From: Phlyctochytrium arcticum
Taxonomy: Eukaryota > Chytridiomycota > Chytridiomycetes > Chytridiales > Chytridiaceae
DNA length: 64,000 bases
NCBI GenBank assembly: GCA_025602905.1
Contig: JAHLKI010000015.1
Location: 186,001 to 250,000 of the forward strand
Reading direction: 5' to 3'
Shown here one piece after another: positions 1 to 64,000 of this stretch. Each line of letters opens with the position of its first letter. The stretch's first letter is position 1. Below the pieces are notes generated by a model that searched no databases, was not told the origin of the DNA, and was given only the letters and a program-made list of their open reading frames with translations. The position numbers were made by a program, and so were the translations under genes.

Positions 1-217
1 AGTGAGCCTTTACAAAAATAAACCAAGACCAATAATCAGAAATCCAATACCACCAGCTGGTTTCTCCGAAAGAACCCTAATTCCACGACAACGTGGCCCA
101 CTAGGGGGATTGATTGCGGTGACGGCTTGCGCTGTCACGGCTGCTGAATTGGCCAAAGCCTGTGCTGGGAGTGGGGGCGGCGCTAGAGGGATGGGGACGA
201 TGCCGGTCGGAGGAAGG

Positions 218-660
218 TTAGTTGCCAACGTCGACCTCTGCATGAAATTGGGCAGGGACTGATTTTGTGATAATATAAGCAGTCATCGGCAGGGTTCCTT
301 TCAAAATTCCATTTCGCGGTAGCTGTTTCGTCCCAAATTGCAAATTGCGGTTGGCGGCAATGAAGATTTCATCATGTCGGACAGGTTGGGCCCACTGCCT
401 TTCGCTTGGATCGACAGATGCGATGAGTATTTGGCGCCCGCTTGATCGTATAGGAAACCGAGATGGTGGGGGTGGTGTGTATTGCATTCGATGTATTGCA
501 TAAGCGTAGTGTTGGACAAAAACCCGCTGCCAGATAGCTTGGTCTTGACAGATGATGTGCCAATCTCTGCACACCTTTGTCATCCGAATGAAAGAGCCAT
601 AACTTGTGACAGCAGGAAGGAGGATGTGCAGCCAGCATCAATTCGGGTGGTAAATGTTGG
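218..660 (-). pseudogene. F-box protein remnant, frameshifted
   Basis: Reading on the minus strand, an F-box start (LPPELM at about 640-660) and the F-box continuation (FIRMTKVCRDW then AIWQRVF, about 515-590) lie in different frames, with the switch near 625-635. The downstream part runs openly to a stop at 218. F-box proteins recruit substrates to SCF ubiquitin ligases through SKP1. The frame change could be a real indel or an unrecognised tiny intron. The rest of the 121-aa open part has no domain that I recognise. Codon use resembles the host. Confidence 0.45.
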
Positions 661-663
661 ATC

Positions 664-1596
664 GTGAACTGTCGAGGGGGCGTAATTGAGTGTGTTGTTG
701 AGTGTGTGTTGTGGATTGAGTGTGTTGTTGAGTCTTCTGAGTGTGTTGAGTTTGTTGCCGTATCATTCCATTTGTGCGCGGATTGTTTGAAACCATGGAG
801 TGTTTTGAGAGCTTGCAGACATTTGTCTTTGGGGATGTCGATCCTTTCGGGGGTTTCAGATAGAGCAGCTCTTTCCTCCAGGCTTGGAGTTGAGGGGAAC
901 CCTCGCTGGTTTCTTTGGTAAATTACTTGCTTTACAATCTTTCATTTCACAAGGTTGGTATTGGGTTTCTATTTAGGCTGTTCTGGTTTCTGTTATTGTC
1001 ACAGTGCGCAGTATTCTTGACAAGAATACTGCGCACTGTGACATAATTACGCAGTCAATGTCGGCGCCAGCATGTTTCTTGTTGGCAATAGACGATGTCG
1101 TTGACGATGAGCTTGGTTGCATCAGTGGTGAAAAGCAGTTTGTAAACTGCGGGAATTCAAATAAGCTCTTGAGGACGCAGTAGTATCACGGCATCCCAAT
1201 GCTTCCAAATGATTGATGGCAATGCAGGACGATAATAACATAGTTCTTCTTCCTGTATCTGATTAGCCGTTGCCGTAGCCAAAGGTCTGCATCGAAGTCT
1301 TGACTTCCGCCGCATCCCGACAAGCTAAAAACGGCCCATACTATCATTCAAACTAAAGATTTGTCAGACGTAAGTCACCTTGATCCAATTGTTCACAATC
1401 TCATGCAAGCCTCGGTCAAAGATGATTATTACGGGAGGATTGCGGAGATTCGAGATCAAGATCTGTCGAGATCTGCTCGAAAGTCGAAAGAGTTTGGCAG
1501 TGATGAGTTGGAGGGGGTGGCAGGCGGTTAGGAATGGTGATGATGTGGATGTAGGGGAGGTGTTGGGAGGATTGAATGATTGAGTGAGTGAGTGTT
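664..1596. other. Intergenic, no gene seen
   Basis: About 930 bp without a convincing gene. It contains a GT-rich simple stretch (about 685-760, repeats of GAGTGTGTTG) and the 47-bp palindrome at 997-1043. The short ORFs here have no recognisable protein features. Confidence 0.5.
997..1043. repeat. 47-bp palindrome, copy A
   Basis: Two perfect 23-bp arms (997-1019 and 1021-1043) around a single A. A second copy at 18,077-18,123 differs by one base in each arm, and the two changes compensate each other so pairing is kept. The core reads CACAGTGCGCAG. The function is unknown. Confidence 0.85.
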
Positions 1597-1860
1597 ATTA
1601 GGGGGTTTCAAAATCAGAATTGAGGCTCAAGTCTTGAACGTTACACCGGTTTGAATCCAGGTGTCACAGGCCCCTCCATTTGGTGTAGCTTTAGTTTACT
1701 AGTAAAATCGCCAGAGTTGAGCTGCGCAGCACAACTTGAAAAAAGGGCCGCCAGGCACGCATTTTGCTCCCTGTCGCGCGTTTTACACCCATTTCGCGAC
1801 ATCATCTCTCATCCATCTCCATCTCAAAATCCACACACTTTCCTCTCAAACAACACCAAA

Positions 1861-3155
1861 ATGCCCCGCAAAAGCAAGCGACAGCAGACGATAGAACAAA
1901 TCGAAGATCTCGCTCTCGCCAATGTCTTAGCCGAAGCACTTACGATCGAGCCAGAAAGCGACGACTCGCTTTCGAGCGACGAAGATGGCAACTCCAGTGG
2001 CGAGGATAGTCTGGGGTTGGATGATGACAACTGCCAGCCAATGGACGTCATCCCCGCTGTGCTCGGCGCCCTTCAAAATGCCCGGTACTTGTATGAGCGG
2101 CCGCGAGTTCCAAAGCAATCGTTCCTACCGCTACTGGACCAGCTGGATGCCGGCCGGTTCCAAAACGAAATCCGATGTTCGCGTGAGACGTTTCATGTGT
2201 TGGCCGACATGCTTAGGACCAATCCTGTATTCTATGCAGACGGCCCGACGAAGCAGGCGCCCGTGGAGCTCCAACTGATGGTGGCCTTGTCGCGCTTTGC
2301 TCAAAGCGGAAACGGCGCTCGTATCGCGAGGCTGTCCAGGATGTGGGGGGTCTCGGAAGGGTCCATCTGGAATTACACCAGAAGAGTAATCACCGCGCTT
2401 CTGGGGCTTGCACCCCAGTGGTTGCGGTGGCCCACTCCCGAAGAAAAAGCCCGTTGCAAAGCCTCGATTAGACGGAAGTCAGGATTTCCTGACTGCATTG
2501 GGTTCGTAGACTTCCCGGAACCCTTATTCCGCTTTACGAGAAACCCATCCGGGACGGCGAGGCTTATTATACTCGAAAGTCGAGGTATTCACTTTCCCTG
2601 ATGGTCGTATGTGATGATCAGAAGACAATTACCAGCATCTTTACCGGATGTCCTGGATCATATCACGACAGCCGAGTGTTTAAGAGCTCGGAATTGTACA
2701 CCAACCAAGCCCGGCACTTCTCGGGGGAGGAGTACATTGTCGGTGATTCGGCTTACCAGTGCACCCCCACCGTCATCGCATCCTACAAAAAGCCTGCTGC
2801 CAACCTAGCAGAAAACAAGGCCTTCAATTACGCGGTTGCGAAGCTGCGGGTCGTCAACGAGAATTGTATTGGCCTGCTGAAAGGGAAGTTCCAGAGCTTG
2901 AAAGAGCTCCGTGTCATGCTCTGGGATGCAGACAGCTGTGCCCTCGCGGAAGGTTGGATTTCCGCGTGCTGTGTCCTTCACAACATTCTGTTGCAGGTAG
3001 ATGAGACCTACGACAACGACGAATTCGCTGCCCAAGAAGACGCAGATCAGGCAGGGGATGGCGGGGTGGACGACGACGAGAGCGATGGCTGGAATAAGCG
3101 CGAGCTCGTGAAGCAGGATGTAGCGATGTGGGAATTGGCCAGACGACAACGATAG
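1861..3155 (+). pseudogene. PIF/Harbinger DDE transposase, frameshifted
   Basis: DDE endonuclease of the HARBI1-like family (DDE_Tnp_4), which cuts and joins the transposon ends. The start at 1861 has a good context (CCAAAATGCC). An acidic N-terminal region precedes a helical DNA-binding-like part (about residues 100-190). The first catalytic Asp is in GFVD near 2510. The frame then breaks (about 2512-2545), and the rest of the catalytic domain continues in another frame from before 2601: the second Asp in GSYHDSRVF and the Glu in VVNENCIGLLKGKF. The break equals a gain of 2 bases (mod 3) right after the first Asp. The gene is therefore inactive unless corrected. Confidence 0.8.
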
Positions 3156-3289
3156 ATATATATTTGGAGATTTATAGTCAATATGAAGATATGTGTTATG
3201 TTATTGAATAATCAGATGAAGCACTCTCCACTAATCAACTCCCTTATATTAGAGCTTGTCTTTGAATGCAGCAGTGATACAACATACCT

Positions 3290-4583
3290 TCAGTTAAAGC
3301 CCCGAGCACGCATTTCCATCAGCTTGAGCTCCGCTTGAACCTTGGCTGCTTCCGCCTCGAGCTTTCGAATCGCGAGCTCTTCCTTCCTCAGATTTTCTGC
3401 GGCGGCCGCTTCCCTATCCTCTCTCGCCGCAAGCCGCTCCTCCATCCTCTGCTTCAAGGCCAATTCGGCTTCGGCAAGGGTCGTCGTCCGCTCCTCCAGG
3501 CGCTGCTCCCGATCCGCACGCTCTCGCTCCCGGTCCGACCGCTCTCGAGACAACTTCAGCCGCTCCTCGGCTAATTGGTTGCGGCGATCCTCTCTTTTTT
3601 CGATGGCTTCATTGCGCTCGTCACAAGCGCGGTTGACCAAGTCTGCAATGCCCTGTCGAATTGGAGGGGATGCCGGGCGTGGGTTTCTTCGGCTGGGTCG
3701 CGACCCAGCGGTGCCCCCCGTTGCTGCAGTTGGAGCCACCTCCGCGTTCCTGCCTGCTGGTGGGGACGACCTTCTGGTGGGCGTGGGCGTGGATGGGGAC
3801 GCGCTTCGGTTGCTTGGACGTCGCTGTGGGGACGCGCTCCTTCGCTGCGGACCACGCTGCGGGGATAGGGACGCTGAGTCGCGACGCGTGGATGGGCTGC
3901 GCGTCCCCTCGTCGTCGTTCATGATGGACTGGATGGCCATCCCGGTGCGGCGACGAGGAGCGGGCATGGCGGCGCCGGTTGAGGGGCCCTCTGAGTCGCG
4001 CGACTCGGGGTCATTGGCGTCGTCGGTCCGCCGAGATGGCCTTCTGCCTAACGTGCTGATAAGACCATGAAATCCCTGGGATGAGTCGGTGGTCAACAAA
4101 GGCTTGTGCACCGCGCGGTCCATGAAGATTGGGTCAAGATCTTCGAAGCAAGGACAGATCTTGAGGACTTTCACGAATGGACTCTACCCCCATCTTCGCT
4201 TCGGTCGTTAATAGGCCATTCCCCGTTTGGTCCAGCTCCTTGGTGGCCGCCCGGTACTTGTCTTCAAACTGGGTGACCTTGGATTGCACTTGCTTGGCAT
4301 CGGCCTGGAATCCTTTGGTTCCCAAAAACCCGGCAGCTTCCCCAGCTACAGCAATTTTCGTCTTGCCTGAGCTGCGCGACCGACCACTAGCATCGACTTT
4401 GCCGGCGTTGCGGAACCGGTTGTAGTTGTCATCTTCACCCAACCAGTTCAGAAGATGCTGCTGGGGCACTATGGTCCATTTGAAGTACGAGGTTGATGCC
4501 GCGGCCTCTTGACTTCGCGCAGATGGGTTTCTGTTGCGAGAACTAGTAGCGCGGGAAGACGAAGGATTTCCGTTAGAGGACAT
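3290..4583 (-). pseudogene. Harbinger accessory Myb/SANT-like protein, frameshifted
   Basis: The second Harbinger protein binds the transposon ends and helps import the transposase. Start at 4583. A Myb/SANT-like domain (FKWTIVPQQHLLNWL, about residues 34-120) is followed by a frame change near 4135-4175, where the N-terminal ORF ends after SIRESPQDL while the continuation KVLKICPCFEDLDPIF lies in another frame. The remainder is Ser/Pro/Arg-rich (SPQRRPSNRSASP) and ends in a long Glu/Arg coiled coil (REDRRNQLAEERLKLSRERS), common in fungal members. Convergent with the transposase; 134 bp separate the stops. Confidence 0.6.
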
Positions 4584-4969
4584 GTTGGGTTGATATTTGA
4601 GGTGGTTGTGTAGATGTGTGTATCGATAGTTTGTAGTTGAGGGTAGAGTAGATTTGTGTGCATGGATGTGCCAAGCGCTTTTTATATGATTTTTTGGTCA
4701 CCACCATTTCATTCTTTCATCATTTCGCTCGTGCTCATGCTTCTTGGATCTCTTGGATCTCAGCATTTCATCATTTCATGCCATGGACATCCTGCATGAT
4801 CCTGCATGACAGCCAAACTCAGCCTTCAAGGTTGTTCAAGTTGACAGCCATGACATCGCAGCCAGATTTGCGGATGACATCGCCTGTACTACCAACAATA
4901 TACCCTTATGGGGAAATAGCTAGGGCTCGGAGCTGGTTCGAGTGCCTCAACTTGAGCACGCAACTTGAG

Positions 4970-5008
4970 GGGAGCGTCTCGGGCGAGGTAATATCCGGTT
5001 CCAATCGC
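4970..5008 (+). repeat. MULE terminal inverted repeat, inner left part
   Basis: A 39-bp perfect inverted match to 7424-7462 (GGGAGCGTCTCGGGCGAGGT...). Weaker similarity continues to about 5030 (GGGAGACAAGCC against GGGAGACAACCAAGCC). Confidence 0.8.
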
Positions 5009-5215
5009 CGGGAGACAAGCCGACCTCTCGGTCAGATCTAAACAAACGAAAATTTCAAAGTGCGCGAATTTCAAAGTGCGCGAAGCGACTCCGACACACA
5101 TTGCCAAGATCTCACGATACATCGCAATTGTACAATTCGCCAATAGTCCTGTGCATAGGTAACTTTACAGCAACACATGCCTTTGGTCTGTTATTTAACC
5201 AATTGTTTCAAGAAA

Positions 5216-7279
5216 ATGACCCAGTCCAGTTTACTCCTCAAAGAAGTCCGAGAACGACTTTACCAACCCGCTGCAAAGTTTACACTGACCAAGAAAGAGT
5301 TTGATGAGCAGTGGCAAGTGGCGGATAACATGTGGACTAGACTCAACAAGAAAGCATCAGCCGGCACGAGAAGGTCCGTTAAAGTCACGACAATATACAC
5401 CTGTCGAATGGCAGCGAAACGACAGCCTCATTCTTCGGGACCCCGTGAAGATGATACTGGCTCAATCAAGAGACGAGTAACTTCGACTCACATTCCTATA
5501 GATTGTCCCGTTAGATTGCGCGTTGTGGAGGATACTCAGACCGCCATGGTTTCGGTCGACCTTCAGCCGCAGTATGGAACAAAGCACTTACACCATACAT
5601 TGGAAGACGTCGATCGACGCAAAATATGCGCTGCTGCACAGGAGATCATCAATAGCGAGGCTTTCAAGCCCTACCAGTCCAAGGAAATCGCAGGCGTCTT
5701 ACCTGTAATGGTTGCCAAGGAATTTGACCCACAATATTTCGCGACACTGGGTGTCGATCTTTTGACAGCTAAAACTGTCTGGAATGCCAAAAGAAGAGAC
5801 CCTGAATTCAAAACAAACCCCGAATCGCAAATTCAGGATCCAGATGTAGTTGAGGCAGAACAAGAACTACAAAAGGCTGGATATGTCACCCAGCGCTTTC
5901 TTGTTGCCCCTACTGACGAAATTGGTGCCACTGAAGGATTAGCATTTGGCAGAAAAGAAGAATTGAAGGTACTGCAGGAATGTAGTTATCTTGTGTTGAT
6001 GGATTCCACCCACAAGACGAACCGCTGGGACTGGAGGCTATTTACGTGCATGGTGCGGAATAAAACAGGGTCTTGGGTTCCAGCCGGACAATTTTTTGCT
6101 CAGCGTGAAAACGGCGAGGGTGTGTACTCTGGGCTTAATGCCTTGCGAAATCTTGTTCTCGCTGAAACTGGAAAGAAGTGGATTCCAAACAATGTGATGA
6201 TTGACCAATCTCATATTGAGAACCTTGGCATCCGGAAGGCTTTTCCAGGCATGGCAGCTGGTGAAGAAACACCCCGTATTTATTATTGCAAGGTTTGGCA
6301 TGCTTTTTCCTTGTTTAATGTGGCATTCAGGAAAGAGGCTAACGAGGAGAGAGACTGACGCTCACTATTCCAGGTTCACGTCATGCGTACGTTTATGAAG
6401 CATTTGACCAGTCACCGTGCGACATACGCCAAGATGATGCATGCTCTTAATAAGAGGACCCGCCTCGGTTGCCGTCAATTGGTCGACGAAGCAATCGCCG
6501 GAGCTCCTGCACATATGGCGACATATCTTAAAAGAAACTGGACCAACACGGATCATCTTGAATGTTGGTCGATGGGTGCAAGGCAGCATTCGCCAGTGCT
6601 CCTGCAGATAACGTCGACCAACGCTCTCGAGTCCTACCATAAGCAATTAAAGGATGTTGGCAAGCCAACTGCTACACTTTGTGGGGCGGTCAAAACTATT
6701 GTGAATGTCAACGAGCGCTACGCTAAAAACGCGGCACAGCAAGATTACACGTTCCGCCGTAAGCGCTTGACTCACACTGCCCAGTATCCTGCTCTAGCAA
6801 AGTTACCGCATCCATTACAACGTCTTGTGGTCGATCAGATTATGATGGTCGCCGTTCTCATCGAAAAGGGTAAGCCAGTGCCCCAAATCGACAACCTCGA
6901 CTGCAATTGCATGTTTGCCCGCCAGTATATGCTCCCGTGTGTCCATCTCTTTCACCAAGACATGTGCGCGGAGGAGACCATTTTCACCGACGCCGCGTGG
7001 GAAAGGTTTATTGGAGATTTTGAAGAATCGGGATTTGAGCTTTATTGGGGCCGAGGAACGGCGCCTGTCAGGGAAATTGTGGTGACTCCGGCGCAGGTCA
7101 AGAAGAACCACCGCAAAACCCGCGTAAAGGCAGCTGTGGAGCAACTTCAAAGCTTCCATTTCAAGCTCGAGGACCACCTTGAAGCAAACCCCATTTTTGA
7201 AGCGATGATGGAACGATTCTTAGCTCAATTAGAAGGCTATACTAGTCAGACTACAACCCAAGTTTGGAAATGGCACTAG
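5216..7279 (+). CDS. MULE-family transposase with SWIM zinc finger
   Basis: Mutator-like transposase that catalyses excision and insertion. The likely start is 5216, although an in-frame ATG lies at 5177. The catalytic triad is visible: Asp in LMDSTHKTN (about 6000), Asp in NNVMIDQSHIENLG (about 6200) and Glu in TSTNALESYHK (about 6625). A SWIM zinc finger follows (CNCMFARQYMLPCVHLF, about 6900-6950). An in-frame TGA at 6356-6358 is removed if a 54-bp GT-AG intron (6320-6373) is spliced, which keeps the frame and gives 669 aa. The donor GTGGCA is weak, so a simple nonsense mutation is the alternative. Terminal repeats flank the gene. Confidence 0.8.
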
Positions 7280-7423
7280 AAATAGAAGATAGAAGAGCGA
7301 ATAGATAGTTTAAACTTTTTTGGTTGGCAATATATGTTGTGAACTTGTATTTCGAATTCCTTGGTCTGGACGTTGTTACCGAGCTGTCGGTCCGGAGGTG
7401 GCTTGGTTGTCTCCCCCCGGCGA

Positions 7424-7502
7424 GCGATTGGAACCGGATATTACCTCGCCCGAGACGCTCCCGTAGTAGTTGAGGCCTCAATTCTGATTTTGAAACCCCC
7501 TA
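7424..7502 (-). repeat. MULE right terminal inverted repeat
   Basis: A continuous right repeat. 7424-7462 matches 5008-4970 and 7475-7502 matches 1626-1599, both inverted and perfect. Its continuity shows how the split left repeat was originally arranged. Confidence 0.75.
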
Positions 7503-7815
7503 TTGGGGATTTCTGGCAAGATGGGCCCCAAACCGCCAAGCCACATTTTGCCAAAGTGACGTAGGGTAATAGTAGGCTTATAGGTTGCGCACAAGTTCGT
7601 TCTGAGGGCAAACCTACAAAGAGAATGCTTCGAGCAATCTGGACAGAACTGGAAGCAGATGCGCAAACTCCGACAAATTAAGCCCAATAAGGGTAAATGC
7701 GCGCATTTTACGCTCTCGTTTTACGGAATAGTGAAACGCGTTTTACAGAATAAAAGCGCCCATATTTGATCCACAAAATAAAGATAAGTACAGTATATAC
7801 AAAAAAGCGTAGGTC
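7503..7815. other. Intergenic, no gene seen
   Basis: Short spacer between the MULE right end and the stop of the minus-strand gene. AT-rich runs resemble a 3' flank; I see no coding signal. Confidence 0.4.
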
Positions 7816-9632
7816 CTACTTCCGTCCACGTTTTGGGTTGGGCGTGAATACCGCCGTTGACTGCCGTTGTTTGACCATTCCTCCCTGTATAAGAACAAGG
7901 CGACTGTTGAACGTCGCATCGGGTCCGTCGGCATTCTCAAGGCACTCTGCCAAGCGATGACCCATAGGTTTCACCACCGCCGCGATATAGTGCACAAAGT
8001 GGAGTGCGTTTTTCACGCCGTCGGGCGTGTCCCCACCAATATGGTATATGCTCTTTTTTCGTTGCCCAAAGACGACTGCGGCATTATCAGACTCCAAAGT
8101 CAAGACGTGAGCGTCGACGTTCAGGCCAGTCACCGTGGCATATACTCCAACTTCTTTCAGATTTGCAACTGCTGCAGATGCATCCAAAGCTGATTTGATC
8201 TCATTGCCAACCTCTCCGAGTGTCTTGAGATAGTCTTTGTCTCGTTCTTTGTCCAGCTCAAAAACGGCGAACGCTACTTCAATGTCGCCGCTCTTTAGAA
8301 TTAGGGAAATGTCGGAGTTAAGATGTGCGACATCCTGGTCATCAGCAGCATAGTAGTGTGAACGTTCCAAACTGATTCGCAACGTGGAACTTTGCCCAAC
8401 TTGAATGCGCCGAGCTCCTAATCCACATTCGATAAGTGTTACCCATAGTGCTCTTAGTTGCTGTTCCTCGAGATCATTTGAGCTACCCCATCCCACGAGT
8501 GATGTCACCGCCCGGCACAGCTGTTGGAATGGGACTGGTGTAAAGGGTGGAGATGGATGTCGCCGCATTAAATCCCACCAGCTGAATCTGGTAGGCGCTT
8601 CCTTCTACAGAGTTCTTAATATATTGCTAATCGGCAGAAATTCAGGTCGAAGATCTGCCTCCATGTGTTTCCAAAGCATTGCGTAAGGGTAGGAAGCTTC
8701 AGGGACCTCCGTCAAAGTCTTCAAAACCGCGGTGCCGACAAACAGGAGCATCCTTGCACGTCGCCGGCCACGCTGAAGGGATTGGGGAGACTGGCTAGAC
8801 AAGTCCTCCCAGATGGGTGCGCAAATATTTGCGAGCGACGGGTGCAACTCTTCCATCTTGTAGAGCAGTTCTGTTAGCTCACCGCCGGACAACTCGGTAG
8901 CTACAGATTTCAATCGAATGATTTCGTTTTTGAATTCGGCGTCGCCGGTGGTGGAAAAGGCTTCAGCGTGTGGCCGCTTCAGCCGAGGTGTCCTTGCATC
9001 TACCCCATGTTTGGTACTGCTGGATTCTTCCGATTTCTTCACAGCAACCGCCACTGTCTTTATATTTGAGCCTTTGGTTTTGCTAGATGCTTCCGATTTC
9101 TTCATGGCGACCGCCGCCAACTTCTTACTTGAGACTTTTACTCGTCCTAAAAACGCCGCAGAGTCCTCACGGTATGACGACTAGATGAAATGACCCACGT
9201 TAAAGCACAAATCCTTCCAAGTATTCATTCAAGTTCACACTCACCACACGATCACCGACTTCCTGTGCCGCGGCCAATCGACCAGCCCGATCGTTGGCCT
9301 GATACTCTCTCGCTAATAGCCCCAGAGACATCCACTCGTTGAGCTTAGTCAAGTATGAAGGGGCCCTATCATATTCTTTTCGTACTACTTGATTTATTTT
9401 GTCTCGAATGGGCTTAGGTCCGCATTTGTATTGCTCAAAGAGTATTTTGATGGCACGGGTGACAGTTTTCGAGCTAGATCCTGGATAGGCAACCTTTTCT
9501 CGGCAGAGATGGGCAATAAAGTTGACAAAGCTGATGGTTTTGAGGTTAGCCACATTCTGCTCCATGTAGTCATCGAAGTCATTTTGCAGGTAATCGACAA
9601 GACTCTGGAATATTAAGTAGTCAGCAACGTTC
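7816..9632 (-). pseudogene. Unrecognised two-or-more-exon gene with an in-frame TAG
   Basis: A long coding stretch runs on the minus strand. An exon from about 9632 (after a CAG acceptor) to 9245 is followed by a 64-bp intron (9181-9244, GTGAGT...TAG), which joins in frame to an exon running from 9180 to 7816. The second exon is open except for one TAG at about 8606-8608; the same frame continues on both sides. Features: a Lys/Ser-rich linker (KKSEASSKTKGSN), a helical middle (YKMEELHPSLANICAPIWEDL) and a mixed alpha/beta end finishing in PNPKRGRK. A possible first exon starts near 10,311 with acidic sequence (GFTEEVIDIDERSDC) before a GTAAGT donor. I recognise no family. Confidence 0.45.
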
Positions 9633-9639
9633 TGTACTT

Positions 9640-11140
9640 CTCAGTTAAGTGGGAGCGGATGGAAACCACAATCGTGAAGGCCCCGACTGCCGTTGACATG
9701 CAATCACTCAGACGGAGCGAGGGGGCGTTTACAATGTAGGTTTTACAATGCAGGTACGTGTCCACCCGATCCGCTTGGTTTCCTGGCCATCACCGCATTC
9801 GCAGTATCTTCTCTGTGGCCGGCAGCAAACTGATGAATCTTACGAAAAGACGTGCCGATGAGTTGTGCATCAATAGCTTCCGGCTCGCGTTGGCAGTCAC
9901 ATACGAGCCTTCAGCATACTAATAGTAGCTCTGGCAGCCTTCTGTGATGAAGATCATATAGTAGGCTTTCCCACAGTACCGATACGCTCCACCCTAACAG
10001 AGGCGAATGTCGCTAATAGGGCACATTTTTCATGCAACTTTCGAGAGGGATTCCATACGAGGAGACAATATCGGACTCGATAGAACCTCCAAGAAGGTTT
10101 CCGCAGACGGAAGAGAATGTCGTACTCCAATTAGCGTTTTTCATGCATCCTCCGGGAAGGTATGCGATGGCGGGGCCGCTCGAACTTGACTGAACAAAAA
10201 GACACGCCTTTTCAAACTTACCACGCAATCGCTGCGTTCGTCGATATCAATAACCTCCTCAGTAAATCCGTCCTTTTTGTCGCCATGGTTGTCACTGTCA
10301 GCGTGAGACATGGCACGAAAGGGGGACGGTGCGAAAAGTCCGTTGACCTACGACGCGTTTTGCCCAGAATCATGATTTTTGCCAGATTACGGTGTGGCTT
10401 GGCAAATTTGGCAGCTGGGTGGAATCCAGGACCGGTGGATACCTTTCTGCACAATCAACCAGAACATCTGGATGATGAGGCATATGAAGAAGATCAGAGC
10501 GATGTAGGTGTTAATGTGTTGTATTGTCGTTAGCATTTACTCAGATGCATGGCCAGTATACACAGACGCAACGTTGGACACCGCCCCCCCAAACTTCCAG
10601 CAGGTCAAGCGTGGGTCGAAAGCAGGCAAGCACTTTCTCATCGCTCCACCAATCATGAGGCTCATATTTGTTTCTAGCGCACAGTTCAAGATCCATTTCC
10701 AGATGAGGAGTTCTCCCAGCCTCAGCTACAATTTACTGAAAACTTCTCTTTTTCAGAGATGACTGAACCCCCGTCCCGAGCACCCATGTCTCGCCAACCT
10801 CCAAACCAGAGTCCAACTACTCGAAAATACACTTTGGCGACTGCGGGCAAGCGCTGGCGAGAGGCTCGATGCCCCGCTCCCCCCGCTTAGGCTTTGCTCC
10901 AGGGATCTCCTCGGAAAATGCTCAACAATCCATTTAGCGCCCGCTACGGGACTTTGAGATTCTCTACTGGTATGGACCACATTCATGTCGCCACAGGAAG
11001 CCAAGTTACTTTGTTGGATTGTGCATTCTTTAGACAGTTCCTTCCCGTTTCCATTTCGACGGGTTTCCGGCTGCTAGGCAAAGCTCTTGTAATGCGTGAT
11101 ATCCTCATTGTACAAGCTTCCTTTGGCTCTGCAGGCAACA
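9640..11140. other. Mostly non-coding, possible upstream exon
   Basis: Apart from the possible first exon of the minus-strand gene (about 10,221-10,311), I see no supported gene. The sequence around 10,010-10,160 contains two similar short motifs around GCATGAAAAA on the minus strand that look like a small local duplication. Confidence 0.3.
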
Positions 11141-11152
11141 CATGATTCTCAT

Positions 11153-11370
11153 GATTCTTTGGTCGGAAGTTGCGTCCTCGTCCGCTATGTCCGCCGTCCA
11201 TGCCCATTTCTTGTCCATCGTCCTTCTTTCGTCTTTTTGTCAACTCACATACAAGGATATTGGGTTGTTCGTTCCTTGCATGTTTGAGCCAATAGGAACA
11301 ACAGCCCTCATTTGCATTTACAACCATCCGCGAGGGGGTGGAATTGGTCTTTTGCGGGAACGCATTAACA
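11153..11370 (-). repeat. Degenerate dispersed repeat, copy 1
   Basis: On the minus strand this matches 13,062-13,240 on the plus strand. Shared blocks include CCCTCGCGGATGGTTG and ATGGACGGCGGAC followed by AGAGGACGCAACTT or close variants. The copies are diverged and face each other around the gene at 12,116, so they may be ends of an old element or part of a dispersed family. Confidence 0.6.
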
Positions 11371-12063
11371 ATGGGCCTGTTACTTTCGGGGTGCACCGTC
11401 CAGCCCGTCCAACGCTCATCACCGGGAATCTAAATTATGTAGAGCCAATAACGGAAAGCATGAACTTGCTCTTCATTCCGATCAAGTCCATCATCGATAT
11501 GTCAGTGGTTCCTACAACACACGTCTGTCACCAAGTGTCATCGTCGCCTTACGCGGCGACATCAATTGGCAACAAAAGACTGGCCTGCATTTTTAAGACG
11601 TGCAGCAGGCAGTGCAACAGGTGGGAAATTTCTTGTGTAGAGTTGTACCGTATGGGTGTATCGGCAGTCTACCAATATCGGAAAAGCTCCATCAATCGTT
11701 TTCCCCTGCTGCCCTGAATGAATTGAATGCGTTAAACTATTAACGTTTAGATCTAGATCTACACAGTGTCACAAGTCACTGATCATTCGTCCGGTTTGTC
11801 CCTGGCCTGGTCACCTGGCGCTTGCGACGTTGTGAATCATACGAATGTGGTAAATATACGCGAATGAACTTCCGATGTGAGCGGCCGAGAAGCTTCCCAA
11901 TTTCGCTGCCACTTTCGCATGCGACCCCTTTAAAAGAAACCACTTCTTTGACAAGAGTTTTTGTTCAATTGGTAAACCAAGTTATCCGCAGCGGTCGCAA
12001 ACCAGCAAATCTATCAAAACTTCTTTCCGAGTACTCAAAGTCTCAAACACACAACCAGCCCCC

Positions 12064-12075
12064 CCGCCTTTATAA
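12064..12075 (+). promoter_or_regulatory. TATA-like element
   Basis: CTTTATAAGATC lies about 45 bp upstream of the ATG at 12,116, suitably placed for the small lipid-anchored gene. Confidence 0.45.
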
Positions 12076-12115
12076 GATCGCATTCTTCGGAACGCCCCAA
12101 ATCATCACCACCACC

Positions 12116-12322
12116 ATGGGTTCTTTGTTAGAAATTTGCTGCTGCCTTAATCTGGAACGCAAACTCGACCCGTTTGGTGCTCGTATGCTAGACCGCGACG
12201 ATGTGGACGAGGCGAAAAACAAGGCGGTAGTGAAGTCAGGGCCAACCGTCATCAGTGAACCACCGGCCAAAGAAAAGTCAATGAGCCCAATGAGCGAGAC
12301 GCGAGTTCATTCTGAACAATAG
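12116..12322 (+). CDS. Small protein with predicted myristoyl/palmitoyl anchor
   Basis: A 68-aa ORF whose ATG has a strong context (CACCACCATGGG). The N-terminus MGSLLEICCC has Gly2 with Ser3, and a Cys cluster at 8-10, the classic arrangement for N-myristoylation plus palmitoylation. The remainder is hydrophilic and charged (DPFGARMLDRDDVDEAKNKA), with a Ser/Pro-rich end. A TATA-like element sits just upstream. By established rules for these modifications it should sit on the cytosolic face of membranes. The function is unknown. The start is preferred over upstream in-frame codons because of the context and the lipidation signal. Confidence 0.55.
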   Translation: MGSLLEICCCLNLERKLDPFGARMLDRDDVDEAKNKAVVKSGPTVISEPPAKEKSMSPMSETRVHSEQ

Positions 12323-12837
12323 GACACTAAAGTGTTTCCAGCTTAGATTCTATTGGAGTGAATCATCCTCCCTGCCCACTTCAGTGCTCCTCTGTTCTTT
12401 TAAATGTCTTTAGATATCTATCTCTACATATTTTCTGTTGATGGTTAAACCTAGTTATGGTGACGGTTCTCACTATGAGCCAAGCAAGTTACAAAATGAA
12501 ATATACCGCTAGCGTTCTTTCTGTTTACAAGTCTTATCTTTGATTCTTTATGCCAAACTTGTGATATGTTATCCTGAAATGAGTTTCTATATAGTCTGCA
12601 ACAGAATTTTAAGCCAGGCTACCTCTTCATGAGCATAAATTTAAGCTTATGCCCCTGCCGTACAAATGTGTAGGTATCCAATTTTCCCACGTTTTTGCAT
12701 GTCTTCGAAACTCTGGAAGAGATTTTTGTTACCAAATGAATTCCTATCCAAGGTGACTCAAATATGGCATCAATCAAACGTGAACTTAATTGCTGTCGCC
12801 GATAGGATTGGAGAGCAAGTTCACGCTTCTATTGTTG
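12323..12837. other. 3' flank and intergenic, no gene seen
   Basis: AT-rich sequence with no supported ORF, probably the 3' untranslated region of the small gene and spacer. Confidence 0.4.
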
Positions 12838-12980
12838 CATTGGGTGGCATTGGCACTCAAGATGCCTCCGATGCCTACTATTACTTGGGTGGCATTGGCA
12901 CTCAAAATGCCTACTATTACTTGGGTGGCATTGGCACTCAAGATGCCTATCGTTACATTGGGTGGCATTGGCACTGAAGA
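12838..12980 (+). repeat. Minisatellite around TGGGTGGCATTGGCACT
   Basis: Four tandem copies of a unit containing TGGGTGGCATTGGCACTCAA, separated by variable GATGCCTACTATTACT-type spacers, so unit lengths are unequal (roughly 33-50 bp). It lies outside any supported gene. Confidence 0.8.
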
Positions 12981-13061
12981 TGATACGAAAAACGCGGGCC
13001 AAAGCCGAGGTAGTTACACCAAGATCTTTCCCGAGAGACGATACCTACGGCTCCATCATAA

Positions 13062-13240
13062 ATGCGTTCCACTCAAGACAAAACTTCTACCCCTCGCGGA
13101 TGGTTGCAAATGCTGTTTTTCCTACGGGCTAACACATGCAATGAACGAACGACAAAACGTTCTCCTACGAGTGCGCGCCAAATTGACAGTCATGGACGGC
13201 GGACCTAGCGGAAGAGGACGCAACTTTGCCGGATCAGGTT
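13062..13240 (+). repeat. Degenerate dispersed repeat, copy 2
   Basis: Inverted relative of 11,153-11,370; see that entry. Identity is partial and includes small indels. Confidence 0.6.
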
Positions 13241-13460
13241 GGGCAATTTGGGACAACCCAGATGCTTGGTGCGTGCTTCTAAGTTCTTCCGTATAGTCAT
13301 CTGGAGCAATTTTAAAGATAAATGCCGATCTAGTCCAGCTATAAAAGCATGAGGATTGCTGCACGTCCCCCTTCAGTATCCAGCATTCGGCCTCTTACCC
13401 ACCAAGGTTCAGCACAAAACCACCGATTTCTCATCTCGCTCTATCGGAACCCAAGACATC

Positions 13461-13949
13461 ATGCTCGTTACCTACCAATTACTTTCCTTTGCGGCCCTCG
13501 TCCTTCAAGCCACTAGCGCCATGGCCCAAAGTGAAAAGACAGCCGCAGCCCTGAATGCCATGGCAGCGTACCTGGTCAGCACCAATTGCCAAAGACAGTT
13601 CACGGAATGAACGGTCGCAGAAGGCTGCAAGAGGGGTGTAACATCGATGATTGCCAAATCAAAATGGCGCGCGACATCTTGGGGACCTTGCCGCAAGCAA
13701 TTCGTGTCAGCAAAATGCCTCAACTTTGAAGACTCGAACTATGACATTTTTGTTTCTGAAGGACCCGGTTGCAACGTCAAGTACTGGGGCGACGGTAGCT
13801 TCGTGAACTGGGCCTACTGTGGCAACTGGCAGAGACACAATGACGGGCAGTGGAAGACACTATCATCTACTGGGTGGCGACAACAACTTCTTGCCCCGGA
13901 AACAAACGCCACTTGCACGATGGTCGGTTCCGAAACAGTTTGCTCGTGA
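13461..13949 (+). pseudogene. Secreted cysteine-rich protein gene with premature TGA
   Basis: The ATG at 13,461 opens a typical signal peptide (LLSFAALVLQATSAMA, cleavage near residue 20). The frame hits TGA at 13,608-13,610 and then continues openly in the same frame to a stop at 13,949. The downstream part has several Cys and aromatic residues (CRKQFVSAKC, GCNVKYWGDGSFVNWAYCGNW, CTMVGSETVC), consistent with a small disulfide-rich extracellular protein. No in-frame GT-AG intron that removes the TGA was found. The full reading would be 162 residues. Whether it was an effector-like or housekeeping secreted protein cannot be told. Confidence 0.5.
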
Positions 13950-14190
13950 GAATCGCCAGCGGATGCGAATCATCCATCTCCCCTTCTGACAGTGATTGAT
14001 CGCACCTTTGTAAAAATATTGAAGTTATAGCCTCATCCCATGGCATAGAACTTAGACGTTGTAGCCTCATCCCAAAGAATGGAATTAGTACTCTCTTACC
14101 TAGAACTCGAACTGATCTTCACTGTCTATTGCTGGTCATTTGTCCAAATAAAAATATTTCCCCAATATATCAAGTGTTTGCTTTGCCGAC

Positions 14191-16584
14191 AGTGAAAATC
14201 CGATCCCCTATGGAGTCATCAGTGGAACACCAAACCTATCTGTATACCTGGATCGGGGGACAGATCTGTATACTATCAATACTTTGATAGCAACGAAGCA
14301 GAACGTGATATCGACCTCGAACCGACTCGATTATGGGCTGTTGTCAAATATTCCCATCCTCAGCATCTACGCGTTGAACACGTCCGTGTCCAGTAGTCTC
14401 GCATTGAAACAGGATCTGATCAATGCTGGAAACAAACTTGACTATTCATTCCTCACCAATGTACCGGATCATTCGGTCTATGTTCTGAAAAGTGCTTATG
14501 ATACAAGTATATCAAATCTCAATACTGGGAAGCAAGATAAACACCCGAATTTAACTAGTCTTTCAACGTCTACACCAACGATACCAAGTTTATCAATTAC
14601 GGGTAACCTCAATGCACCCCTTCTTAGCAACCTGAATAACACTACCTTGATAGAGGAAGGAGAGACCAGAGGAAGTTTGTCGAGTGCTGCACTCCTTGCA
14701 GGAAATGCTTCGTACGACTCTGCAACTGGGGTCGTCACGACTCTGGATGGGAACGGATTTCGTCAAGGTACGTATCTCTACAGAGTCAATCCCGGAAACA
14801 GTTGGGTGTTAACCATTGACTTTAGGTGGTCTGGTGTTGGAGACGGCTCTTATATCAGTTTCTATCAGCCGACGACAGCCAATACCTATACAGACGGGGC
14901 AAATCCAGCCTATGGATTTCAGTTCGCAAGGTTCAGCCAACAAACAAGTTTGAAGACTCCCAATGGTTCGGTAAGTGGTCCTTCTTATTTGAGTCTATTC
15001 CCTTCATCTAACACGTGGTACAGGATCAAGATCATTTACAATAATGGAAGTATATATGTATACATTAATGATAGTCTGAAGATTCAGAATGAGGGAGTAG
15101 AGCACCCTACATATGTCAATGTACAAAACACCTATCTAGGCGTCAGTAGTTGGACAGGTGCAAATGGTCAATTGGACCAGTTTAAGAACTTACGACTTGT
15201 GAAAACATTGGACTACGCTAACGTCGTCAACAAACCCTCGTTTGGAACTTTATCTCTGAAAAACAGTGTCGATTTGTCGACAGACGTGGTCAACGTTTTA
15301 CCGATAGATAAAATCGACGCCACTTCTCTTCAACCACTCATCTCGTCAACAAATGCTGCTTCCATTCGATCGACTCTAGGTTTGTCTTCCACTGCTACGA
15401 GCGGGATGCTGGATTGGGGGAATGTAACGGGGAAGCCTTCATTCGGTGCTTTATCGTCTAAAAGTAGCATCGACCTTTCTTCAACAGGAGATGTGAGTGG
15501 AATTCTACCAATTTCAAAAGTCAATGTTTCGACACTCCAACCACTCGATGCAACTTTAACGTCCCTCTCATCAGCAAGTCCTTCGATCCCCAAATCGTTG
15601 AAACTTACTAATTCCACCCAAGGTTCCAATTTACCCACTTTAACCTTACTGGGAGACAGTGGAAATTTGAACTCCGTTTCTATCCAGATGGCACCATGGG
15701 CAGCAAGGCCAGGTGGCATCTCGACAAAAATTGCGGCGATTGACGATAACGCAGGAGGAGCAAGGCTAGCACTGTATGCTGCTTCGGGAAGTGATAATGC
15801 TCCGTTAACTGAATTCCTCTCTGGGGCTTCCTCAGGAGTGACGATTTCTAAACCACTCACTGTTGCAGGAAATTTGAACTTGGGAAATTTCCCTACACCT
15901 GTCGGTATTACGACTGAACTAGGTGGGACAAGTCCAATTTTGAATTTGGAGAGCAACTTCCACGTCTCTAATAAGAACAATGCTTATCCAGGGTTATGTT
16001 TTCGTCTTGATAATCGAGGCAATGGTGCTTTCGCATTCTTCACACGTGGCGCTACCCTTACATCTGAAGTCCAAATTCTCAACATTGACAACACTGGTAT
16101 TCTAGACCTGTACAATAGTTCAGATTCAGCGCTTAGGGTTTCGGGAGGGGTTTCTGTAGCAAAGACCCTGTCCTGTGGTGAGGTGCTTAAAACACAACAA
16201 GCCTATTATATGTGCTATTGTAACACACTTGGCTATGTCCTTGCAAGTACTCAACAATCTCCCTTAAGCGTTGGCAGTTGGGGATACTCATCAAACCATA
16301 CCTCCGGGACGAATTATCTCAGTGTTCCATACAATGGGGTTTACACCATTACCGCTTCGATAATATTCGATACTTCGTCAACTCCTGCTGTCCAATATCT
16401 TACAAATGTGACAACTGGCGGTGTTCTGACTATGAATCGTTCGGTTTCTGCACCATTGACTTGGACAGGCTTTCTGCTGGCGAACACCTCGATCTCTTGG
16501 ACAATAAGAGCGGCTCCAGCAGCAAACTTGGCAATTGGGCAAGGTTCGACTATCATTCTTGCGCTAATGTATCGTGCACTATAG
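14191..16584 (+). pseudogene. Detached virus-type fiber fragment, related to the fiber in the element
   Basis: An open frame homologous to the middle of the 1,888-aa fiber at 26,732-32,398. Shared segments include ATKQN(I/V)IS(A/T)SNRLDYG and repeats of the type DWGNVTGKPSFG, DLSST, GILPISK and TLQPL. Homology begins upstream of any ATG (about 14,191), so the anchoring N-terminal ~700 residues are absent and a native start is missing. Domains: stalk repeats, a LamG/concanavalin-like domain (about 14,700-15,210), more stalk repeats, then a C-terminal beta-rich head (about 16,190-16,584, YNGVYTITASIIFDTS) with no visible match to the head of the element copy. There is no internal stop over about 2.4 kb. 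It may be a remnant or an exapted gene. Confidence 0.75.
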
Positions 16585-17159
16585 TCGTCTTCCCTAGGAA
16601 CAGAAGATATTCACGCAAGTTGATGTTGATGTTGATGCGTTGATGTTTCTGCCATGTTGCTTTCTGTTGTGAACGTGTGCGCTTGCCAAGTGGCTTAGCC
16701 TGGAATCGCGGTCTCCAAGCGTTCATAAGAGCTATGCCCACGGAGACAGAGACATCTCACCTCTACCTATACATTCTAAAGTGCGCGTTTGCCAGTAGCA
16801 ACAACACATTTACTGTACATACCCCAGCAAATGTATTTTAAATGTACACCGGAAATTGGGGGTGGTTGCAACTGTATGTAGTGTCTTTGGCTGTATTCTG
16901 TTATTTTTGTACATTTGTACATCAAGTACATCAAAAAGTAGAATTCAAGAAAAGAAAGGACACGATTTTCGAGTTGAGAGCTGAACTCAAATATTGGGTG
17001 CTTTTTGAATGACTAAACGTTTTTTCAAATGTACAAATGTACAATGTACACGACGGGAGCTTTGAGTCTCGAAGACAGTCTCAATTGCAAAGAGGCTACA
17101 AAGTAGAGACGACGAGGAAGGCCTGGATGTCGGTGGGTAGCCTCGAAAAAGATTCAACC
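16585..17159. other. Intergenic, AT-rich with GTACATTTGTACAT motifs
   Basis: No gene seen. Several palindromic GTACAT/ATGTAC motifs cluster at about 16,815-17,050. Confidence 0.4.
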
Positions 17160-17235
17160 AAAGGTATCCTTTGTTCCACCAGAGGGGGTCTACTATAATA
17201 GTAAACCTTGACTGGTGGAACAACGGATACTTTTT
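17160..17235. repeat. MITE-like hairpin
   Basis: 17,160-17,182 and 17,212-17,235 form an almost perfect inverted repeat (about 23 bp, GTATCC...TTGTTCCACCAG) around a ~29-bp spacer. It may be a tiny non-autonomous element or a hairpin. Confidence 0.6.
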
Positions 17236-17594
17236 GAGATGCAACTTGTTGGATGCAACTTGGAGACGTAACTTAGGTAGCCTCCCGGCCCGTGGACAGA
17301 ATAGGCCTCCCGGCGTTGCTTTGCGGCGTTGTAGGAGGGTTGCTTTGGGGCGTCGATTGTAGTAGACGGGTGGTTTACAGTGAGAAGTGGTAGCAAGACT
17401 TCAGTTGCTTGTTGACAACGCTCACTTGGTGAAATGTGAGGAGGGAGTTTATGGATAACAACTTTCAGGTCACGTGACTGCAACTATGTGGGGGGTGATG
17501 TTGCTGGGACGGCGGTTGGGAGTGGAGTTGTTATCGATAACAAAAAAGAAACCAAAGGAAGCGAGAAAGAAACCAAAGAAACCAGGTCCAGCCA

Positions 17595-17666
17595 ACGGGT
17601 TGGTTACAGTGATGGATGTCGGGGAAGTCAACGGGTTGGTTACAGTGATGGATGTCGGGGAAGTGA
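17595..17666 (+). repeat. Two-copy tandem repeat, about 36 bp
   Basis: Two adjacent copies of a unit containing AACGGGTTGGTTACAGTGAT followed by GGATGTCGGGGAAGT. Confidence 0.8.
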
Positions 17667-17769
17667 ACGGTTTGAAAACTTAAGCGGTTAACAATTAGAG
17701 CGCGGAAATTGGGACGTTTAGTGAGCATAAGGGCGCCAGTCATTCCGGACATAGTATGTTGCAAGAATG

Positions 17770-18060
17770 GCTAAGAATGTACGAAGGAGGGGGGGCACGC
17801 GGCATTCTTCACTGATTGAGGGCAAGATGATGCAAGAATGTAACGAAGGAGGGGCACGCGGCATTCTTCACTGATTGAGGGTAAGATGATGCAAGAATGT
17901 AACGAAGGAGGGCACGCGGCATTCTTCACTGATTGACGACGGATTCTTGCAGGAATGTTTCCCACGGTAGATATCGGGCTAGAAATGTACCAAGAATCTG
18001 GACGCACGGCATTCTTCACTAATGATACCCTCCCATTCTTGCCAGGAATGTAAGTCCCTA
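17770..18060 (+). repeat. Tandem array, about 59-bp unit
   Basis: Three near-identical units containing GGCACGCGGCATTCTTCACT and GATGATGCAAGAATGTAACG, then degenerate partial units up to the palindrome at 18,077. The motifs GCATTCTT and AAGAATG recur, so successive units can pair, and the same core is in the palindrome. Confidence 0.8.
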
Positions 18061-18076
18061 ATAGGCCAGGAATGCC

Positions 18077-18123
18077 TGTCACAGTGCGCAGCATTCTTGT
18101 CAAGAATGCTGCGCACTGTGACA
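18077..18123. repeat. 47-bp palindrome, copy B
   Basis: Perfect 23-bp arms (18,077-18,099 and 18,101-18,123) around a single T. Identical to the copy at 997-1043 except for paired, compensating changes (GTATTC/GAATAC to GCATTC/GAATGC) and the central base. Confidence 0.85.
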
Positions 18124-18507
18124 CCTCATACCCGCTTCGGCGTACGTGTCCAAGCATATTATGGAATGAGTGTAAACTCGTAAATGACCATTGCCGATAT
18201 CTTTCCAAATTGACTCGTAGGTACTGAAGTAGGTACCGCTAGTAATAATGGCAGTTGGTATATGTACAGACAGGAGTTCTTTGAGCTGATCTTTGATGAG
18301 ACTGACGGTCGGCATAATCATTATGGTCAGCGCCCTCTGCTTCTGCATTATTGCGGGTAGTGCGAAACATACGCTCTTTCCTCTGCCGGTACGGGCGACA
18401 AAAGCGGTGTCCCTTCCTTCCAAGAACGATTGACAGACCTCAAGCTGCAACTCTCTGAATTCGTCGTAGCCGTACACCGCTTTGAGGGCGAGACGAAGTT
18501 TGCCCAA
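18124..18507 (-). pseudogene. RecQ-type DEAD-box helicase fragment
   Basis: Minus-strand fragment of the N-terminal helicase lobe: FRELQLEVCQSFLEGRDTAF (motif 0), Walker A as TGRGKSVCFALPA, and motif Ia as MPTVSLIKDQ. It ends against the palindrome and tandem array at 18,123, so the second half, including the DEAH box and the second RecA domain, is missing. RecQ-like helicases of this kind occur in fungal telomere-linked gene families, which may fit the repeat-rich setting. Confidence 0.6.
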
Positions 18508-18659
18508 GCGGAGCTTGCGCCCCTGCGGGGGCGGCCGGCTGGCAGAGGGGTATCTCCCCCGCTAAAGAAATGTCGAAGATGTTGAGATGTCTGTTGAGTG
18601 TTGGTTGAAACTGGTCCAAGAGAATTTGAAGGCAAGTTGACGGCGGGGTATGGTTCCAT

Positions 18660-19602
18660 ACTTGCAAATACAGAACCTGGTGTTCAGTCGCATATCTGTC
18701 AAAAAGGAGCAAGAGCAAGAGCAAGAGAGTCGACTTGGTGATGAACCCTGCTTCCCAAAAAGGCGTTTCAGATGGATGCTCTTCTAATGAATATGTACAG
18801 ATTTGATCAAATGCGGTATCTACGTCTTCTTGGCTTGTTAACAGCTAGCCACTTGGTATGCTGGAAGGAACGAAAGAACTGTTAGCGAAACCTTTGCCAA
18901 ATATGTCTAACCAACCAACCTAGCAAGGCTGTAAACGCAATCCCGATGAATTCTGTAGTTCACTCTCTAGTGATTGAAATGGTGACGGCGGTGGAGGTTC
19001 GTTGCGGGAGTTGAACTGACGCTTGGGACAGCATGTTATTGTCCTTGGGCAATGGGGCAATGGGTGCACTACATATCTGACGCGTCCAGGAGTTCTGTAG
19101 CAACCACCGACACCTGTTTGAACATCATCGTCGCAATGGCAGGAGCTAGAAAGCGACATCGACAACGACGACTAGAACAGGGTACTACGGAGAAACTTTC
19201 AAACAGGTTAGTCGATAACCAGCCTTCCCACCAAGCTAAGATTCAATCTTGCGGAGACGCGAGATCCCTCGGCGAAAAGCTGGGCGAAAAGAGGAAGGAG
19301 CTTTGTAGGTGCCTTTCCTCATGGGTGCAACTTGGTCCGCTCCAAGGAAAGTTGCATCAATCATGAGTGGATCAGCACACACTCACCGTTCAAGAACGAA
19401 CTATTGCTCCAACAGCGGGACTACTCATGCGAAACATTCTAGCAAACATGATAGAGACTTGAGGCTGCTCTCCTTATCACTATTTAGCGTCAACCTAGCC
19501 CCACCCATAGGTCCTCATATTTACATAAATAAATACAACCTAGTGCAACCTACTACACCTATCTTACATGTAAATTACCACTCCTAGCATTTTCGATCAG
19601 CC
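18660..19602. other. Intergenic, no gene seen
   Basis: No supported gene. It is probably the upstream flank of the RecQ remnant and the 3' flank of OLA1. Confidence 0.4.
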
Positions 19603-21040
19603 TCACTTCTTCTTCTGGGCGGTGACATTGAACTGAAAGTGAATAATATCCCCATCCTTTACTGCATACGCCTTGCCTTCCTGTCTGTACTTGCCCGCCG
19701 CTTTGACGGCCGCCATGCTCTTACTTCCATCACTCAACGCCTTGAAATCCTCGAAAGCAACTACCTCAGCTTTGATGAATCCTCTTTCAAAGTCCGAGTG
19801 GATGACACCAGCAGCCTGTGGGGCAAGGGCTCCATTATACACACACCATGCTCGCACCTCCTTTTCACCGGCTGTGAAAAAGTACATAAGATTCAGAGAT
19901 GAATACCCTGTCGTGATAATCTTGGGAAGATTGGAAGGCATTTGGAGGTCTTCGGGGAGATCAGATTTGGGGGTCGAGCGGTGCTCCCATAGCGCTTGCT
20001 CGTATTCAATGGAGAAAGGGATGATGGAGCCACCTCCGTGCGAAGATACCCACGCGGCAATTTTGGCGAGCCACTTGTTTTTCTTGCGGAGCAAATCGGT
20101 TTTGGAGAGGTTGATGAGATAGATTACGGGTTTGGTGGTGATTAAACGCATCTTCTCGTTGATTAATTCTACTTCAGTTGTCGAAAATTCGCCACTGGCG
20201 ATTGGGATGTTTTCCTCTAGCATCTACCAATATTGTAATTTAACACACTGTTTAAACCCAGTCCGAGACCACCCGGAAACTGACCTTCTTCAACTTTTCC
20301 ATCGTATCCAAAAACAGAGCCGAGAGCTTGAACTTGCCCCCAGTTTTTTTAACTGCCAATTCCTCCGCAGCAATGGCTTTACTGACAATCTCCAGATCTT
20401 TCTTGCAAAGCTCTGACAATATCGTGTCCAGATCACGCACAGGATCGATAGAATCATCAACATGGACAACATCCTGGTTGTCAAATGCTCTACAAATGGT
20501 AAAAACCAAATCAGGATATCAGTACCTAATGTATTTTACCCGAGTCATCCACATCCCCCGCCTTCTTACCGAACAACATGATAAATTCCGTCAACGGCCT
20601 GAATGTGTGACAAGAAAGCATTGCCCAGTCCCTGGCCTTCGCTCGCACCTTTGATGAGTCCTGCAATATCGGTGATGTGGAGGTACGCAGGGTACATCGA
20701 TGGGGGGTTCCAGATGTCACAGAGGAAATCGTAGCGCGCATCGGGGACGGGGCAACGTGATTCATTGGGTTCGATGGTGCAAAAAGGGTAATTCTAGAAA
20801 TGACAAGTTGCGGCCGTTGTTTAGAGGGGAAGTTGCGTTTAGAAGCGGTATGAGCGGGCCCAAGTGCTCTCCCTGTGCATGAGAACACACCTCAGCAGCA
20901 GCAGCCTGCTCCGTCAACAAGTTGAACAAGGACGACTTTCCGACATTGGGAAGACCGACGACACCCATTTTGAGATTGTTCTTCACCCGGCCGAAGCGGA
21001 CGGCATTGGTAGGTTCGGCGGCAGCCTTCTTGGGTGGCAT
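19603..21040 (-). CDS. OLA1: Obg-like ATPase 1 (YchF/OLA1)
   Basis: Cytosolic P-loop ATPase of the TRAFAC/Obg family, linked to translation and stress responses. Four exons: 21,040-20,891; 20,793-20,570; 20,489-20,285; 20,223-19,603. The introns are 97, 80 and 61 bp with GT-AG ends. The joined length is 399 aa, as usual for the family. Motifs: Walker [27 protein letters not shown] (effector-region signature), [17 protein letters not shown] (G3) and NLSKTDLL (replaces NKxD, as in YchF, which prefers ATP). A C-terminal TGS domain ends in [17 protein letters not shown]. The start MPPKKAAAE matches eukaryotic OLA1 N-termini. It appears intact. Confidence 0.95.
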
Positions 21041-21570
21041 GTTTTCGGGACGGTCGAGAGATGATGCTACGGGTCGCAGCGGGAATGAACGTTTGTTGAA
21101 GGAACTTTTTAATTTTTCAATAGTCGGGGCAGAAATGCCGCAAATGGTCACGTGTCCCATTGAAGCAGTATCGCCCAGCGCACGGGTTCCATTTTAGGAC
21201 AAATCAGAGTCGCAGCCACGCTGATGTAATCAGAGCTCCGGCGTGTTCGTGAAATACGTGTTGGTAAATCTACCTTGACCCTGTTTCATTGCAGACTGTC
21301 AATAAAGTTGCGCTTTTACGTCACGAACCTCGAGATGTAATAATTCACTTTGGATTGGCTGACGTTTTGAGCCGTTTTGTGTAGCAATGATAACAGTTAT
21401 GTGCGAATTTCAGATGGCGATTTCTCTTTTAACTCCCCCCCCTTCCAGGTCCCCCCGTTTCGGTCCCTCGCATTGGACGAGTACGGAGACGCTTAGATAC
21501 CCTCGGCACACATATTATCTCAGCCTGTCTTCAATATTGGAGCGTTTTATCCGGGTCCACTCGAGTTATC

Positions 21571-24290
21571 ATGGCTTCTAGTCCCCCCAATAATCGGCGG
21601 CAGGATGGCCGATTCATCGCACCATTCAACGATACAGAACCGAAAGGAGTCAAGCCTGTATGCATCATTTGCAAGACCAAGTCCAGTACCCGCTACTGCC
21701 ATCGAGATCTCGGTCTTCTTGCCCATCTTCGAGCGAACAACGTCCCATTTCATTTCAGCACGGATGCCGGCCACAAGAATGCCACGTTTTGCAAAAAATG
21801 CTGGAACCAACTTGACCGCAAGTACCCACATCCCTTGTTTCGAGTAAATCAGAAGGAAAACGATGCCCAGGCAGTCGCAACTAGTACATCGACAACCATC
21901 ACACACGTCACGCCCATGCCGGTACCGCCAATATCCGTGATTGCACAACCTGTCATGCCTACACCTGCAACGTTTGAACCCGTTGAGCCTATTTTCGGGG
22001 TGCATACACCCGTCACGCCCACGTTTGGCTCGCCCACATTCGGCTCGCCCACGATCGCCTCACCTACGCCTACGCGCACAATCAACTTTGGCACTATCAC
22101 TGTCGACTTGGAGGACAACAGGAACGATTTTGTTGAGCCGGTCATGTCCGATACCTTGAAGTTTAGGAACGGCGTTCTTGACCTGCTTGACAAGGAGTGT
22201 GATCTCAAGATGCCTTTTACATCGGATTTGGACGCGTTTATTGAGCATTTAGATAGTTGCGACAATTTGGCGACGAAGACAGCGGTCGACTTGGGGCTCT
22301 CAGGTACCTAATGCTTGACCACTCATACCAGTGAAACTGAAACATTTCTACCAGCTGTTAGCTGGAAGCAAACAGAGTCAGAGAGAAGGAGAAGAATCAT
22401 AGCTTCCATTACTGTACAGAAGGCCGCATTCCTTCATCCCCACATCAATTTCATGAAGGATGTGTTGATATCAACCACATTAGGATTATCCGAGAGCAGT
22501 AGAAAGGTGCTCGCGTCTTTTAATTTGAGTTTCAGTCCGGACGTAGCGAAGCAGAAAATGAAGGAAGCGAACGCGAGTGCGGCGGGCTCGTGGTTTGATG
22601 AGCATTGACCGCACGACTGCGCTAATGCGCATCGTCACGTGTATATTTCTTGTTTTCTTCTGTATATCATTCCACTGTACATTTTTACTCTTTACGCTTT
22701 TTCTCTTCCTCTGCGCTAAAGCTAATAACACTACCCCGACTCTCGCACCCTGGGAAGGTGCATTACCGTCCATACCAACTCTTACCCGAAAACGCTACAG
22801 CGAGGGCGTACAAGGAGCTGACCGAACAGATGAGCGGGGGTACAGTTGTTCCAGTTGTCAAGATGGACGACTTCAACAGAGTTTCAGTTCATGGAACACC
22901 TGGTTCGGCGAACTCAGGAAAGTTCAGCACCGTGCAAACTCAAGCTAACTTGGCTGTGAAGTTTTTTCCGAAGGGGCAATCGTCTTATGATGAGGAGAAT
23001 GGACACGTACATCGAGCTTTACCTCTACCACTCTTGGAAAAGCCGTATATAGACTTCAGTGACATGGGATCTGACAAGGACAAGAAGGCCTTCGTCAACG
23101 CGCCTCTCCTAGACAAAGCAATAACTGACATCGTTGAGAAGGAAACCTACGGCGAAAAAATTATCAACACAAACCAAGCGAATGCTTTTCGCAGGCCGTA
23201 TCAATTCGACATGTCAACCAGTGCCGCTGAATTAAAACAGTTTCATGTTTTCGATGCGATGCCGAACAGAATGAAGACTGCGGAAGATTTACGATCTCTA
23301 ATGGTTTCTTCAAGAAGTTTATTGAACACTACAAAGACGGAGCGATTTTCATTACTGGCGACTTTTATGTTTGGCGGAACGTCATGAAGATACTATGGGC
23401 GAAAACGCGGGGCCGTCTATCTCCAGACCATGCATATCTCCGAATCGTTCTTTGCCCATGGCCTGATGGTATGCACATCGCACTGAATGCCCAGCAAGGT
23501 AAATCCTTATTATCATCGTCTCAAGGCTACATACTTAATGCATCACAGCGTTATTGCAATGGAACTTCAATGTGTTCATGCCTATTTGGAGCTCCGCATT
23601 CCCGGATTTTGCCGTTCAACTAGTAAAGCTGCGACCTGTAAGGCGCATGATGTTGCTAACAATGATGTTCTTAGCTTGGAAACAGTGCCGTGTCCAAGTG
23701 ATGGATTGGGCGAAACAGCAGAAAGATCTCCCCGAATTCCAGCGTGTCATAGTGGACTCCCTCATCCGGCTGTTCGATGAAGAGTTGCCGCTCGTACTGG
23801 ATGCTGCAACGGCCATGGCCAGCGGCAACATTGTGCTGTATAAGGAGGTACTGCATAGGTTGTTGCCACTCTTCATACGATATCGCAAAAGGAACTATGT
23901 CACCATCGTTCTCCACATTCTCTCTGCAATCCAGGAGATTGAGATGGGGGGTGATGATAACATCACTGCTGCGCTATACAGCAACCTGCCACTAGCAAGT
24001 TCTGAGGATCTGGAGGTTTTCCACTCCCTCCTCCGTGCTTGCATCCGGCCATTCGACTCGCACGGCCGTGCCGTCTTAAACACACTTTACCTCTCTGCAA
24101 ACAAAAATTTAAGTTCAAGGTCATTTCTGGCGCAAGTCGCAAAACAAAAAGCTGACGACAGGAAAAAGCGGACACCATGGACAAAGTTCGCGGGAAAGTT
24201 CACACTTCAACCACGACAGCCCGTAGAGACCAAACGTACACAGTACTTTAACTCACATCTCGAAATCATGGTCGCTACTCTTAAGGACAT
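21571..24290 (+). pseudogene. Unrecognised multi-exon host gene, 5' part, interrupted by the viral element
   Basis: The ATG at 21,571 starts a protein with a putative Cys4-type zinc motif (CIICKTKSSTRYCHRD ... FCKKCWNQL). An intron at 22,304-22,354 keeps frame into a second exon (about 22,355-22,605). A third coding block (about 22,740-23,300) and a fourth (about 23,300-24,290) follow. The frame appears to shift near 23,295, so the gene may already have been damaged. The helical block (LRLFDEELPLVLDAATAM, RYRKRNYVTIVLHILSAIQ) resembles multi-copy fungal proteins with a DUF6589-type region, a weak resemblance from memory. At 24,290 the coding exon is cut by the element; it resumes in the same frame at 51,085. 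Confidence 0.6.
24286..24290 (+). repeat. Target-site duplication, left copy (GACAT)
   Basis: GACAT immediately precedes the element's first base (24,291) and is repeated directly after its last base (51,080-51,084). Removing the element and one copy restores an open host reading frame. Confidence 0.9.
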
Positions 24291-24358
24291 TGCCACGGTG
24301 CATATTGCCACTGACCACCCACCCGGGTGGGTGGTCAGTGGCAATATGCACCGTGGCA
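24291..24358. repeat. 68-bp perfect end palindrome, left
   Basis: Two perfect 34-bp arms meeting at CCC|GGG (24,324/24,325). It starts TGCCACGGTG and ends CACCGTGGCA. The same palindrome forms the right end (51,012-51,079). Confidence 0.95.
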
Positions 24359-24631
24359 CTGGTTGGCATCTATATGGGCACGCGAGAGCGGAAGCTATAT
24401 ATAGGGGTCAGAATCCTATTGATAGGTTTTTGAACCGTGGCAAAGCGCAGATCTAGCCTGTATTCGGGCAAACTTAGAGTATAGATACAAATTATACTAA
24501 TCCAATCTAAGATCGTGGCAACTATCTATCAATAGGATTCTGACCCGATCCGAGCGGCCACATACTCATTCGACGCTAACTCTAATCTTGACCGAATATC
24601 CGAGCGGCCACATAATCATTCGACGCTAACT

Positions 24632-24961
24632 CTAATCTTCTATCACTATGACGTCATCCGCCGCTGGATCTTCCATCGTCACATTTCTTGTCCAGATTTC
24701 CATTAGTGTCTGGTATGAATCGCGAATATCCATCGGTAATGCCTTCACATCGACGCGGCTTTGTTTCCTGATGCTGAAGGCTAGTTTCTTGGATATTCTG
24801 CCGTCCTTCACTGATAATGAAGTTATATTCTTCTTCTTCATCTCTTGCTTGATATATTCTAACGCTGCGGTGTGCTTCTTGACGACTCTATTCGCCGCAT
24901 CGTATTCTGCTGATATGTCTAGGTTGATAAACTCCAATACTCGCTCCTCCAATCGACTCAT
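24632..24961 (-). CDS. Terminal-repeat-encoded 109-aa protein, left copy
   Basis: An identical copy lies at 50,409-50,738 (plus). The protein is helical and rich in charged residues (RLEERVLEFINLDISAEYDA, KKHTAALEYIKQEMKKKN), with a basic middle (KDGRISKKLAFSIRKQSR) and an acidic tail. A TATATAAAG box (25,027-25,035) lies about 65 bp upstream of the ATG in both copies, so both may be expressed. No family recognised. Location in the terminal repeat means it is present twice per genome, which hints at an end-related or early role, though this is inference. Confidence 0.65.
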   Translation of the reverse strand: MSRLEERVLEFINLDISAEYDAANRVVKKHTAALEYIKQEMKKKNITSLSVKDGRISKKLAFSIRKQSRVDVKALPMDIRDSYQTLMEIWTRNVTMEDPAADDVIVIED

Positions 24962-25026
24962 TGCTCTTTGATGCTATTTGGCGCTAACTTGATTCTAACT
25001 TGATGCAATGTAAGGCAGGTTCGTCG

Positions 25027-25035
25027 CTTTATATA
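25027..25035 (-). promoter_or_regulatory. TATA box of the terminal-repeat gene, left
   Basis: TATATAAAG on the minus strand, mirrored at 50,335-50,343, placed about 65 bp before the ATG. Confidence 0.55.
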
Positions 25036-25164
25036 CTCGCGATTGTATCGATACCTTTTCTTTGTATGGATAGGAAAGAACCAATCGAATCTCTCGCCGC
25101 TTATTCGCTCCTAAGGTACCCATCTACATGTCGCTACTTGTCGCTACTTGTCGATTTACTTTTA

Positions 25165-25240
25165 GCAAAAAAAGGAAAAAATACCACAAACGTAATAAAC
25201 GTTTAAGTGTGTTTTACTTTTGTGGAAAAATTTCCTTTTT
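25165..25240. repeat. Imperfect inverted repeat inside the terminal repeat
   Basis: AAAAAAGGAAAAAATACCAC pairs with GTGGAAAAATTTCCTTTTTT around AACGTAATAAACGTT, itself palindromic. Mirrored at about 50,130-50,205. It could be a replication or packaging signal or a terminator. Confidence 0.5.
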
Positions 25241-25449
25241 TCAAATTGCTGAATATGAGGAAGTGTGTAGGAGTGAGAGATCAAAGACCCTCACCGCATC
25301 AAAACGCAACGGGAATGAAATATTCACTTTTCAGGATCTACCCCTATCATCTCGATACGGATACTACTCTTTCGTGATTCTTTCGCTATTCTTTATTGAT
25401 TCGGGCATGCATTTTTTTTCATTGCAGTGTTTTTAATACACAATGAACA

Positions 25450-25893
25450 ATGAACCTGTTGGACACTTTACCTTTTGAGGTAATATTAGATATTTCTGAA
25501 TATTTGGATACCGATGACTACTTGTCACTTGCAAGCATGTATCGTATTAATCCTGTATGTGAAATTTGCCAGAGATTGAAAAATGAGAAATGGGCAAAGG
25601 TTACATATCCGGTTGAAGGTAATAAAATTGATGGCGATAAAAACAAAAAGTATTGGCATGAAGAAATTATAACTATTCACTTAAGGTATCAAAATGCGTA
25701 TGTGTGTAGTATGTCATACCAATATACATTTGAACCATACTGGGGAAGAAGGGAATATCTGCATTACCATTGGCATTGGAGAGGAAGAAATTTTCGTACA
25801 GAAAAATATGATTATTTTGTATATAGGCGTGAAAGGAAACGCAAACCTTTTATATGGCACCTCATAGATCGATACCCGAAACTCGATACATAA
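25450..25893 (+). CDS. Viral F-box protein
   Basis: A 147-aa protein starting 42 bp inside the left terminal repeat boundary. Residues about 4-30 (LDTLPFEVILDISEYLDTDD followed by YLSLASM) match an F-box, the SKP1-binding motif of SCF ubiquitin ligases. The remainder is rich in Tyr/Trp/His and basic residues (REYLHYHWHWRGRNFR) with no substrate-binding repeat that I recognise. F-box proteins are known in large eukaryotic DNA viruses, where they redirect host ubiquitination. In this element it would be an accessory host-interaction factor. It is followed by the receiver gene on the same strand after 36 bp. Confidence 0.65.
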   Translation: MNLLDTLPFEVILDISEYLDTDDYLSLASMYRINPVCEICQRLKNEKWAKVTYPVEGNKIDGDKNKKYWHEEIITIHLRYQNAYVCSMSYQYTFEPYWGRREYLHYHWHWRGRNFRTEKYDYFVYRRERKRKPFIWHLIDRYPKLDT

Positions 25894-25929
25894 GAAATTT
25901 TCGCCTCTAATAGTAAAACACGCCATGTA

Positions 25930-26340
25930 ATGATATTAGTAGTCGACGACAACCCAATGACACGCAAAATCATGAAGAAAATGATTGGGAAACTCACGGA
26001 CGAGTATGTACTTCTTTCAGGAACAATGTTGTTATTCGATGTGTTAACATATAATTACGATGACGTGACATTTATTTTTACTGATCTCCAACTCATGGAA
26101 GAAGAATTGAGCCGTTGTGTTTCTGATATTTTGACTTACAAAGAAGAAGGTCTTTGTCTTATAAATTGGATCAGAGAATTTGAGAAGACGAATATGGTAG
26201 AGGATGGAATCAAGATAGTAGCGTTTTCATCGGACGCATCATTGAAGCACAAGGCACTGGCTGTTGGGGCAGACATGTTCTATAGTAAACCAATCACGAA
26301 ACAGATATTGATGGATATTCTGAAAAAACCAGAATCATAG
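25930..26340 (+). CDS. Stand-alone response-regulator receiver protein
   Basis: A 136-aa protein that is essentially one REC domain. The acidic pair is D6-D7 (MILVVDDNP), the phospho-acceptor D52 (FIFTDLQLM), the Thr/Ser position S100-S101 (IVAFSSDAS) and the conserved Lys K120 (FYSKPI). All catalytic positions of a phosphorylatable receiver are present. There is no output domain, as in CheY- or Spo0F-like shuttles. An insertion-like helix-rich stretch lies between D52 and the following strand. In fungi such domains sit in phosphorelays upstream of the HOG pathway; a viral copy could draw off or mimic phosphotransfer. That role is inference. Confidence 0.85.
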   Translation: MILVVDDNPMTRKIMKKMIGKLTDEYVLLSGTMLLFDVLTYNYDDVTFIFTDLQLMEEELSRCVSDILTYKEEGLCLINWIREFEKTNMVEDGIKIVAFSSDASLKHKALAVGADMFYSKPITKQILMDILKKPES

Positions 26341-26393
26341 ACGCGACAAAGCTTCAAGTAAGAAAAAGACTAGCTTCAAGATATATTCAAGAC

Positions 26394-26735
26394 ATGTGCT
26401 ATTTATGTCCTGAATTAAGGGCTATAGAGATTACATCGAAGAGCGGCGAAACGGCATATATGTTACGACTGCCTATATCGACCGAAGCACAATTGACAGA
26501 TATAGCTATTTCTTTAAGAGGAAAAGATTTGTATGTTTGCGTACCGAGGACCCCATGTAATCGACCATTATTCGAGAAGATTATCACCATTTCAAGTATG
26601 CTTCATCCCAGGGTCAATAAGAAACTAAGACGGGAATTCTTGCAGTCAGGGTGGTTGAATGTCAGTGAAAGTAAAGTTGCACTTGGATGCAACAAGAAAA
26701 CATTTATTGAATACTTTGAAGTAATCTATTCCTAG
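26394..26735 (+). CDS. Unrecognised 113-aa viral protein
   Basis: Compact mixed alpha/beta ORF: ELRAIEITSKSGETAYMLRL near the start, and HPRVNKKLRREFLQSGWLNV then ALGCNKKTFIEYFEVIYS at the end, which looks helix-turn-helix-like. It is the third plus-strand gene in a row after the F-box and receiver genes, 53 bp downstream, and its stop overlaps the stop of the convergent fiber gene by 4 bp. Function unknown. Confidence 0.55.
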   Translation: MCYLCPELRAIEITSKSGETAYMLRLPISTEAQLTDIAISLRGKDLYVCVPRTPCNRPLFEKIITISSMLHPRVNKKLRREFLQSGWLNVSESKVALGCNKKTFIEYFEVIYS

Positions 26736-29700
26736 TATTCGAGCATCTGCAAGTCGATGCGAGCATTACCATCAAAGCCTAAATTACTACCTGTCCATGT
26801 CAAAGTGAAGGTGTGTGCTCCAATAGAAAGCCCTGTAGTAATGAATGACAGTGGGAATCGCAAAATCTGACCTGTATATCTCCAGAACAAATATATAGTT
26901 TTGACAACATTACCATCAATTCTAAGAGAGACATCTATACCGTAATTATCCGAATTGGCGTACAAGGCGATACTGCCTGTAAACATTTGGACAGTTCGTG
27001 TCGTTGTAAAAGCCTTGGAGAAACCACTTGGAATACCTGTTTGTCCTGTTCCTGCATTATCCCAAATATTCACAGCAACAGGTCGTGTTAACAAACCCTG
27101 GCCATCTAGATATAATCCCGAATCTGCTTTGATGTACATCATATTTTGGTATGGAGCCGCCGTTGACGTATTACCCACACCTATGTAACCGGAGACAGTA
27201 GCATTGTTGTTCTCGAATTGAATAGTGGAGTAACCACTAGCATGTCGATTTTTGACTTTGAGAGTATTACCCACGAGATTTGCTTGTATGACATTTTGGG
27301 TTACTGAATTAAACCCGAAGTCGACCTGAGATTGGCTATGGATCAACCCGGCACCACCGATTGGGCCTAAGGATAAAGTCAACGTATTGGAATACCAGCC
27401 AATGAAGCGGTGGTTCGTAGGGGTGTCAAAGAAATGCAGATCCCCTCTTTCATGTACAGGTGTACAATTTATATACATGTTGCCCAAGTTAATTTGGCTA
27501 AAACCTGTATTCGGAATCTTCAGATACGTCCCATTAATCGTAATGTCTCCAGTCGTTGTCAAACTTGGTAGCGTTGGTGTTGCACCAGACAAACTTGTAA
27601 GATTCGCATGAAGCGGTTGTTTGCTACCAAGAGATGTTGTCAGTGAAGTCCCTGCGACAAAAATATCTGTACCTACATATAATTTCTTTGCTATTCCAGC
27701 CCCACCAGCTACAGTAAAAGCACCAGATGTTGTACTTGTAGAGTCTGTTGCAGTATTGATAGCAATCTGACCGTCGGATCGTAACTGGAGAATATGAGAC
27801 GCCAGAGTAAAATTGTAGAATCCCAATGATCCATTTGGTAAACCTCCTGTTCCAGCAGAACCGGCATGATACAGACCCCATTGCGTGCTTGATGATGCAT
27901 TATTCATAAGGAGAATACTGTTACCCGAAACAGCAGACAACGACGCGTTAATAACCAACGCATTAGGCTGGTTGCCTGCTCCCAAATTCAAAGTCAAAAG
28001 TTTTGAAGTAAAGGAAGTGTCATATCCAGTCAGTTTTGTTTCAATTGGTGCAAGACGAGTATTGTAGTCTGAAGTCAGAACATAATTCGGAACGTTTGAT
28101 ATTCTTGAAAAGGCCAGTTGTCCAATCGATTCTGAAGTTGACAAGTCTACATTATTCTTCAAGGCTAATGAACCGAGTGTCGGTTTACCTGCCAATGTAT
28201 CCCATTCAATACCTAAAGTAAATTTTACATCATCAGAATTATCAGTTGTAATCAAAGGCTGAAGTGTCGAAGTATTTACCTTACTGATTGGGATAATACC
28301 AGTTACCTCGGTTGTTGAAAGGTCGATACTATTTTTTAAAGCAAGTGAACCAAGAGTAGGCCGACCGACTAGCGTATCCCATTCGATGCCTAGAGTTTGT
28401 CTAATCTCGTCTTTGTTATAATCTGCTATTAAAGGTTGAAGTTCAGAAGTATCAATTTTACTAATTGGTAGAATACCGGTTACCTCGGTTGTTGAAAGGT
28501 CGATAGAATTCTTCAAGGACAACGAACCGAATACTGGCTTACCTGTGACATTCCCCCAATCAATATTACCGCTAGATGCAGTACTCGATAATCCCAAAGT
28601 TGTCTTGAATGATGCTGCATTTCCCGAGGTGATCAAAGGTTGAAGTGTACTTGTATCAATTTTACTAATTGGGAGAATACCGGTGACTAGTGAAGTCGAC
28701 AAGTCGATTGTGTCAAGATTTGATAATGCTTTCAACTGACCTATGCGTGTCTCAATGGGTGTAAAGCGGTTGTCTATCGCAGTTTGTCTCGTATTGTAGG
28801 TCGATGTCAATGTGTAATTTGAGAGGGGGATTGCACTGATTGATGTATTTACGAAAGATTCTGTTGCAACCTTTAAAGTCTTTGTAAATATATCATCAGT
28901 GGCATAAAGTTTTTTGCTGACCGTTACAGCACTTGTTCCCAATCGCATCAATTCTTGTAATGTTCCGCTCGACCCTGTTGAAGCAGAAATAACCATTGAC
29001 GAGCCATAAGTTCCATCATCTATTGTAGAAATTTGACTCGTAACTTTCCCATTCAATGGAGCAAACTTAATACTTTCTGTGGCATTACTGTCTTGAACAA
29101 GAGACAAATTGTCTAAATATTTCGCTGCTCCAAATCCTCCGCTCTGACCATAAATCACAAGTGTTATATTCGTGGATAGAGGGACATTGCTCGAAGCATT
29201 TGTCCAACTCGTTACCAGAATATTATTGACATAGAGAAATGCGGTATCGTAAACGACCTTCATCCTTACCGTTGCAAAAACGTCTCGAGGCAATGATGCA
29301 GCGACTTCTTTGTATGTTCCGTCTGGAGTATGCAAGCGAGTGTAGTTAAAATATCCGGAAAACGATGCTGCATAACCACCACAGTTTATTGTAATACCCT
29401 CATCTTGCCGAAAGGAAGAATATAGCAGATCACATTGAACCGTCCAGTATCTTCCTAGATTCGGGATTGTATAGGCAATGTTCCCATTGGAATACGTTTG
29501 GTTGTTTTGTTGAAGAATTACATATTTGTTTGTAGTGTCATAAGTTGCATTCCCGGACAACGTACCTGTCGGAGTGCTTGTGAAATTATCCGTAAGAATA
29601 GTAGTTGTAGTATTATCAACACCAATTAGGGAAATTGCATCTTTGATGAGATTTTGCTTCAAAGTAATGGCTGAATCAATAGCAGTTTGTCGTGTATCGT

Positions 29701-32398
29701 AAATGCTCTGGGAAACCTTTGTTGCAATTGAAGCATCAATGGCAATTTGTCGCGTATCATAAACAGATTGCGACACTTTTGAAGCAAGTCCGCTTGTTAA
29801 TGATATATTCAAAGCATATACACTCAAATCAGGTGCGCCAGATACGTTGGCATATGGTAGTTTGTTATTTGAATCTATTACATTTTGTTTCAATGCAAGT
29901 CCGCTTGTTAATGATGTATTCAAGGCATAAGGTGTCAAATCTGGTGTACCACTCACAAGACTATATGGTAATTTTGCAGAACTTGTAATGAGATCCTGTT
30001 TCAACGCGAGATTCGGAATATTCGACAAAAAACCGTAATCGAGACGATTCGATGCTGATATTATATTCTGTTTTGTGGCGATTGAAGAGTTGATGTTTCC
30101 CAAGTCTATATTCCGATTTAGAAAAACAGACAAATCAGGCGGTGTTGAAATATTCGAATATGGAATTTTGTTGGTACTAGTGATCTTTGGTTGATAATTG
30201 GTTGCAATATCGGTTTCAACACCTTCAATTACGGAATTTACAATTTCTAGATTTTGTATAATTGGATCAATCAATTGACTCACGAGGCTCACGGTACTAG
30301 GCTGAATTATTTGGGAGTCATACTGGCGCAACATGTCTAAATTCACCGCTTGTTGTGGGTATTCAGTAGCAATACCTAACCATCCACATTGAGGCGGCGT
30401 ATCGAAGAGCAACCTTGTGACATCGCAGCCGTTTGAATCAGGTAGAGTCACGGTTATGACATTACTACCTGGCTTCATTTGAATATTGCCGTTTGAATCC
30501 AATATGGGATTTCCATTCACATCCTCCTCGCGTTTCCTTTCTCTCCCTAGAATAGTGATGAATCCGGCACCAAGGCCGGTAAGGGCACCGCCTAGCATTC
30601 CAGAGCCTATGGCAGAAATAGCCGAACTAGCTGACCCTATTACACTACCACCCGCGCCAAATAAACCATTTAATGGCCCTACAATACCGCTCAAACCTCC
30701 ACTGACTGAAACGACCTCGCCTCCTCCCGATTTCAGGACTTGATTCGCACCTTCTCCTGTTTGCTCTTGAATGGGATCTTCAGCTGTTCTTTCTGTTTTG
30801 AAAGTGTCTATGGTTGAAATTGTATAACCGATGCCAGGGGAACCAACCAATATCACGCCACTACCTGCCGTCAAGGAAAATGAATTAGAGATTGTCTTTC
30901 CCGCTACCGTAATCCCATTACCACCAACATATGGTGATTCATCAGGTGCCTCGTATTCATAGGAACAGGAGATGGTGTTGCCAGTGATCTGAATATTATT
31001 TCCTGCTTGGTAGTCGCCTTGGAACGTATTTCCTATACGCTTGACTCCATTAGACGCTGACAAATTTTCTTCAATGTGAGTCTTGGTGCTATCCATTTGA
31101 AGCCCACCTGATACTGTAAGATCCAGACTGACCTCATGTGAGGAATTCTGATAAAGACCATTGCTGAAAGAGAGCCCGGATGAAATCTTACCTTGAGAAT
31201 CGACTCGTATAGACGAGTTGTCTACCAAGGGACTTGGGTTTACTGAAAGATTCATATTCGTGTCAACCGCTAAACTCGCATCAGTATTCAATTCAACTAT
31301 TTGGTCTCGAATCACAACTGCTCCACTCCCCTGGTACACACCCTTCACGTATTCGGCAGTTGTTGCCTCATAGTCACTTGGATTGCTATTTGGTGATAGA
31401 TTCACATGTCCCACACTAAGTTCATTCAGTGTCTCTGAATACGTAAAGTCACTAGTTCTATTCAAACCTGCAATCCCGTTGTCATAAGGAATCTGCCCTA
31501 ATCCCTGACTTCTAAACGCCAGCTTGTTACCCGTCTGCTGAAAATTTTCATGGTCCACCTCGAGTTTGACAAGTGATCCGTCAATGGATTCGGTAATATC
31601 TCGATATACTGATATGGCGCCGGCTCCCTTGAGACTCTTGGAAACATCCTGTGTTTTTGCTTTTAATTTGTTATAATCTACTTCAAGTGTATCTTCATCA
31701 ATTCGTAAGGAGACTTGACCGTCGATTTCATCTAATGGGTATTCGAATACCAACTTGTCGGGAATAAGAGCCTTCAACTTTCCACCGTCTATATCCATGG
31801 TATCATCATCAATCTTGAGTGACAATTTGTGACTATTTAGAACATTGTAATAGAACGGATCAGAGATTTTGAGACTCAACCCTTTTGCAAATAGATTCAA
31901 ATCACCGTCAAGTATAGATTCTGCGTCTTCCATATGAGATGCATACCTTAATTCAATTTCATCGTCGTCATTGTAGAAGAGCGGACTGTTCAATTCAGGT
32001 GGATCCTGTTTCTTGGCTGCTAATTGATTTTCATCGTTAATAAATAATGAATCATTGTCATACTGAAGAGACACCTGATGGTCGTCGCTTGAATACTGAA
32101 GAGGTAGACGAACGTCTGCCTCAATGGTTGAAAGATTTCCTTCGGAATCTAGAACGAGACGACTATCATCGTAAGCAAGAGAGACGTGTGCGTTACCCTG
32201 TGTCAGAGTGGTTTCAATTGGCGCTTCTGAGGATAAAGAGTTTATTTTAAGTATTCCATGTTTATTCTTAACAGTGGCGACATCGATACTGGAATATTCG
32301 TCTCCTTTCAATTCGCCGCTTATGAAGCTGTTTTGAATATTTGTATTGTCAAGGGTGCGAATACCCGAGGCATTGCGCGAGTTAATACCTGACATCAC
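26732..32398 (-). CDS. Giant fiber-like attachment protein, 1,888 aa
   Basis: By far the largest gene of the element. N-terminal ~500 residues: short repeats alternating hydrophobic and polar residues (HVSLAYDDSRLVLDSEGNL, VSLQYDNDSLFINDENQLAA), like shaft repeats of adenovirus-type fibers. At about 560-640 there is a Gly-rich hydrophobic segment (GAGGSVIGSASSAISAIGS, GALTGLGAGFITILG). Then come trimer-like stalk repeats (SIATKQNIISASNRLDYG, LALKQN...LPY), a LamG/concanavalin-like domain (about 960-1130), more stalk repeats (GILPISKIDTSTLQPL, DWGNVTGKPVFG), and a distinct C-terminal beta-rich head (last ~130 residues). The probable role is host-cell attachment. A relative lies outside the element at 14.19-16.58 kb. 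Confidence 0.8.
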   Translation of the reverse strand: MMSGINSRNASGIRTLDNTNIQNSFISGELKGDEYSSIDVATVKNKHGILKINSLSSEAPIETTLTQGNAHVSLAYDDSRLVLDSEGNLSTIEADVRLPLQYSSDDHQVSLQYDNDSLFINDENQLAAKKQDPPELNSPLFYNDDDEIELRYASHMEDAESILDGDLNLFAKGLSLKISDPFYYNVLNSHKLSLKIDDDTMDIDGGKLKALIPDKLVFEYPLDEIDGQVSLRIDEDTLEVDYNKLKAKTQDVSKSLKGAGAISVYRDITESIDGSLVKLEVDHENFQQTGNKLAFRSQGLGQIPYDNGIAGLNRTSDFTYSETLNELSVGHVNLSPNSNPSDYEATTAEYVKGVYQGSGAVVIRDQIVELNTDASLAVDTNMNLSVNPSPLVDNSSIRVDSQGKISSGLSFSNGLYQNSSHEVSLDLTVSGGLQMDSTKTHIEENLSASNGVKRIGNTFQGDYQAGNNIQITGNTISCSYEYEAPDESPYVGGNGITVAGKTISNSFSLTAGSGVILVGSPGIGYTISTIDTFKTERTAEDPIQEQTGEGANQVLKSGGGEVVSVSGGLSGIVGPLNGLFGAGGSVIGSASSAISAIGSGMLGGALTGLGAGFITILGRERKREEDVNGNPILDSNGNIQMKPGSNVITVTLPDSNGCDVTRLLFDTPPQCGWLGIATEYPQQAVNLDMLRQYDSQIIQPSTVSLVSQLIDPIIQNLEIVNSVIEGVETDIATNYQPKITSTNKIPYSNISTPPDLSVFLNRNIDLGNINSSIATKQNIISASNRLDYGFLSNIPNLALKQDLITSSAKLPYSLVSGTPDLTPYALNTSLTSGLALKQNVIDSNNKLPYANVSGAPDLSVYALNISLTSGLASKVSQSVYDTRQIAIDASIATKVSQSIYDTRQTAIDSAITLKQNLIKDAISLIGVDNTTTTILTDNFTSTPTGTLSGNATYDTTNKYVILQQNNQTYSNGNIAYTIPNLGRYWTVQCDLLYSSFRQDEGITINCGGYAASFSGYFNYTRLHTPDGTYKEVAASLPRDVFATVRMKVVYDTAFLYVNNILVTSWTNASSNVPLSTNITLVIYGQSGGFGAAKYLDNLSLVQDSNATESIKFAPLNGKVTSQISTIDDGTYGSSMVISASTGSSGTLQELMRLGTSAVTVSKKLYATDDIFTKTLKVATESFVNTSISAIPLSNYTLTSTYNTRQTAIDNRFTPIETRIGQLKALSNLDTIDLSTSLVTGILPISKIDTSTLQPLITSGNAASFKTTLGLSSTASSGNIDWGNVTGKPVFGSLSLKNSIDLSTTEVTGILPISKIDTSELQPLIADYNKDEIRQTLGIEWDTLVGRPTLGSLALKNSIDLSTTEVTGIIPISKVNTSTLQPLITTDNSDDVKFTLGIEWDTLAGKPTLGSLALKNNVDLSTSESIGQLAFSRISNVPNYVLTSDYNTRLAPIETKLTGYDTSFTSKLLTLNLGAGNQPNALVINASLSAVSGNSILLMNNASSSTQWGLYHAGSAGTGGLPNGSLGFYNFTLASHILQLRSDGQIAINTATDSTSTTSGAFTVAGGAGIAKKLYVGTDIFVAGTSLTTSLGSKQPLHANLTSLSGATPTLPSLTTTGDITINGTYLKIPNTGFSQINLGNMYINCTPVHERGDLHFFDTPTNHRFIGWYSNTLTLSLGPIGGAGLIHSQSQVDFGFNSVTQNVIQANLVGNTLKVKNRHASGYSTIQFENNNATVSGYIGVGNTSTAAPYQNMMYIKADSGLYLDGQGLLTRPVAVNIWDNAGTGQTGIPSGFSKAFTTTRTVQMFTGSIALYANSDNYGIDVSLRIDGNVVKTIYLFWRYTGQILRFPLSFITTGLSIGAHTFTLTWTGSNLGFDGNARIDLQMLEY

Positions 32399-32439
32399 TA
32401 TTTACTTATAAGAAATCAAATGAAATAAAAGCTCTGTCT

Positions 32440-34230
32440 CTTAACACAATTGCGTTAACAGGCAATAGCGAATCAACGACAAATTTGACATCCATGGTTT
32501 CTCAGATTCGATGGTACTTGGCCGATTGATGGTCTCGGTTGTCGGTCGATCGGAAGATAGAAGACGGCGAAAAGAAGTGAAAAAAAAGAAGCTTTGAGGG
32601 AGTTAGCAATCAGCGAGCAGGCGGAATGTGTTCAGTCAAAGTCAAATGTTCATCGGCCACGCCGCAAAGTATTGCCTCCCGACGTCCAGAAGCCCCAGCA
32701 GGCATAACGTGCCCCGATAGATACCGCTGTGCGCTCAGAAGAAGGTACGACCAAGCGACCCCAACTCACTCCAACTCTAAGCACCTCTCGTCCCCGTAAA
32801 CACAGCAACCATCCAGTTTCATCGGCGAACCAGCAAGCAGCTGCTCCAGCAGGACGAGAGATGCGAATACCCATCCTGCTCCCTCATTCAGCGTCGGTGG
32901 GCCAGGCACTTCCCGAAAAGACACCAGGCCCCAGCAGGTCCTTCAACGAAGCCCCTCGATAGATACCCGGCGTCCGTTCCTAGATAAAGTACACATCCCA
33001 CTCATACGTCCACATCTTTGAATGAGATCGCGGGACAGTTCCTGCGGTGCCCGGAGATACCGTCACTATCAGCTTCCAAGCGCCGTAGGCCGCAGCGAGC
33101 ACTTTTACGTGCCCCGTGAGATGCCACAGGAACCAAAGATGAAGCAGCGGGCAACAGCCCCAGCAGAACCGCAGGCAAGAAACAGACCTAAGCTAGCCAA
33201 CGCACACCCACCTTTTTCGCAGTCTGTGTTGCGCGCCAAGCTGTCCAGCTCCGGAAAACAAGAGTCAGAGCAAGAATCCCGCGAATCCGGGGCAAGATTG
33301 TATGGCCCGTGTCTGCAGCAGCGCGACGCGAGGCAAGCAGGGGGAATGTGGATGCTATAGTAACAAGGGAGGCACAGCACACTATCACTCATACCCTCAG
33401 ACCTTCCCACGCAAAAATCTTACGCATCTTCCAGTTCGAGAGCTCGACATGTCCTGCACTTCAAAAACTGCGAGATTTCAGGCGTATGACTTTGTCAGCA
33501 CTCTATCAGCTGCAGCGACTCTCCCCCCCCAAACTGACGACTTCTGGAAGAATCTGATTCAACATATCGGCCAAAACCCAAACCTCTACACCGAACGCGT
33601 ATCCTGTTCCTGCCCTCGGTCCAGAACAACGATTCTCGATCTTGACCACCTTGCGTCTGATATTCAAGGTTCCATTCAGCATCGCGTCACTGGCCTGGAT
33701 TTGTCAAAAGCTGGCCCCATTTTTATGAATGCCGCCGCCAGGCTGATAGCATCTGCACACAACCTACCCATTGCCAGAGTCGAATCAAGGACAAAAGGAG
33801 AGAAGACACGCGCCGTGTTCCACTGGGACTTCGCCCAGGATGCTGTCAATTTCACCAAAAGCTTCGTAGAGAGAAAGAAGTATGGGAAGGCAGAGAAGTT
33901 CTTCCAAACCAATCCCTGGATTGGCGGACCTGAGGCCCAAAACCAAGGAAACCCATCAGCGACATCTACCGCATCAGCCCCATCTGGCTCTTTGATCCGC
34001 ACCACCCCGACCACCGCAAGTAACTTGGCTATCACCCCCGCAGCAACTGCAGTACTTCTCAAGGCAAAATATCCTCATGTTGAAGAATGGAGACTGGCGA
34101 GTCTGGCTGACTCCATGCACACAGTGGGGAGGGAGGCGGCCAAAGATGTGTTCAAGACCATCTTTGGTGGAGATGTTTAGCGTAGTGCACGCATGTATAT
34201 ATGTACAAAAATATTTTCAATTAGGATCTG
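32440..34230. other. GC-richer, host-looking island inside the element
   Basis: Base use changes visibly from the AT-rich viral DNA on both sides. 32,600-33,400 has repeated motifs such as GATAGATACC, CCCCAGCAGG and CAGCAGG and no supported gene, followed by an ORF at 33,449-34,180 with host-like codon use. This suggests a captured host segment or a nested element. No flanking duplication was identified. Confidence 0.5.
33449..34180 (+). CDS. Unrecognised protein in the GC-rich island
   Basis: A 243-aa ORF from ATG 33,449; the frame is open from 33,302, so an earlier start is possible. It begins SCTSKTARFQAYDFVSTLS and contains ERVSCSCPRSRTTILDLDHL, a basic stretch (VESRTKGEKTRAVFHWDF), a Thr/Ala/Ser-rich linker and a helical end (EEWRLASLADSMHTVGREAA). 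No domain recognised. Codon and base use differ from the viral genes around it, so it may be a captured host gene carried as cargo or part of an old retroelement. Confidence 0.5.
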   Translation: MSCTSKTARFQAYDFVSTLSAAATLPPQTDDFWKNLIQHIGQNPNLYTERVSCSCPRSRTTILDLDHLASDIQGSIQHRVTGLDLSKAGPIFMNAAARLIASAHNLPIARVESRTKGEKTRAVFHWDFAQDAVNFTKSFVERKKYGKAEKFFQTNPWIGGPEAQNQGNPSATSTASAPSGSLIRTTPTTASNLAITPAATAVLLKAKYPHVEEWRLASLADSMHTVGREAAKDVFKTIFGGDV

Positions 34231-34607
34231 CACTATAACAGTCCGAATCCTAAACGGCCGCGATAACCAAAGTGCGACGAGCTCGATAGTATACTTCCCG
34301 GAATAGATGTTGCGCGCAAGTCTTTTGGGGAGGTCTTTGTCAAAGATGATTAGATCCGTATGAAACTGTTTGCAAAACAGGGGCATATTAGGATTTTTGG
34401 AGAAAGAGGGGCATTTCAGAATTTTTGAGGTATAAGAGACGTTTTCTCTTCTTTTTATCTAGTGAAAGCGACAGAGTGCAATATGGCAACATCGTTTTAA
34501 TTGCGAAGCTTTCAGAGGACATATCTATTCCAAAAACACATCATCCTTATAGTAAAAAATTCTTCCTATATTTACAAGAGAAATTGTAATACAACTGCAT
34601 GTGCGAC

Positions 34608-34802
34608 TCACACCAGCCGTCTTCTCTTCTTTGGTGTGGATTCCTCAGGCTCCGAATCGATACACATGTCGCTTAGGACTCTAGATACGTCGCTAAGTCG
34701 AGCTCTCAATTTGCTGTATTTGCGGTGTAGTTGGGCTAGTTCTCGTTTCAGGACTGTGACCTCCTGGGTTGAATTGGCGACGTCGTTGTTTTGGAGAGAC
34801 AT
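34608..34802 (-). CDS. Small coiled-coil protein with basic tail
   Basis: A 64-aa ORF: a heptad-like helix (VTVLKRELAQLHRKYSKLRA, then RLSDVSRVLSDM), an acidic link and an NLS-like end (PKKRRRLV). A TATA-like TATAAATAAG lies about 45-55 bp upstream on the minus strand (about 34,845-34,856). Leucine-zipper-like form plus nuclear signal suggests a small nuclear regulator or virion component; function unknown. Confidence 0.5.
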   Translation of the reverse strand: MSLQNNDVANSTQEVTVLKRELAQLHRKYSKLRARLSDVSRVLSDMCIDSEPEESTPKKRRRLV

Positions 34803-34904
34803 GATGTGTGTTGGTTTTCTGTGGAGGGGAAATCTGTACTCGTCTCTTATTTATAATAAAATGAATTACCGTTCCTTTCATCCTTTCGGAAAAAAGATAA
34901 CAAA

Positions 34905-36071
34905 TTATTCTACATGGTAACATTTCATATTGTAGCCGGGAATGAATCCATGTTCACCGAATACTTCAACAAATCTTTCCGAATACGGGAAAGACGGATC
35001 ACTATCCATGTAGAATATCACACGCGAGAGAATATCGCCTGCATTGCGTGATTTAGGATTGCTAGTCGCTCTTGACATACTTGCGGCAGTCCGTTGCCAG
35101 TTGACCTTTTTGCCCACTGAGCATGTCAGTGACTTCTCATAAACTAAACTTCCCCAGCCTCGAGCTGATCCTGCTGGTACTATGCCGATAATACGTTTTA
35201 TATTCCCCTTCTCCAACTCCTCATATGATTTGTTGAGGAAAGCCGATATCAAATTGGAACAGTTTTTCGGTCCACGTTCATGATCAAACAATGCGCTCCC
35301 GGGTGGATTCAAATATACCCAATTTGACTCGTCCCAATCCTCTAATGTCAACGCATTGATAAATGTTCCGTCTGCTTGATTCCCGTATGTCCGTTTTGCC
35401 CTCAGAATACTCTCAGTATTCGTACATGGGTCCAAGTCTATCCCATCCGGTGCCGTGAAACGTTCGATTGCTTCAATGAGCCACGCAGGAGAATTAAATT
35501 CGTTCTCACATCCTAATCTTTTTTTCAGTGATATGGTCGGTGATTGAGATCCATCAGTAGGGGTAGACGAGCGAGTTGATGATGAAGGGGACGATGGCGG
35601 TGACACGGGTGTCGGCGGAAGCGGTTCTTGTTCAACAGGTGAAAGTCGAATTAGAACTTCAGTCTCGGAGAATACGACATTCAACTCTGATGTGACTACA
35701 TTGTCTCTTGTTCGAAAATGAGCTAGTATTCTTTGCCATACGTCTGTAACTGGTAAACTACGACTTGCAGCTTGCTTCTTCACTGCCAGACATAATTGAA
35801 TTGAAGTCGGAAGTTGATCGTGCGAAAATACTTGCTCCAACTCTTTCAACACTTTTCCAGTATTCGAAACTCGATATCCGTTAGAGGTAGATTGATTCCA
35901 GCGCTCAAATAGATAAATCTCCAGTGAAGCATATCGGGGTCGGTACAACTTGTTGCTGATTATCGTATTGAGTGCCTTGCATGTCTCTAACCACTCGACT
36001 TTGAATACTGGGTTGATTTGCAAATACTCTAGGTGTATCAATGATTCTTGAGTTGCAAGTTCGTCGCTCAT
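34905..36071 (-). CDS. Phage-type DNA N6-adenine methyltransferase-like protein
   Basis: 388 aa. The N-terminal ~170 residues are helical and unrecognised, followed by an acidic Pro/Ser linker (PPTPVSPPSSPSSSTRSSTP). The C-terminal domain from about residue 190 matches the phage Dam-type family: NSPAWLIEAIERF, then DLDPCTN (about 210), then YLNPPGS (about 255) corresponding to the catalytic (D/N)PP(Y/F) motif, and a later IIGIVPAGSARGW segment. Gly instead of Tyr/Phe after NPP is unusual and may lower or alter activity. A role in marking viral DNA or counteracting host nucleases is plausible but inferred. It is upstream of the direct-repeat region at 36.18 kb. Confidence 0.7.
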   Translation of the reverse strand: MSDELATQESLIHLEYLQINPVFKVEWLETCKALNTIISNKLYRPRYASLEIYLFERWNQSTSNGYRVSNTGKVLKELEQVFSHDQLPTSIQLCLAVKKQAASRSLPVTDVWQRILAHFRTRDNVVTSELNVVFSETEVLIRLSPVEQEPLPPTPVSPPSSPSSSTRSSTPTDGSQSPTISLKKRLGCENEFNSPAWLIEAIERFTAPDGIDLDPCTNTESILRAKRTYGNQADGTFINALTLEDWDESNWVYLNPPGSALFDHERGPKNCSNLISAFLNKSYEELEKGNIKRIIGIVPAGSARGWGSLVYEKSLTCSVGKKVNWQRTAASMSRATSNPKSRNAGDILSRVIFYMDSDPSFPYSERFVEVFGEHGFIPGYNMKCYHVE

Positions 36072-36183
36072 TATGTATGTCCTTTTGCAATATTTAAATT
36101 TTTTTTCAAGAGTACTGAAACGATCAGATCCCCATCAAGTCGGGACGGGTTTTTTGCGGGTAGATCCTCATTTGATAGGTAAG

Positions 36184-36384
36184 CTAAATTCCTAGCCCAA
36201 TTTTTCAAAAAAGTAGTTCTAATATTGAAAACTAATTCAAATTTATTTTAAAAATTTTTATTTTTCATTTCTGTAAAAAAGTTTGTATTATTTGGGCTAG
36301 AACGCTAGGTAGAATATAAAGAGAAGGGGAAGCCTTAAAAAGTAGCTGTTTTTGCTCCCTGTGCGAATATGAAAAAGCTAGGAT
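36184..36384 (+). repeat. Direct repeat flanking the replication block, copy 1
   Basis: About 150 bp nearly identical to 39,947-40,097, followed by a second matching block (GAATATGAAAAAGCTAGGAT). Each copy is very AT-rich and contains an inverted pair (CCTAGCCCAA at about 36,191 and TTGGGCTAG at 36,292-36,300). The pair brackets the primase-helicase and two small genes. A candidate replication origin or duplicated promoter/regulatory region. Confidence 0.8.
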
Positions 36385-36425
36385 TTCGCTAGAAAAGCTA
36401 GAATCTTTTTTTTTCATTTTTTTAT

Positions 36426-38882
36426 CTACTCTGTCACAAAATCCGGGTTAAACTTGAAGCCCTTCCATCCTTTGACATTTTTGCCATCGTCATCATCTTC
36501 ATTATCGCTATCTGCTGCAACCCAAATCTGTCTGGTTTGGTTGTTGGGTGGTGATATTCGATCGAGGTGATCATGCAGCATACCAAGTGTTGTTCGATTA
36601 CAATCTGCTCCAATATTCTTGCAGTACGATCGAAACAAGGTATTAACGTGACTGACAAGAATATGGTGACCATCCACCTTAATCAATGCATTTTGCTCGA
36701 ATGCCAGTGAAATATTTTGCGACATTTGATACTTGTCATGAGCGTCACGGACGATCTGAGGTTGGACATTAACCTTGATCCCTTCCTTCTGATAGTCATT
36801 CAAATAGACATCGACAAGTAATGCGACAAATGTATCGGCACATTCCAACACTTTCTCTTCGAATCCATTGACAATTTTCATTTGTTTGGCATTCTTTGGA
36901 TCTGGTTCCATTTCAAATTGCGCTTCACAGGGAATCACCACTACACGTCGCCAGAAACCCTTGGTATTATCATGAATAACAGGAAGACTGTTTAACATGA
37001 TAAATGGAACCACGGCTAGTTTGATGGCCTCCATCCTCCCTTCGTATAACCCTCGGGCACTAGTCTCATCACCGCTACAAATCAACTTGAGGAATTCTGT
37101 ATAGAGCGACTTTTGCTCTAATTCAGTCAATATTCCGCTTCGAATATGTTTCATGGCAAGTAACGCGGGAGTAGCCGCTTGGGCATTCACGGTTGGACGA
37201 GCAACCAACGCACTTGAAATAGGAGCAGAATAGTCACCACATGCCTTTCGTATGAGCTTTGCCAGCAACGATTTTGCATTACTACCATATCCATGAAACA
37301 GAAAAAGCAATTGATCGACACTGAGCCTATCCAAGCCGGAGGCCAACGCTTTAAGTAAAAAATGCTTCAACTCGCTTCGGTGGCAAGTGAAGTCATTGAG
37401 AAACTTGTGGATAATGTCCTTCTTTTCTTGTGGATGATCTTTGTAAGGAATATATTCCAAGTTTGTAGACATGGTTGAATAATCAGACGGCACAGAATCG
37501 CGGAATACACCTTCCTTCAAGTCAAACACACAATTGGTGAAATGAAGATTTTGGGGGAAACTATTAAACTTGTTTGCGACATTCATATCACCAATCAGTT
37601 CATATAATGCCTGAATGATGTTGCCCTTCTCTCGTGTCGTTTTTACATCGGATTCCGATACCTTTGCACATCTCCCTCTTGCTGACCAAATTGCCTTGTT
37701 TGTATCATCCACACACTCCTCGTGAATTTTGTGGCAGATGAAGGAAAGTTTATTAAGACTCTGAGCCAGCTTGTCAAAGTATGGGCGTAATATATACGTA
37801 TGATACTGTTCTTGCCAAATACCAATCTTGGGATTGAAATGCTGCCATTTCCCTCGAACGGTACACGGATAGACTGTATCTTGACATAGGGCAAATAACG
37901 CTTCAGATATCGCCTTGTTGCTGCAATCACAATCCTCTACTATTTTCTTGGCAACCTTGTCATCAAATGCATTCCACATCGCAAGATAATCTTTATCGAC
38001 AACCACGTTATTGCCTTTCCCGGAACGGCATACAAATCGGAGCACGCCATTGTGCCTCACTAGAAAAGGATGGTTGCTATTTTTGACGTGCTTCCGTTTA
38101 CACACTTTGCATTCATAAGGTTTCGTGGCCGTAATTAGAAAGATATTGTTTCGATTTGCACTCTTGTCAATCTGAAAGTGGTCCTGATAGTATTCACTTT
38201 CCTTGAACAGAATCACATCTTCATCATTTAGAATCGTATTGTCCACGGGATTGGCCGTAAATTGTTGCAGTTCAAAATGTTTCTTAGTCTTCTTCATCGT
38301 AGTCAGAATATTATCTAGAATCCATTTCGGAAGGGGCGCCATTTCCTTCTTGTATTCGAGATTTGTATCATCCCAGGTGTAGAGTTTGGCCTTTTTCTTG
38401 GAAGGCGGACACATAATACACCCGCCCTGTTTCCTAACATCCACGGCAATGAGTTTATCATTTAGCGTCATGCACACAGCCCAGTTTTTCAATTGAGCTT
38501 CTTCATCGGAACCAGAAAGACTAAAATAGTAATGTTTGCCACCAGAGGGAGTCGTGACGCTGAGAGTTGACGGGAGATGTTCATTTTGTTCCACTAATTC
38601 CTGAAAATCCTCAATTCCGGTCCGCTCAGAATACTTGTCACTCTTATTTTTAATAGACGGTGCCCGGTTATCCACGTCAATCACCATGTACTGGTCATTG
38701 ATGATAAGTGAAAGGTTGCAATCGGCCTGTTCTCGTTTCTTAAAGTCTTTTTCAAAAATATAACTCCCGTTGCTCCATTTGCCAATAGGGCATTTATTTT
38801 GAATCGAGGCGGGAATCGGGATAAAGGCCCGGTTATGAGCATGCATCTTTTTGGCGTATTTGAAGAGTTGAGTTTGAGCCAT
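36426..38882 (-). CDS. Primase-helicase (PrimPol domain plus D5-like SF3 helicase)
   Basis: 818 aa. N-terminal archaeo-eukaryotic primase-polymerase: catalytic MVIDVDN (Asp 69 and 71), SGGKHYYF (113-120) and AVDVRKQGGCIMCPPS with Asp 148. A Cys/His zinc motif lies mid-protein (CKVCKRKHVKNSNH). Helicase: Walker A GYGSNAKS (about 527-534), Walker B-like SGILTELEQ, and motif C region FIMLNSLPVIHDNTKGFWRR. This is the replication protein type of poxvirus D5, many polinton-like viruses and virophages, which primes and unwinds DNA. With no polymerase B found, a host polymerase probably completes synthesis. A TATATAAAC box lies about 45 bp upstream (about 38,930). Confidence 0.9.
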   Translation of the reverse strand: MAQTQLFKYAKKMHAHNRAFIPIPASIQNKCPIGKWSNGSYIFEKDFKKREQADCNLSLIINDQYMVIDVDNRAPSIKNKSDKYSERTGIEDFQELVEQNEHLPSTLSVTTPSGGKHYYFSLSGSDEEAQLKNWAVCMTLNDKLIAVDVRKQGGCIMCPPSKKKAKLYTWDDTNLEYKKEMAPLPKWILDNILTTMKKTKKHFELQQFTANPVDNTILNDEDVILFKESEYYQDHFQIDKSANRNNIFLITATKPYECKVCKRKHVKNSNHPFLVRHNGVLRFVCRSGKGNNVVVDKDYLAMWNAFDDKVAKKIVEDCDCSNKAISEALFALCQDTVYPCTVRGKWQHFNPKIGIWQEQYHTYILRPYFDKLAQSLNKLSFICHKIHEECVDDTNKAIWSARGRCAKVSESDVKTTREKGNIIQALYELIGDMNVANKFNSFPQNLHFTNCVFDLKEGVFRDSVPSDYSTMSTNLEYIPYKDHPQEKKDIIHKFLNDFTCHRSELKHFLLKALASGLDRLSVDQLLFLFHGYGSNAKSLLAKLIRKACGDYSAPISSALVARPTVNAQAATPALLAMKHIRSGILTELEQKSLYTEFLKLICSGDETSARGLYEGRMEAIKLAVVPFIMLNSLPVIHDNTKGFWRRVVVIPCEAQFEMEPDPKNAKQMKIVNGFEEKVLECADTFVALLVDVYLNDYQKEGIKVNVQPQIVRDAHDKYQMSQNISLAFEQNALIKVDGHHILVSHVNTLFRSYCKNIGADCNRTTLGMLHDHLDRISPPNNQTRQIWVAADSDNEDDDDGKNVKGWKGFKFNPDFVTE

Positions 38883-38925
38883 TTTTTGGGGTGTACGAAG
38901 ATTAGGACGCCGGACTTTACTTGAA

Positions 38926-38934
38926 GTTTATATA
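38926..38934 (-). promoter_or_regulatory. TATA box of the primase-helicase gene
   Basis: TATATAAAC-type motif on the minus strand next to an A/T run, about 45 bp before the ATG at 38,882. Confidence 0.5.
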
Positions 38935-39009
38935 AAAAAAAAATAAAGATAGATGTCCCAAACGCAGTACATAAAAAATTATTGATATATGAAGTAATAA
39001 GACACAACC

Positions 39010-39246
39010 ATGCATTCTGAATTTGTGTATTTTGCCACATTGCGGCGTTTTGATTTGGAAAAGGAGTTTACGGCACCATCAATTAGGCAGTTGGCCAAAT
39101 TGTTGAATATCAGCAAAGATACGGCTATGAAGCTCGTACACGGCAAACGTTCAGTATGGACACCCTACATTACGATTCAGAAGGAACCAAAAATGCGTTT
39201 GTCAAACGCACCACCAAATTTGCGACAAAAAACTCTGGTGTCCTAA
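39010..39246 (+). CDS. Small helix-turn-helix protein
   Basis: 78 aa. The segment SIRQLAKLLNISKDTAMKLV is a typical helix-turn-helix, so DNA binding is likely. It is divergent from the primase-helicase, sharing a 127-bp intergenic region, and lies 16 bp before the zinc-ribbon gene. It may regulate this divergent promoter; inferred from position only. Confidence 0.6.
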   Translation: MHSEFVYFATLRRFDLEKEFTAPSIRQLAKLLNISKDTAMKLVHGKRSVWTPYITIQKEPKMRLSNAPPNLRQKTLVS

Positions 39247-39262
39247 GTTAAGGTCACCAGAA

Positions 39263-39880
39263 ATGCTAGTATTACATGGATCATACGAGGAAAAGTTCAA
39301 ACAAGCATTAGTGTACCATTCTGTAGCAAGTGAATATGAAGAAGCTCTTAATGAGTGGATGATTCTCGACGTGGCTTGTGAGCGAGGTTTAACAAAATGT
39401 ATCTGTACTCATCCAATTAGTGAGATTTGTCGAATACAGAACCACGAGACTGATAAAGTGTTGATTGTGGGAAATTGTTGCGTCCACAAATGCATGACTG
39501 CATCACAGGCGACAGATTGTCAGAAAAAATTCAATGAGTTGAAAGCAAAGACCAAACCATGTCTTATTTGTCATATTCGTTTCGACAAGTCTCAACCTGG
39601 TGAGATATGTCTTCATTGTAAAAAGTGCAACAATCAGTGTTCTCGATGTAAAAAGTACTTTGGGGTGACAGCGGCAACCCAGTGGAAGAAGATGTGTACT
39701 CCATGCTGGCAGATATTAAATAATATTCCAGTGACACAAGTTACAACACCTGATCTTTATTCAAGACGTAAAACAAAACCATGTCCGACGCAGAAATGTC
39801 GCGGCACAATTAAGAAAGAAGAGACATGGAAGACTCATTGTAAAATATGCTATATGGAGAATCTCTATAATTCCAGCTAG
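39263..39880 (+). CDS. Cys-rich zinc-binding protein of giant-virus type
   Basis: 205 aa with many CxxC pairs: CICTHPISEIC, GNCCVHKC, CLICHIRF, CLHCKKCNNQCSRCKKYFG, CTPCW, CPTQKCRG and CKICY. The first block (CTHPISEICRIQNHETDKVL then IVGNCC) recurs in uncharacterised proteins of nucleocytoplasmic large DNA viruses and related elements, as far as I recall. Probably a nucleic-acid-binding or transcription-related zinc-ribbon protein. Probably cotranscribed with the HTH gene. Confidence 0.65.
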   Translation: MLVLHGSYEEKFKQALVYHSVASEYEEALNEWMILDVACERGLTKCICTHPISEICRIQNHETDKVLIVGNCCVHKCMTASQATDCQKKFNELKAKTKPCLICHIRFDKSQPGEICLHCKKCNNQCSRCKKYFGVTAATQWKKMCTPCWQILNNIPVTQVTTPDLYSRRKTKPCPTQKCRGTIKKEETWKTHCKICYMENLYNSS

Positions 39881-39946
39881 AATCCTATTGTTACTTTTTC
39901 GCAACGGGAAGGAAAAGAAAGCTTCCCGTTCTGATTCTCAAAAGCT

Positions 39947-40150
39947 CTAAATTCCTAGCCCAATTTTTCAAAAAAGTAGTTCTAATATTGAAAACCAATT
40001 CAAATTTATTTTTAAAAATTTTTATTTTTCATTTCTGTAAAAAAGTTTGTATTATTTGGGCTAGAACGCTAGGTAGAATATAAAAGAGAAGGGGAAGAGA
40101 GTTTTTTCATCAAAAAGCGTTCCCTGTACGAATATGAAAAAGCTAGGATC
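39947..40150 (+). repeat. Direct repeat flanking the replication block, copy 2
   Basis: See 36,184-36,384. It has the same AT-rich body and the same CTAGCCCAA/TTGGGCTAG inverted pair, with a few substitutions and 2 bp longer. Confidence 0.8.
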
Positions 40151-40331
40151 TGGATAGAATTTGGATAGGAAAGCTAGGATTTTTTCATATGGAACACTGA
40201 GGATCACACCCGCAATACCCGCACCGAATTGATACGGGTTTTGTTTGTGAATCAGTAGTACTGCCGCTTTCTTTTGTTTGAAAGGATAAACTTTATTGCA
40301 CTCTTTCCATTTCTATGGATAGATTTTCTTC

Positions 40332-40340
40332 TATAAAAAG
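40332..40340 (+). promoter_or_regulatory. TATA box
   Basis: CTATAAAAAGAC about 70 bp upstream of the ATG at 40,406. Confidence 0.5.
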
Positions 40341-40405
40341 ACGACGCGCATTCTCCATCATGCAGTACTAAATTATCTTACTCACTACAATACACACCCA
40401 ACAAC

Positions 40406-40732
40406 ATGGTCAACACACGTCAAAGCAAGAACAGAGCGGCAGAAAACAACACTACTAGTGAAGAAGAGGAACATCTAATGTTTGTATGGTGCTTTATCAA
40501 TGCATTTTGCTACAAATTGGGATGTCTTTCACCGGAATATGTCAATCAAATACGACCAATGTTTCCAAACTGGGACATTTTTGAATTTGGGACTGATGTA
40601 GAGAGACGAGCTTGGGACTTTTTTGAAAAGAAGGGCGCAATTGATTTCATGAGGGATAAGTGTAATAGTATGGGTTTTGAGTCTTTTTCCGGTTGGTTCG
40701 AAAACGAGATCATGACCCACAAACTGTTGTAA
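40406..40732 (+). CDS. Unrecognised 108-aa viral protein
   Basis: Polar N-terminus (VNTRQSKNRAAENNTTSEEE), then an aromatic-rich helical region (FVWCFINAFCYKLGCLSPEY, FPNWDIFEFGTDVERRAWDF). A clear TATA box precedes it. No family recognised. It lies between the second direct repeat and the recombinase gene. Confidence 0.55.
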   Translation: MVNTRQSKNRAAENNTTSEEEEHLMFVWCFINAFCYKLGCLSPEYVNQIRPMFPNWDIFEFGTDVERRAWDFFEKKGAIDFMRDKCNSMGFESFSGWFENEIMTHKLL

Positions 40733-40811
40733 CCTAGCATCATATTGTATCAATCTGTAATAAACTGCGTTTCAAGTCAGTGACATATTTTTGTATTATT
40801 GAGAAATAAGA

Positions 40812-41243
40812 ATGATTGTTGATCCTTCTGTCTATATTGCGATTATTTCCAAATATGAGAGATATATCACAGAAGGCGAGACAAAAGCGACAGAGAATTA
40901 CAAGAGACTTATAAAAGAAACCTTTAAAATCGATCTACCTATTCGTACACGAGCAGAACAGATTAAAACGGTCATTGCGGAATTAAAGGCTGAGCTTAAA
41001 AGATGTATGAACGATGAATGGGAATCTTTTGATTTTTCATTAAACGAAGACGACCTAAAAGAAGAAATCAGACAACTGTTCAATTCACTTAGGTGGGTAG
41101 ATTGGAGTAGAGCGTCATTGTTCTTCTTCAGATTTAAAGATTTAAATCTTTTTACATGTGAAGAGGTTAGAATGATTGTTGAATTAAGGGCTTTAGAACA
41201 TATAATCAATGAGGTTGAACAACCGCCCCAATATTCCAAGTAA
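40812..41243 (+). CDS. Unrecognised 143-aa viral protein
   Basis: Mostly helical and charged (KYERYITEGETKATENYKRL, AELKAELKRCMNDEWESFDF), with no transmembrane segment or motif that I recognise. Same strand as its neighbours; 79 bp after the previous gene and 116 bp before the recombinase. Confidence 0.55.
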   Translation: MIVDPSVYIAIISKYERYITEGETKATENYKRLIKETFKIDLPIRTRAEQIKTVIAELKAELKRCMNDEWESFDFSLNEDDLKEEIRQLFNSLRWVDWSRASLFFFRFKDLNLFTCEEVRMIVELRALEHIINEVEQPPQYSK

Positions 41244-41359
41244 TTTAGCGTCATATTGTATCACTAGTTTCGCATTGTATCGATAGTATTGATGTGCATA
41301 AATAGCTGCGTTTCGGTTAAAGTTTCGGTTAAAAATAATAAGTTACTTTATATTATAAA

Positions 41360-42796
41360 ATGACCGACATTCTAGAATCCATTAAAAATTATGCAGAATC
41401 GCCTTATGGCACAGACGCTTTGATAGCCAAAATCATCAAAAGAGATCCTGACCAAGAAGCATTTTTCGGCCTATTGTTAGCCAACGCGAGTCCAGAATTG
41501 GCCGAATATGTGACAAGTGTTTTTCAAAACAACAATGAAGCTCCGCTACAAATGAGTATGGAACCAGAACCGGAACCAGAACCGTTGCACGTAACCCGCG
41601 ATTTCATCAATATGGTATTCAGGCGCGAATTGGACAATCCAAACAAGACACGCCAAGATTCAACGATCAACAGAAGTCGCTATAGTGCTTTGAATGGACA
41701 CACCTTGTTTGAGGTAGAGGAAAATGATGGTATTTTGGATCATGTTAAAATGAAGGATATTCTCGATACGACATACGAGAATATTCTGCAATCAACTGAT
41801 AATAGACATGAGCACAAGTGTCGAATACGCGCCGTTAAGGATTATTGCACAGGGATTGCAGTTTTCCTATCGATTCTGACCGACGAGGAAAAGAAACAAG
41901 TTGCTTTTTATGACGAGTTGAAAGAGATGATTTCAAAGTATCAAACATTTATCAATGGCAAAATTAATGAAATCGATGAAGAACAAGAAGCAAATAATGC
42001 TCAAATTGAACACTATATTCCGGGGGATGTGACATCCGAAATGGGCAATGATTTCCTGAATACCATCGATGCAAACACTTGTTCAAAAGAAGAATTTAGA
42101 AATGCCATGATTGTAACACTTTATATTAACTACCCTCCTCGCCGTAGTGAAGATTATTCGACCATGTCGTTGAATGAAACAGAAAAGAACTACTATAAGG
42201 ACGGTGTCATTTATCTATCCAAGTACAAGACTTTCTTCTTGTATGGCGAATACATAATGAACCTAAGGAGTGAAGATGTGAAGCTATTTGAAACATATAA
42301 GGAACGATTTGGCACTGAGGAGAAAATATTTGGAAAATGGGACTCAAACTGGTCCAAGAAAGTCGCAAATGTGATGAATCGAATACTAGGCAAACCGTTG
42401 ACTAGTACAGATCTCCGAAAGAATTACGTGACCTATCATACGTCAATTGGAACACTCAATTACTTGAGTGCGAGGAAAGAAATCGCTAGACAGATGGGAC
42501 ATTCTATTAATTTACAAGTTCTGAACTATACGTTTAAAGTTCCGGAAACACAACCGGAAGCACAGTTACCAGAAATATTAGAGGCACCTGTATCGGTAGC
42601 ATCGACATCGACTTGTCATCGTTGGACACCAGAGGAAGACGGTATACTTCTTGAAATGATGGAAGATTTTGCAAATAATCCACCAGTACAGGACTCCTTG
42701 CAAACATACATTGCAAATTCAAAGCGAGTGGGAGATCTAACACCTGAACAGATTCGTTCCAGATTGAGAAACTTGAAAAGACAAAAAAGAATCTAA
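41360..42796 (+). CDS. Tyrosine recombinase with C-terminal Myb/SANT-like domain
   Basis: 478 aa. Catalytic-domain hallmarks: Arg in NYPPRRSED (about 258), TDLRKNYVTYHTS (about 350, the HxxR box with the first His replaced), RQMGHS (about 379) and the Tyr nucleophile in VLNYTFK (about 389). The N-terminal ~150 residues fit a core-binding domain. The last ~60 residues (CHRWTPEEDGILLEMMEDFA) resemble a Myb/SANT DNA-binding domain, an unusual addition. Tyrosine recombinases do site-specific integration, dimer resolution or hairpin-telomere resolution. With a DDE integrase also present, resolution of the palindromic ends is a candidate job, by inference. Its stop region overlaps the convergent integrase gene by 4 bp. 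Confidence 0.8.
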   Translation: MTDILESIKNYAESPYGTDALIAKIIKRDPDQEAFFGLLLANASPELAEYVTSVFQNNNEAPLQMSMEPEPEPEPLHVTRDFINMVFRRELDNPNKTRQDSTINRSRYSALNGHTLFEVEENDGILDHVKMKDILDTTYENILQSTDNRHEHKCRIRAVKDYCTGIAVFLSILTDEEKKQVAFYDELKEMISKYQTFINGKINEIDEEQEANNAQIEHYIPGDVTSEMGNDFLNTIDANTCSKEEFRNAMIVTLYINYPPRRSEDYSTMSLNETEKNYYKDGVIYLSKYKTFFLYGEYIMNLRSEDVKLFETYKERFGTEEKIFGKWDSNWSKKVANVMNRILGKPLTSTDLRKNYVTYHTSIGTLNYLSARKEIARQMGHSINLQVLNYTFKVPETQPEAQLPEILEAPVSVASTSTCHRWTPEEDGILLEMMEDFANNPPVQDSLQTYIANSKRVGDLTPEQIRSRLRNLKRQKRI

Positions 42797-44064
42797 TTAG
42801 AGTGTTCTCTCTCATAGTCGTCTATCTCATCTTGAAATCCGTCCTCTATTAGATTCTCTCGAGGCTCGTATGAATTAGACTCTTCAGAATATCCTTTCCA
42901 TTGCACCAAGTAAAACACTTTTCGTCTAGTCAATTTCTTGTGTAAGATAGCTTCCACTTCATATCTTTCAATGCCATCATCTTCATCTTCTTCATCAGCT
43001 TCTTCTTCATTTTCTTGTTGTACAGTAGCTGCTGGTTCAGGTAATACATTCTCTACTTCATTGACTTTCCGTAGCATATATGCAGGATAAAGACCATACA
43101 TGTCCACTCCTGACGAGTTCTGAATCTTGTAAGCATCTTGATACGAGGGACGTGTGGATTTGATAATTTTGCTTATAGTAAAAACCTCTTTGCTGAAATA
43201 ACCCTTCTTACTCCTTTTCTCGATCTTGCTGATCTGCGTTAACTTCCTAACCTTGTCCCCAACTTTAATATCAACCACTAACTTTGATCCCCTCCCTTTA
43301 GTCCTTGCTACTAATTGTTTCTGATAAGCTGCTTCTGGATTATCTAGAATTTGTTGAGTGGTCATATTGCCACTACCAAAGTGAATAGCACTAGTATTCA
43401 GATTCTCGACAATTTTGGGAAGAGCGCTAACCCAGTTTGAATCACCGAGCTGAATACTTTTGAACAAAACGTTTTTAAGTGAGCCATTGACCCTTTCTAC
43501 ATGCGATGAAGACTGCGGTCTGCCAGGACGGCTGAAAGTCCACTGAATACCATTCTCTTCTGCCCACGTCTGCACCAAATTCTGGAACTCAGATCCGTTA
43601 TCCGAGTTCACATAGACCAGCTCGACCCCGTCCTCTAGCACATCGTCTAAGAAATCTCGAACTTCTTGCTGAGTATTCGCCTTTAGAGCTTTTGAATACA
43701 GTTTTTTACTAAAGATATCGATTAAATTCACAATATAATTAAAACCATTATACGAATGCGACCTCATATTGACAGTATCGATTTGAAACGTCCCAGGCTT
43801 CGAGGACAGGATCGGCCTTATAGATCCTTTAGACCCCACAGGGCGAGTGGTTCGCTGCCAAATATCCTGCTTTTTCAAAAATTTCAATACAGCTCTTTGA
43901 CTGATCTTTGAGTCAGGATAGCGTTGACGGTAAGCATAATATAATCGGTCACGACCATATAGATTTTTGTCGGTGTAATAAAACTCTTTCAATTGACGGG
44001 CATCTTCATCTGTTAGCTCTTTCGAATATTGCAATAACCTAGATTTAATGACAGGTTCTGCCAT
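42793..44064 (-). CDS. DDE retroviral-type integrase with chromodomain
   Basis: 423 aa. The rve catalytic triad is visible: Asp in FQIDTVNM (about 96), Asp in YVNSDNGSEFQ (about 155) and Glu in SSSHVERVNGSLKN (about 190). An N-terminal helical region (LKEFYYTDKNLYGRDRLYYA) stands in place of an HHCC zinc finger. A C-terminal chromodomain (about 368-415, YEVEAILHKKLTRRKVFYLV then QWKGYSEESNSYEP) is typical of Polinton and chromovirus integrases and may steer insertion to particular chromatin. The element's TG...CA ends and 5-bp target duplication are what such an enzyme would leave. Confidence 0.92.
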   Translation of the reverse strand: MAEPVIKSRLLQYSKELTDEDARQLKEFYYTDKNLYGRDRLYYAYRQRYPDSKISQRAVLKFLKKQDIWQRTTRPVGSKGSIRPILSSKPGTFQIDTVNMRSHSYNGFNYIVNLIDIFSKKLYSKALKANTQQEVRDFLDDVLEDGVELVYVNSDNGSEFQNLVQTWAEENGIQWTFSRPGRPQSSSHVERVNGSLKNVLFKSIQLGDSNWVSALPKIVENLNTSAIHFGSGNMTTQQILDNPEAAYQKQLVARTKGRGSKLVVDIKVGDKVRKLTQISKIEKRSKKGYFSKEVFTISKIIKSTRPSYQDAYKIQNSSGVDMYGLYPAYMLRKVNEVENVLPEPAATVQQENEEEADEEDEDDGIERYEVEAILHKKLTRRKVFYLVQWKGYSEESNSYEPRENLIEDGFQDEIDDYEREHSN

Positions 44065-44088
44065 TTACTATTAATTCATGAGAATGAT

Positions 44089-45651
44089 TTATCGCCGTCT
44101 TTGACGTTTGGCAGTTGGCGCAATAAGGTCTCTATCGTATTGCTCCTGCTGTCTTGCTGCTCTTCGAGGGTTCAAGATGGCCGTACCAGTGGGTTCACCA
44201 GGATTTCGTCGAACTGGTGCAATTCTTCGTGTTGACACAACTGTTGGTGCCGGAGTTACTACAACTGGTCTTGCTGGACTTGGATTGAATTGAAACGGTT
44301 GTGAAAATTCAGCAGGACGTGCACTTGGTGTCCGTTCAATATTCACAAAACCTGGTGGTTCTAAACGAGTATTCTTCTTGCGGCGTTTAGCAGGTCCTTG
44401 TTCTAACTCGTCCTCTAATCGTCTAGTTCTTCGCGGGTTCAAATCTGCTAGAGGCTGAATACCAGATGGTTGATTCAATGTAGAGACCGCTGTAGGATCA
44501 ACGTGTGGAATGACTTGAGCAGTTAGACTATCAGCAACATCTACTTGCACGCGACGAGCTGGAACGGAGTTTGCAACTCTTGTTATTCTAGTTGGTGACT
44601 GTTGATTAATACGAGTAACATTTGATGGAATATGCTCCACACGACGAGCTTCTAACTCTTCACCGAATATACCTGAAGGGCTATCCGGACTTACAGGACG
44701 TGGACGAACAACTTCCTCGACACCTGGACGTACAACTACTGATGGATTCATTTGAACCATTCTTTTCGGTCTCCGCGGCGGAATGGGATTCACTCGATTA
44801 GGAGTACGATTCGGTCGAACAACAAATGGTGAACGATAATTAGGTACAACATCTGTCCTGTTAGGTTCAACATCGACAGGATCCACAAAGATTATGGGAG
44901 GAACTGGTGTAGGGATTGGAGATGGTGGTTCCGGTTCAATTGGCGAAGGAATTGGTACCGGCTCAGGTGACGGTATTCGAGGAAACGCTCCCGGCAACTC
45001 AACTACTCTTTCTCTTTCTGTATCAATACGAATCGGGTTGGGATTCAAGGTTCCCACTGCGTCTGATGCGAATGTTTGTCCCGTTTCATTGTCTTGTCGA
45101 ATAACAGTTTGCACTGTTTGCACCATGGGAGGCGGTACTGAATCAGTTCCTTGCGGCGGTCGTTGGAATTCCCTAACATTACGAGGCGGCTCAAATCTAA
45201 TTCCGCTCATACCGGCAACCTCATCGCTGTAATGCGGTACGACTCCATTGACAGATGGAATCGGCATAAAGGAACGATTAGTACCTGAAAGTGATTTCTC
45301 TGGAATAAGTGAATCTAAAAAGTCTTTTTGTTTTTTATAAGACAACTCAATGTTCTTATATTCTGTATAATCCTTATAAGCCTTGGTAGCATAGACGGTG
45401 TTGGCCATATTCGTAACAGACAGTGACGGTTTTGCAACATTATTATTCATCATTCGTTCCACTGTACTGTATTTTCCACTATCGAGTCTTTGCGTGAGAT
45501 GGTTCCATGTTTTTACAATCTTTCCAGGTCGTCCGAATGAATCATACTGATCCCCATCGACAATATTCGTAATGAGATTGTCTTGAGCATTCACTTGGCC
45601 GGGTGTATCATTAACACCCATGAACTCTAACGTATTCGTTCTGTACACCAT
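44089..45651 (-). CDS. Pro-rich probable virion protein, 520 aa
   Basis: The N-terminal ~150 residues look folded (YDSFGRPGKIVKTWNHLTQR, KAYKDYTEYKNIELSYKKQK). The rest is long and disordered, with Pro/Val/Arg repeats (VPIPSPIEPEPPSPIPTPVP, RRPKRMVQMNPSVVV) and a basic C-terminus (TAKRQRRR). It lies in the virion block between integrase and ATPase. By position and composition it could be a minor virion or core DNA-binding protein, as in adintoviruses and adenoviruses. No family recognised. Confidence 0.5.
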   Translation of the reverse strand: MVYRTNTLEFMGVNDTPGQVNAQDNLITNIVDGDQYDSFGRPGKIVKTWNHLTQRLDSGKYSTVERMMNNNVAKPSLSVTNMANTVYATKAYKDYTEYKNIELSYKKQKDFLDSLIPEKSLSGTNRSFMPIPSVNGVVPHYSDEVAGMSGIRFEPPRNVREFQRPPQGTDSVPPPMVQTVQTVIRQDNETGQTFASDAVGTLNPNPIRIDTERERVVELPGAFPRIPSPEPVPIPSPIEPEPPSPIPTPVPPIIFVDPVDVEPNRTDVVPNYRSPFVVRPNRTPNRVNPIPPRRPKRMVQMNPSVVVRPGVEEVVRPRPVSPDSPSGIFGEELEARRVEHIPSNVTRINQQSPTRITRVANSVPARRVQVDVADSLTAQVIPHVDPTAVSTLNQPSGIQPLADLNPRRTRRLEDELEQGPAKRRKKNTRLEPPGFVNIERTPSARPAEFSQPFQFNPSPARPVVVTPAPTVVSTRRIAPVRRNPGEPTGTAILNPRRAARQQEQYDRDLIAPTAKRQRRR

Positions 45652-45681
45652 ATTAGGCGCTCTGTATCTTTCTTTATCTAA

Positions 45682-46050
45682 TTGAAATCTTATTTAAAAT
45701 TTTACTCTGTTATAGGTAAACTCTCCCATTATACGAATATGAGCTTCGGCAAGTTCTTAACCAATGGCCGGAAAAATCTCAAGACGTTTTGGAATAACGC
45801 TCCCTCTCATTTAAAAAGTGCACGCGGTTTCGCTGCAAGTGCTGTCGGGTTCGCTAACAGAGGAAGCAAACTGATACAAGGAGTGAATAAGTCAATCCAG
45901 GAAAGCCCAGAACTTTTCAACGAGAAGGTTCGATCAACAGCGGATGACCTAACCAACAAGACGGGAAAAGGCGTCAAGAAACTAAGTGATCTTCATGCCT
46001 CAAGTGACAAGTTTGTGGATCGACTAAGTACGAATTTAAGCGGTGACTAG
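45682..46050 (+). CDS. Small basic amphipathic protein, possible core or membrane-active virion protein
   Basis: 122 aa from 45,682, or about 103 aa from the internal ATG at 45,739 (SFGKFLTNGRKNLKTFWNN), which looks the better start. A basic N-terminal region is followed by amphipathic helices (LKSARGFAASAVGFANRGSK, KVRSTADDLTNKTGKGVKKL). Small proteins of this kind beside the ATPase and penton in adintoviruses and adenoviruses are virion core or membrane-lytic proteins; here this is analogy. It overlaps the convergent ATPase gene by 4 bp at the stop. Confidence 0.5.
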   Translation: MKSYLKFYSVIGKLSHYTNMSFGKFLTNGRKNLKTFWNNAPSHLKSARGFAASAVGFANRGSKLIQGVNKSIQESPELFNEKVRSTADDLTNKTGKGVKKLSDLHASSDKFVDRLSTNLSGD

Positions 46051-46757
46051 AAATAGTCTTTGAATGTGTTATTCTCGCAATACTTGTATATATCTTTAGC
46101 TGTATTCTTTGATAGATCAATGAGACAAAATGAATATGGTGTCCTAGTACAATCAATCAAATATTCAAGCACCTCCTTTTTACTCGCGTGAGAGGTCACG
46201 AGCGTCTCTGATAACGTCTGAAAATCGTTCTGGTTGTTTTTGAATATAATCCATTCTGTACTGCATCCTTTTTGTTTTCCTGAAAGCTGACTCTTAATTG
46301 ATTGACAACATACTATGATACTAATATTGTAATGACGACCCTTCGTATATAATAAATCAAGTTTTTTTGCCAATTCTTTTGATCTAGCACCATCAGCAGC
46401 ATCGTCTATGAAGAGTAGTATTCTATCCTCACAATCATTCTCCTGTTGGTATTTCACGATAGCTGAAATACTATCATTTGAGACTTCATCATTGAAATAA
46501 ACATTTTTATGCTTCGTTGTCTTGGCAAATTGTTGAATACACGTGTCATAACGAACGGTGTCTGACATAATGATAACCTTGTCGAATACTCTGGCGTATA
46601 CATCTTGAATCAAACCCATGGCCAAGCCAGTCTTACCAGATTTACGTGGCGCACATAAAGTGCACGCTAGGGGATGTGAGGGGATCGGCTCAGGGACGCG
46701 AGGATCCCTTTCAATAGCTTTCGGATTGTATATGGGCTTTACCTTGTACGTCGTCAT
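46047..46757 (-). CDS. FtsK/HerA-type genome packaging ATPase
   Basis: 236 aa. Walker A APRKSGKT (36-43), Walker B ILLFIDDA (113-120), then VCCQS (about 160, sensor-like Gln). This is the A32-like ATPase that pumps DNA into the capsid in Polintons, virophages, adenoviruses-like elements and large DNA viruses. Length is usual for the family. It is divergent from the penton gene across a 33-bp spacer, so the two share a compact bidirectional promoter. Confidence 0.9.
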   Translation of the reverse strand: MTTYKVKPIYNPKAIERDPRVPEPIPSHPLACTLCAPRKSGKTGLAMGLIQDVYARVFDKVIIMSDTVRYDTCIQQFAKTTKHKNVYFNDEVSNDSISAIVKYQQENDCEDRILLFIDDAADGARSKELAKKLDLLYTKGRHYNISIIVCCQSIKSQLSGKQKGCSTEWIIFKNNQNDFQTLSETLVTSHASKKEVLEYLIDCTRTPYSFCLIDLSKNTAKDIYKYCENNTFKDYF

Positions 46758-46790
46758 TTATTTATTACTTAGATAATAACAAACGACATC

Positions 46791-47510
46791 ATGACCATCA
46801 ATGAGTGGACCTATTGTTCTCTAAAGCGTCGATCGTTCAATATAGAGAAGCGGAACGTTTCATTTGTCAAAATATTGTCAGTGAGTTTTATTCAAGACTA
46901 TGATTTGATCAACAGTACCAACAACGTATTCGCTTTTAAAGAGGACGGGAATACCGACACTATTAAAGCCAGTATTCCTCATGGCAACTACACTGTCGCA
47001 AACTACCCGCAAGCTGTAGCAGCCGCAATGACTACAGCAGGGAGCCAGGCATATTCAAGTAGTTACAATCAAATTACTCGAAAAATTACTATAACAGCTG
47101 TAGACAAAGACTTTCAAATATTGCCAGGTATGGAAGGGACTAATGCGTATTCAGTCTCTGGGTATTCGAATCGAACTGCATCGCCTATGGCAAAGACTGT
47201 CACATTTAAAAACAGTGTAAATTTATCTGGTTCATACCCGATTCTACTGACATCGAATATCAATGTTCCAAGCGTTCGATATCTATCTGATTACAATGAT
47301 ACGGCTAGCACCGTCATTGCTACAATCATCCCCGATTCGTTTGGGGACGTTGTGACTTTTACAAATGATTCGGAATGGTTGCCCTGTAATGACACTATTA
47401 GCAAAGTGGAGTTTCATCTAATTGATTCACAAACTGGTGAAGAATTAGCACTGAATTCACCTTTGAGTATTCGTTTCTTAATAGCTGACGACATAAGCGA
47501 TATTCAATAA
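46791..47510 (+). CDS. Penton / minor capsid protein
   Basis: 239 aa, predicted beta-rich: opening YCSLKRRSFNIEKRNVSFVK, then a stretch typical of penton proteins of this assemblage (ASIPHGNYTVANYPQAVAAA ... YNQITRKITITA), and late FHLIDSQTGEELALNSPLSI. The strand of the form 'phGxYt...' followed by a sampled variable and a late 'ffl.d..G..l' pattern is characteristic of single-jelly-roll pentons of polinton-like viruses and adintoviruses. Position between ATPase and major capsid agrees. Confidence 0.75.
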   Translation: MTINEWTYCSLKRRSFNIEKRNVSFVKILSVSFIQDYDLINSTNNVFAFKEDGNTDTIKASIPHGNYTVANYPQAVAAAMTTAGSQAYSSSYNQITRKITITAVDKDFQILPGMEGTNAYSVSGYSNRTASPMAKTVTFKNSVNLSGSYPILLTSNINVPSVRYLSDYNDTASTVIATIIPDSFGDVVTFTNDSEWLPCNDTISKVEFHLIDSQTGEELALNSPLSIRFLIADDISDIQ

Positions 47511-47538
47511 TATTTTTTTTTGTAGAATACAAGTAACA

Positions 47539-48000
47539 ATGTCGGACCATAACGAAAATGAGCTACCAATCGAGCCTGAGCAACCCATTGAAGAAGAAGT
47601 TGAACAAGAAATTGAACAACCCGTTGAACAAGAACCTTCACTTCCACCTGAACCAATTCAAGAAGTGAAGAAAAAGAAACAAACAGAGAATATGATCAAA
47701 GCGCAAAAAGAACGAACTCGACAATTAAGAGAGATGCAGCAGAAACGAGATGAAGAGAAACGTATTCAAGATGAACGAAAACGCGTTCAAGATGCCTATG
47801 ATTTGGTGAATGAATTAGAAGAGAAAAAGAGACAAGAAAAGCAACAAAAGAAAGAAGAAAGAGCGCGTAAAAAAGCGGAACGTTCTTCAACAGCGAATAC
47901 CAAAAAGAAGGCTGTTGTTCCAAAGAAACCAGTTAGTACAAGAAAAGCAACACCTGTTCCACAATATTCAAATGATGAATTTGGTGGAATTTTCGGATAA
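47539..48000 (+). CDS. Glu/Lys-rich coiled-coil protein
   Basis: 153 aa. An acidic Pro/Glu N-terminus (EQPIEEEVEQEIEQPVEQEP), then a long charged coiled coil (AQKERTRQLREMQQKRDEEK, EEKKRQEKQQKKEERARKKA) and a short tail (PQYSNDEFGGIFG). It could be a capsid scaffold or internal virion protein given its place between penton and major capsid genes (28 and 47 bp away). Function not known. Confidence 0.6.
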   Translation: MSDHNENELPIEPEQPIEEEVEQEIEQPVEQEPSLPPEPIQEVKKKKQTENMIKAQKERTRQLREMQQKRDEEKRIQDERKRVQDAYDLVNELEEKKRQEKQQKKEERARKKAERSSTANTKKKAVVPKKPVSTRKATPVPQYSNDEFGGIFG

Positions 48001-48047
48001 GTGTTTTTTATTTTTTATTCATATAGTAAACAACCACAGCATCAATC

Positions 48048-49292
48048 ATGTCAGAAGTACCAAAGAATTGGTTGGTTTCTTCTAATCGCTTTGCCCAGCC
48101 GTATTCCAATCCTCGCCTTGAATCAATTAATAAATGGTACCCCATCGGGCAAGATGTTTTTACGTCCAAGAATCGACAAGCAGCACCTATTAAAATCTCG
48201 TTGCACGATGCATCTCGATCCCTTCAATTGCAGAATCTTCTTTTAAATTTCAAAGTTCAAATATTCAAAAATGGGCAACCAGTTTCAGGGAATACGATCA
48301 TCAACAGCAGTATCGGTTTAGAGGGTTTGATTCAATCGGTACGAGTCTGTATCGGCTCAAAGGAATTGCAGAAAATCGACAATTATCCTAAATACCTCAA
48401 GACTGTCTATAAGTATCTACCAAAGACGCAAAAGACGTTCTTGAAGTCACTCAGTGGCTACGGAGTTAAAAATATTTTTGAGTCGAGCAGCGTGGCTGGA
48501 TGTTCTACACATATGCCAATCGGTGTACACCACCCGGATAATGACTCTTTGTTTCATGTGTGGGGCCTCCCCAATCAAACGCTAGATTACTACATAACAC
48601 TGCGCGATCCTGCTCTAGTATTCTTAAACAATACTGTTGATGAAGTGAAATTCAATGAAACTTCTATCATGGTACCGACGTTTCAGCCTCCCCCCGAGTT
48701 CCAATTGGCGGTACAGCGTTCGATTGCGGCTGGTAAAGAATTATTCTATGACTACACTCGATATTCCACTCAAGAGTTGGCTTGTAACGGTTCTACCCGT
48801 CAAACTTACCGTATTCACATGAATGGTGTTCGAAGTTTAAAGGCCTTTGATTTCAGTTTCGTAGATGAAGACCTTCTTGCTAACCCAGCACTCGATAAGA
48901 ACGAAATATCCTCTTCAAAAGGGTTGAAAGAGTGGTTCATTCAGATCGGTAACCTTGTCACGCCTAATGGTACTACTGGATTTTTGAACGGTCCTGCCAA
49001 TCCAGAAACACTGCTCATTTCGCAGATTAAAGGCAACTACCTGTCAGCAGTAGGTGAAATGGATTTACCCTCACTGACTGACTACCAGAACAAGGACTTT
49101 AGCGCGGGTTTTTCATACCAAAGTATTGATGAATCTTCTAGTGCGGCCTTGTCATTTGTTAATACTGACAGTATTATGGAAATCACAACTATCCATGAAG
49201 CAGGACAACAGCCTTCTACAAACTGTCGCATGGAATTCCAGTATTCTGAGAACGTCACACTCTCAATCAGTACACTAGTCGATGTGATCTAG
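48048..49292 (+). CDS. Major capsid protein, probable double jelly-roll
   Basis: 414 aa. Opening SSNRFAQPYSNPRLESINKW, then a strand-turn pattern (LQNLLLNFKVQIFKNGQPVS, SIGLEGLIQSVRVCIGSKEL), a mid-protein LFHVWGLPNQTLDYYITLRD, and a second jelly-roll half with RIHMNGVRSLKAFDFSF and a late RMEFQYSENVTLSISTLVDV. Length, order of segments and position after penton and ATPase fit the major capsid protein of polinton-like viruses. A structure prediction would settle the fold. It is not broken. Confidence 0.8.
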   Translation: MSEVPKNWLVSSNRFAQPYSNPRLESINKWYPIGQDVFTSKNRQAAPIKISLHDASRSLQLQNLLLNFKVQIFKNGQPVSGNTIINSSIGLEGLIQSVRVCIGSKELQKIDNYPKYLKTVYKYLPKTQKTFLKSLSGYGVKNIFESSSVAGCSTHMPIGVHHPDNDSLFHVWGLPNQTLDYYITLRDPALVFLNNTVDEVKFNETSIMVPTFQPPPEFQLAVQRSIAAGKELFYDYTRYSTQELACNGSTRQTYRIHMNGVRSLKAFDFSFVDEDLLANPALDKNEISSSKGLKEWFIQIGNLVTPNGTTGFLNGPANPETLLISQIKGNYLSAVGEMDLPSLTDYQNKDFSAGFSYQSIDESSSAALSFVNTDSIMEITTIHEAGQQPSTNCRMEFQYSENVTLSISTLVDVI

Positions 49293-49339
49293 ACGAACAA
49301 TTGAATATTTAAAAAAAAACATAAAGATAAGAAATAAAA

Positions 49340-49411
49340 GCCGGCTGTAGTGTAAAGGTTATCATAAGGTTTCTTCGCATTCCCGATGCAGGGTTCGACT
49401 CCCTGCCGGCC
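49340..49411 (+). tRNA. tRNA-like sequence, non-canonical
   Basis: A 72-nt stretch with a B-box/T-arm (CAGGGTTCGACTCCCTG), an A-box-like TAGTGTAAAGG as in eukaryotic tRNA-Glu, and self-complementary GCCGGC at both ends. The acceptor stem pairs only six bases, overlapping the T-stem by one, and no normal anticodon stem forms; a GCAT/ATGC hairpin lies there instead. Probably a decayed or divergent tRNA, or a tRNA-like RNA. It is 47 bp after the major capsid stop. Confidence 0.4.
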
Positions 49412-49508
49412 GAAAATAACAGACTTTGAAATATAAAAGCTTCAATTAATGCAATGTATGATGCATGGTGCGTTTGCGTTTGCAATCCAAGTTTTAAAAA
49501 CATGAAGA

Positions 49509-49961
49509 ATGTTAAACAAGAAAATGTTAGGATTTGACACAGAAAAATGCTCATTAAAACGAATAGAACCTGATGATAACGGAGTTTTCCATGTCGTCTC
49601 TATGTCAGAATACGCGATGTTGACATCTTTGTATCTAGATGGATTGCCTGACAACGATTTGAAGAATATAGATGTTGTACTTGAATTTACAAGAGGAGAC
49701 AACCACTTGGAAATATTCAGAGTGCCATACAAAAACCTAAAGAGACATGGTATTTCGTACATGTCAGATCTGTTTCCAGTATTCTGTACAAATGAAAACC
49801 ACCTGAAAATCAGTTTCTTTACTGGAGATAAAATGGTGACACCGAAACAGATATTCTTCATTGTGTGTCACGCAAATCCAAGTGATCTAATAAGAGTGAC
49901 GATGCTACGGAACCATGTTTTCAAGATCACGCTAGCAGGTCAAGACTTGCGTATATATTAA
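49509..49961 (+). CDS. Unrecognised 150-aa viral protein
   Basis: Mixed alpha/beta ORF (EKCSLKRIEPDDNGVFHVVS, DVVLEFTRGDNHLEIFRVPY, MVTPKQIFFIVCHANPSDLI). The stop lies exactly at the inner edge of the right terminal repeat (49,962). Predicted beta content suggests it may be structural, such as a single jelly-roll or cement protein; this is a guess from position next to the capsid block. Confidence 0.55.
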   Translation: MLNKKMLGFDTEKCSLKRIEPDDNGVFHVVSMSEYAMLTSLYLDGLPDNDLKNIDVVLEFTRGDNHLEIFRVPYKNLKRHGISYMSDLFPVFCTNENHLKISFFTGDKMVTPKQIFFIVCHANPSDLIRVTMLRNHVFKITLAGQDLRIY

Positions 49962-50334
49962 ATGCCCGAATCAATAAAGAATAGCGAAAGAATCACGAAA
50001 GAGTAGTATCCGTATCGAGATGATAGGGGTAGATCCTGAAAAGTGAATATTTCATTCCCGTTGCGTTTTGATGCGGTGAGGGTCTTTGATCTCTCACTCC
50101 TACACACTTCCTCATATTCAGCAATTTGAAAAAAGGAAATTTTTCCACAAAAGTAAAACACACTTAAACGTTTATTACGTTTGTGGTATTTTTTCCTTTT
50201 TTTGCTAAAAGTAAATCGACAAGTAGCGACAAGTAGCGACATGTAGATGGGTACCTTAGGAGCGAATAAGCGGCGAGAGATTCGATTGGTTCTTTCCTAT
50301 CCATACAAAGAAAAGGTATCGATACAATCGCGAG

Positions 50335-50343
50335 TATATAAAG
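50335..50343 (+). promoter_or_regulatory. TATA box of the terminal-repeat gene, right
   Basis: TATATAAAG, 66 bp upstream of the ATG at 50,409; mirror of 25,027-25,035. Confidence 0.6.
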
Positions 50344-50408
50344 CGACGAACCTGCCTTACATTGCATCAAGTTAGAATCAAGTTAGCGCCAAATAGCATC
50401 AAAGAGCA

Positions 50409-50738
50409 ATGAGTCGATTGGAGGAGCGAGTATTGGAGTTTATCAACCTAGACATATCAGCAGAATACGATGCGGCGAATAGAGTCGTCAAGAAGCACAC
50501 CGCAGCGTTAGAATATATCAAGCAAGAGATGAAGAAGAAGAATATAACTTCATTATCAGTGAAGGACGGCAGAATATCCAAGAAACTAGCCTTCAGCATC
50601 AGGAAACAAAGCCGCGTCGATGTGAAGGCATTACCGATGGATATTCGCGATTCATACCAGACACTAATGGAAATCTGGACAAGAAATGTGACGATGGAAG
50701 ATCCAGCGGCGGATGACGTCATAGTGATAGAAGATTAG
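50409..50738 (+). CDS. Terminal-repeat-encoded 109-aa protein, right copy
   Basis: Identical to the product of 24,632-24,961; see that entry for sequence features. Both copies point outward from the element toward the palindromes, with the same TATA box. Confidence 0.65.
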   Translation: MSRLEERVLEFINLDISAEYDAANRVVKKHTAALEYIKQEMKKKNITSLSVKDGRISKKLAFSIRKQSRVDVKALPMDIRDSYQTLMEIWTRNVTMEDPAADDVIVIED

Positions 50739-51011
50739 AGTTAGCGTCGAATGATTATGTGGCCGCTCGGATATTCGGTCAAGATTAGAGTTAGCGTCGA
50801 ATGAGTATGTGGCCGCTCGGATCGGGTCAGAATCCTATTGATAGATAGTTGCCACGATCTTAGATTGGATTAGTATAATTTGTATCTATACTCTAAGTTT
50901 GCCCGAATACAGGCTAGATCTGCGCTTTGCCACGGTTCAAAAACCTATCAATAGGATTCTGACCCCTATATATAGCTTCCGCTCTCGCGTGCCCATATAG
51001 ATGCCAACCAG

Positions 51012-51079
51012 TGCCACGGTGCATATTGCCACTGACCACCCACCCGGGTGGGTGGTCAGTGGCAATATGCACCGTGGCA
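51012..51079. repeat. 68-bp perfect end palindrome, right
   Basis: Same palindrome as 24,291-24,358: 34-bp perfect arms around CCC|GGG, ending ...CACCGTGGCA at 51,079. Confidence 0.95.
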
Positions 51080-51084
51080 GACAT
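51080..51084 (+). repeat. Target-site duplication, right copy (GACAT)
   Basis: Direct copy of 24,286-24,290. Confidence 0.9.
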
Positions 51085-51842
51085 GTTCCGCAAACTCATT
51101 GCCAATTCGCCCAACATCACCATCAAGGGAGAGATGATGTTCTCTCATTCTGCCACCGCTAGAAAAGTTCGCGGGTATCAGGTCCGCTATATAGTGGCCC
51201 CATCCCAGCCATCAACCGCTACAGCAACGGAACCCGCGAAGAAGAAGCGAAAGAAGAACACCAAAATTTCGAAATTCATCAACTGTAATATCCCGCCTGA
51301 AGTAATCGTGACTGTGTCCGAACGGTTATTACCACTTACCCTCTGGGGAGATAAGAAGGTCGTTCCTCTGAACGTTCACACGGATATTAGTGACTTTGCT
51401 GCAGTTGAGAGAGTGCGAACCCCGCTTCAAGACATAACCAATCAAGGTGATGCCGCAACTGACAATAAGAAGTTCTTCAATAAGTTTTCCACATTCGAAA
51501 AACCCCCGATGAGGCCTGGTTCAATCATTTGTCAATGCCCTATTTTGAGTCAAGATATCTGCATTCACCTCAAACAGTTAATTGCTGGGAATGAATTTAT
51601 CTGGTGGATACACAACATGGCGAAGCCCCTCTCGGATGAAGACTTTGTAAGAGACGAAGATGAGGATGAGGAGATCACTGAGGAGCTGTGGTAAGTAACT
51701 CACTGTGACCTACCGCATCTTGATCGTGCTGACACAAACGCGGACATAGATATGCATCAATCGCCGGAATGACCGCACCAAATGCCCACAGCTTGTGTCA
51801 GTTCCTAGAGACATGTCTGAAATTTCATTCCTGCAATTTTTA
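51080..51842 (+). pseudogene. Unrecognised host gene, 3' part after the viral insertion
   Basis: Continues the frame interrupted at 24,290: the codons before the element (VATLKD) join to MFRKLIANSPNITIKGEMMF. It contains a basic nuclear-signal-like stretch (PAKKKRKKNTKISKF) and an acidic end (DEDFVRDEDEDEEITEELW). A GTAAGT donor at about 51,692 suggests a last intron; one possible acceptor near 51,770 leads to a short final exon ending near 51,842. The two host parts together would make one long protein, now split by 26.8 kb. Confidence 0.6.
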
Positions 51843-52264
51843 ACTGAATCTATCCAGGTCCAAGTCTCCAATCCTCCAACAAGCCCATCGCGGTTATACT
51901 GTATCTCAAAATTTTCGTAGAATAGACTAGTTTTATTACCAAAGCGTGAATTTTTTTTGGAAACCTCAAATTTGACTTCATTGAAAGGGAATCATTCATA
52001 TCAGTATGCCTATCTTTAAGGTTTTAATAGACGTTCTTCTGCTCAGAAAGTGTTCAGTCCACAGCTGCGCACAAGTTTGAGATCATTTAGCCTAAAATGG
52101 AACCCGTGCGCTGGGCAGTATCGCCGGGGGCAAATCAGTTGGAGGCAATCCAGGTCCAGCCAGTTTTGGCGGGAACACAGACCCGAACGAGAACAAGACA
52201 GTGACAATGACAGCGAGACCACAAGACGACAGACCCTAGACCGGCCGCAAGCGGCAATGACACC
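51843..52264. other. Intergenic, no gene seen
   Basis: No supported gene; a short plus-strand ORF at 52,050-52,268 has no features. Confidence 0.4.
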
Positions 52265-52534
52265 ATGACAAAGGACAACTCCGAAAGCTCCAATTCAATC
52301 TATTCGATTTATCGCACAAAAGTAAACGAAATGCTGGAGAGACTGGCGTCCGACACATATATAGGAGAAGACTCAGAATTAAAAACAGAAGTTATCAACC
52401 TATTCCTCAGATCCATCCGTGAGATGGACGGCGTCCTAGAACAGCTCTATGGTGCAGTTGACGAGAACCAGGCCCTCCGCGCAGAACAAGAGTACATGGC
52501 ACAGCGTAAGCAAGTGAATTCCGAAGACCGGTGA
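52265..52534 (+). CDS. Unrecognised 89-aa protein
   Basis: Helical, charged ORF (YRTKVNEMLERLASDTYIGE, SIREMDGVLEQLYGAVDENQ) that could form a coiled coil. ATG context is ACACCATGACA. No family recognised; it overlaps a minus-strand ORF at its end, so only one of the two may be real there. Confidence 0.35.
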   Translation: MTKDNSESSNSIYSIYRTKVNEMLERLASDTYIGEDSELKTEVINLFLRSIREMDGVLEQLYGAVDENQALRAEQEYMAQRKQVNSEDR

Positions 52535-52539
52535 TGTGA

Positions 52540-52800
52540 TGTTCTGCTTTTGCTTTGCATTGATAGACCCCTATAAAAAGATTGCGAGTTTGTAGAGGTC
52601 ATATACTGCTTCAGAAGATTTGTCAGCGTGTTTCCGACTCTTCTAAGAGTTTCCATAAACACTTCCTCGTAATTCTCAGACAAAGCTCGTGCGCCTGGGC
52701 GATAGTTGCGTCGATGGTCGCGGGAACTCTTGCTGGTGCCATTGGCCCAAAGTACGACTAACTCGTCGGAGCTAAAGATTTCCTTCATGAGACAATGCAT
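52540..52800 (-). CDS. Possible exon with BEN-like sequence
   Basis: On the minus strand, LMKEIFSSDELVVLWANGTS followed by YRPGARALSENYEEVFMETL loosely resembles the C-terminal half of BEN domains (FSxEEL...G...L). Further coding may continue upstream to about 53,090 (FYKVWKQHKARALMEDM). The call is weak and gene limits are unknown. Confidence 0.25.
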
Positions 52801-53125
52801 GATGGAGTGAACGTATGTATCCTCATCAGCTGTATCGCCAGTGACCTCTCAATTTGGTCGATAGTGAGCGTCACTTCATGACTAAAGAAAACTCAGTTAG
52901 AATTACATTGCAACCGAGGGGAAGTTGAAGATACATACAAAGAACGAAAAATGTCCAAGACTTTCCAAGACTTTCCAAGACATGTCTTCCATCAATGCTC
53001 TCGCCTTATGCTGCTTCCACACCTTGTAAAAGTCCCCAGTGGACTTGAGATCATTCACAAATGGCAGTACCACATCCCTGACCTCTCCCTTTAGACTTGA
53101 AAAAACCGAAAAAAGAAATTAGAAG

Positions 53126-53197
53126 CTCCCAGACTGGGAATCGAACCCAGGTCTTCCCCGTGACAGGGGGAGATACTAGCCACTATACTATCTGGGA
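53126..53197 (-). tRNA. tRNA-Asp (GTC)
   Basis: 72 nt on the minus strand. The 7-bp acceptor stem TCCCAGA/TCTGGGA is perfect; the D-arm is TAGTATAGTGGCTAGTA; the anticodon loop CTGTCAC carries GTC; the T-arm is CTGGGTTCGATTCCCAG; the discriminator is G. No intron. Confidence 0.95.
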
Positions 53198-53475
53198 CTT
53201 GTTGAAATCTGTTCGGAACGTAAAAACAACAATTTACTGAGCAACCAACCCCCATTGACAGCCTTTTTTCCCACCCATCGACGCACTCGATAACATACGT
53301 TATGCAATCGCGAATACCCTGCAATAGGATGTATAATTGCAATATGGGGGGCTTCAATCTTCTTTGTACGTCAACAATACCCATAATCCCAAGGTCCCCG
53401 ATTCCAAATGACAACAACCTTTGAAAAATGCGTATGAAGGTATGGATGTTAACTTTTCCCTACCACTCACAAAAA

Positions 53476-53913
53476 ATGGCCCGACAACGAAGATTGCACG
53501 CAGAACTAGATAAAGAATTCGGGAACCCGAATACACTCAACTCGGATTCGATTAATTTCCTCAACGAAAAGGTAAGGGCGCTCTTGCGCTAAACATATAC
53601 AAATTTCTCATCCTGTTTGTTTCTCTTAAAGGGAAGAAACCCAACGGCGGATGCCAAGCGTCACCACCTAGCCACCAACGAACCTCTAACGGGAGGATAC
53701 GGCCACGAAGTCGAAAAGTACATATTGGGTGAAGGTGTCGCCGTTGATCGCAATCGGAAACATGACCACCGACCTGATCTGAAAGATTATGAGGAACTGG
53801 ATGCGGAGGTACCGCATGCTGAGAAACACAAGGGCCGCCCCGAAACAATTTTAGAGGGTGGAGGGCCTGAAATTCAAAATATGAAGAGTGAAGGGGCTCC
53901 TAGGCAAAAGTAG
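53476..53913 (+). CDS. Unrecognised 125-aa two-exon protein
   Basis: Exons 53,476-53,571 and 53,632-53,913 with a 60-bp GT-AG intron (AAG|GTAAGG...TTAAAG|GG); frame is kept. The protein is hydrophilic: ARQRRLHAELDKEFGNPNTL, then TGGYGHEVEKYILGEGVAVD, then EKHKGRPETILEGGG. It looks like a small conserved hydrophilic fungal protein but I do not recognise the family. Confidence 0.6.
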
Positions 53914-54249
53914 TTCATCTATGCGTAGCGTTTGTGTTTGTAAGATGTATATAGTGGCCTTCGTTTTGGTTGGTGTGAAATGCATGAGAATAAATATCAG
54001 TCTTCGGACATTAGCATTATCAGTAGAACAGGCTGATTCAATCATGCCAGCAACCGTGCCTCAAAGAGGCAGCAAAGTGCATCAAAGTTTTATTCGCAAA
54101 AGACACTCCGTGGGCAGGATAAGTTAGAACGGGTATTTCAAAGCAAGCTTGTATGAAAAAGTGATAAAAATCACTATGTAGCTAGGCGTATATATACAGT
54201 GCCCGGAAACAGAATCTAGCCATTAGATGCTAGCTCAGAAACCAGGGAA

Positions 54250-57200
54250 TCACCAGATCCCACCCGGTGTCCATTTTTTCGCCACCGGCGAGAATTTCGG
54301 GCTGGCGGCGGCCGATCGCCTAGGGGGCGCCACATCCGAATTCGCCAAATCCAAGAACGTCTGCACCATTTTCCGCTTGGCGGCTTCCTTGGCCATCACA
54401 AACGGGAGTTTCCTCGCAAACAGTCGCCACATGGATCGAATGTGCTCTTGCATCGACAATTCTTCCAGGATTTCCCGAAGTGACGTGTCGACGGATTCAT
54501 GGATCAACTCGGTCGCTACGGCGCTGGAAGCCTCTGCCCGTGCAGTTTCGAGGGCTTGTTGCTCTGCGGCCTCTTTACTCGGACTGATCGGTGCCGGTTC
54601 TGACAGAGGCTGTGAATATCCAAGCATCCAAACATTATCATGATATACATACCCGGTGTTTTGACCTCATGCTGCCAATGTCCATTTGGTAATGAGAAAG
54701 CGGCCGTATCAGCCTCTGCTTCTATTGAAGTGAACGCGGCCGTATCGAGCTCTGCTCCTAGTTAAGTGAACATCATTGACATATCGGAGAGGTCCGTGAT
54801 CCACACTATACAACTTACCATATCCGAGAGAAAGTCGCCTTCGTTGACTCTCCCGGCCGGAGGTAGGCGTCACCGGCGAGCTCCTTATTCGTGCCCCGTC
54901 ACCAGCAGGTAAAATAGCAGTGTCTATTGAGGACAACTGGGGTGGGCCGGGTGTCGTTGGAGTAATTGGCCCTGTCTGGAATGGTGGAGTGCCAAATTGC
55001 GTGGTTTGTTGATGATTTGAAAAAGGATTAGAGGGTGGTATTGATGTAGCTCCAAAGTTGGGTATTGGCAAAGTTTGATTCGGTATCGTCGGCACGGGAG
55101 GTATGCTTGCTGGGGGTTGAAACTGAAAGGTGAGGGGAGGGGTATGACTAGCAGATGCCAGCTGGCTTTGGGGAGGAAAGGGCGAATTTTGAGTTGATAT
55201 CGTTGGCCCAGGAAAAATGCCTGCCGCAGGTTGGGACTGGAAGGTGAATGGTGGGGTATGCTGAGAAGATGGCAACTGGGTTTGAAGAAAAGGGAAAGAG
55301 ACGGGTGAAGTATTGGAAATGCCATTTTGGAAATTCTTGGCGACGGGAGAAGGTTTTTTTGGAGATATATGGATGGGGGAAGAGGGTGTCGAGAGGGAAG
55401 TCGTTTGCAGCCTCGTAAATGCCCGAGGAGTGGTTGGAGCAGAAATCGAAAATTGTGGGGTGGGTATACTTGCTTCGTCAAATATCTGAAGTCTCGGGAC
55501 TGGGCTGACCAACTCAGGCACATTTCCATTGATGATATCAGAGTCGGCAATAGATGTCTGCTTGGCGGTGATCAGTCGTTTTGCAACTCGGGGTTGTAGA
55601 GATGCTCTTTTTCCTCCTACACAAAACTTTGTTCAGATTTTGTCTGTGACCAATCAAGCATAATTTTCTCAGCTTTTCTCACCATTGAAGCGCCCCGGGA
55701 CCATTTGCGATTTGCCCGATGGCCCAATGACTTTCGTTTTCCCAATATGCGCGTACTGAATCCCGTCAATCTCCTCGACGGGTATATCATAATACGACAA
55801 ATCAACCAAGGCATCGTCCACATCATCATAGCCGAGCTGTTCGGCGAGCTTTATGACCGGCGTAAGGGTATCCACGGCATTGGGGAAAATGTAAAGCGTG
55901 CGATCCATATGCTGTAATGCGTGTTTTCGCACAACCAGGAAATGCGGATGAGCCGCACAAGCAATCAAAACCGGGGTATGGGGGTCCTTCATAATGTTGA
56001 AAAAGCAGCTGTAGGCTCCGAATCCGCCTTCCCCGGGCGCATTCGAGCTGCCCGCAAAATCATCTTCTTCATTGTTGTGCAGATCCAACCGCGGGAGGAG
56101 ACTTCGGATCCGGACTGCAAGTTGCAGCATGGGATGCTGCATCATATCCGTATTGCGAAATTTATGCTCCATGGTACTTTGCACATCGGGATTGAACCCG
56201 TGATGAAGAAGGTAATAGGCACGGAATTCTGCTTCGTTGGGACAAAATGTGCCACTGGCCCGCAGATCGTCGTAAAATTCCATTAAGCTCTGCAGTGCTG
56301 GAGACTCGGTATTAGAAAACTGCCAGCAACAAAGGTGCGAACTGCCAACTCACCTTTTCCAAGTTGTTCATATTCCTGCTTAATATCGATCGTATCGCAA
56401 AGTGATTGCGAGCAAAGTAGATGATATCTAGCAATCCGCTCGAAAAGTGCTACCGATTCGGGGCCTCGCAGATTCTGTAACGTCAAGTCTTTACGAATCG
56501 CCCGAGTCCTGTCTCTGATAAAGCTGTATGTCCGTTGTAGATCATACTCATTCAGCAAGTCCCCAATCAAGTAGTTCAATGTCCGCTACAATTTTTTCGA
56601 AACATAAGTCAAGTGTGGGCGAGTCTGCCCTCTTTGGTCATGAACACACCTCTAATGCCTCAGGGGGTCGCACGTCGCAAGGAAGAGGCCGTTCATCATC
56701 CGCGGCCGACCTTCTGTATCGCTTGACAGCTCGAGCATGATCAACAAGTTCAGTCCCGGGAATCTAATTACACGTTCAGGGACAATACTTCAAAGTTGTT
56801 CGTGTTGTCCTAAATACCTTCTCAAAATCCATCAAGCCTTTCTGGTACTCTCGCTCGTGACGTTCGTACTCGGGACACATTTCTTGACATTCGCCAACAA
56901 AGTCCCGAGCATCCTCTAGTCGATATTGTTTGTCAGGGTCGTCCATCTTTCCTTCTGCAATGTATTGCTTCATCAACGCCGGCCGTTGGGATTTCATCTA
57001 ACGTCGAGGTTACATGAAGCTCAGAGACTGATTCAGCATTTCATATGTACCGCCATGTAGCGATTATTCTCGGGTTGTGAGGTAAATCGATCCGCGCGAG
57101 CTTGGCTTGAGCGGGCGACAGATTAGAGGACATTCACTCTCACATAGGGTCCATCACTCACATTTCTCCTGTGCCGTTCAAAGATTTGGAACCCCCTTTG

Positions 57201-57730
57201 CTCATTTGCACACCCATGGGCTGTAATGGCGGTGGCTGTTCTTGTAGGATGGTATCAGGTTTCGTCCAAGTCATTGATGAGTTGTCTGACGCGACTTTGT
57301 GAACGAAGGTATTTTCGAGTCAGATCTGTAGTTTGAGCGAGTCGTGTGGCAGCAATTTACCATTCGCCGGAGGGCCCCCATTGGTAGCCCCGGAAAGGCC
57401 TGGTCGCACCCAAGTCATTGATGCATGGCGCACCTGTTGTTGTTGGCCTCGTCCTCTACCACGCGCAGAAGATCCTCGCCAACTTTCTGAACCGTTGGGT
57501 ACTTCCCCTCCAAAGTTTCCGGTTGCCGCCGGTCTACCCTCCCAGCTCCCTGCGGCACCGACCCGCTTCCATCCCCCCCTACCGCCAGTATTCGTACTGC
57601 CTGCTGCTCGTCCTCTTGAACTGCCGCGCCCCAGATTAACACCCCGGCCAGAAGGATTTCCTATTGAGCCTGCTGAAGAGCCTCGGGCGGCGTAGAGTTT
57701 ACCGAATATGCTGGCCCCCTCAGCCGCCAT
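54250..57730 (-). CDS. SAC3: SAC3/GANP-family mRNA export protein
   Basis: Scaffold of the TREX-2 complex at the nuclear pore, which couples transcription to mRNA export. The gene is read on the minus strand over several exons. Exon 1 (57,730-57,361) is RGG-rich ([18 protein letters not shown]). Exons near 57,290-57,163 and 57,130-57,050 follow. The SAC3 core starts at about 56,997 ([20 protein letters not shown]), continues with [20 protein letters not shown] (about 56,610-56,740) and [20 protein letters not shown] (about 56,500), and goes on through the winged-helix region ([20 protein letters not shown], about 55,700). The C-terminal part is Pro/Ser/Phe-rich, then helical ([20 protein letters not shown]) as in CDC31/SUS1-binding tails. 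Exon limits in the C-terminal third are approximate. Confidence 0.88.
54700..54772 (+). repeat. Two-copy tandem repeat within SAC3
   Basis: Two adjacent ~36-bp units, each beginning GCGGCCGTATC and ending GTGAAC, diverged at several positions. Probably in an intron or linker of SAC3. Confidence 0.55.
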
Positions 57731-57940
57731 GGTGAAGTAAAACCGGTCAGTTCGTTTGCCACGGGCTTTGTGAAGTGTTTGGGTCTTTCGAACTGGAAAA
57801 CATTTCTGACCAAGTTGAATTTCGCCATTAAGCCACTTTGGGCAGTCCATGCGCCAACTTCGCGGACTTGCCAGGCTGATGAGGTTTGTTCTCATCTCGG
57901 CTTTCAATTCGAGCAAGTGCATATAAGTGCAAGTCGAAAA

Positions 57941-59091
57941 ATGCTAGGCCCAACGTGCCGATATCGTTGTGCGAGAACAAGAACATCACTGTGGAGACAT
58001 CCAGCAACTCCACAATACCTGAGAGCAAATTTCGGCACTCTTAGTTTCGACCATTACCGACCAAAAACACCTCAGGAAGGCCAAACTATTTCACCGCTGG
58101 TGATCCTTCACGGCCTCTTTGGATCAAAGCAAAACTGGCGATCGTTATCAAAAGCCCTGGCCACCCGACTCGGCACGGACGTTTACTCCCTCGATCTCCG
58201 CAATCACGGGGACTCGTTCCACTCTGAAAGTCATGATTTTCCGTCAATGACTTCGGATGTAGATCACTTTCTTAATGACCAAGGATTAGATCGGGTCAAC
58301 CTGGTTGGACATTCAATGTGAGAAAACATATTCGACGCAATACGTTGCTAAAGAAGAATACTCAAATTTATTGGAATGTCACAATAGGGGCGGCAAAGGT
58401 TTGGCATAATCAGCCTTTATCTTGAAACTGCAAATCTAAATGACTTGCTGTAGTGAGTATGCACTATGCTTTGACCCATCCCGAAAAACTGGATCATTTG
58501 GTGGTGGTTGACATGTCTCCGGCTCCCAAAGACCTGGGTAGTCAGTTTGGATCCTATATTACCGCCATGCAGAAAGTCGCGGATGCACATGTCCGCAACA
58601 AGGCCGAGGCCGAAGCCATCCTCGCCGAGACCATTTCGGTACGTTGTCTCCATTCCGATATACCATCCGTACACTGACTGGTCCACATTTTCTCAAGTCC
58701 GCACCGGTCCGTCAATTCATCTTAACAAATCTCAAACCATCAAACATTAGTGGTTCCGGGATGCGATGGCGGGTCAATTTATCCACCTTACAACAAACCC
58801 TCCCAAATTTATGGGGGTTCCCCTACGCCGACACCGGAAAGCAGTGGACGGGCCCCGCACTCTTCATTGGCGGCTCTAAAGACCGGTACATTACTCCTGA
58901 AGTCCATCCCTCCATTTACAAATATTTCCCTGAGGCAAAAATTGAAATGCTGGAAGCTGGGCACTGGTATGTTTTTGCAAAGGAGTAGACTTTTTGTTTC
59001 ATACATCCGGAACTCATTTTTTTTTGATAGGGTACATGCAGAAAAACCCGAAGAATTCGCGGCCCTTCTTATGAACTTTGTGAAATCTTGA
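57941..59091 (+). CDS. Alpha/beta hydrolase, ABHD11/Imo32-like, probably mitochondrial
   Basis: Five exons: 57,941-58,317; 58,388-58,398; 58,454-58,638; 58,698-58,966; 59,031-59,091. Total 300 aa. The second exon is only 11 nt yet keeps frame and completes the nucleophile elbow GHSMGGK. Other motifs: HGLFGSKQNW (oxyanion region), SLDLRNHGDS, VVDMSPAP and the catalytic-His region EAGHWVHAEKPEEF. A basic, Ser/Arg-rich N-terminus (GPTCRYRCARTRTSLWRH) fits a mitochondrial targeting signal. ABHD11 relatives protect lipoylated enzymes or act on lipids in mitochondria. It is divergent from SAC3 with only 210 bp between starts, a likely shared promoter. Confidence 0.88.
58388..58398 (+). other. 11-nt microexon
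   Basis: GGGCGGCAAAG, flanked by ...ATAG and GTTTGG. It encodes the Gly-Gly-Lys right after the catalytic Ser-Met, so it is essential for the hydrolase. The flanking introns are 70 and 55 bp. Confidence 0.8.
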
Positions 59092-60120
59092 AATGCATAC
59101 TCGTCGTGCGGGCGTAACATCTTGATCGAACCTTGATCCGATCTTCCTTTCGACTGTTCCCCTTCTTCCACTTGCATCATCCTCCTCTTTCCTTTCTGAC
59201 GCTTTGACTTTGCACTGTAGCTTGCAATCCTTGAAACTGCTTTTTTACTTATACATTGAGCCTAATTTTTTCTCCATCACAATAACGATACCATCCACTC
59301 AGTCCGTCACTCATGGGTAGGACCGGTAGGACCAAGCCCGGAAATTCCCCAGAAACCTTTGCTAAGCCACATGGGAATATAAATGCCGAACACGCATCGA
59401 GATCCCCCCAGATTCCCCCATTCCCTCGCACCCGTTTCCCCCCTCCCTCCAAACTGGTACGTAAAAGAAGTTTCAATACTGCGAAATATCCGTTCTCCTC
59501 ATCCCATTTGTTGTCCCGGGTAGGAACCAGACTGTTCCGACTGACAGATCCCGATACGAGGATCGCGCAGTTTGGCGAAATGAATTTCGTGGAGGGTAAA
59601 GCAAGCCCCCCACACACACACTCAAGCAACCATATCGGTAAGACTGAAATTCAATAGTATTGCGAAATAACCATTGTCTCATCAGGTATATAGGAAGTTA
59701 AAAAACCGAAATGATCGATCCCCCAAGTGATATTCACTGCTACTCGCGAAATCAGCAGCAGCTTTAATGGTGGGACCATTTAACGCCCCTTCTCCTCTGC
59801 CTCGGACCACTCTTCATCTTCCGTGACGAGAATTACCCAAGGACGGCATGAAGTTGCTGCCTGCTATCTACGTTTAGGCAGTGACAAAAAAGCTAGAAGG
59901 ACCGAATATTTAACAACAGAACATGCGCCCTTTAAGACTCTCCTTTCAAGTCTTTGCGGTGATTCCCTTCCTTGCCTTCAAATCGTCGCCCTAGGACAAC
60001 TCAGCCATCTACAGTTAGACTCAACAATTACACAATACGTAGATACGCCAAAAGCGTGACTTACTCATGTACAGCCGAGTAGGAGACGCGGTTCGCATCC
60101 CGACGCGTCAAACACGTCCT
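59092..60120. other. Intergenic, no gene seen
   Basis: Two short sequences at about 59,463-59,520 and 59,640-59,680 share a diverged GTTTCAATACTGCGAAAT-like motif (inexact repeat). No supported gene. Confidence 0.35.
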
Positions 60121-60224
60121 CAACTTGTCCTTTGTCCTGCCTACATTTCGCTTCGGTAAGTCGAACCTTTCCATACCACTTTACTCTTGCTCATCAGAGA
60201 TTGTAGCCCACAACATGTCCTTTC

Positions 60225-60450
60225 TCCTTACCGACCTGAAACCGCAAGGAACTGGAGCAAGTGTACCATATTCTCACGACGCATCTATTTGCACACCCCC
60301 TCGTGTGGAAGGTCATTGGAGGGTATGCCGTCAAGAAGTACGGCTCGATCAGAGCAACCAGAGACGTGGACATTGCCCTCAACATGAAGGGCTTCTCCTC
60401 ACCATGCCCGATTACAAGTTTTTGTGGCCAACAACAATCAAGAACTGAGA
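60225..60450 (+). pseudogene. Nucleotidyltransferase-like fragment
   Basis: VIGGYAVKKYGSIRATRDVD followed by IALN is the hallmark of small nucleotidyltransferase-fold proteins (GG-A...G..R.T.DxD). The catalytic Asp pair is present, but the rest of the fold is absent and the frame degrades after about 60,440. Probably a remnant; alternatively an exon of an unresolved gene. Confidence 0.45.
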
Positions 60451-60529
60451 TCTCTGGACGAAAATCTTGGGCAAAATCGCCATTTCCGGCGTCTTCAAAG
60501 CTGGGTAGAGAAGAGTTCAAAAGCTGGAC

Positions 60530-60930
60530 TAACGCAGATAAGGAGAAGAATCATGCGAAGGCACTAGTCAACATGAGGAACCGTGCACGCCGGAATGCCG
60601 CATATAAGTTGAAACTGCAAATCAAGTTTGACCCTCTAGGAATGGCTCCCCATAAGGTACGTCAGAGTACCGTTACCATTCATCGCAGTAATGACTTAGT
60701 TCACTGACTCTTCCTTGCTTTTTGGTTGGGGATATTGTTATGATTGCTGATAGGAAAACGGGCAAGACGAAAAAGCTCAAAAGCACGAAATGGATCTCGC
60801 TAGGAAAGATACAGGAAGTGCTCGCTTCTGGAGTTTCTTACAATGTGAAGTTTTTGAACCCGGGACCACGGAAGAAACACACAGTCGGCACCATTGCCAA
60901 ATTGTCCAGACGAGATTTACAGAGACCCCC
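60530..60930 (+). pseudogene. Retroelement-like integrase C-terminal remnant
   Basis: Two blocks in different frames: NADKEKNHAKALVNMRNRAR ... DPLGMAPHKV and VGDIVMIADRKTGKTKKLKS ... LASGVSYNVKFLNPGPRKKH. The second has the form of the SH3-like region after the catalytic core in LTR-retrotransposon integrases (VGDxVLI...RxTGKxKKL...G). A frame break or intron at about 60,660-60,720 separates them. Weak but suggestive. Confidence 0.35.
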
Positions 60931-61150
60931 TGCCCAGGTGAATATAGAAGATCCAGATGGCTGCTTTTCAGTTGCCATCCAAGACCCCATCCGCGCCGAA
61001 CGAGGCAACCAGAGTAGCTATCAACTTGCAGCATTTGTGCGCCCAAACGCTTCGCAGATCGCTCCCCGTACTCCCCCCTCCAACATTTTTCTCCGGTGAT
61101 CAAGTCTGGCTCGGGATGAGGTGGGAGCGGGGAAAGCGAAATACATTTAA

Positions 61151-61503
61151 CCATTCGTCCGGGACCAGCATCTTTGCTGCAGCAAACCGAGGAGAGTACC
61201 AGGAGAAGTATCTCTGTTTGCTAAGTCAACTGATGGGGCAAAAGGACCGCATATTCAATCATGGAACAGGTCCCTTTCAAAGCCCTCTGTGGGGTTCGGA
61301 TCGTTCCCGACGGGGCCTCGGTACCACCATTCGTCCGGAATTGACCAACATTTTTGCTGCAGCAAACCGAGGAGAGTACCAGGAGAAAGTATCTCTGTTT
61401 GCTAAGTCAACTGATGGGGCAAAAATACCGCATATTCAATCATGGAACAGGTCCCTTTCAAAGCCCTCCGTGGGGTTTGGATCGTTCCCGACGGCCCCGG
61501 TAC
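61151..61503 (+). repeat. Tandem duplication, about 175 bp twice
   Basis: 61,151-61,324 and 61,325-61,503 are near-identical (shared blocks TTTGCTGCAGCAAACCGAGG and CATGGAACAGGTCCCTTTCA), differing by a few substitutions and a 1-nt indel (GAGAAGTATC against GAGAAAGTATC) that changes frame between copies. Confidence 0.85.
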
Positions 61504-61698
61504 CGACACAATCGAGGCGGAGCTCCCCGTGACGTGGAGGAGCTGGAAGTAATATGGTTTGGACCCCACAACGAGTATGATGTTTTGCTGGCGGACCCAG
61601 CCGCAATGAAGGAACTCCTGCTGGAGACGGACGACCCCACAGTGTCATCCAGTGGCAGCGGCAATTCTGTCGTCGAATTCGGTGCGGACAATGTGTAA
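61443..61698 (+). CDS. Unrecognised short ORF at the end of the duplication
   Basis: An open frame ends at 61,698 with an acidic Ser/Gly-rich tail (ETDDPTVSSSGSGNSVVEFG). It starts within the second copy of the duplication and shows no domain. It may be the 3' end of a longer gene whose upstream part was disturbed by the duplication. Confidence 0.3.
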
Positions 61699-61882
61699 AT
61701 TTTCTTTGATGTTCCTTTCTTGTATATACTTTATGATATGATATTTCCCTTCATGTGTAAATACAGTCTATAATAATGAACGACCAACCTTCTCATCAGC
61801 GCGCAGGGGACTGTTCATCTCTCTTGGTTAGTGTGCAACGGCCAGCGCTGCTGCAAGATTCTCTCACGCGCGTCACACGCGT

Positions 61883-62371
61883 GTGTGTGATTGTTACTGC
61901 GCTGATGAGTGTCTACTCGAGTGTCTACGAGTGTCTCTCGCCTCAACGCAAATTCAGAAAAAAAACGGGCCGCTTCCTCCCCCTCTGCCTTTCCCCCATC
62001 CGCATATGGTACGTACCAAGTTCAACGAACTATTCATATGCTCATCTCAATTTCTTTCCACAGTACAGGCCATCCAAATAAAATGTCCGCCGAGCAAAAA
62101 GAAGAGCCAACAAAAAAAAACTATATTATATAAAACCGACGAAGAGGTGCGGATAGCCGTTCGGAATGTCTGCCGTACACGACCCGACCGCTCTGTCCCC
62201 TTTACGACTGAGGCAGAGGCCATGCAGATGATTTACGATAGGTACGGGTGTAATCCGTGGCAGGATGATTTTAAGAAGAAGAAGAAACCATCTGTCAAGA
62301 AGAAATCGTATGATGCGAAAAAGAAGAAGGAATCAGACGATGCTGTGAAGAAGAAGGAATCGACCGCTTGA
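61883..62371 (+). CDS. Lys-rich hypothetical protein
   Basis: The open frame contains EEVRIAVRNVCRTRPDRSVP and QMIYDRYGCNPWQDDF, then a Lys-rich tail (KKKKKPSVKKKSYDAKKKKE). A GTACGT donor (about 62,009) and CACAG acceptor (about 62,063) suggest a splice, after which an ATG at 62,082 opens a different frame that fails in an A-run; the true start is unclear. Possibly a nucleic-acid-binding protein; no family recognised. Confidence 0.35.
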   Translation: MCDCYCADECLLECLRVSLASTQIQKKNGPLPPPLPFPHPHMVRTKFNELFICSSQFLSTVQAIQIKCPPSKKKSQQKKTILYKTDEEVRIAVRNVCRTRPDRSVPFTTEAEAMQMIYDRYGCNPWQDDFKKKKKPSVKKKSYDAKKKKESDDAVKKKESTA

Positions 62372-62622
62372 TAAAAGGACGTTTGATCATCTGTGACAAT
62401 TACGACTACAGCGTCGTTCTTGAACAGTATGATGAATGTTTGAACAAAATTCGTGGGTTCATTTTTTGAGATTTGTGTATTTACAAATGTATGGGTGTGT
62501 GAACATTATAGAGGAAAACCAAAAAGTGTGTGTGTATACAAAGAAAGATCCAAAAATTTCAACGGTCCAAAAGGGAAGAAGTGATACTCGCTTCGCTCGG
62601 CGTCGGGTTCCCGGACTCGGAC

Positions 62623-63024
62623 CTAGACAATGGGGTGAACACCGGCAATGGGGTGCTTGAGATGAGCTGCGGCGCGTTCGGCTTTCTGAACGTCACCCTT
62701 GTGGAGGGCACCTTCGGCCTTGAGTTTGTGTCCGGCCTGAGTTCCTGGGAGCATGTGTCCGAGTCCCCGTTGGGCTTCACCCTCGAGGTAGCTGCCGGTG
62801 GTAACGGGTTGGTGGACGCCGTGGTCCATTTGGCTTTCGGCCTTCATGGCTTTCGCATCCTGGCCCTTTTTGTGAGCGCCGTCGGCCTTGAATTGGTGGC
62901 CGAGGTCGGTGCCTGGGAGCAAGTGACCGATGCCGCGCTCGACGGTGCCGGCAATCTTTTCGCCGGTTGTGGGAATGTGGGTGGGAACGACGGTTACGTG
63001 AGCGTGTCCAGTGTCGTAGTTCAT
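62623..63024 (-). CDS. Small hydrophilic repeat-containing protein
   Basis: 133 aa from the ATG at 63,024 (NYDTGHAHVTVVPTH...). Two internal repeats of the form (R/E)G(I/L)GH(L/M)LPGT followed by GHxxKAxGAxxKG. It is rich in Gly, His, Lys and Ala, lacks Cys and hydrophobic segments, and resembles LEA/hydrophilin-type or CsbD-like stress proteins in composition. An upstream in-frame ATG at 63,099 would add a Gln-rich extension, less likely. Function not recognised. Confidence 0.55.
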   Translation of the reverse strand: MNYDTGHAHVTVVPTHIPTTGEKIAGTVERGIGHLLPGTDLGHQFKADGAHKKGQDAKAMKAESQMDHGVHQPVTTGSYLEGEAQRGLGHMLPGTQAGHKLKAEGALHKGDVQKAERAAAHLKHPIAGVHPIV

Positions 63025-63099
63025 GGTTGCTGATATGCGATGTAGTGTTGTTTGTTGCTGCTGAGTTGCTGATTGATTGTTATGGGGAGTCAAGGGCAC

Positions 63100-64000
63100 G
63101 ACCCCGTCCTTTTATACCCGGACCCGTGCCCCGTTGGTTGAAGATACAGAAAGCGGAGTGTGAAATCCTCAAGCATGACGTTTGGTGTTTGCGGCGCTGG
63201 GGCCTAGCGAACGTGACGTATCGTGGCCCTCTGCTCCCATTGAATTCTGCCCAGGATAATATCACTCTCGTTTCTTGGGCCCCAGAGCCTGCCTGAGCCA
63301 GGCAGGCGAATGAGGGTCGTGACGTCACGCCGGATTCCCAGCGACCGAGAAACTCTCGATCGAGCATAATGTGGGTACATTCGAGGTCTACTCGAGTATA
63401 CGGTAGGTAGGTCCGGAATCAATCTAAAGCAAGAAAGAAGAATGAACACGTAATACCTTTGGAGACGAAAGTATCAACAATCTGACCTGACCTGTATTTG
63501 CTTGGACCGCTGGAATGATATATACACGGGAGACGGTGGGATGATGAATCGATGGTTGGCAGAGGTATTAGGGAAGCTGAAAGGTACAGCTCAAAATGTC
63601 GGGCAACATGTCCGCCATGCATGTCTGCCATGTCCCAAGCCAGGATCGGAGAGGCTCCGCCCGCACTCACCCCACGTGTGGTGATTTTTCCCTTTACCCC
63701 ACAGTCCATCAACCCCACACTTCTCCATCAAGTCCCGAGAATATGTCTTTCAGGAAAAGTAGGCCGAGATGCCCAACATCTCATCTCTCTCACATAACAA
63801 CGACATGGCTTCAAGCCACGTTTGAGCCACCTTTGAGCTAGACAAAGATCTCGGAGGGCACTTTGAGGGATAGATCCCTCGTTTCAAAAGATCTGGCTGG
63901 TCCTTTGGGAAAGTGCCTGGGTACAGTACATATCATGGTCCTAGTTGTTTGAGAATGTCCAAAAGGCATCTCGAGATCCAGAGAAGGTCGTCGAAGGAAA
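63100..64000. other. Intergenic, no gene seen
   Basis: Likely promoter region of the minus-strand gene ending at 62,623, then sequence with no supported gene to the window edge. Confidence 0.4.

What the first reader, a model, noticed from the sequence alone, without database searches (positions are those of the whole stretch)
24291..51079. Apparently intact virus-like element of polinton-like type integrated in a fungal gene
Capsid (48,048), penton (46,791), ATPase (46,047), integrase (42,793), primase-helicase (36,426) and fiber genes are all open, ends are perfect, and the target duplication is clean. This combination in a fungal genome, with a primase-helicase instead of a protein-primed polymerase and with receiver, F-box and Dam-like genes, does not match any element I know in detail. 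It could be a member of a new fungal lineage.
Basis: partly seen in the sequence, partly recalled or inferred. Interest (0 to 1): 0.95.

Follow-up and report, generated by a model that had tools for sequence, protein, structure and literature searches.

The report
Chytrid virus with flipping hairpin ends
A chytrid fungus carries an intact-looking small DNA virus in one of its genes; its ends, and those of relatives in the same genome, are mirror-image sequences whose tips flip over between copies, which points to hairpin ends, a way of finishing DNA known from other viruses but not found described for this group in the searches made here.

The parts
24286..24290 (.). Target site duplication, left copy (GACAT)
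51080..51084 (.). Target site duplication, right copy (GACAT)
24291..25408 (+). Left terminal inverted repeat, 1118 nt, identical to the right one
49962..51079 (-). Right terminal inverted repeat
24291..24358 (.). Left terminal perfect palindrome, 34-bp arms, begins TG at the insertion point
51012..51079 (.). Right terminal perfect palindrome, ends CA at the insertion point
24632..24961 (-). 109-aa ORF inside the left TIR (second copy in the right TIR), 43-44% identical to ORFs of 4 of 5 other elements compared, function unknown
50409..50738 (+). 109-aa ORF, copy in the right TIR
25450..25893 (+). F-box-like ORF, 147 aa (weak match)
25930..26340 (+). Response-regulator receiver domain protein, 136 aa, matched in 4 of 5 other elements compared
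26394..26735 (+). 113-aa ORF, 50-53% identical in 4 of 5 other elements compared
26732..32395 (-). Fibre-like protein, 1887 aa (Av_adeno_fibre)
33302..34180 (+). 292-aa ORF in a G+C-richer stretch, no family
34905..36071 (-). Dam-like DNA methyltransferase, 388 aa
36426..38882 (-). PrimPol-D5 (SF3) primase-helicase, 818 aa
39263..39880 (+). Cysteine-rich 205-aa ORF (zinc-ribbon-like by eye)
41360..42796 (+). Probable tyrosine recombinase with a weak Myb-like C-terminus, 478 aa; R262, K290, R353, H381, Y390 invariant in 4 proteins aligned
42793..44064 (-). Retroviral-type (rve) integrase with chromodomain, 423 aa
44089..45651 (-). 520-aa ORF of the capsid module, function unknown
45739..46050 (+). 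103-aa ORF of the capsid module
46047..46757 (-). A32-type packaging ATPase, 236 aa
46791..47510 (+). Putative penton (minor capsid) protein, 239 aa, by position and conservation only
   Evidence: no profile match
47539..48000 (+). 153-aa ORF of the capsid module
48048..49292 (+). Major capsid protein, double jelly-roll, 414 aa
49509..49961 (+). 150-aa ORF, matched in 1 of 5 other elements compared

Best explanation
It is a recently inserted provirus of a polinton-like virus of chytrid fungi. Outside the chromosome its linear genome most likely ends in foldback hairpins. Replication copies the hairpin into an extended palindromic end (hairpin transfer), which regenerates both arms from one strand and turns the tip over. 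The extended end, 5'-TG...CA-3', is then the substrate that the virus's own rve+chromodomain integrase joins to host DNA, leaving 5-bp duplications. The PrimPol-helicase takes part in DNA synthesis, with no protein-primed polymerase. The tyrosine recombinase, not needed for an rve-type insertion, is the best candidate for resolving or re-closing hairpins. Shown in sequence: fully paired stems, joint differences of both arms, tip inversion (in relatives), 5-bp duplications, gene content; predicted: capsid fold. Inferred: hairpin-ended free genome, order of steps, enzyme roles, virions.
For: 68-nt perfect palindromes at both ends, ending exactly at the insertion point. 29 places in the genome with this pattern, 0 in the reversed-pattern control. 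Of the 22 read, 16 pair throughout and 6 fail only in the innermost one or two pairs. In 8 distinct 68-nt ends, 5 of 34 pairs vary and all 5 vary on both sides; 272 of 272 cells paired; slid controls 27-41%. Tip inversion: the right ends on C45 and C23 differ at 8 of 2872 positions, 5 being the contiguous inverted tip; the left and right palindromes of the C1 element differ by the same 5-nt inversion; the left and right repeats of C26 and C41 differ at 3 of 992 and 2 of 1038 positions, one of each being the complemented centre base. 5-bp duplications in 6 of 6 elements with both ends read. No protein-primed polymerase match inside any of the 9 elements with paired ends. Capsid genes of 6 relatives against this one: dN/dS 0.047-0.092. 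Capsid fold.
Against: No hairpin-ended free DNA or particle has been seen; only integrated copies were read. The tips of the window's own element are symmetric, so flip/flop is shown in relatives, not in it; and the two tips of C23 face the same way. The two ends of one element are not always alike: C18 has palindromes of two types, its repeats only 89% identical, and those of C2 differ by one base in length. No nickase (HUH) or Holliday resolvase was recognised among its ORFs. The tyrosine recombinase is named by motif only; profile comparisons had no power. 7 of 29 ends were not read. The pattern fixes 18 arm bases, so ends broken there were not counted; one truncated end is known (C1:1744784-1744818). 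The element on C4 has the palindromes but no recombinase or integrase match.
Confidence: 0.8

Rival explanations
1. The ends are kept symmetric by selection as a two-fold binding site for the integrase or another dimeric protein, or by gene conversion, with no hairpin intermediate.
For: The outer part is shared by all end types read (the search pattern fixes most of it), as expected of a binding site.
Against: Selection on a site does not need 34 fully paired bases with every difference matched, nor does it turn a 5-nt asymmetric tip over while the rest of 2872 bases stays nearly unchanged.
Confidence: 0.08
2. A telomere resolvase (N15 type) acts on a symmetric joint, here through the tyrosine recombinase, and hairpin transfer plays no part.
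For: A protein with the pattern R-K-R-H-Y is matched in 8 of 9 elements with paired palindromes, one of them broken; phaeoviruses have a telomere resolvase and a palindromic telRL-like site (PMC13236599, passages read).
Against: A resolvase cut at the centre would put the genome end at the tip, but in the 6 elements with both ends read the insertion point lies 30 to 34 bases beyond it; flip/flop of an asymmetric tip is not expected from cutting and rejoining a symmetric joint.
Confidence: 0.12
3. An ordinary Polinton or PLV with protein-primed ends; the palindromes are an accident of one family.
For: Long terminal inverted repeats and rve integrase are usual in Polintons (PMC7805220, passages). 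Other places in the same genome do match protein-primed polymerases.
Against: No such polymerase match in this element or in any of the 9 with paired palindromes; three different palindrome types share the feature.
Confidence: 0.05
4. Assembly artefact (foldback reads) made the palindromes.
For: Foldback chimaeras are known in sequencing data (recalled); one contig that looks like such a case was met in IMG/VR (L057).
Against: 29 places, different host flanks, 5-bp duplications in 6 of 6 elements with both ends read.
Confidence: 0.02

Closest known systems
Integrated PLV of Spizellomyces punctatus and the 'S. punctatus group' (Bellas and Sommaruga 2021, PMC7805220; passages read)
   Same: Chytrid host, integrated PLV; capsid of the same family: SPPG_02195 is 43% identical over its whole length.
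   Different: The words palindrom and hairpin do not occur in that paper (counts); whether that element has such ends could not be tested. 52% of that group have a chitinase; none was recognised here.
Polintons/Mavericks
   Same: rve integrase, terminal inverted repeats, target duplication, double-jelly-roll capsid, A32-type ATPase.
   Different: No protein-primed PolB recognised; PrimPol-helicase and probable tyrosine recombinase instead; 5-bp duplication and TG...CA ends (Polinton 6-bp duplications are recalled, not from a call).
Parvovirus terminal hairpins (rolling-hairpin replication; recalled, and PMC3087758 seen only as a search listing with the start of its abstract)
   Same: Self-complementary ends, tip in two orientations, whole palindrome present in the extended form (recalled).
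   Different: A 27 kb element with dsDNA-virus genes; no HUH nickase recognised.
Poxvirus flip-and-flop hairpin telomeres (PMC8956199, title and start of abstract seen in a search listing)
   Same: Short inverted and complementary hairpin-type ends; the scaffold protein D13 shares the capsid fold.
   Different: Integrates by rve integrase; stems here are fully paired up to the tip; closed ends not shown.
Phaeovirus EVEs with telomere resolvase (PMC13236599, passages read)
   Same: Endogenous dsDNA virus with a palindromic site and a telomere resolvase.
   Different: There the palindrome is internal and a tyrosine recombinase is held to integrate; here palindromes are terminal and insertion is of rve type.

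Membership tests
Polinton-like viruses (PLV) | Double-jelly-roll major capsid protein | tested here: met
Polinton-like viruses (PLV) | A32-type packaging ATPase | tested here: met
   Pox_A32 E 1.5e-7, above cut-off
Polinton-like viruses (PLV) | Minor capsid (penton) protein | tested here: inconclusive
   No profile match; conserved next to the capsid in 4 of 5 elements compared
Polinton-like viruses (PLV) | Primase-helicase and/or tyrosine recombinase instead of the PolB + rve pair | tested here: inconclusive
   PrimPol-D5 met; tyrosine recombinase by motif only; rve is present too, found in a single PLV of the 2015 set (PMC4642659, passages)
S. punctatus group of PLV | Capsid of the group's protein cluster | tested here: inconclusive
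   43% identity to S. punctatus SPPG_02195; that this is the published element's capsid is inferred
Polinton/Maverick | Protein-primed DNA polymerase B together with rve integrase | tested here: not met
   rve present; no PolB match among the 20 ORFs scanned; the 14 PF03175 matches of the genome lie elsewhere
Virophage | Cysteine protease and virophage-type capsid | tested here: inconclusive
   No protease family above its cut-off; UCH_1 at 0.016 on the recombinase and Peptidase_M32 at 0.023 on the ATPase are below theirs; Sputnik and mavirus capsids match by fold at lower Z, 16.4 and 15.3
Terminal-hairpin (flip/flop) replicons | Terminal palindromes whose asymmetric part occurs in two orientations | tested here: met
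   (in relatives; the window's own tips are symmetric)
Terminal-hairpin (flip/flop) replicons | Hairpin or covalently closed ends on the free genome | not testable with these tools
   Only integrated copies are available
Telomere resolvases | Tyrosine-recombinase active site | tested here: inconclusive
   R262, K290, R353, H381, Y390 invariant in 4 proteins of two lineages, H-to-Y spacing 9 as between invariant H416 and Y425 of protelomerases and H333 and Y342 of lambda-type integrases; taken as catalytic by eye; no Pfam recombinase match
Telomere resolvases | Sequence-profile relationship to N15-type protelomerases | tested here: inconclusive
   hhalign probability 1.2% against protelomerases and 0.1% against lambda-type integrases; the control between those two known relatives also failed, 0.3%

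The most novel reading that the evidence does not exclude
A branch of polinton-like viruses has given up protein-primed end replication for hairpin telomeres: the tyrosine recombinase is a eukaryotic-virus telomere resolvase, the PrimPol-helicase copies the hairpins, and the rve integrase inserts the re-opened, palindromic ends, so that a provirus carries a full record of its telomere, flips included.
Probability: 0.35. Interest if true: 0.85.

Novelty: new variant of a known kind. Interest (0 to 1): 0.7.

Why it matters
How viruses of the Polinton/PLV/giant-virus assemblage changed the way they copy their DNA ends is an open question. This genome holds, side by side, capsid genes near protein-primed polymerase matches and elements with a primase-helicase and hairpin-type ends, so the switch could be studied in one fungus. 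The provirus ends keep the telomere sequence and its flip state, which makes the mechanism testable by sequencing. Three searches of the open library (14 of 15, 20 of 105 and 15 of 182 papers listed, judged by title, start of abstract and term counts) showed no description of flip/flop hairpin ends in polinton-like viruses; unlisted papers, subscription papers and preprints were not seen.

Tried and rejected
Capsid, recombinase and primase relatives in IMG/VR by back-translated patterns: none confirmed. Capsid in phage records: none. The palindrome pattern in IMG/VR gave 5 contigs: L053, L055 and L056 pair at 12 of 20, 12 of 34 and 15 of 31; L054 at 16 of 22, repeat-like by eye; L057 at 18 of 22, a contig with phage-like ORFs by eye that folds back at its very end; all taken as chance or artefact. 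Recombinase in the 5.8-billion-protein set: none at E 0.001. PDB by sequence for recombinase, capsid and putative penton: nothing useful. hhalign of the recombinase against protelomerases and integrases: no power, as the control failed. First capsid model, 3 sequences, pLDDT 51: poor, replaced by a 7-sequence model; even so its best BFVD matches included giant-virus capsids. No Rfam family at the gathering score in 24000-51400. Assembly artefact, binding-site selection and ordinary protein-primed Polinton considered and rejected as told under rivals. Not done: a tree of all capsids, because the letters of the more distant lineages were not available.
Full report
WHAT IS THERE. The finding is real at the given coordinates. 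The element runs from 24291 to 51079. Its terminal inverted repeats are 1118 nt long and identical. A 5-bp duplication, GACAT, flanks it. The host flanks joined with one copy of that duplication give a single reading frame, 250 codons before and 203 after the joint. The host frame has only a weak match to DUF6589, so the interrupted gene is not identified. G+C falls from about 46-50% in the 6 kb before the element to about 36-46% inside, with a 47-54% stretch at 32-34 kb.

HOST. The window is contig C15:186001-250000 of a 31.5 Mb assembly of 91 contigs. A protein of Phlyctochytrium arcticum (P0007) is listed on a contig of 1,732,285 bases, the length of contig C3, and it matches locus L010 on C3 at 100% over 207 of 207 residues. 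The host is therefore this chytrid.

A SECOND RECOMBINASE. Pfam sees only a weak Myb-like C-terminus and other sub-threshold matches. In four proteins of two lineages, 41% identical, R262, K290, R353, H381 and Y390 are invariant. The H-to-Y distance of 9 equals that between the invariant H416 and Y425 of protelomerases and H333 and Y342 of lambda-type integrases. I call it a probable tyrosine recombinase on this motif; profile comparisons could not decide, and the control between known relatives failed too.

THE ENDS. Each end of the element is a perfect palindrome of 68 nt with 34-bp arms, and its outer edge is the insertion point; the element begins TG and ends CA. A pattern of two 9-nt arm stretches occurs at 29 places in the genome, 0 in the reversed control. 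By position they form 9 pairs 15.8 to 33 kb apart, plus 11 single ends; for C2, C3 and C18 at least one end was not read in full, so those pairs rest on position. Letters were available for 22 of the 29. In 16 of these every pair matches; in 6 only the innermost one or two pairs do not. Six of the 9 pairs had both ends read and 6 of 6 have 5-bp duplications: C15 GACAT, C41 GACAT, C26 GTAAC, C23 GTTAC, C4 CCGTT, C1 TGCCG (compared by eye).

JOINT DIFFERENCES. I aligned 8 distinct ends of the 68-nt type; the 69-nt end on C29 was left out and the right ends of C15 and C4, identical to their left ends, were not repeated. Of 34 pairs 29 never vary and 5 vary; all 5 vary on both sides and none on one side; 272 of 272 cells pair. 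Shuffled columns gave 95.8% paired cells, and 4 of 500 shuffles reached 5 pairs changed on both sides; slid partners gave 27-41%. The number of pair types is not above the shuffles (480 of 500 reach it), as expected with so few variable columns.

FLIP AND FLOP. Two other end types have asymmetric tips. In the 65-nt type the tip TGGAG, read from outside inward, occurs as such at C1-left, C23-left and C23-right, and as its reverse complement CTCCA at C1-right and C45-right. The C45 and C23 right ends, compared over 2872 positions of element sequence, differ at 8, and 5 of these are the contiguous tip, turned over. In the 61/63-nt type the centre base is T at the left and A at the right end of both C26 and C41, where the long repeats otherwise differ at 2 of 992 and 1 of 1038 positions. 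This is what copying and re-opening a terminal hairpin does. The window's own tips are symmetric and cannot show it. Against uniform ends: the two ends of C18 carry palindromes of two types and repeats 89% identical, and those of C2 differ by one base in length. In a DNA fold the 68-nt end is a 32-bp stem with a 4-nt loop, -44.1 kcal/mol.

HOW IT MOST LIKELY WORKS. Inferred: the free linear genome carries hairpin ends. A nick at the inner edge of the palindrome would give a 3' end that copies the hairpin, making a blunt 68-bp extension that starts TG and ends CA. That is what is found at each insertion point, and retrovirus-type integrases use CA ends (recalled). Insertion by the rve integrase would leave the 5-bp duplications. 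The recombinase is then free for another role, and resolving or closing hairpins is the obvious one; it is matched in 8 of the 9 elements with paired palindromes, in one of these (C2) broken; C4 has neither recombinase nor integrase match. By contrast, of the 7 full-length capsid genes of the 43-46% lineage (C3:260111, C4:889540, C4:909451, C4:1124607, C6:1029850, C17:18081, C23:273767) 6 have an rve match within 3 kb, and none has a recombinase match or a palindrome of this pattern within 30 kb; their ends were not read, so other palindromes are not excluded. Parvovirus-like and poxvirus-like versions of the hairpin cycle are not told apart by these data.

VIRUS-LIKE LIFE. The capsid gene of this element differs from those of 6 relatives with dS 0.46 to 1.0 and dN/dS 0.047 to 0.092; copies with stops and fragments were not included. 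The recombinase gives 0.38 in the two pairs close enough to measure, on few changes. So the capsid at least has been under selection as a protein. The genome has 57 capsid matches, fragments included, from 100% down to 24% identity. Mosaicism is strong: 28415-41353 of the window is 99.6% identical over 12.9 kb to the elements on C18 and C41, whose capsids are only 52% identical to this one.

COMPARISON WITH THE KNOWN. A PLV integrated in Spizellomyces punctatus and a group named after it are in print (PMC7805220, passages). The capsid here is 43% identical to S. punctatus SPPG_02195 and 42-43% to Powellomyces hirtus proteins. So this is a member of, or a close neighbour to, a known fungal PLV group. 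The words 'palindrom' and 'hairpin' do not occur in PMC10120064, PMC10328495 and PMC4642659 (find), nor in PMC7805220 by the counts. Three library searches on such ends in polinton-like viruses (14 of 15, 20 of 105 and 15 of 182 papers listed) showed no paper that describes them, judged by title, start of abstract and counts; terminal hairpins are noted for a giant virus (PMC12747079, passage) and a telomere resolvase for phaeoviruses (PMC13236599, passages). The library lacks most subscription papers and preprints.

VERDICT. Observation confirmed, interpretation partly supported. The element is a PLV of a known fungal kind with an apparently new way of keeping its ends.

Noticed in passing
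window 28415-41353; G000 C18:187169-200108 and C41:128074-148863: A 12.9 kb block with the replication genes and most of the fibre is 99.6% identical to two elements whose capsids are only 52% identical to this one's: recent exchange of modules.
   Followed up: partly
window 26736-28786: The C-terminal part of the fibre gene follows another element (C26, 95.5% identical) than the rest of the gene (C18/C41, 99.6%): exchange within the fibre.
   Followed up: no
G000 C41:137841-148863: Extra tandem copies of a 2.6 kb stretch (window 31584-34203) make this element 33 kb long.
   Followed up: no
window 36184-36320 and 39947-40084: Near-identical direct repeats of about 137 nt flank the PrimPol gene.
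   Followed up: no
G000 C26:364215-401019: By gene positions the C26 element (370323-395460) seems to sit inside a Polinton-type element with ATPase and capsid matches on one side and rve and PolB matches on the other.
   Followed up: no
G000 C1:1308257-1324039: A 15.8 kb element with palindromic ends, recombinase, integrase and capsid module but no primase or fibre match, and a stop in each of the capsid and penton frames: a non-autonomous or decaying form.
   Followed up: partly
G000 C1:1324571-1343380 and C40:8384-30903: Places with inverted capsid genes at both ends, on C1 inside a 6 kb inverted repeat 99.97% identical.
   Followed up: no
G000 C25, C54, C7, C3:282466: Protein-primed polymerase matches lie within about 10 kb of capsid matches of the most distant lineage (26-28% identity), so both replication types seem to live in one genome.
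   Followed up: partly
window 24548-24639 and 50731-50822: A 42-nt motif is repeated twice inside each terminal repeat, 50 nt apart, perhaps a binding site.
   Followed up: no
G000 C1:1743892-1744543: A 652-nt imperfect palindrome (92%) beside a truncated element end.
   Followed up: no
G000 C18:177965-203194: The two ends of this element carry palindromes of two different types, as if it were a recombinant.
   Followed up: no
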